Source of the DNA: Bryoerythrophyllum caledonicum
Lineage: Eukaryota; Streptophyta; Bryopsida; Pottiales; Pottiaceae
Length of the DNA: 64,000 nt
NCBI GenBank assembly: GCA_963971425.1
Contig: OZ020514.1
Coordinates: 44,545,527 to 44,609,526, forward strand
Direction: 5' to 3'
Shown: positions 1-64,000 of the stretch, piece by piece
Layout of the letters: the number at the start of each line of letters is the position of its first letter
Position numbering within the stretch: the first letter of the stretch is position 1
Program-made: the position numbers and the translations under genes
The notes under the pieces: generated by a model
Told to the model about the DNA's origin: nothing
The model's input: only the letters and a program-made list of their open reading frames with translations
Databases searched by the model: none

Positions 1-955
1 AAGCATTGGACATACAACTGCACAATAAACGATCGCCTACTTCCAAAAGTGATTGTCAACGTGCTACACAATGCAGGAATGTCGAAAAGAGCGTGTGCAG
101 AATAGTGCAATGCGGACGATCTAAGCTCAGACAAAAACTATGTAATAGGAAAGCGTGTGAGGGCAAGTCCATTAAAGAGAAGCAGAACAAAAATGATAGA
201 ATTTGCAGTAGATGCGATGATATCCCTTACTCAGCTAAACAATGTGCGCAAAATTTGATTTTGAAATTTCGCGCTTGAACAACCTTCAAGGTTTCGCGCC
301 CAGAAAATTTGCGCCCCTTCATTCTTGGACTTCAAATTCAAATTCAAACGGATTTGAATGTGAAACTTCAATAAGAAATTTGAATAGATGTTCAAGAGGA
401 ATTTGAATAGAAGATTGAGAAATATTATTAAAAAAAAATGACAAGGTTGAAAGAGACAAAATTGAAAGCCTAGTGTCAGTCAAGATTAGAGACAAACTAA
501 TAAGCAATAACCAAAAAGAAAGAAATTTATAAAAGAGATATTAATGGAAATCTAAATTAGAATATTAAAAGGAAATTTGCATTAGAATACTAAAAAGATA
601 AGTAAATTTGAATTTCAAAAAATAAATTATAGTGGAATTTAAAATAAAATTGAAAATGCCTTTCCGAAAGCCGGCTGGTTGAATAAAAACCATCGGACTA
701 CCTAGACTCTTTGATGGCCTTTCGATTAAGGATGGAAGATGATCGAACTATTACGACGTTCTGATTTCACAAGGTATAAAAGCTTAGGTTTCCACCAAAC
801 GAGGTCATTTGCATTCTGCTCTTCCTAATTTAGTTGAACAGCTTCAGGGTTAGGTTAAGCTTTTTCTAGTTTTGATCCGAACGTGTCCGCGACCAGCCGA
901 TGTAGTGATTCCGGCAGTTGAAGGTAGGACTAGAGCAGCAACCACCCGGAGAAAC
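1..955. other. AT-rich flank and 5' leader of locus 1
   Basis: No protein-coding gene is supported here. Positions 300-660 are A-rich, with runs of aaattt and short imperfect repeats of gaatttgaa. From about 800 the composition rises towards the first exon of the ParB-like/methyltransferase-like gene and probably represents its untranslated leader. A half-site of the locus 1 palindrome (ccagccgat) occurs near 893. If locus 1 is organised like locus 2, a divergent DUF7869 gene would lie to the left, outside this window; nothing in these 955 bases shows it. Confidence 0.4.
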
Positions 956-1058
956 ATGGCAAAGGACCTACAGCGCTAGAGTTCAAGCCACTAATCGACG
1001 AGTACTTTGCAACGGCCGGCATAAATTCTTCAATCTATAAGTATGTTTCTATTTCACC

Positions 1059-1224
1059 GTCGGTTGCCAGCCGACAACAAGCTGTATATATTGTCGATGA
1101 AGTAGTTTGGTAATTGATTGCATGAAGTTTAAATTGTAGGTCATATTGTAAGATATAGTAGCGCATGTGCACTGCCGTCGGCTGCCAGACGATGGTAATC
1201 TCTGGCAACGGTTGTCAGCCGACG
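1059..1224. repeat. Three locus 1 palindromes in intron 1
   Basis: Copies at 1059-1075 (GTCGGTTGCCAGCCGAC), 1176-1195 and 1209-1224 lie inside intron 1 of the ParB-like/methyltransferase-like gene. The first starts 18 bases after the 5' splice site. The consensus is an inverted repeat GTCGGCT / AGCCGAC around three bases. Intron 1 of the homologous gene in locus 2 also holds clustered palindromes, of a different sequence. Confidence 0.8.
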
Positions 1225-2656
1225 ATATATTACGATGACGCGTCTCACCAACATTGCGTGCTATCTTGTTGCGCAGGTTGAGTAAGCTTAAGTGGTTGTT
1301 TGGGCAGAGTATTAGTGAGGATGAGGCAGTCTGACTCGAAAACCAGCCCTCGAAAGCTACATTTGAGGATCGTCCGGAATTAACAGAAAGGGGCATTACC
1401 TAGAGGCCGGGGGAGGTGATTGAAATGGGTATTAACGGAAAACACACGGGCAAGAGTTTTCTTGGTGGAAACCTGGTCGTCGTGATGGATAGTATGGAAG
1501 ACCTTGAGGACGACGACTTCATTCGACATTTACTGAAGGTGAAGGTTTGAATAGCCAATGACAACCCGGAGTCTTATGTTGTAAGAATTCAGTGGACCCT
1601 CTGCTCACAAGAGCTATGCATCTCGGCACTGGGAGTGGGCATGCAGTTTAGCGACGTATACCCAGAAGAGCCGCAGAGAATTGGTGGATTGCTTCATGCA
1701 GGCAAAGGACCAGAGAGTGGAGCTGAATGGCAGATCTAGGGGTCATGGCAAATGTACAGCTGTAAAGAAGCCAAGGGCCTCAAAGAAGGCGAGCAGTTTT
1801 GCAGTGACAGTTGTTGCTAGAGCACCTGCTACGGAGGTGTCTCCATCAAAGGTTCCAAAGAAGCAAGTGTCTAAGAAAACTACAAAGGTGAAGACTGTGG
1901 CCAGAGCACTCGTATGTTTAAACAACTTCTCGTCCAGTACCAACAGTAGGGAGGTAGAGGAGATGTACAACACGGTCTAGAACAGATTGGGGCGTTGTTA
2001 TCCATTTGGGTAGCAGGTTCTGCCAGTTACGATTCATTCGTCTAAGATCCACCTTGCTCCCCACAAAATGGTTTCCAGTGAACTTGTGGACAGGCGCCTC
2101 AACCAACTCCGGGTCATCTACAAGGCCATGGGTCCTTGGCGGAAAAAATTGCCACTATACTCCGTTTCTCTTCGTGCACCGCCAAATTCTACTCGGAATG
2201 GCAAGGCGTTAAAACGTATGGAACTTCTTCGCAAAAGTGCGCCCAAAGTGATGGAAGACTAGGTGCAATTTGACGGTCAGACCTATAGGTGGTATGACGA
2301 TCCCAATTGTCATTAGTTCATCATTGGTAGGTAGCACACGTACTCTGTATGTAAGGAGCTGGGGGAGATGGAAGACCCCGAATCTTCTAGAGCAAAGTGT
2401 TTTACAAAGTAGGACATTATAGTTCTCTGGTGGAATAACTAGGACAACTTGGTGAAAACTTCAAACCTCCTGAACGTTGATGTTGCTGAGAAGAAAGTCG
2501 AAGAGACCTATGTTTCCCAGCTTCAGAGAATGAGAGAGAGGTGGGTGGAGCTCGATCGCATGGACAAGCTTAAAGACCATGCTGCCTGGAAGGTATTATT
2601 ACTACTCACTTGCTTGTTCAAGCTTTCTGTGCATTGCTGCTCAAGTATTTCTGACC

Positions 2657-2673
2657 GTCGCCTGCCAGCCGAT
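2657..2673. repeat. Locus 1 palindrome in intron 2
   Basis: GTCGCCTGCCAGCCGAT, a slightly decayed copy of the 17-bp inverted repeat. It lies in the intron 2593-2732 between the ParB-like exon and the next exon. Confidence 0.75.
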
Positions 2674-4091
2674 GTCTTCACATCCCATGGCATGTGATGT
2701 ATTCTTTGTGATTGTTGCAAGAATTTTGCAAGAATCACCTCACTATAATCATGAGTAAGGCTAAAGACGTGGAGACACAAAAGCTGCACCTAGATTTTGT
2801 TCGAGATGACCTCTATAACAAGTGATAAGTGGTTTTCACCGCGTGGAAAATGGGTCAATTAATTGGGGAGAGTGGACAACCTCCTCTCCAAATTCCTCAA
2901 ATTCCGCAGCGGGACATCACGCACACAGACCTTTCGTACTTTGTCAACCTGCGTGACGAAGACTCCATGAAGCTCGTTGAGGCGATCATGAACAAGAAGG
3001 TATATGTTAAGGTCTACTCAAGAAAAGAAAAGGGGGCAGTTGGTGTGTCGATGAAATCGTGGATTATAGATGTAAAGATGAACTATATCATCAAAAACAA
3101 ATTGATGCTGAAGTACCACGATTATCCACTGAAAAAGCTAGGAGAGGCCACTTATGTTTTGTGGGCGTATGAGCAGTTCATGTTGCTTGTTGCTGAGAAG
3201 GATATCAACAATGAAACCATTGATAACATCAAACGCGAGTTGGAGCAGTGCGATGCCGGCACAACATTCTTGAAGGGTAGGAACAACGGTATTATTCCAA
3301 CAACTTCTGAGGCCCCACCTGAGTTTTTGACACCCGTGAAAAAGTACGCCGTTCTATGTGATGAGGATCTAGTTGGATTCGTCGTTTGCTACGAGGTTTG
3401 TGTTGCGAAGGCGCTTGTCGAAGTGATGGAGAAGATCGACGACGAAGGAGACGTCCAACGCAAGAAGGGGGCTCGCAAGATGTTCGTTGTATTTAGATGC
3501 AACGAAGCAGGGGAATCGATCTTTATCGGCAGAGACAGACTCAAAACAATTGTGTAGAGGGTGCTACAGGGGAGTGATGATGATCAGTGTGGGCTCTTTG
3601 CTCTTACAATTCTTATAACTGACAAGAACTCCAGTTTTCAAATTGAGTCGGAATGTCGTGGTTCCACTGAGGATTGTGATGTCCACACAATTTGCTACCT
3701 CCTTGATAGTAGCAGGAAGTCCAAGGTATTGGCCATGCACGACAGACCCGTAGCTAATGTCGGAATTGTCTACAACAAGCCGAGCGATGAGCGTGAAAGA
3801 TTTAGCCAGTTTAAGAAGGTGACGGGATTGTCAAAGCCTCTCAATCTTGTCTATGATGACGCCGCTATGTCCTCGACGGAGAGCTGGTGTGGAGATGTGT
3901 GCAATCCTTGTATGGATTTGCTCACCGCAATTTAGGGTCCTACCTTGGTGGTAAAGGAATTGAACGTGACCGTCTTCAATGCCTGGGGTGGTGGGAATGC
4001 CACAGCTTTGGCCTTGGTTGGCTTTCTTATCCCTTCTCGTTCTTGCTGTTCTTTTCAGTCTTGCTATTACCAATTGTTGTCATTGCATCAC

Positions 4092-4108
4092 GTCGGCTAT
4101 CACCCGAT
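4092..4108. repeat. Locus 1 palindrome in the intron after motif I
   Basis: GTCGGCTATCACCCGAT sits in the intron 4017-4159 that separates methyltransferase-like motif I from motif II. The homologous intron of locus 2 (24267-24388) also contains that locus's own palindrome. Confidence 0.75.
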
Positions 4109-5274
4109 AGACTTTTTCAGCGGAACTCTGACTAAGCTTATTGTATTTGTGCTTAGCAGGCGAAAGCAATTGTTTTTGAGTTTGGCACGAGAATGGAGAC
4201 GTTGCCATTGCAAAGGAGCGCATGAAGAATAGTCCTTCCTTCCGTAGCCACCTGGTAGGCCTTAGCAAATCACCTAGCCTTACCAATCTGATTCTTCAGT
4301 TAAGGCTACTAAGCTTGGAGGCAATTTATCGTCTGCGCCTGAGGGCGTGGCTTTGAGGGCTGATTCACAAAGAAGCGTTCCATCGAATTTTGATGCTCAT
4401 GCCTCAACGAGAATTGCTCAACTCGGAGGTGTTTCTTGTGTTGCGGCGGCGTTAGTGGAGGACTTTGTGGATAATTCCACCCAGTCGTCCAGCTCACGGC
4501 ATTCAATGGAAGTGCTTGATTTATCGGACGACAAGTTGTCGGATCGTGATTTTGGATTGAATCATGACGAGGCTAGCGTCAACCATCCAGATACCTTGAT
4601 TGGCGAGGAACTTTAGTTAATAGAGCCCGAAGTGTTGCCTAAAGAAGTGGAAGAGGTGATGCCCGCCATATCTGTTGTCGTCAATCTGGCCGAGCAACCA
4701 CTAGTTGAATCTATTGTCCAGACTGTCCGCACTTCTATGGCAGCTTCTAAGCCGAAGAACGTCCAACCTCCTCATCTCTCGAAGGACCCTAATGTTGGCG
4801 AACCGCTCACTCCTGATTTAAGCGTCGCCGAGCCGGTACCTCAAAAGGAAGTCACGGTGGTTTCTACTAGTATTATCGTCGCACATGGAAGCCCTAAATC
4901 AAAGAGGCCAAAGATAAGCGTCAAAACTTTTGGTTTGAAACGGTCGAAGTCTCTTAAGGCAAAGACGAAGGGTTCGGTTGCGAAGCGCGGTGGAAGAGGC
5001 AATTCTTCTTCAAGACCGGGAAAGCCAATGACCCCTAATGGCAAAAATCTCCCTAACGAGCCCCTGCCTCCGCACAAGCATCGTGCAGGCATTCCATCTG
5101 GAGGTTAGTTTATTAGTTAGCTTACCATAGCTTCAGAATTTAGTGATCTAGCGTGCAACTAATTTTCTGAAATATTTATAGACTCTTCTTGATTTTGTGG
5201 TCAGGTGCATTGCATATTTTGCGTTTGATTTTATGAAATACTCTCTGAGCTTGTCTAAATTTTTGAGTCGGTTC

Positions 5275-5291
5275 GTCGGCTGGCAGCCGAC
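5275..5291. repeat. Locus 1 palindrome, best copy
   Basis: GTCGGCTGGCAGCCGAC has perfect seven-base arms. It lies in an intron that starts near 5102 and ends with the acceptor before 5338 (caatcag), just upstream of the first NIF-like module. Confidence 0.85.
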
Positions 5292-5429
5292 TAAGGATCC
5301 AATGTCCTGTAAATGGTATTTCTTGCATTCAGCCAATCAGGAAACTAGTACTCCTATCCAGGCTGCTTCTGGTGCTGTGGAGTAGGTTGCGGCTGATCGA
5401 GAATCCAAAGCGTTTGAGCACATGGTTCA

Positions 5430-6027
5430 GTGGGTTCAAGACCCCTCAAAGATTACTACCTTGTACTTGAATTAAATGGTTTGAGTCTCATGCATGGCGA
5501 TGACCGTGTTACTAAGTTCCGGCCTCACACCCAACAGTTTCTCAAGTACTGGGTTGATAAGTTTACTGTCGTGATTTGGAGTTTCGAAAGTCCGGCAAGA
5601 GTGGGGACTCTTCTAAACTTTGCAAGATCAGTTTGAATATATTCTTTGGAGAATCAAACATGTCTTGGATAATACGCTTTGTGATGTAGCTCGATATTTT
5701 GTCTATGGAAAAAAAGTCTACCTCAAGCAGCTATCAACGCTATTTCTTAGTTATGGGAAATTGATAGGGAAAGGAGCCAATAGCGTCAACATTCACTTGA
5801 TTGACGTTCATCCGTACTTGAACGTTAAGAATTCTCCATATAACGCCATTCATCCGATGCCCTACACTCTCACTTCAGCTGAAATTGCCGATGAGAGTAG
5901 GCAAGCTCTCTCGGTGATAGTATCTTTTTTGAAATCGATAAGAGTAGGGTTGGACTGTTCCCACATATACCTCAACTGTGGACCACTTTATCATGGTGAA
6001 GAAGTTTGCCGAGCCTTTTCGGAGTGA
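5430..6027 (+). pseudogene. NIF/FCP1-like (HAD fold) module 1, catalytically degenerate
   Basis: The first part (5430-5636) reads YYLVLELNGL, then FRPHTQQFLKYWVDKFTVV and IWSF. This is the layout of the NIF/FCP1 CTD-phosphatase domain, whose family form is LVLDLDET, RPGLREFL and VIWT. The second part, in another frame from 5620, contains LIDVHPYLNVKNSPYNAIHP, matching the family's later D-x-P and NAI region. The catalytic DxD is replaced by ELN, so phosphatase activity is not expected. A frame change near 5620-5636 marks either decay or an unrecognised intron. The module follows directly on the basic tail of the ParB-like/methyltransferase-like gene, so it may be part of that gene. Two further copies follow in tandem. 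The fold assignment is by motif pattern, not by alignment. Confidence 0.5.
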
Positions 6028-6315
6028 CAAGCCTCGTCGCCTTCGCCTTCAAGGTGCAAATACGGATTTGGATAATGAGCACTCTACTAGAGTTGATACA
6101 ATCGTGTCTCATGCAGCCGACGTCGCTCCTGAGCCTCAAGGCTGGCAAAAGCCCTTCGTTCATCCAAAGCTCGTCGACTCTTCTAGGACTGTGTTGGTCG
6201 CCGTCCCAGGGAACCCTCGACTACTTCTAGGTCAACCAAAGTGGGAGCAGTTTGTTTGGTCCTTCCCAAGCAAGAAGCGTCCAAAGTCACTTGCAAGTAG
6301 ACCTTAGTTAAATCA

Positions 6316-6334
6316 GTAGGCTGCATACCGACGG
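6316..6334. repeat. Locus 1 palindrome, decayed
   Basis: GTAGGCTGCATACCGACGG, just downstream of a reading frame that ends at 6307. Five of the seven arm bases remain on the right. Confidence 0.5.
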
Positions 6335-6579
6335 TGAAATTGATCCCATTTCTTTTTGTGACTTTTGTCATGACTATGGAATTTTGTTTTGAGTTTGCAC
6401 AGTGATAATGTCTTTGTGTGAATGTTTTCTCATAATAAACTTCGCTTGTAATTATCCCAATTTCTTTTGCACTTGATGGTTTCGTAATTCATGCATAGAC
6501 ATCAATTCATTCCTCCAGGTTAACCCTGGAGTCGGCGACGCAAGTGCTTGGTCTTTATTGCTTCAAGCCTGACCATCTG

Positions 6580-7290
6580 GGAAGGTCAATAAGTACTTCC
6601 TTGTCCTATCTTTGAACAGTCTGTTGATGGTGGAAGGTGTTGGAGCCGACAAGAAATGGCATACCATCTTCCGGCCCATGCTGAGAGAGTTTCTCAAATT
6701 CTGTGTTTTGAACTACACTATGGCAGTTTGGAGTGACCAATCCAGCTCCTTTCTAAAATTGTAAATGATAGCTCTTGAAGGACAGTGTGGCACTACTGGG
6801 TCAAATTAGACATCGTTTCCACAACAGTTTCTGCGACAAAGTAACGACATCGTTAAATGGTTGGATACTTTTTATTTGCAGGCTCTGTACCCATTTTTTG
6901 CATCCGTCCGGCCTGTTAGGCACTGGAGCAAATAGCCTAAACACTCTTCTTCTCGAATGCTGCCATTTTAATAACGTCCGGAATAGTCTCCTCAATGTAA
7001 TGCATCCACTGACATTCGATCTGAGTTTGAAGGAGACCACGAAGAATGCCGTTCTTCCTGGTCTTGTTAAGTTTCTTTCTGATTTGCTTTCATCGGGCTT
7101 GCCTATTCGTAGTATGTTCGTCAGAACATCGATTCAACAGGTTATTCTCGTCTATGGCCTGATGATCAAAAGTAGGAAGAATACATTGAAGCTTATCCGA
7201 GCTCGAAGCGTTGGAGCATTTCTTCCTCATAGGATAGCAGCGTCGGCGGGCAGCCGATGCCTTGGAATATTCATTTTGTCAGACTATTAG
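6580..7290 (+). pseudogene. NIF/FCP1-like module 2, catalytically degenerate
   Basis: The block reads KYFLVLSLNSLLMVEG, then FRPMLREFLKFCVLNYTMA and VWS, repeating the plan of module 1. The second half (6775-7290) contains GTGANSLNTLLLECCHFNNV and VMHPLTFDLS, parallel to GKGANSVNIHLIDVHPYLNV in module 1. The DxD position reads SLN, so the aspartates are again lost. The halves lie in different frames separated by about 50 bases. Divergence from module 1 is high, so the duplication is old. The 3' end of the frame runs through a locus 1 palindrome at 7242-7258. Confidence 0.48.
7242..7258. repeat. Locus 1 palindrome at the end of NIF-like module 2
   Basis: GTCGGCGGGCAGCCGAT. One arm is perfect except for one base. 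It falls inside the apparent reading frame, close to its end, so the frame there may be intron. Confidence 0.7.
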
Positions 7291-7401
7291 TGACTTGCTG
7301 TAAATACAATCTTCTTGGTAATTAAGCTCTTTCATTTTTCAAACAATCTTTTGCAATTGGTGCCTCACTAAACCCATGCATGTCTACTCTATTGACTTCA
7401 G

Positions 7402-8601
7402 ATGCAAAATTCTCTCGTTGAGGTCGGAGTTCCTGTGGAAATTTTGCACCAACTTGCAGTCGCGACTGATCTAGGAGACAATGATTTAACAAACAACTCC
7501 CCGCCCTTTAGTGGATTTCAGTCCCTATTTGGTGATTACGAGAGACTTGAGCATCAAGGCGTCCTTGAAGCCTCTTTTAGTTGTGGATTTCATGTCGATT
7601 CTTGCCAATGCTCACTTCAACGTGGCAGGGAGCCTGCAATTGTAATCGGACCGGCTATTGCAGATGAGATCGCGTCACCAATGCGTCCTGGGAATGTTGC
7701 TGTGGTTTCCGGCTCCACATGTTGTCACGTTGAGGAGGTTGACGCTGACGCTTGAGTTTTGGATGGTGCTTGTCCTATCGGTGTCAATGTGGTTGGCTCC
7801 CAACCGACACCTTCATCTCCTTCAGTACCTGCTGCCAACCTCAGCTCCGATGTGGTTCCAAGGAACATTTAGGTGGGTCCTTCAAGCTACCACCTCATCC
7901 TTGAAATAAAGAGGCTTCTTCTCGCCAAAAGTTTTGTTTGTTGTGGCAATGCAAAGAAGAAGAGCTTTCATCAAAAATCTGGGCCTGGGCTTCAAGAGTT
8001 CCTTACTTTCTGCTAGTCGTCCTTTTTGTTTGCCTTTTGGTCAACTTATAAGTCAAAAGATATCTTTCGGCACATGGATCACTTGTTCGATGTTTTCCTT
8101 GACTTGCGAAGGGACACAAAAGTGTTGAGCTCTACGTAATGTGATTCCTCTGCGGCCAAGAATCCCACGACTATTGTTGCCCCACTGCTGAAGAGGTTGG
8201 CTCGTATGTTTACTGATAAATGCTTTATGATTGGGCCTGATGCGAAGGAGCTAAACACGCTTCTCGTTGATCCCTTTCCTCCCCAGAATATCCTCAAGAG
8301 CCCCTATAATGATGTTCATCCTTCTCTTTTTAAATATAATCCACCAAAGATCTTAGTTTTCAAAATGCAACCCTATCTCATGAGTGCGTTAATTCCCTAG
8401 CTCTCGAGACTTTTGAGTATTGGAGTCAATGTCCAAGAATACTGCTCATCAAATTGGGAATTCGGAATGACTCGAATGTTTCCGGGGTTGTTTCAACATC
8501 GAAAGTACAGGGAGGTCATCTATTCCCACGCATTTGGTTTTCACGGGTCATATTGTCCTAATGAAGTGCAATCCAACCTGACAATTGACTACTCCCATTG
8601 A
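7402..8601 (+). pseudogene. NIF/FCP1-like module 3 with N-terminal extension
   Basis: One frame can be followed for about 400 codons with five in-frame stops (three TAG, one TGA, one TAA). Residues 1-117 (7402-7752) are an unrecognised acidic extension with no counterpart seen in modules 1 and 2. The NIF-like core then reads HLILEIKRLLL, GPGLQEFLTFC, FAFWSTYKSKD and, further on, KELNTLLVDPFPPQNILKSP followed by YNDVHP. That last stretch is the same region as NIHLIDVHP and YNAIHP in module 1. The DxD catalytic pair is absent (EIK). With modules 1 and 2 it forms a tandem array of three inactive phosphatase-like domains, which is unusual because NIF proteins normally carry one. Confidence 0.5.
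7792..7808. repeat. Locus 1 palindrome inside the NIF-like module 3 frame
   Basis: GTTGGCTCCCAACCGAC, a decayed copy lying in the extension of module 3, where it would be read as VGSQPT. Confidence 0.6.
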
Positions 8602-8814
8602 GTATCCCTTGTTTCTACAATGGGCTTTTCCGAATTTCTCTTCTTCCTTACTGCTATCAACAATCAAAAATTGAACTTTTATTACCTTGTAATTATTGAA
8701 TTTCTCCAATCTTAAGACTTATTTTCTCATTGCAGTTTTTCTATGTATATGTATTTTCTTTATCACATGTCTGCGGTTCATATCGTATATTGGTCTTGTT
8801 TGTTGTTATGCTTT

Positions 8815-8831
8815 GTCGGCTGGCAGCCGAC
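8815..8831. repeat. Locus 1 palindrome, best copy
   Basis: GTCGGCTGGCAGCCGAC, identical to the copy at 5275-5291. It lies in a T-rich stretch between module 3 and the next possible exon and is probably intronic. Confidence 0.85.
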
Positions 8832-8971
8832 GGTATAGTATTTTCATCCGTCGTTAATATTTGGCATCATGACGATTGTTTTTATTTATTTTCCATGGGT
8901 CATCCTTTTATTTCAAATGCATATATGTAACCCCTTCACCATATCAAAAGTGTGTTGTCCTCTGTGTTAAT

Positions 8972-9250
8972 GGGCTCCTTTGCTTTCTGAAATCGCGTAT
9001 GCCGTCTTCTAGTTTTCGCACTTCTGAGAGTATCGTTTGTTGGCTGGGCCTGAAAAAGCTTTTTGAAATGTTGCTACCGTGCTTTAACGTCAGGCATTGG
9101 TCAACGTTGCCGTTAGAGCAGTTAGAACTAGTCTTGCGGCATGTTCTTCTAGTTGGTGTTATTGATAGGCTATCATTTGTCTATATCAGACGTGACTTAG
9201 CTCAAAGCTTATATTTTCCTTGGAGTTACATAACGATGTCTGCTTTCTAA
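8972..9250 (+). CDS. Possible terminal exon of locus 1, unrecognised
   Basis: The open frame contains SSFRTSESIVCWLGLKKLFE, then LPLEQLELVLRHVLLVGV, with coding-like composition after a T-rich intron-like stretch. I do not recognise a family. It could be a further piece of the NIF-like gene or an unrelated frame. No start codon context or splice sites decide the matter. Confidence 0.25.
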   Translation, partial: GLLCFLKSRMPSSSFRTSESIVCWLGLKKLFEMLLPCFNVRHWSTLPLEQLELVLRHVLLVGVIDRLSFVYIRRDLAQSLYFPWSYITMSAF

Positions 9251-9742
9251 GAAGAATCATTTGCGTGTTGTCTATCTGCCTCATCAAGTTTTGTTTATGG
9301 ATGTTAACCCAAAGTCTCTCTGAAGAAACCCTAACAACATTTGTTGTAATCCGTAGCCGTTTGAGGGTCATTTAGCCTTTGAGACGAAGACCAAGTTACT
9401 CCAAACGTGGTACCCGACATCCTTCCCCTCATCTATCTGCTCCATATATTTTCAAGCGTCCCTAAATATTTGAAGCAAGCACATCAACCAGGCCAGGCGC
9501 ATTGGGCGGTTTCAAAGGCATTTGAGTATGGGCAAACAGTTCTCCGATGGAACAAAATTGAATGGTACTAGGTCTTCAGCAAACAGCCAATGGTCTTCCA
9601 ATTAGTTCTTGTTCATTAGTTGAAAGAGACATTTTGTAAAGTACATAAAGTGATCATCTGTGTTGTACAATTTGTTTTAGAGTGCCTATGTACATTCATT
9701 AGTTTCCGATTATTCAACTGCATTCTAGGATGTTTTTCTTCT

Positions 9743-9809
9743 CCGGATGCCAGCCAGTTGTATTTATCAGTTTTTGGGATCTCAACTTTATGATTGGGTG
9801 CTAGCCGAC
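9743..9809. repeat. Two decayed locus 1 palindromes, last copies
   Basis: Remnants at about 9743-9760 (GGATGCCAGCCAGTTG) and 9792-9809 (ATTGGGTGCTAGCCGAC). No further copies are seen to the right, so they mark the approximate right limit of locus 1. Confidence 0.5.
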
Positions 9810-12670
9810 ACTGTAATTTGTTTCGATCAATACACGTCTATTTTTGCAACTGGTAGTTTTTTTTTGAACATTGAGTTTACCCATTGAATTCTCAGCGCTA
9901 ACTTTACTTCGGCCTCTCCTGCCCGCTGACTATATATTTTGTTCTCAGTGACTTGTTTGTGACTCATTTTCATTTCAGGACTTTGTTTTGTCCATATTTA
10001 GTTAAGAACCCGTTAATGAGAATTATCAAAAATTACAGAAAGATATCCGTGTTTTTGCACATGAGAAAAAGAAAAGTTAGTCGTTCGTAGAAATTAGTAC
10101 ACTTAGAAGTTAAAAGGTGCAATGATTGATGGAGGTGAACTATGAAAAATCAGCGAAAGGAAAAATAAAAGCTTGAAAAAGTAAGAGAAAATATAATAAA
10201 ATAGGAAAAATGTTGGAAAAAAATAATTAGAAAAAGTTTTTAAATAGGTGATAGATATATTACAAACCAAGATGATATATAGGTGGAAATGTCCACTTGT
10301 ACTAATTATTGGCAAAAGATTATTTGTAGAGATTTACAAAAGTATATGAAGAAACAAACAATTTTTATTGGAAACAAGACTACAAATATAGAAAAATTTC
10401 CAAAATCATTTTAAAAGTACAAACAATAAAATAGATATTCTTAAAGACTTTTGAGATAGCAAAAGATTGCTTTTTGTAGTCAAAGAAAAGCTCAGACAAA
10501 AATCTAGGAAAATATTATTGTTTTCGTTACAGTAGCGCAATTTTACACATACATTTGAAGAAGAATTAGAAGTAGATAATGGGGTTAAGTTTATATTAAT
10601 CTGCTTTTTAAGGCTCCAAAATTACTCTTGGAGCATTGTGACATCAAATTGAAGTAGAGTGACAACATTTTCTAGTATATTTTGGCATTCTAAGTTCATT
10701 GGTGAAAGAAATTTTACCAAAAGATGCTTAGGATGAGCCAAATGTGTGGACAAGTAACACTGGAATCCCAACTATCCTACAATGGCAAAACTTGCTAAAA
10801 TAGAGAATTGAGGAATTCCAAGCTAATTTGGGCATTTTGAATCCTATGGCGCAATTTTCTTGTTCATCCAAAGTTTAACGAAAAAGTTTGAATAGGAGAC
10901 TAGCATGGATGGTAGTAAATTAAAAGGGAAAAATGAATGAAGATGCTTCAATTTTTAAAAATCTACCAATGAAAACAAGTGAAAAACCGCAAAGTCAACA
11001 CCATACTCTCTGGTTTAGATGCCATCAAAGTCAACGCTCTACTATTTTCTTAAAATCTTTGAAACCATTAGAATTCTATCTAAATTATTAGTCAAAAATT
11101 GATAGATGTGTAGAAAAATTGATAGATGGGGAGTCCATGTGGCTACTATTAAAGGCCACTTGCATGGCTCCAAAGCACACTTCGATACTTCTCTCTCTCT
11201 CTTACTTAGGGTTGCAATATTGTAGCTCTAAAATCTACATAATACCATTGAATTTTGAAGATCCTATACAATCAACAATTTGGCTCATATCCTCTCGCAT
11301 GTGTCCATGTTTGGGACATCTCTATGATGTAGCAGTTTTTCTGGTGGAACATCCTCATGATTAATATGTCACACATAACTGGTAGTTGTACTAACCTTGC
11401 ATGGGGAACTACAGTAAATGAATAGTTAACAACAAAGTGGCGACTCCATTGTGCACATAATATCCATAGTATCCGCACATAATTAGAACTACATATAATG
11501 TTGTCTAGCATCTTTTATGAAGTAGACTGATAGAGCTCTCATTTCTTCCTGGACACAACTTCAGCTTTACACATTTTTGTTTCTTCCACACCACCGAGTC
11601 TCACTCCCTTCATAGCCACAAACAGTTTTCTTTTTCCCACGACTCTCACTAGGGCACAAGCACATGGTGTCACAAAACACTACCAATTTTGTGCACCTGT
11701 AAGTCGTAACCAAGTTCTCCACTTCTCTCATTGAATCATGGATCATCACATATGCACCTCACTTGTATCACGTACTTTACGTCTATCATTCAACATAGCT
11801 TTGATGCCGAGGTCCACGATCATGCTTATGAGTGCGCTTTGTAGCGATCCTTATTGATGTGATTTCACTCCCTGTAGTACCATTTAATGTGCAACCATAC
11901 AAGAATCGGCTTTGCCCTCCTTGTGACTACATAAATCACTCATTGCACATTACATCTATCAATCAATGCACATAACATCCATCACCTACTGTAGCTTCAA
12001 TGCAGACAATGATCATGGACCCAGCTTGAAATTGCAACTTTTAGCATTTCCTATCCATGCGACTATATTTTATGAACTATCAATACTATGAAACTATAGA
12101 TGGAAGGTGTTTTTGACCTCCTTGTAGATGCGGTTTCTATTGTTTTGACATTGGTTGACGACCAAATACTTAACAGGCGCAACAATCATGGGCCACATTG
12201 ACACTGATGGCACATAAAGGAAGGAAGAAGTGAAGCGTAGCATCCTCAAAGTAATACTTAATGAGTTTCCTTCACTTTATTTTGCTTTTATTCGTTTATG
12301 AGTTGTATGTTGCATGATGCTCTCCTTGAAAACGAGACATCCATGCTCTCCACATATGTTGTTTAGAATAGTAGATCAATGGTCAATGAATAAGCTACAC
12401 GTCCAAATACATGACAATATGCGGATGAGGATGGTCCTACATAAAGTCATCATGTATTATTGATGCATGATATCGTCATGCTATAATTCATATACATTAT
12501 GTTTGCATGGATGCTTATTATGCAAATACTAGCTGATAATCTCTCTTTCTCTTCGACTAGACAAGTTTGTCAGGATTGACATGATTATATACTACACTAA
12601 ACAGAAAACGCCCTAACAAAGGGTGTCTCTAAAACCACTATCACTCCATCTCTTAGTTTGTCTGTTTGTC
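9810..12670. other. AT-rich stretch without a supported gene
   Basis: Reading both strands I see no recognisable domain. Open frames here are short and of low complexity. Positions 10,080-10,330 are A/G-rich on +, which creates a spurious FFYYIFSYFF-type frame on -. No terminal repeats were found. Confidence 0.5.
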
Positions 12671-12709
12671 ACTCTCTCTCTCTCTCTCTCTCCCTCTCTC
12701 TCTCTCTCT
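12671..12709. repeat. (CT)n microsatellite
   Basis: Run of CT dinucleotides with one CCC interruption. Confidence 0.9.
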
Positions 12710-12971
12710 TAGGCTAATTTCATTATCCCACATCGCCATACTCATGCTTACCACAAGCCTAGGCAATCTCACACATGCCATATTTAACTAAATCTAGACT
12801 TTCAAAAGTCGAGATTGGTCAAAGTCCAGATTTAATCTAATTATGGCATAGAAATCCTTCGATTGTTCCAATAGAATTATCAGAGATGTAGTATAAACTC
12901 TAAGTGTTAGAAGATGAATTAAAATAAAATTGCAGGAACTGGAAGGACGTCATGATATTGTGGGGATAATC

Positions 12972-13548
12972 GATAGGAGGATCCTCTAGTCGGACTCAAA
13001 CTAGTTAGAGAAGAAAGAGTTTGAGTCCCAAAATGATATCTGGCTCCTTGTAAATGTTAGAGTGCAAAAACGTGATGGAAGTTAATTACTTTGAACTACT
13101 TGATAGGAATAGATGACAACAATAGAAACATCTTTAGGAGAACAAGATTATGATCAAGGACCGGCGGATACTCCAAAGCAACGTGGACATGAAATCATAC
13201 AAAATATTGGTTGATGTTCAAAGATGATGCGACGAAAAAACATGCAAGTAGTGGAAGTGAGTAGAATAACGCTGAATCTTCATATTAAGGTTTAGAAACA
13301 AAATTTATAGCATATAGGTGGTTCTAGTAAAAACAAAAGAATCTCAAGAGGGATGATACAATGTATACCACTAGTGCGAAAGTCAGAATTGCTTTTGTGT
13401 GTGCATCAAATTGAGAAGACATGTGGATTTGTACATACGCATGATGAAGACTGGTGAATTCTCCAATCGAACTGTTAGGCAGGAAGAAGACAGGTGGATC
13501 CTCCGGCCGAACTGATAGGCAAGAAGAAGACCGGCGGATCCTCCAATC
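12972..13548. repeat. Cluster of five locus 2 palindromes
   Basis: Copies at 12972-12991, 13159-13176, 13449-13468, 13489-13508 (GACAGGTGGATCCTCCGGCC) and 13529-13548 (GACCGGCGGATCCTCCAATC). The last three are 40 bases apart, separated by similar spacers (aactgataggcaagaaga), so they form a small tandem array of a 40-bp unit. They lie just downstream of the minus-strand DUF7869 gene and mark the left limit of locus 2. Confidence 0.8.
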
Positions 13549-15604
13549 AAACAGATTGCCAGGAAGAATAACGGCAGATCATTAGGTTGAACTCAAAACC
13601 TTCTATAAGACTATATAGTCAAGGGTCCGCGTCGTTTGCAGCTGCAAGGTTAGTCATGGCTGCTCTTTGGTACCTATCTAGAATTGTTCGAGTCTTTGGA
13701 TTTAATTTCTTTGACCAGGAGGAAAATAAGACGGCATCCACATGCATTTTCTCCGGACGTCGATTTTCAGGAGTCCACGTTGCTGACCAACAATCCTCGT
13801 ACTTCTTTGAATGGTCTCTGAACGCATTTCTTGGCTCCCAGAATTGGATTACGAACTTTCCATAGTTGTCATCTCCAACTTCTCTATTGACTGCAGAATG
13901 CGCCTTCTCTAACCAGAAAAGATATATTTCAGGGTCTGAAGGATGGAGTAGTAACCATGATCTCGATATCACATCTCGCCACGGCTTCAAATACTCCTTT
14001 GGTTTGGACGCCCATGGGCCGCAGTAGTGTTCAGGCTCCTCATCTTGAGGTGTGACATCTCTTCTAAAATGAGGTATAAGGGATCTGGAACTATTGCACT
14101 CCAATCATGATTTGGCCAAAAGCCTTCTACCAAGGCCGAAGGAGTGGGAGGAAGAGGTTTATCAAGTTCTGCCAGTACTGCATTTGAGTAGGCCACATAA
14201 GGTGGAAAATCTCTTCGGAAGCCCTCGCATTTTTCATTCCTTGTTCCTAGAAACCAATATAACCTCAAATTCCAGACTTTATGAACGACCTCTTTCCAAG
14301 CGCTTTGGAAGCCTTCTCCCTTGCCTTCACTTGATCACCGGCTTCAGATGGATCCTCGTCTTTCCACAATCATTTGAAAGATACATGGATTGGAATGCCT
14401 AAAGGAATCATTGGATGTCCATTGGTATCCACCTTCCAAAGGCATATTGCAGGCTTGTTTCGAGATAGCCAGTGCAGATCAACTATAGAAAATTTATAGC
14501 GCATGACGGGCCAACCTTCTTCATCAATGTAGATTTTGAAGAGGTGCATCTCTCCTAGGCCTACAAGTTTTTATACACCGTCACATACATAGCCATCGAT
14601 GAAAGATTTGAACTCTGCAACCTCTTGAACAAACTCGGGCACAAAACTCATCTCTTGCGATTCCATGAAAGACTTCATGAAGTCAGCAACTACAAATGTA
14701 TTGCAATTCTTCAAGGTCTTGAACAAGTGCCTGAAGTAAAAATCGATATCCTCATGTGTGTGCGCCACTAATTAAGAAACGAACTTGGATTTCGTTCAAC
14801 ACCTTTCAATAAGTCAACATAGATAAGAACGTCATAAGAAGCTGGTTTTTATTGTCCTTTACAGAGTTGTCCAGTTGCAAGTACAACTGCTTTGGTAGGG
14901 AGACGCAAACAATTTCTAGGCTCGGTATCACCTTAGGTAAAACAACAAGACATCTGGACTTTCCACGTAGCATTGCCTCAAAGAACGAGTTCCCCACCTC
15001 GTAAGAGAAAAGCCTGCCTGTAACACGAATGGGTCACGGTTCTTTGGGATGACGTTGCAATCTGGCAATGGATGAAATTGTGTAATTCGAATCCCTTGGC
15101 CACAGATCAATAGAATAGTGGGCGTATGCACCATCTCCATGTCCATGCATGACCATTCCGGTGACGTTCATTGGTAGTTGACCAAGAGCTGAAGTAACTT
15201 TGGTAGTAACTCGCATATGAGGAATAGAAATCTTGGTCGTATTCATATTATCGTGGATAATGCAAATATTATATCCCTTATTGCGTTTGGACTCCTCTCT
15301 CTAAGAATGGTACACACGCGGACACGAGGCTTAGTTGTTCAAGTGCGTATTTCGTTGTTTTTCAAATGACACATACTCAGCGAAGCCCTTCACGGATTTC
15401 CCAGTGAACTGCTATAGAGTGTCACAGGTAGTGCACTTTGCAAATGTACTCCCCATAAGTTTTACTGCAACATTGTTCAAGAGCTCCTTCTTGATTCTAC
15501 ACACAACAGACTGCAAAACCTTGGGCAACCCGTACTCAAGATTTGTCTGCAAAAAAAAGGCCGTCAATAAAAATTAGAGTAGAATGTCCACACATTGAGT
15601 CAAA

Positions 15605-15624
15605 GACCAGAGGATCCTCCGGTC
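15605..15624. repeat. Locus 2 palindrome in a DUF7869 gene intron
   Basis: GACCAGAGGATCCTCCGGTC, one base from the perfect palindrome. It lies in the intron downstream (on -) of the donor near 15810. Confidence 0.85.
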
Positions 15625-16739
15625 ATAGAACACAACAATGGATAGGGTCATGGATTCTCATTAAGAACAACTCACTACTTACAGTCGGAGCCACACCGCT
15701 AACATTGTTTATACCAACACACTTGTGAAACTTCAAATGACTTCTATTCTGGATTCACTTGATCAAAGCAAAAAAGAATGGCATTGAGATTTTCCGTGAA
15801 GTATCTTACCTCCGTAGCATCAGCTTAGATCCTCTTCCAACTATGACCTGATGGTAGAAACATGAGTGCGTCCATGCGACCTGGTACAGTAGTCCGCATC
15901 TGATGAGGCATGTTATCCGCATTCTCGTTGATAATTGTCGTGATGGTACCCATTACTTGCACGGTTTGGAGAGGGGGTCGTTTGACGCCTTTATTCCCAT
16001 GAGTAGATGACAACATGCCCGCTTGGTACAGTTTGACATAGGTGTGAAAAGTTGACTTGGGTATGCCATGTATTTTATACCATGCTATAGCGCAGCCATC
16101 TACACCAAGCAAAGTGACATACTTCATTTTACAATTATTTCCCAGGTTTTGCAGTTGCCGTCCCACAGCAATTCCATATTCTTGCCTATCGTCAAATCCC
16201 TTCAGATAATACCGCTGTCGAACGGACAAGGTATCACTGGGACGAAATTTTCGAGTGCATTCGTCAGGGCAACACGACTGGGAACTGACAGCTTTAATCT
16301 CCAACGCACTAGTTTTCATTGCGTAAGAATTGAGCTTCTCCTCAGTGCGCTTCTTGCGACGAATAAATTGGTATGGTGCTTTTGGTCGACCACCAAGGTG
16401 CGAGTATGGATCAGCTACTTCCGGAACATGGAAAAAATGCTCAACCGTCTCACTTAGACCTCGCCCACCATCAAATCTACATTCGGATATGGGCCACCTA
16501 TGACGACTCATAATATCATTACAATTACCAATGAAGACATCGAACACAGTGATTCCAATGTTTCCCTTCCCTAATGTACTGTTCTAAAACGGCTTGCCAG
16601 GTAGAGAGTAGTTGATACGTCCAGAGGCCGTGAAATCCCCATCACCGATATAGAGATTAACCACATGCCCTACCCATTACGCTTGTGGGATGTAAGGAAT
16701 GGCGTTTGGGATCTCTGATGAATCATGACCTCTTGGAGA

Positions 16740-16759
16740 AAGCGGAGGATCCTTCGGTT
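16740..16759. repeat. Locus 2 palindrome read as protein
   Basis: AAGCGGAGGATCCTTCGGTT lies inside the DUF7869 gene frame, where it is read on - as QPKDPPLSP. The motif has become part of a coding exon here. Confidence 0.7.
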
Positions 16760-17113
16760 GTAGAACTACCCGCTCGGCATCCAAAAGAATTGTCCTACCC
16801 ATTGCATCAGAGAGTATAAAGATACCCTCCTGCAATGGCTGCATAAGGAGATTCCTCGCCTCATGTCGAATCTCAGAAGGTCTAAGCAGAAGTATATCGC
16901 CCATGATGAGACTGATGTCGACGCCAAGCCAGTTTCCTATTGGAGAAGTTTCAATGACGGTGGCTTGTCCAACAACGCCATGCACAGAGTAAGTGAGTTG
17001 AACTTCCATGCCTGGAAAGAAGTCGCCACGGCAATCACACGCCCCAACGTCAACCCTGCCACATGATGGCTTGGTATAAGCATTGCGCGTACAAAGTGAA
17101 GAAGACATCGAAG

Positions 17114-17133
17114 GACCGGAGGATCCTCCGGTC
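17114..17133. promoter_or_regulatory. Perfect locus 2 palindrome 5 bases upstream of the DUF7869 gene ATG
   Basis: GACCGGAGGATCCTCCGGTC is its own reverse complement over 20 bases. It ends five bases from the minus-strand start codon at 17106-17108. A second copy (GATCGAAGGATCCTCCAACC) follows at 17180-17199. A binding site for a regulator of the element's own genes is one reading; this is inference. Confidence 0.6.
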
Positions 17134-17179
17134 TCGTATTAGATTTGGGAAATGTGATGAACTCTTCCCTCGTCGATGA

Positions 17180-17199
17180 GATCGAAGGATCCTCCAACC
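17180..17199. repeat. Locus 2 palindrome, decayed
   Basis: GATCGAAGGATCCTCCAACC, in the leader of the DUF7869 gene. Confidence 0.8.
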
Positions 17200-17262
17200 T
17201 CTGCCAAGAAAGCGAATGAATGATGAAAGTTCCTGATGTCCAACTCCTTCTAGGGTCATCAT

Positions 17263-19679
17263 TGGTACACGTCAGATTTTTATGGACAAGTGGTACAAAA
17301 CAGACCTACGAAACTGAGAAAAAGGAAACCAAAGCAATACAAATCAAAATTCACAATCAAAATTTGATGCTATTGAATCAATATTGAAGTTGATGAGTGA
17401 ATGTCGAAGATTGTGAATCAATACAACAACGTCTAAAATGAATATGAATTCTGACGTTCACAGATAGAAAGTAATTTGATACGGAAAATTTTGGCTTACT
17501 TGATACCGACACGTAAAGACCGCGGGCTAACACAATCTATGGAGGAGTATCTCACTAAAACAAAGCGCCCTGCAAACTGGATGAGCCTCAAACAAAATTG
17601 CGCTCCATTGAACAATGTAAAGATAACGCCCAGATCAAATTAGACATCCGAAAAATATTCCTTGGCAATTAACAGCCTTGTAACAAAACCAGGTCACTGA
17701 TCAATTACGCCTTGCAACGAAATCGCCCTCCGTTAATTGGCCGAGCCCTAAGCGCGATGCTAGAAATTCTCTGTGTTGAAAATGCTCTAAAATAACCGCG
17801 CGGATGTGCAGTAAACGCCCCGCTCTGCACTGATCGTCTTGCACTACACCAAAGAATACGCACCAAAGAATCCGCACTTTTCAATACGATGCAGTATACA
17901 CAACCATACCCACAACCAACTCTGCCAGAACCTTACTCACAACTATATTCACAACCTTACGCAGAACATATCAACAGCAGCCTATCACAAGGGTAACATA
18001 AACCTCATAACAAAAACTGAAACTTCAGAATGAAGTACACCCTACTCTTCAGAATCCACGTCAAATTAGTGTGGGAAGTTTGAGGTGGATCAATCTTGGC
18101 AAGATTAGTACACAATCATTATCCAGCAACTATAGAATGGTTCTTAAACCCATGCAATGTAAGGATGCATTGGTCCATGTATGAAGTACGAAAGATCAAT
18201 ACAAAATAGTAAAATATGTCATTTAGTTGATACTTGGAAAATGAGAACGTGGAATAATCATGAATACTACGATTCAAGGTTTAGGAATCAATGATAGATT
18301 AAAAGTAAATAAATTTCTAGCTTTAGGGTTTCAACTTTCTTGCTATTCCAAGTACAAGGTTTAGGGTTTAGAGTTTAGGGTTTAGGATTTCAAGGTATAG
18401 GATTTAGCATTTTAGGGTTTAGGGTTGCAGATCCTTTGAGTTCAGGATTTCAACAATCAATATTAGAGTTCAGGGTTCAGTGTAGGGATTAGCGTACATC
18501 AAATTGAGGATTCTGGGTTTAGAATTTAGGGTTGAGGAATATGGGTATATCAATTGATCCGGGGTGCCGAATTTATGGTTGAGGGTTTAAGGCTAGGGTT
18601 TAGGGTACAGGGTTCTAAGATATGAGGATCTAGAATGCATGGATAATTAAAAAAGGTCGGGTTTCAAAATTATATACAAGCATTCTAGTAATCTAGGTTA
18701 TAGAACAAGGAATAAATTACTTCCATGTTCACAAAGATTTAATTTGGCTAGATTTAAAGCATAATTGTTTATGACATTTGAAAGTAATGTGGACATTGCC
18801 ACTATGAACTCTATTTTGTGAGAGATATATATCTTCATTTTAATTTACTAGAAGGTCAATTGAATGATTTTTCATGTCGTTCACAATTAAATGTACATTA
18901 ACATGTATACCAGCTAATATTTCATGACAAAAGATATATTACTCAAAATATTATTCAACATTGTGTAAGCAATATGAATGATAATATTATTATTGGATTT
19001 TGATTAAATAAAATAAGAGAATTCATTTTAGTATACAATAAATATGTTACTTACTACCACTAAAAAGGAATAATATCTTAAATTCTTAGTAGCCTACATT
19101 AGTTAATAACATAGTGAGATATCATATATATTATTAGTGTGTACATTTTTGTATATTCACGTTGCTCAAAAGATAACATGATATTCATTAAAGATAAATA
19201 CAAATGCTAACTAGGTTTTTCTAAAAAGTCATCACCCTAAATCTTTTGTATAGATTGTTGAATTATTTATTATGCCCTTGATTCATTTACCATTGAAATA
19301 TAGATCTTTATATAATTTGGTAGTCTAGTACCGATTATTGGACAAGAATTATGACTTTAAGGGACTCTACATAAGTGATATATTCCTAACCGTATATTCT
19401 TAAACCTTAATCCTAAACCTATGATTCTATACTGAAGAGAGGAATTTTTCTTTGAAAAGGAATAATATTGTATAAATTTGAACTAGTATACAGTGCTAAC
19501 TTTAAAAAGAATTCAGAGTTTTAAAAGAAATTTCTTAGTGAAAAAGAAATTTCCACTTGATGGGAAAGTAAATCATTCAATCTCCAACGCATTGATGTAA
19601 ACAACATCACGAGGGAGTAAAATGTCTAATTAGCCGAGAAGAGGACAGGTAATAGATCCTAATCATAAGCAGTCTAGGC
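17263..19679. other. Intergenic stretch between the divergent locus 2 genes
   Basis: No gene is supported. Positions 17,500-17,830 are of moderate GC with gcgcc-rich words, and 18,620-19,560 is strongly AT-rich. The telomere-like block is listed separately. Confidence 0.5.
18318..18605 (+). repeat. Degenerate telomere-like (TTTAGGG)n block
   Basis: Many copies of tttaggg, separated by variants such as tttagag, ttcaggg and ttaggatt, all in the same orientation. TTTAGGG is the common plant telomere repeat. The block is short and decayed, so it is an interstitial relic or an A/T/G-rich satellite that resembles one. Confidence 0.6.
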
Positions 19680-20385
19680 CTAACTCCACACCCAGTCGCC
19701 CGTCTCTCCCCCTTGCCATTGCCATTCTCTCCTCCCACCGCCGCCATGTCCAGTTTCTTGCTTCAGCCATTTCCAAGTCGTCGTTCCTTCTACTGGACTT
19801 GTTTCTGCGTTGTGGTGGATTGCAATGCGCTGCGAGGAGCTATTAGCTGCTTTGAGGAGCGTTAGGGAGGTGTTGTGGAGCTTTGAGGAGCTCTGAGGAG
19901 CAGTGAAGAGTGGTGAGGAGCAGTGAGGAGCTGTGAGGAACGTCTCGTGCGAGTCTAATTTCTCGGTGCTAATGTCTGAGAGTTGCGCTACAACGAGGTG
20001 TGAGGAATCTGCACACTTGAAGGCAAGAGTTGCGTTGTGAGTATTGTGCGATAGTTGCACATCCTGTGACAATTGCGAGAATATTGAGTTGCCGACCAAG
20101 AAGCGAAAAGGTCTCGAGGAACTACTTTGACCACCATATGGAGGTGTGATTTCCAAGGATTTGTGTGCAACTTTTAGAGGCCCGTCATTACGAACAGGCG
20201 TGGCGATCCCAAATGCGCCACATTGAAGATAGGTACGTAAAAATATGTTTCTCGATTCAAAACTTCTGATTTGCGTCCAGGTTTTGCCTAGGTTCTGAAA
20301 ATACAAACCTACTAGTATTCCCAGACATATTGACTTCAAACATTTGTTGTTGATATAATTCTGTGAAACGCAGATTTGCGGTATC
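19680..20385 (+). other. Leader exon and intron of the locus 2 ParB-like/methyltransferase-like gene
   Basis: GC content is higher than in the surroundings. Positions 19,850-19,935 contain an imperfect GAGGAGC(A/T)(G/T)TGA repeat. A donor (ATAG-gtacgtaa) at 20233 and an acceptor (gaaacgcag) ending at 20373 delimit a 141-bp intron, after which an ATG occurs at 20386. The long minus-strand open frame over this segment is a product of the repeat. The transcript is inferred from splice signals only. Confidence 0.4.
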
Positions 20386-20666
20386 ATGGCAGGCGCTTCT
20401 TCAGGAGCAATCGTGCAAGTGCCGGAGTTCCTCCAATAGTACGATTCTATTCCATATACAAACTCATATTGATGTTTGCTACAAAGTTTTGGACACATGA
20501 TTGGATTCTTTTACTTATTGATTTCTAGAGAAGCAAGATGAATGCTAGTAATTCAATTTATTATATTTCCATCGGTACTCAGAAGTATTGTACGGACAAC
20601 AGGTTCAGTCTAGTCTTTAGAGTAGGTTGTTAGGGCAAATAATCACATGCAAGAAGACTCTGAGGA

Positions 20667-21349
20667 GACCGGAAGATCCTCTAGTCTTTGCCAATAGTAT
20701 ACTCTAGGACATATATTGTAGTAATTACTATAGTGACAAGAGGATCCTCCGGTAGCTGCCAGCTGCTAGACCTGTTTCTCCAAACTGGATCCTCAGTTCA
20801 GACTCGAGAATCCTCCAGTCCCTTCTATTTGAGCGTTTTGTATCATTGTGTTCTAGAGTCTGTGGAGACCGAAGGATCTTCCGGCCCCTTCCATTTTGCT
20901 TTTTCTCATTTTGTGTTTTGGAGTCTGTGGAGACGGAAGGATCTTCCGGTCCCCCTTCCATTTCAGCATTTTCTATCCTTGTGTTCTAGAGCCTGTGCTG
21001 ACCGAAGGATCCTCTGGTCCCTTCCATTTCAGCTTTCAATATCACTGTGCTCTAGAGTTTGTGGAGATCGGAGGATCCTTCGGTCCCTTCCATTTCAACA
21101 TTTTGTATCTGTGCGTTCTTGACTCTCTGGTGACTGAAGGATCCTCCTGCCCCTTCCCTTTTTTCTTTTTGTTTCTTTCTGTTCTAGAATTTGTTGAGAT
21201 CAGAGGATCCTTCGATCCCTTCCATTTTAGCTTTGTGCATCTGTGTGTTCTTGATTTTGTGGTGACCAAAGGATCCTCCGGTTCCTTCTATTTTTGCTTC
21301 ATGTTTCTTTAAGTTCTAGACTCTGTAGAGACCGGAGGATCCCCCGGTC
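20667..21349. repeat. 66-bp tandem array: 11 units, each with a 20-bp palindrome
   Basis: Palindrome copies start at 20667, 20735, 20801, 20867, 20932, 21000, 21066, 21132, 21198, 21264 and 21330, a period of 65-68 bases. The intervening ~46 bases are themselves related (cccttccatttcagc... gttctagagtctgtgga). The consensus palindrome is GACCGGAGGATCCTCCGGTC; most copies keep GGATCCTCC or GGATCTTCC. The array lies inside intron 1 of the ParB-like/methyltransferase-like gene copy 2, about 370 bases upstream of its long coding exon. Open frames across it (ILWSLPFQ-type repeats) are artefacts. Confidence 0.9.
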
Positions 21350-22913
21350 CTTTTCAATTATCGTTTGTCTCTCTGGAATGTCATTGACCCTGTGGACATG
21401 AGTTGAACAATTGGCTGACTGCATTTACATATTTGAATCTCTTCATGTCAACTTCCACTCGGTGCACGAAATTTCGTCGAGTTCATTGTATCGTGGTTCC
21501 CCAAATTACTTATGCAGTTGTTTTTTTCTACAGCCAAAACTATATCAAGAAACAAGATATGAACCTTGATTGATGATGAGTGAAGCTTGACCTTGCAATC
21601 ACAGTGGGGTGAAGAAGTTTGATTATCAACACAATGAATATAAACCCCTTGCTTATTTCCTAGAGGAAAATGTCTTCAAGTGGGGCTTAGCTTGGTAGAA
21701 GGACTGCAAAAAGGATTTGGTCCGAATTGCTTTTGTTATCGCGATACAAAGCGAGGACCCTGGCAATCCATTTGTGCTATTGACGAAGCACCTTGAGGTG
21801 CTGGATTCAAAGCGACTTGAGGAGTCTGACTTGATTCTTCTTCTCATCAACAAGTTTCTGCTCAGAACTGGATGTTGTAGGCTCTATGGCCTTGTTATAC
21901 CATCTTCTATTTTGAGCCCCAAGCACCGCTCGACTCTTCTGGACTTTGGCTTCCAAGTCTTGCGTATGGGACCAGATCCTCGCATCGTTGCTTCAAATTG
22001 CGCCAAACTCCGGGCCCAGCGGGACAGTTCCAACTCAAACCAGAGGAAGAACAATCCTCCAACACCTACAAAGACACGGAAAAGGCCATCGATAACGGCT
22101 ACTGCTAGTGAGGGCAAGCCTTCAAAGAAGAAGCCTCAGAGGAAGAAGTCGGATCCGAAGGAGGATGGCATGACATTGGCAAAGGTTGTGGCCTAGTCGC
22201 ACACAACGGTGACAAAGTACTCTCCGAAAGATTTGCAACAAGTGAAGGCGTTATACGAGAAGGCATTCGTGGATCTGCACATCTTTGGTAAGCGCCCAAT
22301 GAAGAAGGCGGATGATAAGACAAATATGACTGTCGACATTGATTGCATGTACAAAGCTCCTGCCGGGAAGGTGGTGTATCGTCTACTCGATCAGCTTTGA
22401 GTTGCTCAACTCGTTGATCAGAAGAGGACCATGCCTTCCTGGCATCATTGCAGCAATTGTACGTGATGCCGATCAGGAGACCTGCTCAAGAGGCGGACGA
22501 CGACGACCTAGCAGATAGGCCCGTAGTGTACTTTGAGCAAAAACCAACGAAGAAAGACATCAACAATCAGACCCACTATAACATCATTGGAGGCCAACAC
22601 TGTGTTGCTACGCACAAGGTTCTCATAACAAGGGAAATCTAAGTCCTAGAGACGCTGAAGATGCGCAAAACTTTGTGGTCACCATTGTGTGGGCGAAATC
22701 ATCAGATTTTGAAAGTCTTGTAAATTATTGGAGAGTACTCAACCGCACCTTGCCGGCAGCCGAACTGAAGGTAATTACCTTACCCAACTAGCAACCGTGC
22801 GAAAGAGCTGGAAAGATGCTGGTTGCCCAAGGTCGTCAGTCCGGGGTAATCCTAATACGCCTGAGTTTAGGGTGAGTCTCGATTGATATTCTTCCAACTC
22901 TCCTCTCTTAGAT

Positions 22914-22936
22914 CAGAACAAAGGATCGTCCGGTTG
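22914..22936. repeat. Locus 2 half-palindrome in an intron
   Basis: The right half, AAAGGATCGTCCGGTTG, is kept inside an intron that starts at the gtgagt near 22872 and ends at ttgcag near 22998. Confidence 0.6.
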
Positions 22937-24272
22937 CTCTGCTTTAATCACAATCATTTTCCTTCAATCTCAATATTGGCAATTTTTATATTGCAGGCAT
23001 CGGTTGAGACACTAGGGGCAATAGTGACTGAGAAAACGAAGCCTGTCAAAGACACGGAAGCATGGGGCCAGCCTAAACTGTTGCTCCTATTCGTTCTCGA
23101 CCACATGTTTGGAAAATGGATAGGAATCTAAGATGCTTGGATTCAAGGCTTGCTTCTGAACTCCTTCGGGATGAAATGCAGCTTCTCTAGCATTAATGAT
23201 GATGACACGGAGGAAGAGGAGGATCTCGGGCTTACGTCGAAGAAGAAGAGGATTCAGGCAAAGCGGTTTCATTCTAGAGCTCTTAAACAGAACGATCTCC
23301 AACCATTGTATGCTATGTGAGATTTGAAGATTAAAGAAGATGGCCCAACTAGTGATTGACCACAAGATCTCGATCAAGTCGACAAAATCAACGAACAAAA
23401 AAGTTGTACTTTCTAGTCTCAAAGATACTTGCGCCGCCAAGAAGAAGATTAGACTCATGATGAACGAGTTCATGTTTTACTTCAAGGATAAGCCGTTGCC
23501 CGCCAAGAAAGTCAAGGAGAACTATGGCGAGGACGAGTATCTTGAGGCTCCCGTGGAGCTCAAGGTATCCGACGCGATTATGCAGACGTGGTATGACAGA
23601 CTTGTTGTTTCCACGTTTTCCAGCCAAAATTGTATTTGGGTGATGAAGTGGAAATCACAAGACCTGGAGAAGATTCTCAAGCACGAGTCTTTCATCTGCT
23701 GGTACATCAAAGGTTTGACGGCCGTGGTTGTTTACAGCTTTGTCAATCGGGAGTCCCGAGGTACCAATTGGAATATCAAGGATCAGGTCAACCGTACTCT
23801 GATAAGGACAAACAGAAATTCAAGAGGCCATTGCTCGTTGGAGGGTGTTCATCACCGATCGAGATGGGATGGTAGAAGTAAAAAATGTTGTGTCAGAGCG
23901 GGCTAAGTCTATTCAACAGCACCAGATGTGGCATTGTACCTCAATATTGTATATTACGTCTGGGACTGATGGCTTCACTAAACCTTTAACTCTTGAATCT
24001 ATCCTACCCTTGAACTTTAACTTCCTCTAGGGTCACGATCCTGATATCAACGCGGAAAACACCTTCCGTAGGTTCTTCGGTAACGAATTGGTTTACCAGT
24101 ACGTGATAGACGTAGTAGAGTTTAAGGATGAAGCACTCAGTGGGCTGAGGATAACCACGGCAGTTACAACATCAAAGCGGTGAACACATTGATTGGCTCG
24201 CTTGGGAAGAACAGCAATGTCATTGTGAACGTTGGCAAGGGTTCTGCTATATCATGGATTGGCTTGGTAAGT

Positions 24273-24292
24273 GACCGAAGGATCCTCCGGTC
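24273..24292. repeat. Locus 2 palindrome abutting a 5' splice site
   Basis: GACCGAAGGATCCTCCGGTC begins immediately after the GTAAGT donor at 24267 in the intron between methyltransferase-like motifs I and II. The corresponding intron of locus 1 also holds that locus's palindrome. Confidence 0.85.
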
Positions 24293-25285
24293 TTACATTC
24301 GGCTACTTATTTAGCATTGCTTTGTTCTGACAGCTTTCTTTGCTCTATAATCGTGATCTCAACCAAAGTGTTGTTACTTTGATTGCAGACTAAGGACGCA
24401 CAAGTCCTTGAGATCGTCTACGACAACCTTGATGAGGCTGCTGCTCATTGCAAAGCTTCTGCTATTTGGGAATCTCGAGTTGTGTTTATCCTGATGGCAC
24501 CTCCTCAAATGACACCAAAGAAGCAAAAGACAAAGCAAAAGACACCGCAAAAGAAAGAGCCAGCCGCAACACGTCGCACGGGTTGTTAGCAGTCTGATGG
24601 CGGGGCTTTAACGCGTGACGACAACTTGCCGTCTAAGCGGAATCTAGATTTTAATGCCCCCCACCAGGTGGAAGACGTGACATGGATTCAAATTCTAATC
24701 ACTTGGATTTAAGTCGGGTGGGGATTTGGATTATAAGAAAACGTCAAAGGGATCTGAACATTCTTATTCTCCACCTTCAGAGAAAGATGTCTCGGGTCAA
24801 GCTAAAGTGCAAGAGATGTACCCCTTGAAGGAACGTCACGCACAAGCGGACGTGGAAGTCGACCTCGCAGAACTTGGAGCCGGAGAATCGTCACACTCGC
24901 AGGATAAAGACGACCTCGTAGATCAGAAGGTGTTGTTGCTCACTCATATTCTTAGGGAAACCCAAAAAAAAGCTTTACAGATGGATCAACACGGAGTATC
25001 TGGCGCTGCCGATCAAAGCACTGTCAATGTATGATGCAATTACTAACTCCGAACTCATGAACTAGCCCTAATCCATAGCTCAAATACTTTCTGTACAATA
25101 TTATATTTTTAATGGATTGTAAATTGCTCCTATCTTTCTTGATCGGGTTTTTCTTTTTCATTCTTGATATTCCTCCTGCTGCAGGCATCTCAGGGTGAAG
25201 ATGGTCGCGGGATGCGTGCATACACATCTTCCTTTCCGGTAACAATCTACAAAAAAAAATTGAAATTTCTCTCTTCCCTTGCATG

Positions 25286-25337
25286 GACTAGGAAAATCCT
25301 CTCGTCCTCCTTGCATGAACTGAGGGATCCTCCAGTC
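25286..25337. repeat. Two decayed locus 2 palindromes, last copies
   Basis: Remnants at 25286-25306 (GACTAGGAAAATCCTCTCGTC) and 25318-25337 (AACTGAGGGATCCTCCAGTC) lie in an intron that starts with gtaaca near 25220 and ends at gatccag near 25422. No clear copies are seen downstream apart from a weak match near 33510. Confidence 0.7.
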
Positions 25338-26299
25338 GCCTTCCCTTCAATTTTCCCAGGTCTGCCATAGAGTCATCACATTTTCAGCCACATAAATAAT
25401 GCTCATTCTCTAACGGATCCAGGTAAATAATTCCTATATGCATCCCGATCCGGAGCAGTTTAGGCTTGATCCTCTCTTTCGTCCACCTACAATGCGGAAT
25501 GCCGGATTCGGGTTTGAAAATCCCGACTGGGACGTCGAACTCACTCACTGTTATCCTTGGTTACAACTTCCTAACGCTGATTACCTTGACCCTTCATTGA
25601 TGCAGTCTCTTTCAAAGGCTGATAAGGGAGGCGGTCGTTTTGGCCGAGGATGACGAGATGCAACAAAATGAAGATTTTGTCCATTCACCGCCATCAACCG
25701 GTGTACCTAGTATACCCACTAGGCCTAGAACTAAGAAATCCCGTAGGATTGTATCAAGGGTTGAATTACCAAACGACGATCAACCTACGCCATTGCAGAT
25801 TGATCCCTCTTCTCTGCCCTCCACTAGCCTGCCAATGGAGGCTCTGCAACAGATTGATGGCACGACGACATTGTCAGCAGCCGCCACACTAGCGAATCTG
25901 CAAACGTTGCAGCCTATTACTGTTCATTCTGAACTTCATGTACGGGGAACAGATTCCACGGGTCCCGGGGGCACAAAAGAGCCTTTGTTGCAAGGCATTT
26001 TCAAGGACGCCAATGCCGATCTAATGCCATTTAGCCCTCTTAGGAAAGTGCCGAGGTTTTTTGTTATTGATGTTCGCGAAAAGGGTGAATCATCAAGTCC
26101 TCGTATTGGTCCGGCAGCTTCTTGACAATGTCAGTTCGACTTCACTTCTTTCTCCATCATTGTCCACTTTGTTACTAACCCTAAACCCCCAAAATTAGAC
26201 AAAGTAGAATGTACATATGGAAGGAAAATGAAACTGCAAATTTTTTCTTATAAGAAAAATTAAGAACTTGGATTTAGAAAGAAAGTGAGAAAAGAAAGG

Positions 26300-26754
26300 A
26301 ATTTTGGAATGTGCAACATCACTTCATTTTCAAGAAGTTGGAGAGTGGCAAGATGAGCTTGAAGTACTGTCCAACGGAAGACATGGTGGCGGATATGTTG
26401 AGGAAAGCACTTGCAAAAGAGCGACATCAAAGGTTTGCAAAGGGGATGAAATTACGAGAAGGTAACTACCTGCAAAGTGGGAGTGTTAGAGATTAGAATT
26501 GCTTGTTGTTATTATGATATCGTGAATAGTTGAGGGAGATTTAGAAGGGAAAGTAAAGAGGAGAAATTGGAGAGAGGTGAAACGAACTTAAAGTAGTCCC
26601 ATATGTATTGGAAAAGGTTGTTATCAATTGGTACTATAAGTGAAGGCCTTCGAAAGTAGGCCATATCTCACTCCAAGCATTGTTTGTGATACCTTGTATG
26701 TTTCATTTGCTTGTGCAATCATTTCTCTACTACTTTCAAACCTCAATAATAACA
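26300..26754 (+). mobile_element. Ty1/copia fossil: end of pol plus one LTR
   Basis: The frame 26311-26496 contains LKYCPTEDMVADMLRKALAK, the characteristic end of copia RNase H. It runs into a purine-rich stretch and then TGTTAGAGAT at about 26484, the usual start of a copia LTR, ending with ...AATAACA at 26754 (about 270 bp). The rest of the element is absent, so this is a truncated, old copy. Confidence 0.7.
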
Positions 26755-26798
26755 CAATAATAAACAAGGGATATCACAATAATAAACAAGGGATATCA
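26755..26798. repeat. 22-bp tandem duplication
   Basis: Two identical copies of a 22-base unit beginning CAATAATAAACAAGGG (26755-26776 and 26777-26798), directly against the LTR end. Confidence 0.9.
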
Positions 26799-27316
26799 CA
26801 ATGAAAGCACCTACATAAATATCACAGATCCAAATTGGAGTTTGATGTGGCTTGACTTGAGCTAATTTAGACAATACAAAGAAATAAATGAAACAAAAAC
26901 CTAAATTAAAGAATTTAGAAGAGCAAAAGGGGACCAAAACAAAATCCAAACACAAGTAATTAGAACAAGGAAGGAGACAAGAAAGAGGAAGAAGATTGTA
27001 TTAACTTGACTAGAGTAAACAAACATAGAAAAAAGACCTAGGAAATAATTTACAAATGTTTGTAGACAAGAGTTTTTACAGCAACAAAATGCACTATAGA
27101 TAATATATCTATTTATTACTCTTCATGAAGAGGTCTTTCTGACGATTACTCTAGAGCTGCTCACTAGGGACAAAAGAAAGCAGCCGCACATGGCACGGAT
27201 CTAGAGGCCCGTCAGGTTCAGTGAGACTGTGGTGGGACATATCTGACGGGGAACAAATCTGCAACCTGTCGGTGCACATGCCATAGTCTGGTTATGAAAT
27301 TTTCCCTTCACCCCGA
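26799..27316. other. No gene seen
   Basis: AT-rich to 27,130, then a moderate-GC stretch (27,130-27,300) with no recognisable coding or RNA signal. Confidence 0.5.
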
Positions 27317-27320
27317 TTAA

Positions 27321-28160
27321 CCCCTAAAGTCGAAATCGACCAGAATGTGGTCGATCTGACTCTGGTCAGGCTCTCAGTTACTAAATTTAGATCGTATGAA
27401 GTTATTACCGTTGCAGATTGTAGAGTTTTCCCAGACCTTTAAAATGACACTATTCATGCTTCAAAATTCCTCATACTTTAGGAGATATTCACGGTCAAAG
27501 TTTGAAAACACTGTTAGGGCATGCTGAAATCTGCCCAGAACTGCGGTATATGCTCAATTATTCTCAAAATCTGCCCAAAATCAATTAGATCGCAGTAACT
27601 TCAAAAATTCACCAAAAATTGAGATTTTATTTTTTTTCGAATTTTGTTTTTTTACATGTAAAAGAGGTAGTAAAGCATGATCTCACCGTTTGGATTTTCA
27701 ATCCAATAATTTTTTACATGCCTTTTTAATTGTTGAAAATGGGCATTTGTATTTGTATTTCAGCATACCTCCATGTGAAAAATTAAGCATTTCTTTAGGT
27801 TTTATAGGTCCTATGAGGGTAAAAAATATATGGACATATTCCTTACTCACATAGGAACAAGAATTTGAAGAGCCTCATGTCAAATTTCCTTTCAAAATTG
27901 GTTTTTTTGGCCCCCAAAACATTAGTTTTCCATTCTACAGCAAGGAAAAAATCTTTTTTTTCAACTTTGAACATTATGATCTCCCAAATGGAGAGGAATT
28001 TGAATCTAAGATTTGGTATGCGTGTACATGTACAAGTTAGGTACTAGATCTTACGGTTACATACTCGAAAATTTGTCAAAAGTTAAAAATTTTCACCTTG
28101 CATTGAAAGAGGGCAGTTTTGAGGGTTTTTGGCAGTTTTGAGGGCTTTCGACTTTAGGGG
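27321..28160. mobile_element. TTAA-flanked non-autonomous element (piggyBac-like MITE)
   Basis: The ends are inverted repeats CCCCTAAAGTCGAAA (27321-27335) and its reverse complement ending at 28160. They are flanked on both sides by TTAA (27317-27320 and 28161-28164). A TTAA target duplication with termini starting CCC is the signature of piggyBac-type elements, which are rare in plants. The 840-bp interior is AT-rich and has no transposase. The family call rests on termini and target site only; TTAA also occurs by chance in AT-rich DNA. Confidence 0.6.
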
Positions 28161-28863
28161 TTAACCCTCCTCCCCCAGATTCATTCGCCCCAGCTTAGTG
28201 ACCTCCACCCTGTTGGTTCTAGTGGTAGTTAGGGTTTCTTTTGCAATCTTTTTAAAAAATATGAATATTCTTTCTCTTTAACTCTATATTTTCAAAAACA
28301 AATCAATTACAAGAACTCACATAGGGTGTCAAACAAGCATTTTTTTAGCTCGTCCCCTCCTCATCAAATATTTAATCCCAAATATTCTCTTTTGCAAGGC
28401 ATCTCGTGTAAATTTAATCTTCTGTGAGATAATTTATTTATTGTTATAAATTGTATTTTTTCATTGTTTCTGCACTTATAATAGTTATTAAAGGAACATA
28501 AGATTTTATTGGTGTTTCTATCATATTTCTTCAGGGTTGTGTTGTTGTTTTTATTTTGTAGGCAACTCTAAGCAACAATGGACAATATTCAGGACAATAT
28601 AGATCATTTTTTGTAGTTGCTTTTGTTAATCACATTATACAAATCCACAATGCCTTGTCATCCTCCAATGCTACTCCCTAATGTTAGAAGTCTAAAATCA
28701 TGGGCAACGTTGTCTCTCAAGAATACGACTTCCTTCCATTAACTTTCTATGATTCCATTATTAGCAAATAGGAAGACTTATCCTCCACCGATGTTTTGGG
28801 TGGAGCCTTGACAACACTCATTGGAAATTTGTAGAACCTATTATTTGGAGAGCGTCTGAAGAA

Positions 28864-29903
28864 ATGGAGCACAATAAATGCTTGTGTTTTTATAGAATGA
28901 GCCCTGCCACATCTTGTGAATTGGTTGAGAAATTAGCACCCTATGTGCAGTCCGATTTCATAGACCTTTCTAGGCCTCAGTTGGAGATGATGAAGATTGT
29001 CGCTATAGTACTCTACAGGTTTGCCCATGATTACTCCAGTCAACATATCCCTTATCGCTTCTATATCAGAGCCTCCACACTACGCAAGTATGTAGACATT
29101 GTTTCAAACATTCTTTGTGATAAGAACAATTGTGTCATAGGTTCATAAGCATATCCACTAGAGCACAATTGCAAATGATTATTGATGATTTTGACGCTAT
29201 CACAGGGTCACTTAACATCTGCAATGCGATTGATGGTACACACATTCCTCTTGCTACAAAACCAGATCGGTGAGCCACTCTTGTACCCAAGTGACTTCTA
29301 CAACATGAAGAAATTTGACTCCATTGTTCTACAAGCTGTTTGCAATGCCAACATGATTTTTTGGAATGTGCGCGCAGGTCAGCCGGGTGGTGTTCATGAC
29401 GGACGCCAGTTTCAAGTGTCCAGCTTATATAAAGGCTTAAGAAGCTTTACTATCTTGTAGTCGCATGTTGTGGATGTTGGAGGGAAGTTCTGTACACCAT
29501 GTTTGATTGGTGATTCCGTTTATTCAATATGCGCGTATTTGCAAAAGAATCGGAAGTCACTCAAAAATGAAGACAATAAGAGATTTATAGTACAATGAAT
29601 TAAGGGAGGGTTGCCATTGAAAATGCTTTTGGATCCGTCAAGAATCGATGGCAAATTCTTAAGAACTTCAACTTCAGAGTTGATAAATTAGCTAGTATCA
29701 TCGTAGCATGTTGTTGGTTGCTTAATTTGTGTCATAAATGGAACTTGCTGGAACCTGGAGGTATAATTGGACGATATCAAGATCCCTTGAGAGGTTTTGG
29801 AAATGTTAGACTACCACTTTATTGTGAGGTAGAGAGAACAAAAGAAGGAGAGAAAGCATTGAGAGACAAGTTGTTCAAATTGTGGATACTACAAAATCCT
29901 TAG
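28864..29903 (+). pseudogene. PIF/Harbinger transposase (DDE_Tnp_4), decayed
   Basis: The pieces lie in order on +: an N-terminal helical part (28864-29145, EMMKIVAIVLYRFAHDYSSQ); CNAIDGTHIPLATKP near 29220, the first catalytic Asp; FDSIVLQAVCNANMIFWNVR and PGGVHDGRQF (29320-29410), the second Asp; GDSVY near 29510; and GRVAIENAFGSVKNRWQI near 29605, the catalytic Glu, continuing to a stop at 29903. The order and motifs are those of plant ALP1/Harbinger transposases, which are normally about 400 residues in one frame. Here they are spread over several frames with stops. Weak coding sequence may extend upstream to about 28716. A Myb-like ORF follows, as in complete PIF/Harbinger elements. I found no terminal repeats. 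Confidence 0.75.
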
Positions 29904-30255
29904 TTATTTTTGAGAAATCATTGCCAAAAAATGTAATTCAATTCTTAAAATTGAATCACTCTTTTTAATTATATCCTCTCAATTTTCAACTATTATTTTA
30001 CTTTAGCTCTTTTACTTTGAATATTTTACTTGTAATCTTTCACTTGGAATCTTTTACTTTAACTCTTTTACTTTCATAATTCATTTTATAAAGTATAGGT
30101 ATTTTTACTATATATATGGGGATATGTCTTTCTTTTTTTACGTTATTTCTTCGAATATATTTGCTCATATCTCCGTTCTTTTGGCTTGTTGTTCTTCTCT
30201 TATTTTTATTCTACACTTCGTAAGTGTTTAGGATTTTTTTGTTGGTGTTGCTATC

Positions 30256-30900
30256 ATGGCCGAAGAGGAGCCTTCACAAAACCTGAACCTAGAGAAGGGT
30301 AAGGGTATATTAAAGGAAGGCCCCAAGGCGTGGTCACATCGTCAAATATTATATCTTTCTCTGTATGCTGAAAGGTACAGGGAGTCCCACGATAAACTTT
30401 TTATAGAAGCCCACTGGAAAGAGTATAGAGAAGATAAACGCAGAATACCCTGATGAGGTTCAACCTACACTTAGCCAGTGGCGTTAGAAGTTCAAGACCT
30501 TGAAGTCAGACTACATCAAACAAAAGGACAAACAACAACAAAGTGGAAATATTATGAGATGTTTGACAATTTGTTCAGTGGGAGTGCCAAAGCGCAAGGT
30601 AAAGGTTAATTTCTATTGATTCACACTGCACTCTTCCGAATATATTGTCATGTGCAAAATTTTGGACTAATTCCGAGTTTCGCATGACCTCGATTGTTGT
30701 ATAGGGGTACCACATGGTATTGTTCAAAGCACACTCCGTGAGCAGCAAGAACCAGTCGACATCAGCGATGACGATGAAAATCCCGCACCAATTGCGACAC
30801 CGTCAACACCTGCGACATTTGCACCTGATACTTTTGGCGCCCAGGCTCTCCTCGTTCACAAGCGGCGCAAGTCCCGCATACTTCAGGACAAGTAAATTGG
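30256..30900 (+). pseudogene. Myb/trihelix-like accessory protein of PIF/Harbinger, decayed
   Basis: It starts MAEEEPSQNLNLEKGKG and continues with KAWSHRQILYLSLYAERYRE and AHWKEYRED, then, after a frame change, PTLSQWR and KFKTLKSDYIKQK. This is the Myb/SANT-like (trihelix) helix pattern of the second Harbinger protein, which binds DNA and carries the transposase into the nucleus. A Ser/Pro/Thr-rich segment follows. It lies about 350 bases downstream of the transposase in the same orientation, the usual two-gene plan. Stops and frame changes show it is dead. Confidence 0.6.
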
Positions 30901-31775
30901 AGCGCCGAAAAGCGTAGGAGACTTAGTTCCGCAAGTGATCAAGCGATTGCATCCACCATGAACCAATTAACCGCCGGCACTTTCCAATTTCAACAAAAAA
31001 TTATAGAGGCCGATGTATGCGCGAGAGCCAAAAATATACAACTACTAACAAGCTTGCAGTAGGAGCAGTTGCGCGTCTCAAGGAAGATCTAGCAGGAGAA
31101 GAGTGCGCATGTTAATAATCTAGTTAATGTTAATACTAACACAATGTTGAGAAGGGTTTCAATACCACAACAACCACCCGTACCACCTCGATCTCTGTCC
31201 CCATCCCCATCAAAATAGCAAGTGCACAAGATCCTAAATCAACGTCTAGGTTGCGTTCTGGTGAGAATCCATCAACAATAGTTGTTCATGTTCAGGTTCA
31301 TGTTCATGTTTGCATGACGTACATTACAATTTCCAATTGCTATAGCTCTTGAGCAAAACAATTTTGGTCTACTTATTTTGTTCACAATTTGGTCACCACC
31401 GAGCTTCATCCTGAACTTTTTATTATATTGAGATATATAAAGTGAGTAATTAATTTTTAAAAATAAATTAATTGCCTCTTTTTAATTAATCAATGAAAAC
31501 TATACATCAATTTTAATTAGTGACTTTTTAATAATTGAAATTTAAAAAATATTAATCCATTCACTAAATATTTTTCATTAAATTAATATGTGAATGAGTA
31601 AATATGGTCAATTATTTGGTGTAGAATTTCATTAAGTATTCCAAGAGGAATAGCTATGAAGATGTAAGCGACGGCAGAGTAAAACAGAGTAGGTCGAAAA
31701 ATAAAAATACACAAAAGTGAGAAGTTTACCTTGGTCGGAGGCCCAGGCTAGGATTTCCTCTCAGTAAGCAGATGC
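30901..31775. other. No gene seen
   Basis: Probably the 3' part of the Harbinger locus, then AT-rich DNA (31,430-31,620). No inverted repeats pairing with the 28,200-28,700 region were found. Confidence 0.45.
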
Positions 31776-32680
31776 ACATGACGACCATATGGGGCTTCAT
31801 CTCCCAAATATGGTCCCTAAAAGTCCGGGATGGGCTCCTCATGCCCACACCAGTTTCACAGAATAATTCGATGTGGTTCTAAACCAAACCATTTGGTTAT
31901 CCTCTTCTGATTTACCATTTTAACCATGTTATTACCACAACGTTTCCATTGCGTTCCCGATGAGTTCCCATTATGATAACCAAGTTCCTCACCATGTTCC
32001 CAAATGTGTTCCCCATGTTCCCAAAGAGTTCCCAATGCGTTTATACCTGGGAACCAATTTACAAATTAAAAATTATATCCAAATTTACCATTTGTTTAGT
32101 GGGGCCCGACTAATAATCGTTGGGGTCCATGTGCGTCATCCACACACATGTGCATCTGCTTAGTTTGGTTGGCTCGCCCCATCTGGTCAGCCACACCCAT
32201 CCCGGGAAACCCGGAGCCAGAGCGGTATGGCTGCCATGTGCTGCTTAGAAGGCCGATTCACATGACGAGCAAATGGGGCTTCATCTCCCAGATATGGTCC
32301 CCAAAGTTTGGGTTTGGCTTCTCATGCCCACATGAGTTTCACGATAAAATCCGATGTGGTTCCAAACCAAACCATTTGGTTATCTTCTTCTGCTTTACCT
32401 TTTTAACCATATTATTACCACAATGTTCCCAATGTGTTCCCAATGCGTTCCCATGTTGTTCCTCAAAGTTCCCACGGTGTTCCCCAATGTGTTCCGACCG
32501 TTTCCAATGCGTTCTCCATGTTCCCAAAGAGTTCCCAATGCGTTTACACCTGGGAACCTATTTACATATTTAAAATTTATCCAAATTTACCATTTGTTTA
32601 GTAGGGCCACCACCAATCGTTGGGGCTCCCAGCGGAGGCTCATCCGCACACATGTGCGCCTGCCTAGAGTTTGAACGACT
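31776..32680. repeat. Tandem duplication, period about 483 bp, with GTTCCCA microrepeats
   Basis: The segment from 31776 (cacatgacgaccatatgggg) recurs at 32259 (cacatgacgagcaaatgggg). Both copies run in step through an aaaccaaaccatttggttat box, a stretch of gttccca(a/t)(t/g)g microrepeats, tacacctgggaacc and caaatttaccatttgttta, down to the (c/g)atccacacacatgtgc region. The second copy is longer because the gttccca microrepeat has expanded. No coding capacity is convincing. Confidence 0.85.
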
Positions 32681-32855
32681 GGCTCCATAGACGGGCTGAT
32701 AGGCATCGATCGGGCCATCTTCAATACGGCACTGTAGGTTGTGATGATGAACTTCAAAGTAGGCAGCGGTGGAGACCGTGGCAAGCAAAGACGGACGCTC
32801 CATCGATGCAGCACTCACAAACGGTATTGCGACGACCTGGTCCCCAAACTTGCAT

Positions 32856-33487
32856 CTATAAGAATTGGTAACAACGGCTCTTGTATGAGTAGAGAAACCA
32901 TATTGCCCACAGCCATGTTGCTCTATGGCGCCATTTTTCCAAACATTCGAGACACCAAAGAGAATATTGCATGCTCCCTTTGAGCATGACTACCTCCATG
33001 CTGGTTTTTTGTTTTGCAAGGAGCTCTTTGTGTTGTTCCTGTCGCCTTGCCTGTTCTCTAGCATGCTCCTTCTCTTGATTTTCTAGCATCTTCACCAACG
33101 TCTTCACGTCACCGCCATGTCAACTTGAGGAGCAGGAGGGGACACAGACTGCGCGAGGAACGGTGACACTGAAGCAACTCTTTGCCACTTCCGAGGTGGA
33201 GTACCAATGATGGTACGCGCAGTAGGAGCTGGTGATGGTCGATCGTCATCGTTGGCCGTTTCATCATTGTGGGACAGCTTGTTGACAGCCTCTTCTAACT
33301 TCTCATATTTGTACTCCAAGGCTGGTTCAAATGGCCCCACATTATCCAAAAAAAGATTGCACTGCCAAAGAGGAGGAAAATGGAACCGCCATCCTCTCTC
33401 ATCAACCCCTAAGTTACCGTGACAATTTAACACCAAAAACACTCCAAAATTGTTGGATTCTAGTGCAATGAACAAAGAAGGAATCAA
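32856..33487 (-). CDS. Unrecognised minus-strand ORF pair
   Basis: The frame 33487-33104 contains ERGWRFHFPPLWQCNLFLDN, then EYKYEKLEEAVNKLSHNDE, and ends in a Pro/Ser-rich tail. The frame from 33107 contains LENQEKEHAREQARRQEQHK, a charged coiled-coil-like stretch. The two overlap by a few bases and could be one gene with a frameshift or short intron. I do not recognise the family. It could be a gag-like or accessory protein of the neighbouring elements. Confidence 0.3.
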
Positions 33488-33589
33488 AAACTTTGATTTC
33501 TAGTTCTGACCGAAGGATCTCAATTAAGACTTATTCAATAACATACTCACAAAATTTCATAAACTTTGTTTTCTCGTACTGGCTTCCTA

Positions 33590-34348
33590 CCCTTCCAAGA
33601 GACCTTGAAAGGATACTTAATGAAGTCACCATCTAAATTTTTTAAAATGGCTTTGTTGAGAATCAAAGCCAGCTTGGCTTTCTCGCTGTACATTGCATTA
33701 TCTTCTACTATACATATGCAGAAAGTCCCGAAGTATTAAATCTGCAAGTCAATGAACAGATGTACGACACCATATGAATCAGCTCAACTCAATTTGATTG
33801 TGTAAACTCAGATTGACTGGATGTGCTATGCAAGTCAAATCAGGTCGACTTGTGCAGATCCGAGCTTAGATTCAGCTTCAGTTGAGCTAGGTCTGCAGCT
33901 GAATTAAAGCGGTCACGAAGGAACTTGCATAAAGGAAGAAGCAAATTCATGAAGCATTGATGTTTAGGCAATTTAACTTGACTAGAGCTAATTGTGATTC
34001 ACTTACTACTGATACGACAATGAACTTTGTGCCTACAAACGTTGAGAAGTCTAGGTCACCAGGCTTGCACCAATCTCCCAAAATTTTAAAGTAGAACTTC
34101 ATCATCTCTGATTTGTTGACGCAATACTCCACTTCTAGGTATTTGTGGAGCTTGGTATTTGTGAGGTGATCCAGCGAAGCAAACTCCCTTGGAATTGCGA
34201 GGTTATCTGAAGCAGGCTTCTGGACGAGCCAAATCAGTTCCACAAGTTCCTTGGCCATCATGTCGTTGGTAGAATAGTCGTCCAACTGCTCGTACTTTCC
34301 ATGGATGTACGTAGAACTGAATTTTCTGGAGCCCCCTGAAAATAGCAA
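33590..34348 (-). CDS. Unrecognised minus-strand ORFs
   Basis: The frame 34348-33947 (133 residues) contains YIHGKYEQLDDYSTNDMMAK and FYFKILGDWCKPGDLDF. A further downstream stretch (about 33700-33590) reads LALILNKAILKNLDGDFIKY. Composition is coding-like, but no motif is recognised. It may be the upstream part of the same minus-strand gene as the ORFs at 32856-33487. Confidence 0.3.
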
Positions 34349-35632
34349 GTACTCTACGTGAAGAAAAACCTGAAATTTAGTCTTGTGATTTCCAAGAATT
34401 TAAAACCACGTCACAATCGATGCTTTCCGGCATTCTCTTTGCACAATGTCTTCATAAACTCCCAAAAGAACGGTTTAAGTACTACCGCCCATTTACCTTA
34501 GTTCAGTAGTCCAGTTCTCGGAACTCACGAGTGATCCAACACGTTTACCAACGTTTAGATAGACATAAGCAATCTGCTTATTGTACACCGAGTGATCCAA
34601 CTCAAGACTCAACCGGACGCAGCATCATCAATACAGGCTTCGGCCGTAGCTGCAGAAGTTGTGTCATCAGTACTAGACACCGTGTCTGTAGACAGTGACT
34701 AGAGGTTCCTTCTGGAAGTAGTCTTGACTTAGTGCCATCACGCACATCCTAGAAAGCAACAGCTGCTTGTTGATCTACATGTTCGCAGAATACCTGTAAG
34801 ACACCTCAAAATAGTTAGCCCAGATGGAGTCCGTATTACAGAACAAAGACGTCGCTGATGTGACAATATTACAAGGCGTAATGAACTACGCATTCTGGTC
34901 CTTTAGAGTGATTACGGCACTCAAAGCAGAAAAGGTATGGTGCCTTGTAGACCTTGACTCGTTTCCACAGATCAGCTCACACGAAAGGCGAACGTGGACA
35001 ACGAAGCCTCCTCATGTCAATGGAGTTGCTCGCTGTCTCCTTGAGCAAGACGAGGACCGGATCCTACAACAGTGCCGAAGAACAGGAGCTTCTAGAAGAT
35101 CTAAAGAACAAGGCAGTACGTATCATCACCTACTCAGTTAAGGATTCCATACTCCCCCATATTATGCATCTTCCTAAACCCACGCAAATGAAGATTAAGT
35201 TGCGTGAATTGTACGAATCCAAGTCAACCAACAAAGGACTAACCCCTAGGTCGCAACTCTATAGCTTGAGAATGTCTAAAAAAACTAGTATGGATGAACA
35301 TCTAAAGAACATCAGCTCGTTGATAGCACAACTAGCAAACGTGAACGTGATCATTCCAGATGAGGAGTTGGTGGATCGGACTCTCACCAATCTGTCGAAC
35401 AGCCAATTAGAGGAATAGCAGCCAGTACGAGAAAACAATATCACTTACGGAGCTTGAGTCACTTCTGCTACAAGAAGATGGCAAGAAGGCCCGACGCCGT
35501 GACCGTGAGCAAGTCGAGATTGCACTTGCAACGACCGATGGCGGAGCATATCGTGGGGGACGCGGACGTAACTCACGAGGAAGAGAAAACCCCGGCCAAA
35601 ACCGCGGTCCAGGTCGTTGGTATGGGCAGTAC

Positions 35633-35911
35633 CGCGCGGACAGGACATCCCCACGCTCGGACTTACCCGAGGTGGGCCCTGTCTTAATTGCATGGGCTCA
35701 TTTTTCTGGGCCTCCCATTTTTGGGGGGGTCAGAGGCTTTTTTTGGCTTTTTTTTTTACAACAATGGGGCCTACGGCTTGAATTTAATCTACACATCCCC
35801 CTTTGGCTACATTTAGGGCGTCATTCAAAAACAAAATAGGAGCCAGGTTTTGGCCCCACCACCTCGTCCCCACTCGGTAAGTCTGAGCGTAGGGGGTGTC
35901 CTGTCAAATCG
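35633..35911. mobile_element. 279-bp MITE with ~40-bp inverted ends (MULE-type)
   Basis: The left end CGCGCGGACAGGACATCCCC and the reverse complement of the right end CGATTTGACAGGACACCCCC continue to match for about 20 more bases (ACGCTCGGACTTACC). The 9-bp sequence GGGCAGTAC flanks it at 35624-35632 and 35912-35920. A 9-bp duplication fits Mutator-like elements. The interior is GC-poor and non-coding. It inserted into the gag region of the copia fossil, at the site also used by the hAT element. Confidence 0.75.
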
Positions 35912-35920
35912 GGGCAGTAC

Positions 35921-38900
35921 TAGCGATTTTTTTACAGACAAATTTTCGCCGGTAACTTACTTCTTTTTCACTTTGGCGAATTTTACACCAAGAATTTTCA
36001 CGGTTTTAGATCATATCTTCGCACGAATCGGTTTGGGGTCCCCGGTCACTTCGCCTGTCTCGCGCCCTAGCGAGACGTCTCCTCACCGTCGTGAGCCGCC
36101 CCTCTCGCTTCTCGGCCGCCATCACCCCACCTTGTCTCGTCCAAAGCGCGCCACACTCGCGTATTTCAGAGCGCGCCATCGCCAATTTGCACACACCCGA
36201 GATTAGCAGTAGTTCGTCAGCAATAGACGAGCGAAGTTACAGAGATCGCCATGTTTGAGAGGTTCTGTGGGGGTTTGTCGCCAAGGGAATTTTGGGTTGG
36301 TTGAAGGCGGCGCTGATCAGAGCGGGTGCGGCGTGGATTGGACTAGACTGCGTGGGGGAGCAATGGAGGAACCACGCCAGTTGGGGGAGTGATGGAGGCA
36401 GTGTCGTTTGCTGTAGCGCCGGTCGTGGCAGCGGCGTCTATGGTGCGTGTGCACATAAACCAGGGAGTTATCGCACCTTCGCCGTTTGTTTTCTCTTGTT
36501 CTTGTCGTCCTATTCAGGGTTTGCTCATGGCTCCGAAGCAACAGTCGTGTCTCTTGAAATTTTAGTACTACGGAAGAGTGCCGAGAGAGAGTTCACAAAT
36601 GATGGTTAAAGGGTTAGGGTGTGTCCGCGTGTCTTCTCAGGGTTCAGAGATAGACGAGGTGGAAGACGTCGCCTCAGCGACCCGCGTGATTGTTCTCACG
36701 GAGTCTGCGAAACCCACCGCTAGTTCAGACTCCGATGTTCAAATTTTGGAGGCTGCCGTTGATAGTCCCATGGTCAGGGCCACGCGGCGAAGGCGGCAGA
36801 GCTACGAACATAACCGGCACTTCGAGGACAGTTGGGCTGCACGCCTACCGCGGGCGGAGTCCGTGTTGGGGCGTGATGGACGTGTGTGTTAGGTGCGGTG
36901 CAAGGTTTGCTCCACCGTGGAGGGGCGTGAGAAGCTCCTTGTGCGGAAGCTGGACTCGCTGTGGAAGCATGTTGGGAGGAGGAAGGCGGTAATCGATTTT
37001 GGAAAAATCAAGAAAGGTGAGCATTATTTCTTGTCAACCTACTAGCACGTGAAGAATGAGCGCATATTTTTTGCACGAGGAGGTACGGAGATTGTCGCCC
37101 AACGAGTGATCAAAGGAGATACTCGGGAGAAGAAGAAATAATTGGAATAATTCCGGGTACTGTTATGGCTTCTCTGCCAGGGACGGCCAATGACCGACTT
37201 CGAGTCTACAGCGGCGTTGTTCCAGCAATTGGCGGTGCCGAACTGTCCTCGCAAGCATTGGAGCACAAGTGCGGGATGGGCCATGGCGGACAGCATGGGG
37301 TATGTACTTTCGGAGCACACCAAAAAAACCACACGTGAGTGTTCATTCTTTTTTATTTCTGCAGATGAGGTAACGACTATCGACCATGAGAGTTGGCTCT
37401 CTGTGCATGTTTATGTGGTGATTGGATTTGCAAGATGCAGTTTGTTATTGGCTTTATAACGTCTAGTTGATGGGAACGGTGCTCATGCTGTGAAGGAAGC
37501 TATCGTGTCTAATCTAACTTGCCATGGAGGGCTGGATGTGAAAGAAGTGGCAGAAAAATTAGTGTGTTTTGGTGCAGATGGTCTTGCCGTTTTCCAAGGT
37601 TCTCGATTTAGCGTGACGACGCAGTTGAAGGAGCAGATCGCTCCTTTCATGGTGGGGGTGCATTGCATGGCGCATCGCACAAATCTCGTAGTGGAGCCGC
37701 TCTCCAATCTGCTAGTCGTGGCAAAACTTGAATTGCTTTGCCAAGCCATGTGCGCGTATTTCAGCACCAATTCGAAGAAGCACCTTGAGTTTCAGAAGCT
37801 TGATGATATTGTGGAAACAAAGGGTTTGAGAATGCTCAAGAACGTGAAGACACGTTGGATCTCACTTCTTGAGCCGCTTAAACGAGTGATGGAGGAGTAC
37901 AAGACCCTCATAGAAAAGATGTGTGAAGATGGGACATTCAAGGAGCTTGCTCTCACTACGAAGCAGGCAGCCGCCATGGAGTCTGCAAAACTAAATTGCG
38001 ATTTGTTGTGTGATGTTGCAACGTTGTTGGCTTTACCATGCATCATGCCGTTGCTAGAGTTTGTGAATAGTTTGATGAAGTTTGCACAGTCTTCTCATGT
38101 GTTTGTTTTGGATTATGTGGCGGCTGTGAAGATATGCCAAGCGGAGCTCTATATGATGTATGTTGATTCGGAATCATCGTACCAAAGGCAACATTTTTAG
38201 ATGTTGTGCGATGTGAATGATGATCACTCGTACGCCATTGCGCAGGAGTGGGTGGTTGATCTTAACGACGGCTCGGAAAGCTTGGAATTCCGGATCAACG
38301 AGCATACTTATGTTGCACACATGTTGTGTGCTGTTTCAGGGAAGAAGCTCCCTCTGAGTCGGTCTGATTTTTTGCATGTGGTTACCTCGGTGAAAGGTGA
38401 GTGTAAGGATGTTGCTCAAAATGCTCATAAGCAAGTTGGAGAAGCGGTTCCCTGATTCCGCACTAATGAATGCTTTCTCTATCATCATTCCTCAGTTTTG
38501 GTTGCAGCAAAACTGTGATGAGCTATTTGGTCTTCACATAAAGACCCTGAGGCATCATTTTTGTGTTGTGAGGCACGTAAATCGGAGGATCAAAGAGAAC
38601 CCTGCAATGGTTCAAGTGGATCCCCTCTTGGATGCCCGGTCACTAGGGCTGCAGACTTCATTGTTCAAGTTAACAATGAAGTCGAACTGCACGGCAACGA
38701 TGGAGGAACCGCGTGACAAGAATCCGGTTACCAAGTTATGGGAGAAGGTGGGACAAAGCAGTCTCATGAGGTGCCACTTGTCCGAGTTTTTTAAACTCGC
38801 ATACATTGCCATATGTGTTGTGCTGGGCTGTGTGGAAGATGAGCGGACATTCTCCACACTTGGCTTCATGAAGTCAAAAGTCTGCAACCGCTTGGGCGGT

Positions 38901-39551
38901 CATCTAGATACCTGTGTGAAGCTCTTTGCTCAATCTTTTTTTCGCAGGATTTTTTTCCTTATGCGGCAACAATGACACACTAGAGGGATTGTTGTGAACG
39001 ACGAGGTGTTGGATTGTAATCTTACCTTCTGTTTCCATGATGACGGCAAGTGTTTGAAGTTTGAGATTTCGTGAACAAGTGTACTAATTGGATGTGGGGT
39101 GGGGGGGAGTGGCTGTTGCAATGGGCAAGGCCTTCTTGGCCAGGGTTCAATTCCCCTAGGCAGTAAGTGATTACGACGTCTTTTTTAATGTTGTCTTGGT
39201 GTCATGCTTGAGTTTATGTAACGTATCATTGGTATCATGTGTGTATTTGATTATGTTTGCATCATGTTTCTTCTTTGTCGCCATAACGGCACTTCAATTT
39301 TCATGTTTGTCGCCAGAGAAGATAAAATGTGTTCATTGAAGCAGCCAAAAGCGGTGTCATGAAACAATCAGGGAGCCACATTGCTTACATGTTGCACAAG
39401 CAAATGTTAAAAATAATTCGCCACTTCAGTCATTTTGAATCAATGTAGGAGCCAGATTTTCTTACTGATATCAAAAGAAAATCGCCAGGATTCAGTCCAC
39501 ACGTCTAGTAGCCACTTGCACGACCTCCGTAAAACAGTAAAAAAATCGCTG
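35921..39551 (+). mobile_element. hAT transposon, full length
   Basis: The 17-bp terminal inverted repeats are TAGCGATTTTTTTACAG at the left (35921) and, reverse-complemented, CAGCGATTTTTTTACTG at the right (ending 39551). The 8-bp duplication GGCAGTAC lies at 35913-35920 and 39552-39559. Both fit hAT rules (termini C/TAGNG, 8-bp target duplication). The element is 3,631 bp, carries one transposase gene, and sits inside the gag region of the copia fossil. Confidence 0.88.
36578..38975 (+). pseudogene. hAT transposase (ZNF862-like type), decayed
   Basis: One frame can be followed from 36578 to about 38450, then +1 to 38975, with about six in-frame stops (TAG and TAA) and one frameshift near 38400-38450. 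An N-terminal zinc finger reads VRCKVCSTVEGREKLLVRKL with WKHVGRRK (36890-36990). The RNase H-like core includes VCFGADGLAVFQG and IAPFMVGVHCMAHRTNLVVE (37560-37690). The C-terminal hAT dimerisation segment reads YIAICVVLGCVEDERTFSTL (38801-38860). This order is that of animal and plant ZNF862/C17orf113-like hAT proteins. The transposase would be about 800 residues. It is encoded in the same direction as the copia host element. Confidence 0.78.
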
Positions 39552-40533
39552 GGCAGTACCCACAATATTACAATGGCCAGAACGACGGCCAGAACTGGCA
39601 ATATGGACAAGCCAACTTTCAAAGACGCGGCACTACTAACAGCGGCTAACGCGGCAATGGTCGGAACTCCAATTCAGGTCAATTCCAAAATCCCACCAAT
39701 TCACAAGGTGCCTAGGTTGATAATCGCAGCAATGGGGCATGTCACGAATACGGCAGCTTCGAACACCGGGCTAACCAATGTGAGATACGTCAGCTCAAGA
39801 TATGCATTCGAGATTTGCGCATGGCGCAGGGATCAAACTCAGGCAGTTGGCCCAGCATTCAACACCGGTTCCTAGACAGTGGCGCCAGCACTCACGTCAC
39901 GGAAAACCAAAACCTTCTTAGAGATGATAGGACAGGTCCAAATTCCTATATTACCACAGCCAATGGCCGCACGCTTCCTGTAATGGCACAAGGTGCCTTA
40001 TTTTTACTAGGAAAAGGATCTCAAAAGTTTTCTATGTATTCGGGTTGTGTCAAAAACTACTTTCAATGGGCAAGTTCGCAAACGCAGGAGATTTCACACT
40101 ATTTGGACCTAGAAAGTGTTGGATTTTTGCACGGGGAAACTCTAACATAGTTATTCTTACTGGAACTAGATCTCGCAATAACAGTCTCTACCGCCTGGGC
40201 ACTACTCTTGCAGGCTCATCTAAGAGGATTATCCATCCTCCATTTCCCAATATCAATATCGCGGCTCTTTCCCCTCGTGGCCTAACCAAACAATGTCACT
40301 AAAAGATGGGCCATTTGAACTTTCAAACCTTGTACAGTCTATCTCGCCAAGACACAGTAGCTGATTTATCCCTTCCAAAAACATCCACCTGTGAGGCATG
40401 CATCTTGGGCAACCATCATACTCACCCTATTCCTAAACAAGTTACACAACAGACCTCCAGGCTTCTAAAGCTCATTCACTCCGACCTCTGCGGACTACTC
40501 CCACATACCTCTCTGATAGGAAACCGCTACATA

Positions 40534-41700
40534 CAGTCAGACCTCGATAAGTGTTAAACCTTTATACGCGTTATGGAGATTTCCGCTCCCTTGAAGACTA
40601 GTAAGTGTTATGTCTTAAGTGTTACACAATGTTGCGCTCCCGACTTTGATAATTTTACCTCTACAGCTCATTCACTCCGACCTTTGCAGACCTTTGCGGA
40701 CCACTGCAAAATTTCAAGAAGGTGCCCAATGAAATTTCAAAAAGGTGCCCAATGGAGGTGCCCAACGGTGTTGCAAAATTCTTGAAACTTTTCACCCATC
40801 CATGAGAAAATTGAAGCTCCTTCTTGTTAGCACGTCTAGGAAGTAAGGCGTAAAATCTCTTTGCAGCAGCCACCACAAGGTCATCAGATAATATTACATT
40901 ATTTTCCTGCACGGTCGTAAACCAAGTAAAAGTGGCTTCCTCTACTTCTGGGCATTGAGACTTGTGTAAGCGCTTGGAATCACCAAGGTGCCCAACGTCA
41001 AGTCCACATCAAAATTGTTGGAGACACACAGGAATTCTTTTAGTTTTTGTAGAAAATGAAGTCCTTCAAGAGCAGCAAAGGAAAGAGGTAGAGGAAGTGG
41101 CTGCTATATGGGAACAACTAAGTTTAATATCCTCTGAGACTAAGACCCCTAACATGAATGTTCAAGAGTATTTAATTTATGAGCTCGAGTTTGATTTGAA
41201 TAACCCTTATCAGCCCACTGATGAAAAAATTATTGAAATGCTTCCATCTCAACAACAAGGTAGTGAACACGAAGATAGTGATTCTGATGAAGCTAATCCT
41301 CACAATTTAGTAGAAGAAGTTGTAGGCTTTAAAGATGTAGGTAGTGCTATTCAAACTTTGAAGAAGATTTTGGAGCAAAGACCTAATGACACCATGTTAT
41401 TTGTTAGGAATATTGAAGCACTAGAAAAGGAAGTAGAATCTTGGCGTGTAGCTGAAACTCGTCAAAGTACTATTGATTCATTCTTTCGACGGACTTAGAT
41501 GAACAATGAATCAATATTTTGTAATTTCATTCATTTTTCTAGAAATGTTATGTACTTACCTTTTTAATTCTTCTAAGAGTTATTTTTAATAAGTGTTACA
41601 AATCATCGGCATCACCCTCTATAAGTGTTATGTGTTACTAGTGTCTAAGTGTTAACTAAAAGTATGCTCCCAACCCCTAACACTTATCGAGGTCTGACTG
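40534..41700. mobile_element. pogo/Tigger-like element, internally deleted
   Basis: Perfect 23-bp terminal inverted repeats CAGTCAGACCTCGATAAGTGTTA, flanked by TA on both sides (40532-40533 and 41701-41702). The interior holds two transposase remnants. On + (40990-41498) there is an acidic C-terminal tail ending RQSTIDSFFRRT, typical of Tigger/CENP-B-like transposases. On - (40912-40661) there is a helix-turn-helix piece, DDLVVAAAKRFYALLPR and FSHGWVKSFKN, typical of Tc5/CENP-B DNA-binding domains. The DDE core is missing. AAGTGTTA words recur near both ends as sub-terminal repeats. It inserted into the integrase part of the copia fossil. Confidence 0.85.
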
Positions 41701-44133
41701 TACTGACATTTATCAACAACTTCTCCAAACGCACATGGATATAGTTTTTAAACATGAAAAGTAACACATTTTCCACTTTCCAAGACTTTCAACAAATGGT
41801 GGAAAGGGAGATGTCGCTCTCAATCGCTCACTAACGCACAAATAGAGGAAGAGAATTTCTCTCCACCAAATTCAACTCTTATTGCACTAAACAAGGGACT
41901 TAACGTCACCTTACCGCACACACACCTCAACAAAACAATGTTGCGGAACGCAAAAAGAGACCTATGCGAGACCATGAGGACAATTTTATTTGAGGCACAC
42001 TTGCCAACAAGCTTATGGGAAGGAAGCTACTCGAACGACTAATTATTTAACAAACCGCATGCCACACCGCACCTTAGTTACCTCTACACCTATCGAACAT
42101 TACTCTGGTCGCAAGCCAAACATATCACATCTCAAGATTTTCGGGTGTAGATCCTATCTACACTTGAAGCACATCCACAAGCTCTAGCCAAAATCCTTAC
42201 CCTCCATTCTCGTTGGGTACGACGACCAATCTACGGCTCACAGATGTAATGACTACAGTCGCAAAAAATTATTATATCTCGGGACGTACAATTTGATGAA
42301 ACCACACTTGGAATACCCTCACCAATTATCATGCCAGACTCTACTTACAAAGATCTTGACAACTTCATACACCTGCATTTTACGGAACCCACTCTCAGCA
42401 ACCCAACATCCGACCTAGCAATGGAACCCGTCACTCGTTAAACCCTGGTTCGTTCGTTCCTTTACAAAGTCCACGCGTTTAATAAAGCAGAAAATCGAGC
42501 TGGAAGTCGTTAAAAATTTAGCGCGCTTTCTGCACGCGTTAAAAATTTAACGACCTCCGAGGCTTAACGCCGTGTTACGCGTGAAGCCCGAGTGCGAGGG
42601 CGTAACTATACACTCACACCTGAACTCTGAACCAAACAGCACTCTCAACGATCTCGGCATTCAGAACACGGCTCCTGCATCCACAACCAGTCCAATACCT
42701 ACCCCATCATCGGGCACATCCCCTGTGACCACAGCCCATCAACCATGTCCTCCAAAACCCGGGCCCCTCGGATTTCCATCTCGACGACCCGCCCGACCCC
42801 TGCCCTAGTCCGCAAACCTCAACCAGGCATCAACCGCGAGCTCCCAGTCCCACCAGCCCCGCAGACCTGCAGCCTTTCCCCAGCATCCAGAGACTTCTTC
42901 ACCGCTCCAGCGTCAGCTGCACAGACGTCATCGTTGACAGAAACCCCTCCCCCCGAATATGACGTTTCTCAAAACCATCCCCGCCGCTCTGCACGTTTCC
43001 GCAAGCAATCCGTAAAGCTCGACAACTATATTTTATCAGTTACTCCGGAAGAATTTGATATATGTCTTACTGAAGCAACACCCGATCTTATTGGTGACAA
43101 TATCACATAGAAACAGGCATTACAACACCCGGGATGGATCCAAGCAATCCAAGACGAAATGACATATTTACACGCCAACAACTGGAACTTAGTTCTCCTA
43201 CCCTTGGGAAAGAAACCAATTACTGTGAAATGGATCTATAAGACCAAATTGGCACTCTCCGGACAGGCACCTCGATAAAAAGCCCGACTTGTCGCTTCAG
43301 GATTCCAACAAAAACCAGGCATGGATTCTGATGAGGTATTTGCCCCGGTTGTTAAGTGGTCCACCATTCGCACATTAACAGCGCACGCTGCTCGCCTTGG
43401 TCAAGACATTCACCACCTGGATGTTAAGACAGCCTGTCTATATGTATAGTACTCTAAACGAGGAGGTCTACATCGAGCAACCCCAGGGTTTCGCAAAACC
43501 AGGATCCGAACACCTGGTATGTAAGCTTAAACGGGCTCTCCACGATTTGCGCCAGAGCCCACGCATGTGCTATGAAAGTATACATAACTTCCTTAGATCC
43601 AAGGATTTCACGCAAAGCCATAGTGACTATAACCTTTACTACAAAGGCAACGGAGACAACAAGACAATCCTGGTAGTCTAAGTTGATGACCTCTTTCTTA
43701 CGGGGGAACAAACATGACATCAACAAAATCAAGCAACAAATTAAGCATGAGTTTGATATCACCGACCTAGGCGTCATCACACGATATCTTGGTGTCCAAT
43801 TCAAGAAACTACGCGACGGAATGTTTTTAAATCAAACTCAATATGCATCAGAAATCCTCGCACAATGACAAGCTGTTGCCCAACGCACGTATATCTCCCC
43901 TCCGACATTATTCTTCAAAGCGACATGCAAGCTCCTCCGGTAGATGCCATTCTCTACTGCCAAATGGTTGGCCAACTCATTTTTTTGACAACCACCCGAC
44001 CAGACCTTGCCTGTCGGCCTTTCTTGAATCAGAATTAGTTCACTTAACTGATTACACAAACAATATTTTCCGGGCACGAATCCAACGTGCCTACGACAAA
44101 GTTGTACTTAAAAAAAAACCCAAACCCAATTAG

Positions 44134-44781
44134 AATCTAGACGACTTTGTCCTTCGTCAAGAACGCCTTCGTATACGGCGCCAGTTCCTTAGTAGGCTTA
44201 TTCTTGCTGTGCAAGAGCTTTGCCTCTGTAAAGAACGTTTTGTCGGGTTGCTCAAGAAGCATCCACATTGTTGTGACTTAGATTTGCTTGAAACGCTTCC
44301 AGCTCTCAACAATAAAATTGCCTCATGTGTCAAAAAAAAAGAAGCTATGGCTTAATCTTCTGCATTTCCTTGCACACGAGTTGCTTCCTCTTCCGTCACT
44401 CCATCCGCTCCTTCACGGTGTAGCAACTGTCAAAGGCGGAGGTGGGTGCTTCATGACCATCTTCGACCACTTGTCTCGCCGATTCTCCCCGGTCCAATTT
44501 TTAAAATGGTGGATCATCTTGACATAATCTGCTTTGCACATATTTCCAAGCCACTACAAAGAATCACAATTCAAAATGTCATCACTTGTTGACTGCCAAT
44601 TCAGCTTTTCCTTAAATTTTTGGAGGTCATTCGAGTCTACATCAATCAGCTCTCCTTTTGCGTATGCCACAATTAACTGACACCATAGTGCAAACGTTGC
44701 GTCTGATGCTATGATATTCTTAATCTTGTTGTCTAGGTCGAAAATATTGCCTTCCCTCCTGGATCCCAACTTCCTAGGCAT
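44134..44781 (-). CDS. Unrecognised minus-strand ORFs
   Basis: The frame 44781-44554 begins MPRKLGSRREGNIFDLDNKI and includes LWCQLIVAYAKGELIDVDSN. The frame continues past a stop with WLGNMCKADYVKMIHHFKNW. Another segment (about 44260-44140) reads MWMLLEQPDKTFFTEAKLLH. The composition is coding-like and the pieces are in order, suggesting a decayed gene between the copia fossil and the Tc1/mariner element. I see no known domain. Confidence 0.3.
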
Positions 44782-44817
44782 TTGGATATTTTTGTTTATC
44801 CTAATGGTTGCAAACTA

Positions 44818-46400
44818 TAGTGACTAACAGAACCGAATACAGAATCTGAAAGTGCAACTTTCAAGATCAATTAAAGAGATTTCAACGATTGCTTTATAAA
44901 TTTGAAAGTTGCATGGAACAATACACACAGTCTTGTACACATGTGCAAAGTTGCACATCAAATTGATAACTAAACATCCTTCTACAAAGTAAAATCAACA
45001 ACTATATCTTGTACTCAGTATTGTTCAAAGAAAATCTTCAAACTTCAATATTTAGTCCAATAACCTTTTGCTTCCAAAACAACTGAAATCCTTCTTGGCA
45101 TACTTTTGTATAGTTTCTCGCAATCTTCTGCATCAAAACTAGGGTAAATACTACAAACATTCTCCGACAATTCTTGAACACCTCTTGGCCTTGGAATGAC
45201 TTGGCTTAAACGCTGTTCGAGTAGGGCCCAAAAATGTTCCATTGGATTCAAATCTGGAGATTGATTTGGCCATTGAAGGAGCTGAAATGGTCGTGAAGAG
45301 AGCCAAAACTGAACACTTTTTGCCGTATGTTTGGGATCATTATCATGTTGAAAAACCACCTTAATAGGATCTAAGTTGTAATTCTGTATGGTACCTTGCA
45401 AGTAGGTTTCTAATTTTTTTTGTACAAGTGTTGCTCCATTCTACCTTCAATTTGATACCAAACACCCGGCCCAGAAGCAGTCATACAACCCCAAATCATG
45501 ATTGGACCACCACCATATTTGATAGTTTGACTAACATGTTTAGGTCCAGGTCGTTCTCCTTCTCTCAACCAACACCAAGATCTACCATATGAGTTTATTA
45601 GGTTAATCATTGTCTCATCACTGAAAACAACCCGTCTCCAATCATCAACGGTCCAATTTTTGTATTTATGAGCAAAACTCAACCTTGCAAGAACATGTCT
45701 TTTGGCAAGTAGAGGCTTCTTTTGTTGCACACAAGCACCCAAACCAGCTTCTCTCAAAGCATGCCTCAAGGTGATGTCTGAGAAGTGTTTACCTATTTTT
45801 TCTCGAAGTTGTTTTGCAGCTGCACTTGCCGTTTTGAGACTACCAGCAGTGACAAGGTGCACACCAAGTCGCTTCTCTTGTTCTCCTAACACCTTTAGAC
45901 GTCCTCCTCTTCGCTTTTCTAGTTCACCACTAATCTCCCTCCTCATATGAGCTACTGAAGACTGACTCATTCCAAGTGAGTTTGCAACTTTTCTTGTAGA
46001 AACACCACTCCTAAGCTACACCAATGCTTGGTGCTTCAATGATTCACACAACCAAGGCATAGAGATACAATTGACAAATCAACTCTCACTATAGATAGTA
46101 CACAACAAGAGCAACACAACAAGAAAAAAATGCCTTCAAATCTTGCAAGAAGGAGTACACAATGAAATATTGAAATTCAACAAGAAGAAGCAACCAAAAC
46201 TGAGTACGCACGCCTGTATGCTTCTATAGCACTTTCCTCACAAATCCTACCTTAGATGATAATGAGATTTTTCATCCATGTAAAAGATTGGATGAATACA
46301 CACAATGGAAAAGTAATTCTATCAATTGACTTATGTGTCAGTTGGAAGGATGAATGAACTATGAGTGTTCAGATTTTGTACTCGGTTTTGTTTGTCACTG
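44818..46400 (-). mobile_element. Tc1/mariner transposon, nearly whole
   Basis: The terminal inverted repeats span about 33 bp: left TAGTGACTAACAGAACCGAA from 44818; right, reverse-complemented, CAGTGACAAACAAAACCGAG ending at 46400, with five or six mismatches in all. TA flanks both ends (44816-44817 and 46401-46402). The 1,583-bp length and single internal gene are typical of Tc1/mariner. It is the best preserved element in the window. Confidence 0.88.
45045..46060 (-). pseudogene. Tc1/mariner DDE transposase, two lesions
   Basis: It starts MPWLCESLKHQALV at 46060, with a helix-turn-helix next (TRKVANSLGMSQSSVAHMRR). The catalytic domain has VVFSDET (first Asp), VVFQHDNDPKHTAKSVQFWL (second Asp) and QSPDLNPMEHFWALLEQRL (Glu), the standard Tc1 layout, ending at 45045 after about 340 residues, the usual length. 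Two lesions are seen: a TAG at 46016-46018 where CAG would be expected, and a single-base loss in an A-run (on -) near 45405-45415. Everything else reads through, so the insertion is recent compared with its neighbours. Confidence 0.88.
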
Positions 46401-46402
46401 TA

Positions 46403-49369
46403 CATTGTACACCAATATCTTTTACAGAATTAAGTAAATTGTATAGAATATTCCAAAACTACTCAATGTACAAATATTCTGTTCAAAATATTCTTGTATA
46501 ATTTGAGCTACATTGTACACCAATATCTTTTATAGAATTAAGTATTTCATGGCTTTGACATTCTGTTGTTAGTTATGTCAAAGTATGAATGGTATACTAA
46601 CCAGATTAATTCAGTTTGGATGGGAGTGACTTCTTTTCCACTGTTGTAATCTCCCATCATGTGCATGTAACTGTATGTTCAGCTTGGTAATTGCGTTCAA
46701 TCCTTTTGCAATTCATTGCTAAACTCAACCGAAATGAAATCCCAATTTGATTATTATCATAGACCGTTGAAATGATGGCTAAGAGATTTTCAAGAGAAAT
46801 TGAGGTGAATGGTATACAAACCAGATCATTTCAACATAAATTGGCCTAGATTACTTTCTTTTCATGAAAGTCATATCATCTACATGTGTATTCGATTAGA
46901 ATTGCATCAAATGTTACACAAAAATATTTAACTAGACTTGAGCTAAATTTCATACTAAGGTATATAAAAGCTAGGATTTATTTAAATAAGGAGGCAAAAA
47001 TTTTCAGCTCGACTTGAGCATGATCGTATATAAACTTGATTTGTTATGTATCAATCAAGTTGAATTCCTAACTCGTGGTAGGTCCATATTCATCTGTAAT
47101 GTTTTACCTCTCATTTTAATGGGTACGAATATCTAAATGGTGGGCAAATTGCAATGTGCAAATTCACCAAAAATACATGTGTTTAACTAGACTGAAGCTC
47201 CATATTTCATATTCAAAAGCTCTTAATCTCCCATTATAGTAAATATGGTGTTGATATCAATTTTGACTACCAAATACCAAAATATTCTATTAATTATGAA
47301 GATGCTTTATAAAAAAATCTTCCTAGGAATATCATTTTAATTATGTTGGACCTCAACTTTATGCCATTAAATAGTAGAATCTATGGACCAAATTCTTTGC
47401 TACATCAGGCTTCTATTAACATCAAGCATTTATATAAATATTATATTATTTCTCTATTAACTTCAAAGAATAAGTATTTTCAAATACAAACATGTCATAT
47501 TAAGGCAAGTCAAACTTCATTTACACCTTGCTTAGTAGAAGGCCTAAATATGTTTTTTTAAAATTTAAGATTTTAAGATTTTGAATTTGTTTTAAACTAT
47601 TATTCTTCAAGATGTAGAGCAAAACTTTGTTTTGAACTATTAGATTTTCATTCTATAAAATTATCTTTAATAAAAATATAATTTATACTGGTCGTTTTTA
47701 ACCTCCATTTGTTATAAAAAAGATTTTGAGACTCTTATACATTCTTCTATTCTTAATCCATAAAGGTTCAAAAGTCAATTTGAAACATTGAAACTTTGAG
47801 AAGCAAATTTTCCTTTGACTACAACTAGACTTTATAAATTAAAATATGAACTAGGTTTCAATTTAAATATTGAATGAGCTATAATAATCTCAGTTCAATC
47901 TATTGTCCTGTAAAAAAAACTCAAGCCTTTTAAGACACAAAGTTTAGTTTATGTTATTTTTTCTTTGTGAGAATTTGGCAATTTTTAATAAAACACAAAA
48001 ATTATCAGATTCATGAACAAAATTTTAAGAGTTTTTTTTGTATGAATAAGCTCTAAATTTTATGTTTTACAACGTTGTTTTAATACTTTAATTAAGTTGA
48101 TGGTATTTTTGTTACAAAAGTGCCAACAACCGTCAATGAATTAAATTTTGATCCAAATAATGTATTAATAAGTTACAACAAATTTCTACAATTTAGATGT
48201 TGATATATTTGTTGTTAGTTTTATACTTCTATTATTTTGAAAGAAATATTAATTTTTGGGTAAGAAAATGGTTTGGGCCTTTGGTCAAAGAATTGGTGTT
48301 CAATGCGTTAGCTTCATATATGATAAACCTTGTGATTGTATAAATTTGATACCATGGACAATTAAGGCACTTTAATCTTCTTTCATATCCAAAAACTTAA
48401 TTAGATCCATTGATCATGTTATTTTACTATTTAAGATTAAGATTCTACAATAAAAAATTAAAAAAAAAACCTTCTTCTTTTCACTTTTTATATTAGATTT
48501 GGCAATTTTGAACTTAATCTTGTGAGACATTTAAGGAACATTAGATGTTAATAACTTTTATTTAATACTGATGATATGTAATTTTTTTTATTATGTTATA
48601 TTGCACTATATTCCTACTATTTATGTACATGATACAATATGCAATATAAAAGTGGTTATACTTATTAATGTATTCCATAATACACTTGTAACAATTAGTT
48701 AGTAATTTTTATAAAATGCATATTAGTTATAAGAATGTATGTTTACTTCATAAGCTTTCATGAGTGCATCATTTTGAAGTTCTCTTTCCAAATTATGTAG
48801 TTTTTGCTTGTCCGACGCTATAAGTTTTTGAAACCTTGAATGCTCTCTCAAGATCGAAGCTGTGGTTAATTTGACCTAGTGCCATTTGCCACAAAATGGT
48901 AACAGTCATTGTCATATTGATACATCTTAAGTAATAAATAAGTAAGAAAAAGACTTTTTATAAAAAAAATAATCAACTATAGTGCTCATTTTTGGTTTTG
49001 ATAGTTTCAAAATTTGTCTACACTAAATTCCAAAAATAATTCTTCTAGGATGGGCTTTTATATTGATTGGGTAGGTTTATAAGTTGTTAACTTATTAAGT
49101 GGATTTCTTCTCAAAGTTATAAAAATCTATGTACTTTAAAGAAGCAAATCCTAAATTTTGGCTGTGCATTAGCAGTACATACATTATGTAATATATAAAT
49201 ACATAGGTGTAAGATTTGTAAGATATTTCTAATCATTTTTGAAGGCCTAACGTATACAAATGAAGTGTTTGTAGAAATCTCTTCTACATTATAATGTAAG
49301 CGAAACATAGATATTATGTGTTACCATGTATTCAATTGCAAATATATGTATATATATATATATTTTTTT
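46403..49369. other. Gene-poor AT-rich stretch
   Basis: About 3 kb of strongly AT-rich DNA. The near-repeat acattgtacaccaatatctttta occurs twice (46401 and 46510), just right of the Tc1/mariner element. No coding domain is visible on either strand. Confidence 0.55.
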
Positions 49370-49660
49370 TTTATAGGTAGATAAGTAGGTAGCTAAACAT
49401 GTAGGTAGGTAGATAAATAGGTAGCTAGATAGTTAGCTAGATAAATAGATAGCTAGATAGATAGATAGATAGCTAGATAGATAGATAGATAGATAACTAG
49501 ATCGATAGTTTGATAGATCGATAGCTAGATAGATCGATAGACCAATAGACCAATAGATCGATAGACTGATAGACCGATAGACCGATAGACCGATAGACCG
49601 ATAAACCGATAAATCGATAGATAAATAGATCAATAGGTAGATTGATAGATGGATGGATGA
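49370..49660. repeat. GATA-type microsatellite with a gatagacc 8-mer core
   Basis: Begins as (TAGG)(TAGA) mixtures, becomes (GATA)n with c/g variants, and includes five tandem gatagacc units at about 49560-49605. The minus-strand YLSIYLSI-type frame is an artefact of this repeat. Confidence 0.92.
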
Positions 49661-49676
49661 AATAAAGGGAAAAATT

Positions 49677-51630
49677 GTTTTACAACTTCCAACTTTGACA
49701 ACCTTCCAAGGGTTGTGAATTTGTTATTTCAGCATGAAATTTTTGTCACAAGATTATTGTTGTGTTGATAACATGTGTGAAAATTATCAATGCCAAAAGA
49801 TATACACATAAAATAGTTATTGAAAATCTACCAACGTGTATGTCCTCCATTAGTGTCAATCAGTGCGTGTAACCTAAAGGGCATAGAATGACATAATTGA
49901 AGGAGCTGTGCACCACTAACTGACTTTCACTCTCTTTCAAGAACTACCATTAATGCATTTATGTTTCTAGGACATTCCTTATCACGTTGTATTGCATCTT
50001 TTAGAATCTTCCACAGGTCCTCAATTGGATTGAGATTGGAAGAGTTTGTACACCAATTGAGCTTTTCACAAAGGCGCGTTTGTCTCCATTCTTTACATAT
50101 TTTGCTGCAATGGACGGGTGCGCCTTGTTCCATGAGCATTGCGTATGGAACTTTATCCATGAAATGAAATAATTGCCCTTTGTAAACCACTTCTAAAAAA
50201 TGCTTTGTAGAATGTCTATATTTAAGCATAAAAACAAGTTTTGACTTTTGTCTTTGAGCAAATGTGCCCCAAGGAAGTCTGTCCACTTTTAAAAGTAGGA
50301 ACCATACAATTTGATGAATAATGCTCATATGTAGTTTTCCAAATATAAACTTGTCTCAATTTCTTTCCAATTTCAAAGGTAAATTCATCTGCTCAAACAA
50401 TATGCTCCCAATCTTTTATGCTCCATCCATGGTACTTCTGAGCAAAAACCAGCCTTTGAAATATGTGACTAAGTGTCAAAAAAGGTATTTTGATTGCGAT
50501 TCGATTGAAAATGCTACTTCTAGGTAAGAGCCTTTGAATAGTATGATTACACACTAAAATAGGGCATATATTGGCAAACTCAGATATTGGCGAGCGACAA
50601 TTATTTTTTTAGTAACGCAAAAACACTACGCACATCTCTATCACTAAGTTTTGTAGTGTGGCTTCCACCACAAGGTTTGTACTTGTAAGTTTCATCTTTA
50701 AATATTTTCAAAAACCTCTAAATTGTTCTAACGGAAACGTTGATAGTGGTTGCTAATTGAACTTGAGTACTCCCTCCCTAAGTCATATCTATAATAAGTC
50801 CACAAATTTCATCTGAAATCGCCTTATGAAATATGTTAGATTTTCTTTTACTAGGCTAACAAAATCTTATACTCTCATCAACATTAACAATTTCAAACAA
50901 AATTAGTCACTCAACAACACCCACTCAATTACATCACTCAGTCCATTAGGCATAACCACATACATATCACTTAGCCTCATAGAAATAACCACATACACAT
51001 CACTCATGAGGTATAAGCATGCATTTCTAAATTATCTATATTTGCAGGCATAAGCAACACGCATAACCACATACACATCACTCAACAGGCATAAGTTAGC
51101 ATGACTAAATTACTCATGCAACACATCACTCCATGTCTCACACATAACACACTCTTTGTCTCTGCTCTCACCTGTACTCCACCATTCAATGATCACAAAT
51201 CACATACAACATTCCCTTAAGTTTACACAATAGTGCTCAATTGATATTTGGAGGAAAAACTTCGTCATGCGTGTATGATGCAAGTGGTTTCTTTTTAATG
51301 TGACAACTCCACACCTCTACATTTGGATGTTATTGATTTATTTTAGATGCATTTATGAGTAGGCATTGTGTCACATGGATAAATTCAATGAAGAATCATG
51401 AGGTGTCAAAGATATTTCAACATTTTCACCATGTCCTTGAATTGGTTAATGTAGTTACACACGTTGGTAGATTTTGAATATCTATGTTTGTGTGAATCTT
51501 TTGGCCTCAAAAATTTCTACACGTGTTATCAACATAACAATGATTTTGTGACAAAAATTTCATGTTACATTATCAAATTCTCAGCCCTAGAGATGCTGTC
51601 AAAGTTGGAAGTTGTGAAACAATTTTCCCC
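49677..51630 (-). mobile_element. Tc1-like relic with ~170-bp inverted arms
   Basis: The left arm (about 49677-49840, gggaaaaattgtttt... ctaccaacgtgta) is the reverse complement of the right arm (about 51457-51630), with perhaps 75-80% identity. Between the arms, on -, lies a decayed Tc1 transposase. Long inverted arms are known for some Tc1 relatives. Further copies of the arm sequence continue to the right. The target duplication is not clear. Confidence 0.7.
49927..50328 (-). pseudogene. Tc1-like transposase fragment, decayed
   Basis: It contains MLMEQGAPVHCSKICKEWRQ followed by SSNLNPIEDLWKILKDAIQ, the second-Asp and Glu blocks of a Tc1 DDE domain. Upstream (50,340-50,900 on -) weaker pieces of the DNA-binding and first-Asp part can be guessed in several frames. 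It is far more decayed than the transposase at 45045-46060 and belongs to a different subfamily. Confidence 0.65.
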
Positions 51631-51648
51631 TTTGTTTCTCACAACTAC

Positions 51649-51900
51649 ACCAGTTGGTAGATTTGGGATATCATTTTTTTGGTGCGTCTTTTGGACTTGA
51701 ATTTTATTGCATGTGTACTTAACATTAAGTTATTTCCACTCCAAAAATTCTATGGGATATTTTTTTTCTTCAATCCTTGGAACGGTGTCATGTTGGCACC
51801 TTTGAAACTTTTCTTACAACTAACCCTGTTGGTAAATTTTGAATATCTTTTTATTGTATAAATCTCATGGCCTTGAAATTTAATGTAAGTTTATTCAACA
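51649..51900. repeat. Extra tandem copies of the Tc1-like arm
   Basis: The arm motif gttggtagatttt/ggga/gatatc recurs at about 51655 and 51829 after the right arm at 51464. Each is followed by ttttggccttgaaattt- and aacaacataa-like words, giving a period near 180 bases. This looks like two further, shorter copies of the terminal repeat joined in tandem. Confidence 0.65.
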
Positions 51901-53886
51901 TATAGGCAAAAAAATTCTAAAACTACATGGTAAAATAAAATAAAATTAGCCCACAGGAGGGTGTCAACGTTGGCAGCAGTGAGGACACTATCCTTGGAAT
52001 TGCACAAGGCGCCAATTTGGATGTCACCCCATTATACACTAACGCCACCATCACCAAAGTTAGAGAATATCTCTTCCAAATAAATAAAGACCAACGCAAG
52101 CAAGCTCAAAATAAATCGAGGCATGACTGCCTTTGAAGCTTTCATTGTTCGACCTGACACACCATTCCACTATTATCTTATTTATTTTTATATGAAAAAC
52201 ATGTTTCTACTTTGAAGTAAAAGTGTTGATTTGTATTTGTATTCTTTTGCAATGGGCTTGGTAGTCTACATATGAATTCTTCCGTCATTAGTGAAATTAA
52301 AAGTGTCAAAGTAAAAGTTGTGTAAAGTAAAAGCAAGAAATCTTTCAAAAACGTGTGTAAACTTGATCTCATAAACGCACAAAAACCATACATATAGTGT
52401 ATATAAAAGATAGATGGACGACTAAATGGACCGTTGTCTCTTGTGAAATAAGATTTTCAAATAAAATAAAAAACAAAAGTATAAATATAAATTATAGGAT
52501 GAGCTTAATCGCACGTACGCGGTCATGGAAACCAATTCTATTATGTACATAGACTAGTGAAACCCGTGTCCTTAACTGTTAAGTAATCACGTCCCGGTCC
52601 TCTCCTCCACAATCCCCATCCCCTTGCCTCTGCCCCCTCATTCGCGTCCGAATCCGCGTCCTCGTCCACCCGTTCTCTTCCTGCTCACATTCACGGGTGG
52701 ATCTTTTCACAATATTTATTTGCATTTGGGTATATATGGTTGTTCTATTCTTCAATGTAAACCATAAGAAATTCAAGCTTAAATATAGAAAAAATTGGCA
52801 ACATAGGCATGACCACTTTGTACATAGATTGTATAATGGATGATCGTAACATTCTAGAAAGACTTCAAAGCAAAAAAATATGCTCTAAACATTGGTATAA
52901 AATCATCATCATCAGAGAAGAGACAACAATCTTCATATTGGACAGTTCACAACAATGAATGAAGATTTTGCAAACCACAAACACAACTCGGATTTTACCT
53001 TGACCAAATATGAATAAATCCAGCTCTAATACACCATATGGTAATAAAGTACTTAACATACAAAATCAAACATGCCAAGCTAACCAAGCATCCAAAATTA
53101 TTCCACGCCGGTGCTCCACCATCCACAAATAGGCTGGAAAACTTCTAAATCATATACACCAATTATGACAATGTAAACAACCAGATTGTACCAACACAAG
53201 TTTTTATATTGGTTTTGTATCCAATCGCCAAAACAAATTTTTGAGAATGTAACTGTAGGATCTTTGTCTGAACTTTTAAAACATGAATTACGTGGTAAAT
53301 ATGTAGTGTTGTAAAGTATAAAATAATATATTTAATAATCATTTTTAATGAAAAATATAAGTGTCATAAAAAAATTTCTAAAAGTAAGAGCACCAAGGTA
53401 AAAGCACAAAATCTTTACAAAACACAGATAAACTCAATTGCATGGACAAATAGATAGGCAAAAACCAATTCTATTATTCATTTCTAGAGGAACTTGTATC
53501 CTCCGGACTCAATATTGTTTTGTGTTTAGTCCCGATTTCCTTTACAGTGATAATATTAATTAATTTTTCAAATTGATATTAACATTAGCCCCTATTCTTC
53601 TAATGGAGGACAAATTGTCAAAACTCATCACATCCACTAAGAGCAATTTTACCCTATGACACTAGTAGAAATCTAGAGATAAATAACTACAACACAAATA
53701 ACGAGGCAGGAAACAATAACTTAAATATAACTCTAGAACGGCTAAGCTGCTCGTTTTTTACTGCAAAACTACCCGAGTAATTTTGCAGTTATTGATTTTT
53801 TTGTGAGCAGCAGGGGGATGAATGTAACATGACTTTTAGTATCATTTTTGTTGTCATCTCTAGGTTTTCATCTAAATATTGTCAAG
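51901..53886. other. No supported gene
   Basis: AT-rich. A short frame near 51990-52120 (LDVTPLYTN, FQINKDQRKQAQ) might be a gag-like fragment but is too short to call. Nothing else is recognised. Confidence 0.45.
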
Positions 53887-54230
53887 TAGTGTTGATGTAG
53901 CAAATACGTTGATGATGTGGATTGGGCCTTAGTAATTCCGTAGTAATACAATCAAGAATAAGTAATCAATAATTGTACAACAACGCAGACAATAGTATAA
54001 TTTATGTCTAAAGACAAACTCATGGATATTTTTACATAAGTATCGACATGGATTGATGCCTATTTACGTCTAGTAGTATTGATGTGTCAAATATGTGGGT
54101 AACGTGGATTGTACCTCAGTAAGTCTCTTGTAATACATTCGAGAATTACTAATCAATAACACTAAAATTACTCGTGCAATAATGTAATCTATGATTAAAA
54201 ATGAACTCATTGCCATTATCTAGATGTATT
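53887..54230. repeat. Tandem duplication, period 186 bp, diverged
   Basis: gtagtgttgatgtagcaaat at 53887 recurs as gtagtattgatgtgtcaaat at 54073, followed in both by ggattg(g/t)(g/a)cc, agtaatac-/tgtaatac- and aatcaataa words. Non-coding and diverged. Confidence 0.7.
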
Positions 54231-54299
54231 TGAGTAGATAAACGATTTATGTGTAGTGATTATTATATCATTTCAAAGTTATACACTTCTACTGTGTTG

Positions 54300-54387
54300 A
54301 GTCATTCTAAAGTTATATCAGAGTCATTTTGTAGCTATATCATAGTCATTTTGTAGTTATATCATAGTCATATTGTAGTTGTTTAGA
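54300..54387. repeat. 22-bp tandem repeat, four units
   Basis: Four consecutive units of agtcattttgtagttatatc with small changes. Confidence 0.85.
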
Positions 54388-55412
54388 ATAAGTATATAAT
54401 TATTGTATAGCTATGCATCTGAATGAATTGTTTAATTACAATTGTATTTGGTAGTTTGGCAATATTATATAAGAGATTTAGTAATACGATGTGGAAAATT
54501 TAGAGATTTAGTGATATTTTAGAATATCCAGGTTTTGAAGCTCAGCCATGACTAAGGGCTGGTTTTTAATTAGCCATGTATTTTTGGCATTGGTAGGAAT
54601 TGTGGTACTACGTTGAAGCTCAAATTTTGGAGCATTTTGTTGAAAGGGACTATACTTCACTATTTATTTACTATAGTACTTGTAAACAAAGCATTAAGTC
54701 TGTATGGGTTTTCAAGCACATATTGTGTACGCAATCAGTAGTATTACGTATCTAATATCAAATCAATTCACTTCAGAATAACTCTCTAAACACTATGTAA
54801 TAACTATAAAGAATTGATCTCAATAACTTTTCAATAACTGTAAAGTTACCCGATTAGTCATTGAAAATTGGCTGAAATGAATATAACACAACTCTAGAAC
54901 AACTATACAACAACTATTGAATAACAATGACATAATTAAAAATAATTGTAAATAACTAGAGAAAAACTACAAAATTACTAATAAATAACTATGTAGCATG
55001 AACATAGATTTTGTCCAACCAAACGCCTCCATGTAATAGCAAGTGGTTCTCAAAAGAAATGACACGTAAGCTGCCACATATGATTAGACGTCATCATCAA
55101 TGTCAACTGCCACCTTAATCTCCACGTCATTGTGAAATCCACGTCAATATCCACCTCAAATTCTACGTACCACTCAAATCCACGTCATCAACCACCTCAT
55201 TGTTGCCCCATGATGTTGTTCCATGTTAGCAGATGGATGAAAAATTCACGTGGCAAAAAGAATAACTACAAAAATCAATAACTCTCAACAATATTTGTGC
55301 TTGTTTCAAAACTTTATGCAACTATTCTTTGGTTTTGCCTCTTTGTTTAGTTTTTGATTTCCAATCTATAAGTGAACAAAGAGGCAAACCCTAGTTATTT
55401 CTAGTAGAAATA
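54388..55412. other. No gene seen
   Basis: AT-rich, with recurrent aataactn words (54,780-55,000) and ccacgtca words (55,080-55,200). No inverted termini found. Confidence 0.45.
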
Positions 55413-55429
55413 TCATTGCGAGCATGTCC

Positions 55430-55962
55430 AGGGTGGAGGCATGCCGAAATTGAGGTCCTCCGGCAGGGTTGTGCGTGGAAGCTGTAGTGTCGTGCGGGTA
55501 GTTGGGCTAGTGCCCACCAACCTACCGTCGCAGGAAATTGAGAAAGGCCGCAAGATACATGTCAAATTGGAAGTGGCCTTGTAGCCCGGAAATGATTTTG
55601 TTTCCACGGCTAAAACAAAATTCTTGGCGTTGAAGCGCTAGTCTTGGAACCAGGCCTAGAGCGGGATGGCGCCTCTAATTGTAGTGGTGGCGCGGCTTGG
55701 ACAACGTGCCTTGGGATGGCGTTATTTCACCCCGGCGAGCGTAGCTCGACGCCGCAGCCTCGTTGGGGTGAAAGGCTTGGTGGCTGGGTCTGAGCCCGCC
55801 AGCCGGCTGCCCTCTTGCGCTCGCGAAATTTCTCAACCGCCCGCCCGCCCGGTCTCCCTCCGCCCGCGCTCCCTCTTCTGCCTGGTCTCCCCTCTCCCGC
55901 CCGCCCGATCTCTCCTCCTCCCTCCAGAACGCCGTGTTTTTTTTTTGGCAGTTTTCTCATGA
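55430..55962 (+). pseudogene. Possible decayed coding segment with a GC-rich end
   Basis: One + frame reads RVVRGSCSVVRVVGLVPTNL, then KGRKIHVKLEVAL and NDFVSTAKTKFLALKR, into MAPLIVVVARLGQR at 55666. It is interrupted by three stops, all TAG. From 55,800 to 55,930 the DNA is C-rich (cccgcccgcccgg). That part could be a promoter or leader of the downstream MULE gene. No domain is recognised. Confidence 0.3.
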
Positions 55963-56442
55963 TGGCGCCACGACATTTTTCGCCCCCCACATTCAGAGCT
56001 TGCAGCCACCTTCCAACGCCTCCACCCCATCAATGTATATGTTTGATTTTGAATGGTTGAAGTTGTGTGTGTGGACGTTGATGTTCTCTTTCATGTTTCT
56101 TTACAAATGGTTTTTGAGAGGGTTGTGAGAGTTTAGGGTGATGTCTTCATGTTGTTTTCATACTTTATCAACCTAGGTTTTGCAAGGATGTACTCTCCTG
56201 AAATTGCTTTGAGGACCTCTCAACTTCTTCCTTGATCTCCTTGGTGTAGGATACTGCGTTGAAGAGAGATTGTATAGGGTTTAGGGTGATTTCAGAAGTT
56301 TACTCATCGTCTTTTGCATGTTTATGGTTTACTGGAGCACCTTCATGTGCTACGTATTTGGAGATACGGATTGGCAAGTCTGTGTTTAAAAAACAAGGTT
56401 TGAGAAATTGTAGATCAGATTTGCGTAGGACAGGAGACTCTA

Positions 56443-59400
56443 ATGGAAAGAGAGGTCCATAGATCACATGTCCATGGGCAAAGTTTGGATGTCCACGTTG
56501 TAGGCGAGCAGTCCATGAACACAGATTGCGTGGATTTAGGGAGTGGAGATGAAACTCACATGTGGTCTTGGGAGTATTCCGACCTAAATCAGAATACCTA
56601 TGTCTGTCCTTTGCAATCGTCACAACACCCTCTCTGTTCGCTTGACGTTCACAGGCCTGGTCTCGCGCATACACATTTGAATGAGAATATATTAGATCCT
56701 AGGCTTGCCCATGTTCCAAGGCCTGACCTCCTCCTTAGACCTGGCCTCCTCCATAGCGCTCTTCACATTTGTAACCCTGGCCACACACCACGTTCTTGTA
56801 GTCTGGTTCGAAACACCAGTGGACACGACAAACTGCCTCACTGCCCCATCCCAAATCTATTTGTCCCTGCTTCGAACTCATTTCATGATATACGAATGCC
56901 CCTTGGCCTCCTTTCAGATCCGACTAGCCCTATTCTGAACCCATTTGAGAACAACGTAGAGCCTCGTGGTGTCCCCTCAATGCCTCCTGGCCTCGTTGAA
57001 CCTCCAAGTGAACACCCCCGAAGGCCAGAAGCCCATGTTCCGTTTTCCTCTGTTGATGTTGCGAACCCGCCTGTTAATGTTGAAATTCCCGGTGCTGCTC
57101 AGCCAAGCGGGCACGTTCTCAGCCCTGGCCTCGTTCCAAGACTGGACGAAGTTTCTGTTCCTGGCCACATTCCAGATGTTCCTAACCCTGGCCATGCTCT
57201 CAAAACAGATGAAGTTCCATTCCCTGGTCATGTTCCACCTATAGTAGATACAAATGGCGCAACACCTACTGATGTTATCAACAAACCTTCGTGGAGGAAT
57301 ATTTACAAAAAGGTTCATAAGACTGTTCAATTTCCACCACCTGGACCTTTCGACCAAACAAATCTCGCCTGGAAGTCTAAGATAAATCATGGAGGCGGAA
57401 TACAAAAAACCGTTTAGATGGCCACAATATGCTGGGACCGACTTCAAGATTTTGTTGAAGGGGAAATGATCAGAAGACAATTTCCGTGTACGTTCGTTGA
57501 GGACAGCTACAACAATTTGAAGAAGGACAGGGAGGGCATTGAGAGGACACAAGTGCGAACTGAATCGGCCCTTCAGGAAATCAAGTAAGTCGTCTTATCT
57601 TTTGCATGTTTAATGGTAATTTATGGTTGTTATTTGATAAGAAATATTACCATTTGAATTTTTTGTTGAAGGTTTTTCTGCCAATATGGTCCAAAGGACC
57701 GTTCAAATCAATACAAAGTAGAGGTACAAAAGGTATTTGCCCACACTTTGATGCTGCGGCGGAATTCTACGAATGGGAAAAAGGCTCTTCAACGGGCATA
57801 GAAGCTGGTCGACAAGTCAGCGAAGAGTGCTGCCAGGGCAACAAAGCGGTCGAGGACAGAGATAGAGCTAAACCTGAACATTGAAGTGGTGGAAGAAGAT
57901 GTTGATGAGATGAGTACTACCCATGATGCCGAACTTAGACCTCTTGAGGCTCAAAAGTTGATTGATGGGGCGAAAACATCGAGACGCAGCAATCGTATTG
58001 GAAAAATTCAAACCGGTATGTCTATCAAACACGGTTGCCAATGTTATTTCGTGGCCAAACAACTTGTACTTGATGAATCCTTGTGCACTATCCACTTCCA
58101 TTGCATGGACCACGTGAACAAGGATGGGAGACCATGCCACGACATAGAATTTGGCGGCCAAAGAGCTGGTTTATCCGGGCGGCTATCGAAGGCCACCAAG
58201 GACTCGATTCTAAAGGCGTTGGGGAGTGGCAAATCTCTAGTACAAGTCATGGCTGACCATATGATTGAGGTACTTCGCTGTGCAAAATTGAACTTGCCGG
58301 CCACAAGAGATACATTTGTGTTGCCTGCAGATGTCCACAACATTGCGAAGGGGCTGGCAAAGGAACTATGGGAGAAGCATCCTTGTGACGCCCTAAGTGT
58401 ACGAATGTGGAAAGACGCCAACCCGGAGTCTTTCTATCACTACAACAAGTTTGGCAACATAGATCTGAACGATCCCCCTCCTAATGACGCTCTGTTTTGT
58501 CAGGCCATCCAAACTAAATGGCAAATAGAAATGATGGTCCGTCATGGCCATAAACGAGCTCTGTCTATTGATGCAACGTTCGGAACAAACGAGCCTAAGG
58601 TAACACATCCGCCGCAGACTATGTGCATTTCAGGCTTTATTTGGTGAACGTTTTTCTTACCTTATTTTTGTCCTATCTAATAGTACCTGCTCTATACAGT
58701 AATGGTGTTTGATGACTGGGAGCAAGGTATTCTTGTGGCCTTCACCGTACAGGGGAAGTCTCGCCAACAAGACGTTGTCGTATGGTTGAAAAAACTGAAT
58801 GCCAGATGTGTGGCCATTAAGCCAGATTGGAGACCGAATGCTGTAGTAACAGATAATGACCAGGCAGAATTGAATGCCATCAGGTAAGCATGATCCCTGC
58901 ACTAGTATTGCTGTGACCTCTAGGGTAGTTCCATTTCAAAAACATCCTCATTCAAACTGGATGTTTTGTAGGGAGGTCTGGCCTCTTATAGATGGCCACC
59001 AAGGACAGGGGGGCGAAACTGTCAAAATCTACTTATGCCTTTGGCATGTTTGGAAGGCTTGGCTCGAACAAGCGATACAAAAGATTAAGGCCAACTATGT
59101 TCGTACATTAGTGTTGCAGGAATGTGCTGACCTCATGTACGGTACTGGCATATTATAGGGGGAAGCAGCTGTGCAGGCATCTTTTGATAGGTTTCAGGGC
59201 TTGCGAACCAAGTATCCGGGAGCAACCTCTTTCTTCAATTACTTCGAGAAGCATTGGATCCCTAAAATCCATATGTGGGTTACAGGGTATAGAAATATTC
59301 CACATGCTAACCAAGATACAAACGCTGCAGTGGAAAGTTATCATGGGAACTTGAAGTCCATCTTGGCAAGCTCTAGGTCACGCTTTGACGGGCGTCGGAT

Positions 59401-60175
59401 CGACTGGTTGGTCTACCATCTAGTCAAAGATGTCTTGACGCATTATTGGTACGCTGTACAATGTAAGCTGTTCGGATTTATAAAGAATGGCAAGGCAGAA
59501 GGCATGGTCGCTAGTGCTGTAATTCGGGCACGCGAAATCCCTGACGACCACGTTTGTATTGACCGGGAACTTGACATTGCGTATGTCGCGAGCCAAACGA
59601 ATTTTCCCGCAATTTAGGTGGTGACAAGTGCGAGGACAGATTGGGCGCAGTGCTCATGTCCATTGGGAACGCGTGGAAACATGTGCAAACATGTTGTGAA
59701 GGTATTCAAGATGATTCATGCAGGGGTGCAGGATGCAACAATCATTATGTATGCTGGGTCTCTACGGGGTACAATTGGTCTTGTTCGCAGTCCTGCCGGT
59801 CTTAGCCTAGCGTACAACGGTGTTCTAGAGCTGAAAGCTAATGTTCTTCACAGGGTCTCCGGAGTTCACAACACCACTAATCTCCAAAAGATGCTTGCAG
59901 ACATTAAGAGTGCCTTGCAAGAAATTGAGAAATTGGCTATTGAAGACGTGGAATTGAGGACACATATTCTTGCCAATGTGCAAGAGGCAAAAGGAAACGT
60001 TCTAAATTTGAAGGTACGGGCTGACTTCGGGCTTCTACACCCGGCATCTGAAACTTCGTTTCAAGACAACGAGGGAAGTTAGAATTTGAGGCGTTTCAAG
60101 GCTTGTAGTGAGTTGGGTAGAGGACGGGCAGGGTCTACATCCAGGAGAGGTCGAGGGCAGGCAAACATGCCTTAG
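56443..60175 (+). pseudogene. MULE transposase gene with SWIM zinc finger, four exons
   Basis: Exons 56443-57584, 57672-58599, 58684-58883 and 58972-60175 join in phase through consensus GT-AG introns of 84-88 bases. The N-terminal part is Pro-rich with PGL and PGH repeats (56650-57240). A Cys/His finger follows (CQCYFVAKQLV with FHCMDHV, 58036-58110). The MULE DDE domain has LSIDATFGTNEPK, VMVFDDWEQG, VVTDNDQAELNAI and LWHVWKAWL (58560-59060). A SWIM finger reads CSCPLGTRGNMCKH (about 59650-59690). A basic GRGRG tail ends at 60173-60175. Length is about 1,100 codons. Five in-frame stops precede the last one (57415, 57799, 59156, 59615 and 60080), all TAG; otherwise the frame is intact. No terminal repeats were found, so transposon and domesticated FAR1/MUSTANG-like gene cannot be separated. 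Confidence 0.75.
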
Positions 60176-61023
60176 ATACATGAAGTATTTTATCTACGTC
60201 AATTTCCACGTTTAATGGTGTCCCCACGTTCAAAACCCCTTATTCAATGGTGATATCAATTTCATAATCTATGTAACACACTGTGGTTGATGTTGAATGA
60301 TGAGAAAGCTTGGAAAATAACAACTTCATTATGGATTGTTGACATTATGAAAAATTAAAAACCGTAGAGAATTTTTGATCCAAAAAGGGTAAACAATCTA
60401 AGAACTTGAAAATATAAATGGAAAATAAGAACCTACCATATATATGAAGGAATTATAACATACTAACAACTAAGAAGATGAAGAAACAAAAAAAAGAAAA
60501 CAAAAAAAAAGTGAAAAAAAGCCTTGAACAATGGATAATTTGGGAAGGAATTGAACAAAATAAGATAATGAAACATTAATAGGTTGAAACAGCAAAATTT
60601 CTAAAAACTAAACACTTGAATCTATAAATGAAACAAAAGAGAACCTAACATAGTCATGAAAGAAGAAGAGCCAACAATGTCATTCAATATTAAAGAACAA
60701 GTAATGGAACTGGACAAAATACAGAGCCAATATGTAAATTTTTTCTTAAAGTGCTTAGTATATCGAAAAATGTATGAGCCTGACCACATAATATGGTGTA
60801 CAAACCACGAAACCTAGGTGAAAACAACCTTGAAACAAAATGGATGTCAATATCTTTGAACAGCTACTATAAAAGTCTAACCAAAACATGTTTTCCGCAA
60901 AACTCATGCCAATGTCTGAAAAACGGATACCTAAAGGCTCCTTCAAGTCTACCATACCAACAACTCAACCAACCTAATCATCAGCATCCTCAGTTGACCG
61001 CATGCCTTGTCCTCCATGTAGAA
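60176..61023. other. No gene seen
   Basis: A-rich spacer between the convergent MULE gene and the minus-strand gene; probably both 3' untranslated regions. Confidence 0.5.
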
Positions 61024-61186
61024 TCAGCTCGCCTTCATCTCGCACCATACTAGTCTCCTCTCGAGTATCCACCTCAGCAGAATCTTCATCTCCACACTCT
61101 CCCAACGCTGCTTCATAGGGACAAATGTCCTCCTCGACGCCAGAAGACAAAGAAGACTCCTGGAAGCTAGATAAATCAGCAGCTCG

Positions 61187-63914
61187 TTAGCTGTCCACCA
61201 AGATGCCCTCCAATAACGACTGGAGAACAGCCTCACTCTTAGCTGCCACCTTCTTCGCCGAATCAAAGTGCATCTGGCCACTAGGAACCCACACTCCCAA
61301 CGTCTCCAAACTCCCATAAGTATAATGCAATGCCACATTTTCTCTAGCGAGGAGAACATTCCAAAACCGTGTGCTATCCACCTTGCGCACCACACCATCA
61401 ATCGGAGTGACCCACAACTCCTGCAGTTGATCCTCCATGTTGAAATGGAGCATGTCGCAGCAGGCGTGAACAAAGATAGTCTGATGCCAATGGAAAAACT
61501 TCGGAAAAAGCTCCCCAAGTCCACGGCCAGACTCTAGCACTGCACAAATTGTAGTGAAGTGGACATCACCTGTATCCATAGCCGGGAAAAGGATGCGACC
61601 CCACCGCAGCATAGACTCCATCGCCAATATCACCTCCTCATGACGTGCAGCCAACCTCTCAGGCCCAAGACCTATAATAGCACATATCAACGGGACCTTG
61701 CAACCGTATGCATTAACACATAGAAACTTCAAAGCCCTAGCAAGTGGTGGGCAATAAAACTCCAGCGTCCTCTTCCGCTCCTCCTCCAACATCCATGCCA
61801 CCAGTACTTTGAATTCAGTCTCAGTGTATTGGAAGGGTCGCTGTAGACACGGTGGCATGGGTGCCATGGAAAACGATCGAAACAAGCTTGACCACGACCA
61901 CGCTGCATCCTCTACGTCCATAGCCACCCTGAGGTCAAAGGTCTCCAATGCAAACGCAACGTACTGGGCACGCATGGTAGCCACCTCCTCCAGTCTGGAA
62001 TTGTAGTCTTGGACCCGAACGCTGAAATCATGAATATACTCGTGATGTTGCACAAATGCCTGGATCGCCTCGCCCATCTTCTGCGAATTTTTGCCCTGGA
62101 ATATGTTGACGACACCTCTGAGGGCCTCCAAGTCACGTGCGGTGCAAGATGCCTACAAACAAAAAGTCCAAGAAAGTTGGCACATATTAAAAAAACTCAA
62201 CAATACGAAACTAAAGCCACAGTGACCATCTATGAAATGGATAGTGGTCTAAAAAATTCATCAACGCATTCCAAGTATTGAAAACATATAAAACAAGGAA
62301 GCCACTCCTGTATATCAAGATCGTAATGGATAGCACCCCCAGCACAAAAAACCTTCTTTGCTAAACGACCCCCTCCATGTAGAGCCTCCATCACTAAGGC
62401 AACAGAAGTGGGCTCCTAAGATAGGTCGATGGGGAAAACATCTTCAGTGAGCTCCACGAGAAGATATAGGCCAGGAGGAGGTCCTGGCCTAACAGGCATG
62501 GTGGCCGGATCCACCACTGGAAATCTCTCGGCTGCCTCCGCGATGGCCTTCGCTCGATGATGGGCACGGAGAACCGCAACTGCAGTCATAGGAGTCCCCT
62601 GCGGAGGTGCTGGGCTCTCAAAAGGGGGCGGGGGGGTCGGAGGGGCTGGGCTGTTCGGAGGTTCCGGGCTGTCCGGAGGTGCTCGACTCCTTAGAGATGC
62701 CTCTCCAACGTCTGGACTAGAGACCTCACGTGACATCAACGCCTTGCTACTGCGGGCACGTGGTGGAGTTACCAAATTAGCATGCCCTTCGAAAGGATCC
62801 AAAATAGGGTCTTCACATCCTGCCGGATTCTTCATAGTGTCCCGGGTAGCATCTGGAGCTATGGGAGAGGTCCTACAAATAGGACCAACCACCGCCTACG
62901 TTGGCCCAAGGGAAGAACTTTCCGGGCTGCAGTGTGATCACGTTGAAGTCACCCCACTTTGCTGTAGATGTGATCGAAGTAGTGGGTTGGCCTGGCCAGT
63001 GCGTGAAGGTAGCACGAAGGCGTCATCAGAACCAGCCGCCATGGCTGCCGACCTCGTGAATGTGGGACGCTTCCCAACTGGTATTGAGCTCCGCGGATCG
63101 TCCACGTCACTCACTTGACCTGTCCGCTTCGAACGAACCGGTCCATCTCCAGACAGCTTCTTCCGCGCAAAGTGTGTCAATGGCTGATCATCGTCATCGG
63201 AGCTCGGAATGTGGATTGTGTTGTCCTGGAATTGGCTGCAGACAATGGGTGTGTCGTGGTCAGGCACAATGACCAAAGATGTGGCCGCAGACTTCTTCCC
63301 ACTCATGGCCTCCGGAAGTGGAAGTCCATATGCCCTCAAGATCGTCCTGGCCTCCTTGTTCCCATCCAAACCACAAGATGGGAAGATCTTCAAAGGTCCC
63401 AAGTCGTCGTACGGGTACTTCTTGCACTGCCCCCCTTGTCAATGGTACCCCAACGCAGACTTATCGACGAAGTCTTGGCTGTAGTACCTACAATAAAACG
63501 GCACCTTGGTCCTCCTCGTCTTTGCTAGCGCCCCTCTGGCCTCCTGCGATGCCAAATGGTGTTCACCTCCACCATCAAGTATTCATACTCACTCTAGGAG
63601 TATGTACTATGATTTGGATCCTGGTGGAGATGCTTCGATTTGCACACGATGACGCTCTCCAGCCCGAATTTGCCATCAATGGTAAGCTGCAAACAAGATA
63701 GCCTAAGATAAGAAGTGATGTCTTGAAAAAATAGATTACTGAAAATCAGTAGGGAACTTACTCCAAGGACAAGACCCGGCTGGATGGTCTGAATTATGTG
63801 TCGCCACTATAGAGGGAGTGAGGACTCCTTCAGTATAGTTGCCCGTTGCTTTAACACCTCCACAGCGTCATCATAGCACAATTCACCCAAGTTCGGCGTG
63901 GTCTGACACTCAAC
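61187..63914 (-). pseudogene. Unrecognised multi-exon gene, probably decayed
   Basis: Exons on -: 63914-63762 (acceptor ttgtag, donor gtaagt), starting VECQTTPNLGELCYDDAVEV. Then from 63698 (acceptor tttgcag), with LTIDGKFGLESVIVCKSKHL and, after a frame change, KVPFYCRYYSQDFVDKSALG and KKYPYDDLGPLKIFPSCGLD. A Pro-rich linker follows (PPDSPEPPNSPAPPTPPPP, about 62690-62630). The last exon runs from about 62151 (acceptor tttgtag) to 61187, 315 codons without a stop, with FPKFFHWHQTIFVHACCDML. The N-terminal half contains about six stops (four TAG, two TGA). No known domain is recognised. The gene may continue beyond the right edge. The intact last exon suggests either recent decay or that part is still translated. 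Confidence 0.45.
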
Positions 63915-64000
63915 CTACAATGAAAACAACCAGAACTTAGTTGAAATGAAATGTCATTGGCAAAACTAAGCCCAAAATAAATAAAGTCCCTCCAAATGCC
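63915..64000 (-). other. Intron at the window edge
   Basis: T-rich on -, ending in the acceptor ttttcattgtag used by the exon at 63914. No coding sequence seen. Confidence 0.4.

What the first reader, a model, noticed from the sequence alone, without database searches (positions are those of the whole stretch)
1041..24388. Homologous genes in two loci carry different palindromes in equivalent introns
The ParB-like/methyltransferase-like gene occurs twice (956-5382 and 20386-26125). In both, intron 1 contains clustered palindromes and the intron between methyltransferase-like motifs I and II contains another (4092-4108 and 24273-24292). The sequences differ completely: GTCGGCT-nnn-AGCCGAC against GACCGGAGGATCCTCCGGTC. 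Proteins and intron positions are conserved while the palindrome has been replaced. That is what is expected if the site co-evolves with a locus-specific DNA-binding protein, as bacterial parS does with ParB, or as the motifs bound by the VANC anti-silencing proteins do in Arabidopsis VANDAL elements.
Basis: partly seen in the sequence, partly recalled or inferred. Interest (0 to 1): 0.88.

Follow-up and report, generated by a model that had tools for sequence, protein, structure and literature searches.

The report
Two transposons, each with private palindromes
Two distantly related, decayed mobile elements side by side in what looks like a plant genome each carry, mostly in introns and other non-coding stretches, many copies of a short palindrome of their own that is absent from the rest of the window, as if each element marks its own DNA for a protein of its own.

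Summary
Confirmed and widened. The palindromes belong to whole elements, not to one gene. Nine copies of GTCGGCTGnCAGCCGAC (up to 3 mismatches) all lie at 1059-8831; 21 copies of GACCGGAGGATCCTCCGGTC (up to 5) all lie at 12972-25337; none lies elsewhere in the 64 kb at those cut-offs. In a scan of all palindromes with 6-base arms, these are the only ones with five or more clustered copies that are neither simple repeats nor AT-only. Flanks are unrelated, arm changes mostly uncompensated, most sites non-coding. In element 2, two tandem arrays with unrelated linkers share the palindrome, and sites also lie around a DUF7869 gene, probably its transposase. The two 'ParB-like' genes are homologous: exons 2 and 3 have nearly equal lengths and align beyond 400 of 400 shuffles, and introns 2 and 3 have phase 0 in both. 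Introns 1, 2 and 3 of each hold that element's own palindrome. Best reading: binding sites for an element-encoded dimeric protein that recognises only its own family, working like VANC of Arabidopsis VANDALs but with another transposase, gene and site shape. Binding and anti-silencing are untested, the 'ParB' label is unsupported, and there are only two loci and no genome.

The parts
1041..1276 (+). intron 1 of gene A in element 1 (phase 2), three palindromes at 1059, 1177, 1207
2593..2759 (+). intron 2 of gene A in element 1 (phase 0), palindrome at 2657
4017..4159 (+). intron 3 of gene A in element 1 (phase 0), palindrome at 4092
5104..5361 (+). intron 4 of gene A in element 1, perfect palindrome at 5275
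5275..5291 (.). set-1 palindrome, perfect copy GTCGGCTGGCAGCCGAC
5418..8598 (+). element 1 gene B, decayed, NIF (NLI interacting factor-like phosphatase) matches in two segments; palindromes at 7242 and 7792, weak one at 6316
   Evidence: Pfam PF03031 E 2.4e-6 and 2.1e-5; third segment no match
8815..8831 (.). set-1 palindrome, perfect copy, 3' of gene B
12972..13548 (.). set-2 palindromes 3' of the DUF7869 gene, including a 40-bp tandem array 13435-13568
13622..17108 (-). element 2 DUF7869 gene (probable transposase), decayed; one weak palindrome (16740, 4 mismatches) in its coding part
   Evidence: Pfam PF25273 E 6.9e-26; gene limits by eye; role as transposase is recalled, not shown
15547..15682 (-). 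intron of the DUF7869 gene holding the palindrome at 15605-15624
17114..17133 (.). set-2 palindrome, perfect copy GACCGGAGGATCCTCCGGTC, just 5' of the probable start of the DUF7869 gene
   Evidence: start codon by eye
20386..26124 (+). element 2 gene A, decayed; exon 2 = 21534-22871 (1338 nt), exon 3 = 22997-24266 (1270 nt)
20439..21533 (+). intron 1 of gene A in element 2 (phase ambiguous), 11 palindromes, most in a 66-bp tandem array 20810-21350
22872..22996 (+). intron 2 of gene A in element 2 (phase 0), palindrome at 22916 (5 mismatches)
24267..24388 (+). intron 3 of gene A in element 2 (phase 0), palindrome at 24273
25239..25422 (+). later intron of gene A in element 2, palindrome at 25318 (5 mismatches)

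Best explanation
Two distantly related DNA transposons, now decayed, each mark their own DNA with a private palindromic word (17 and 20 bp), repeated through introns, untranslated and flanking DNA. The word is the binding site of a symmetric (dimeric) DNA-binding protein encoded by the element, most likely the product of gene A, the one gene recognised in both. Because gene A and the word differ between the elements, each protein would act in trans only on copies of its own family. The likeliest effect is to keep those copies expressed against host silencing, as VANC does for VANDALs. Shown here: the two sets, their confinement within the window, their symmetry, their mainly non-coding placement, tandem amplification around the word, homology of gene A, sites in introns 1, 2 and 3 of both. 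Inferred: that a protein binds, that it is gene A's, that the effect is anti-silencing.
For: Confinement: 9 of 9 and 21 of 21 strict copies lie within one element each. Unbiased 8-mer and palindrome scans rank these words first or near the top, among simple repeats. Information is about 1.5 bits per column inside the palindrome and 0.2-0.3 in the flanks, so the sites are not pieces of larger copied repeats. Arm changes are compensated in 0 of 28 changed pairs (set 1) and 7 of 66 (set 2), as for double-stranded protein sites rather than RNA hairpins. Non-coding in 11 of 12 and 22 of 23 (limits partly by eye). Two arrays with unrelated linkers share the palindrome. Gene A: 0 of 400 shuffles reach the global alignments of exons 2 and 3; introns 2 and 3 have phase 0 in both. 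VANC targets in print have the same habits: introns, intergenic and terminal non-coding DNA, tandem repeats, family-specific motifs (PMC5735166).
Against: No domain match ties gene A to DNA binding, and structure predictions failed (mean pLDDT 31.8 and 32.9). No transposase was recognised in the element-1 pieces scanned. Only two loci. Both elements are decayed, so function is historical. The palindrome in the 66-bp array is only a little better kept than the linker (0.753 against 0.657 mean identity, 9 units). One exon-2 alignment setting is not significant (24 of 400), and the phase of intron 1 in element 2 is ambiguous. VANC motifs in print are not palindromic, so the likeness is of habit, not of site.
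Confidence: 0.55

Rival explanations
1. The palindromes are binding sites of the transposase itself (or a TnpA-like helper), serving transposition as spread-out versions of subterminal repeats; gene A is incidental.
For: Sites surround the DUF7869 gene in element 2. Element proteins elsewhere are linked to loss of methylation in their own elements (TnpA of Spm, MURA of MuDR; passage of PMC10398659).
Against: Sites are spread over about 8 and 12 kb and sit in introns rather than gathering at element ends; no convincing terminal inverted repeat was found to define ends.
Confidence: 0.2
2. The palindromes are operators for a regulator of transcription, element-encoded (self-repression or copy-number control) or a host factor, with no link to silencing.
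For: Symmetric double-stranded sites near and within genes, one just 5' of the DUF7869 gene.
Against: Up to 11 copies in one intron and sites 3' of genes are more than an operator needs; a host factor would not explain a different word in each element. This is argument, not a test.
Confidence: 0.15
3. The palindromes are tiny mobile or slippage-born repeats that spread locally within each element and have no function.
For: Two tandem arrays show that local amplification happened.
Against: Flanks are unrelated outside the arrays; copies lie in introns 1, 2 and 3 of both genes and mostly in non-coding DNA; at strict cut-offs none lies in the 38 kb to the right.
Confidence: 0.07
4. The palindromes act as RNA hairpins, for example in splicing.
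For: Many lie in introns.
Against: Arm changes are mostly uncompensated; several sites lie outside the probable coding and intron stretches (12972-13529, 17114, 17180, 8815); at least one intron of gene A in element 2 (25029-25184) has none.
Confidence: 0.03

Closest known systems
VANC anti-silencing proteins and their motifs in Arabidopsis VANDAL elements (PMC5735166; PMC10398659)
   Same: Element-specific short motif, mostly in introns and other non-coding DNA, partly in tandem arrays; related elements carry different motifs; elements with several genes.
   Different: VANC motifs in print are 8-9 bp and not palindromic, arrayed in one orientation; VANC has DUF1985 and DUF287, and VANDALs are Mutator-like (the last recalled). 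Here the sites are 17- and 20-bp palindromes, element 2 has DUF7869, and the scanned pieces of gene A match neither domain.
TnpA of maize Spm/En and its subterminal sites (effect: passage of PMC10398659; the sites: recalled)
   Same: Element-encoded protein acting on repeated short sites, linked to demethylation.
   Different: Spm sites lie near the element ends (recalled); here they are spread through introns of several genes.
Bacterial ParB and parS (recalled)
   Same: Palindromic site and cognate partition protein that diverge together.
   Different: No ParB family match for the scanned pieces of gene A; many dispersed sites in an intron-bearing transposon. A partition ATPase was not looked for.

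Membership tests
VANC/VANDAL system | motif specific to the element family | tested here: met
   within the 64-kb window only; genome-wide not testable
VANC/VANDAL system | motif in non-coding regions, with tandem repeats | tested here: met
   coding limits set partly by eye; tandem arrays in element 2 only
VANC/VANDAL system | related elements carry different motifs and related proteins | tested here: met
   two loci only; that gene A is the partner protein is not shown
VANC/VANDAL system | VANC protein with DUF1985 / DUF287 | tested here: not met
   no Pfam match in the pieces of gene A scanned; decay could hide a weak one
VANC/VANDAL system | Mutator-like transposase (VANA) in the element | tested here: not met
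   element 2 has DUF7869; none recognised in the element-1 pieces scanned, where it may lie outside the window
VANC/VANDAL system | loss of DNA methylation in trans | not testable with these tools
   needs transgenics and bisulfite sequencing
ParB/parS | ParB N-terminal domain | tested here: inconclusive
   no Pfam match at E up to 1; best PHROG match E 0.042, unknown family (two pieces only); decayed, frameshifted copies could hide it
ParB/parS | palindromic site bound and spread from | not testable with these tools
   sites are palindromic; binding not tested
DNA methyltransferase | methyltransferase domain with catalytic motifs | tested here: inconclusive
   glycine loop followed by an acidic strand at the intron-3 junction is seen by eye; no Pfam match; structure prediction unusable
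DNA transposon with DUF7869 | DUF7869 domain | tested here: met
   element 2 only: E 6.9e-26, 91.5 bits against a cut-off of 26
DNA transposon with DUF7869 | terminal inverted repeats and target-site duplication | tested here: inconclusive
   no convincing inverted ends; target-site duplication not looked for

The most novel reading that the evidence does not exclude
A self-marking anti-silencing system that arose independently of VANC: a gene-A protein, perhaps ParB-like, loads as a dimer on its element's private palindromes, spreads along the element and keeps silencing off, and gene A and palindromes diverge together to found new, mutually blind families. Element 1's missing transposase would then lie left of the window, divergent from gene A and dotted with set-1 palindromes.
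Probability: 0.17. Interest if true: 0.92.

Novelty: new variant of a known kind. Interest (0 to 1): 0.74.

Why it matters
In the papers seen here, sequence-specific, self-limited anti-silencing is described in detail for the VANDAL elements of Arabidopsis. A second case in an element with another transposase and another candidate protein would suggest that private address sites are a general way for transposons to escape silencing without freeing all others. Long symmetric sites also make a protein-site code easy to test.

Tried and rejected
Chance: rejected. RNA hairpin: weakened. Terminal inverted repeats for either element: none convincing. A third element-specific motif (CTGGCC in the Mutator-like region 56.6-63.6 kb): enriched (CCTGGCC 10 against 1.2 expected) but by eye mostly within probable coding sequence, and its clustering is not corrected for the many k-mers tested; left as a note. 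Homology by tblastn and by one whole-gene alignment failed; only the exon-by-exon comparison succeeded. Relatives in viral contigs: none confirmed (in the last two 2 stretches each matched a pattern but encoded no relative); set-2 palindrome in viral contigs: 0. Structure predictions unusable, so no fold search was made. Paper searches: DUF7869, 0 papers (one search listed none with it); ParB with transposable elements, methyltransferase and Marchantia, 0 papers; ParB with transposon, moss and palindromic, 3 unrelated by title; ParB with CTD phosphatase, transposon and bryophyte, 6 unrelated by title; TnpA terms, 0 papers.

Weak points of my own counts: exon limits were set from open frames and splice-like junctions, by eye. 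In one search the end of a gene B exon at 7241 was set without a splice site, and an open frame runs through the palindrome at 7242, so 11 of 12 non-coding may be 10 of 12. Set 1 includes the three weak 4-mismatch copies; without them it is 8 of 9. Set 2 includes two 6-mismatch copies (13159, 13449). The information profile is partly circular because sites were picked by likeness to the consensus; the flanks are not. The exon-2 and exon-3 proteins of element 2 were pieced from different frames chosen by eye, which can favour alignment; shuffles do not control for that.
Full report
What was checked. The window holds two sets of palindromes. Set 1 (GTCGGCTGnCAGCCGAC) has 9 copies at up to 3 mismatches in 64 kb, all between 1059 and 8831. 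Set 2 (GACCGGAGGATCCTCCGGTC) has 21 copies at up to 5 mismatches, all between 12972 and 25337. Permuted-arm palindromes of the same letters give on average 0.10 and 0.21 copies; 0 of 1994 and 0 of 1999 reach the observed clusters, the largest permuted clusters being 2 and 10. At looser cut-offs there are 15 set-1 hits (2 outside the element) and 24 set-2 hits (1 outside); for set 1 that looser level is no better than some shuffles (3-16 per shuffle), for set 2 shuffles give 0-3. Two scans without prior knowledge agree. Among 8-mers ranked by local clustering the first three are set-2 words and a set-1 word is fifth, with a simple repeat between. Among all palindromes with 6-base arms, spacers 0-8 and at most one mismatch between the arms, the only ones with five or more clustered copies that are neither simple repeats nor AT-only are parts of set 1 and set 2.

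Nature of the sites. Aligned with 15 bases on either side, the palindrome holds 1.48 bits per column in set 1 (12 sites, three of them weak) and 1.46 in set 2 (13 sites, chosen to leave out most of the arrays), the flanks 0.20-0.31. Of paired positions with a change, 0 of 28 in set 1 and 7 of 66 in set 2 are changed on both sides and still complementary. Many changes are C to T or G to A (16 of 28 and 52 of 75), as expected of methylated, decaying DNA. So these look like double-stranded, symmetric binding sites that have been decaying; this is inference from the pattern.

Where they lie. In element 1, the four delimited introns of gene A hold 6 sites; others lie in or beside gene B, which has NIF phosphatase-like segments. 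In element 2, introns of gene A hold 14 of 23 sites, 11 of them in intron 1, mostly in a 66-bp tandem array. Others flank a divergent DUF7869 gene (E 6.9e-26), one lies in its intron 15547-15682, one weak copy (16740) in its coding part, and a separate array of 40-bp units lies 3' of it. The linkers of the two arrays are no more alike than shuffles in the four comparisons made. Non-coding: 11 of 12 and 22 of 23, against 28% and 45% expected by length; with arrays counted once 11 of 12 in element 2 (p about 0.001) (weak points under Tried and rejected). One delimited intron of gene A in element 2 (25029-25184) has no site, and nor has the 3-kb stretch between the two divergent genes of element 2.

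Are the genes homologous? tblastn within the window finds nothing at 1e-3 and a first local alignment is not significant (28 of 300 shuffles). Gene structure is more telling: exon 2 is 1316 and 1338 nt, exon 3 is 1257 and 1270 nt. Introns 2 and 3 have phase 0 in both; intron 1 has phase 2 in element 1 and is ambiguous in element 2. In global alignments of exons 2 and 3 no shuffle of 400 reaches the score (z 3.3 and 4.5); of four local tests three give 0 of 400 and one gives 24 of 400. At intron 3 the two proteins read NAWGGGNATALAL| and NVGKGSAISWIGL|, the same distance from a glycine-rich stretch. So the genes are distant homologues, and introns 1, 2 and 3 carry different palindromes, 3/1/1 sites against 11/1/1.

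What gene A is. No Pfam family matches any scanned piece at E up to 1, the best PHROG match is weak and of unknown function, and structure predictions are unusable. The ParB-like (GGQH) and methyltransferase-like readings rest on motifs seen by eye.

Mechanism. The closest described system is VANC. In PMC5735166 (abstract, Results and Discussion read) VANC21 binds YAGTATTAY in introns, intergenic and terminal non-coding parts of its own family, VANC6 has other motifs, and motifs grow by tandem repeat formation. PMC10398659 (abstract and passages) adds TnpA of Spm and MURA of MuDR as other element proteins linked to loss of methylation. The habits here match, but site shape, transposase and candidate protein differ, so this works like VANC without being a VANC system. 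PMC12859917 (passages) mentions unpublished work suggesting coevolution of VANC and its target DNA. Searches for an equivalent in other elements showed none by title and abstract start: 7 of 7 papers listed, 15 of 92, 8 of 143, in a library that lacks most subscription journals.

Host. Spliceosomal introns and degenerate TTTAGGG runs suggest a plant; this is inference.

Noticed in passing
56404-60079 and 61190-63438: A Mutator-like gene with a SWIM zinc finger (Pfam E 2.4e-4; 'Mutator-like' by eye) on the plus strand next to long minus-strand open frames whose two scanned pieces have no credible Pfam match; the motif CTGGCC is enriched across both, by eye mostly in probable coding sequence.
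   Followed up: partly
18358-18614: Degenerate TTTAGGG (plant telomere-type) repeats between the two divergent genes of element 2.
   Followed up: no
5418-8598: A transposon-borne gene with two NIF/CTD-phosphatase-like segments in a row, a surprising cargo for an element; a third segment that looks similar by eye has no Pfam match.
   Followed up: partly
31760-32577: A roughly 480-bp direct duplication rich in GTTCCCAA-type words.
   Followed up: no
36566-38972: What reads by eye as a hAT-like transposase lying inside a Copia-like region (about 35000-43900); not scanned.
   Followed up: no
45060-46080: What reads by eye as a Tc1/mariner-like gene on the minus strand; another possible relic at about 49850-50850; not scanned.
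   Followed up: no
49361-49660: A long TAGA-type microsatellite drifting into a GATAGACC-type repeat.
   Followed up: no
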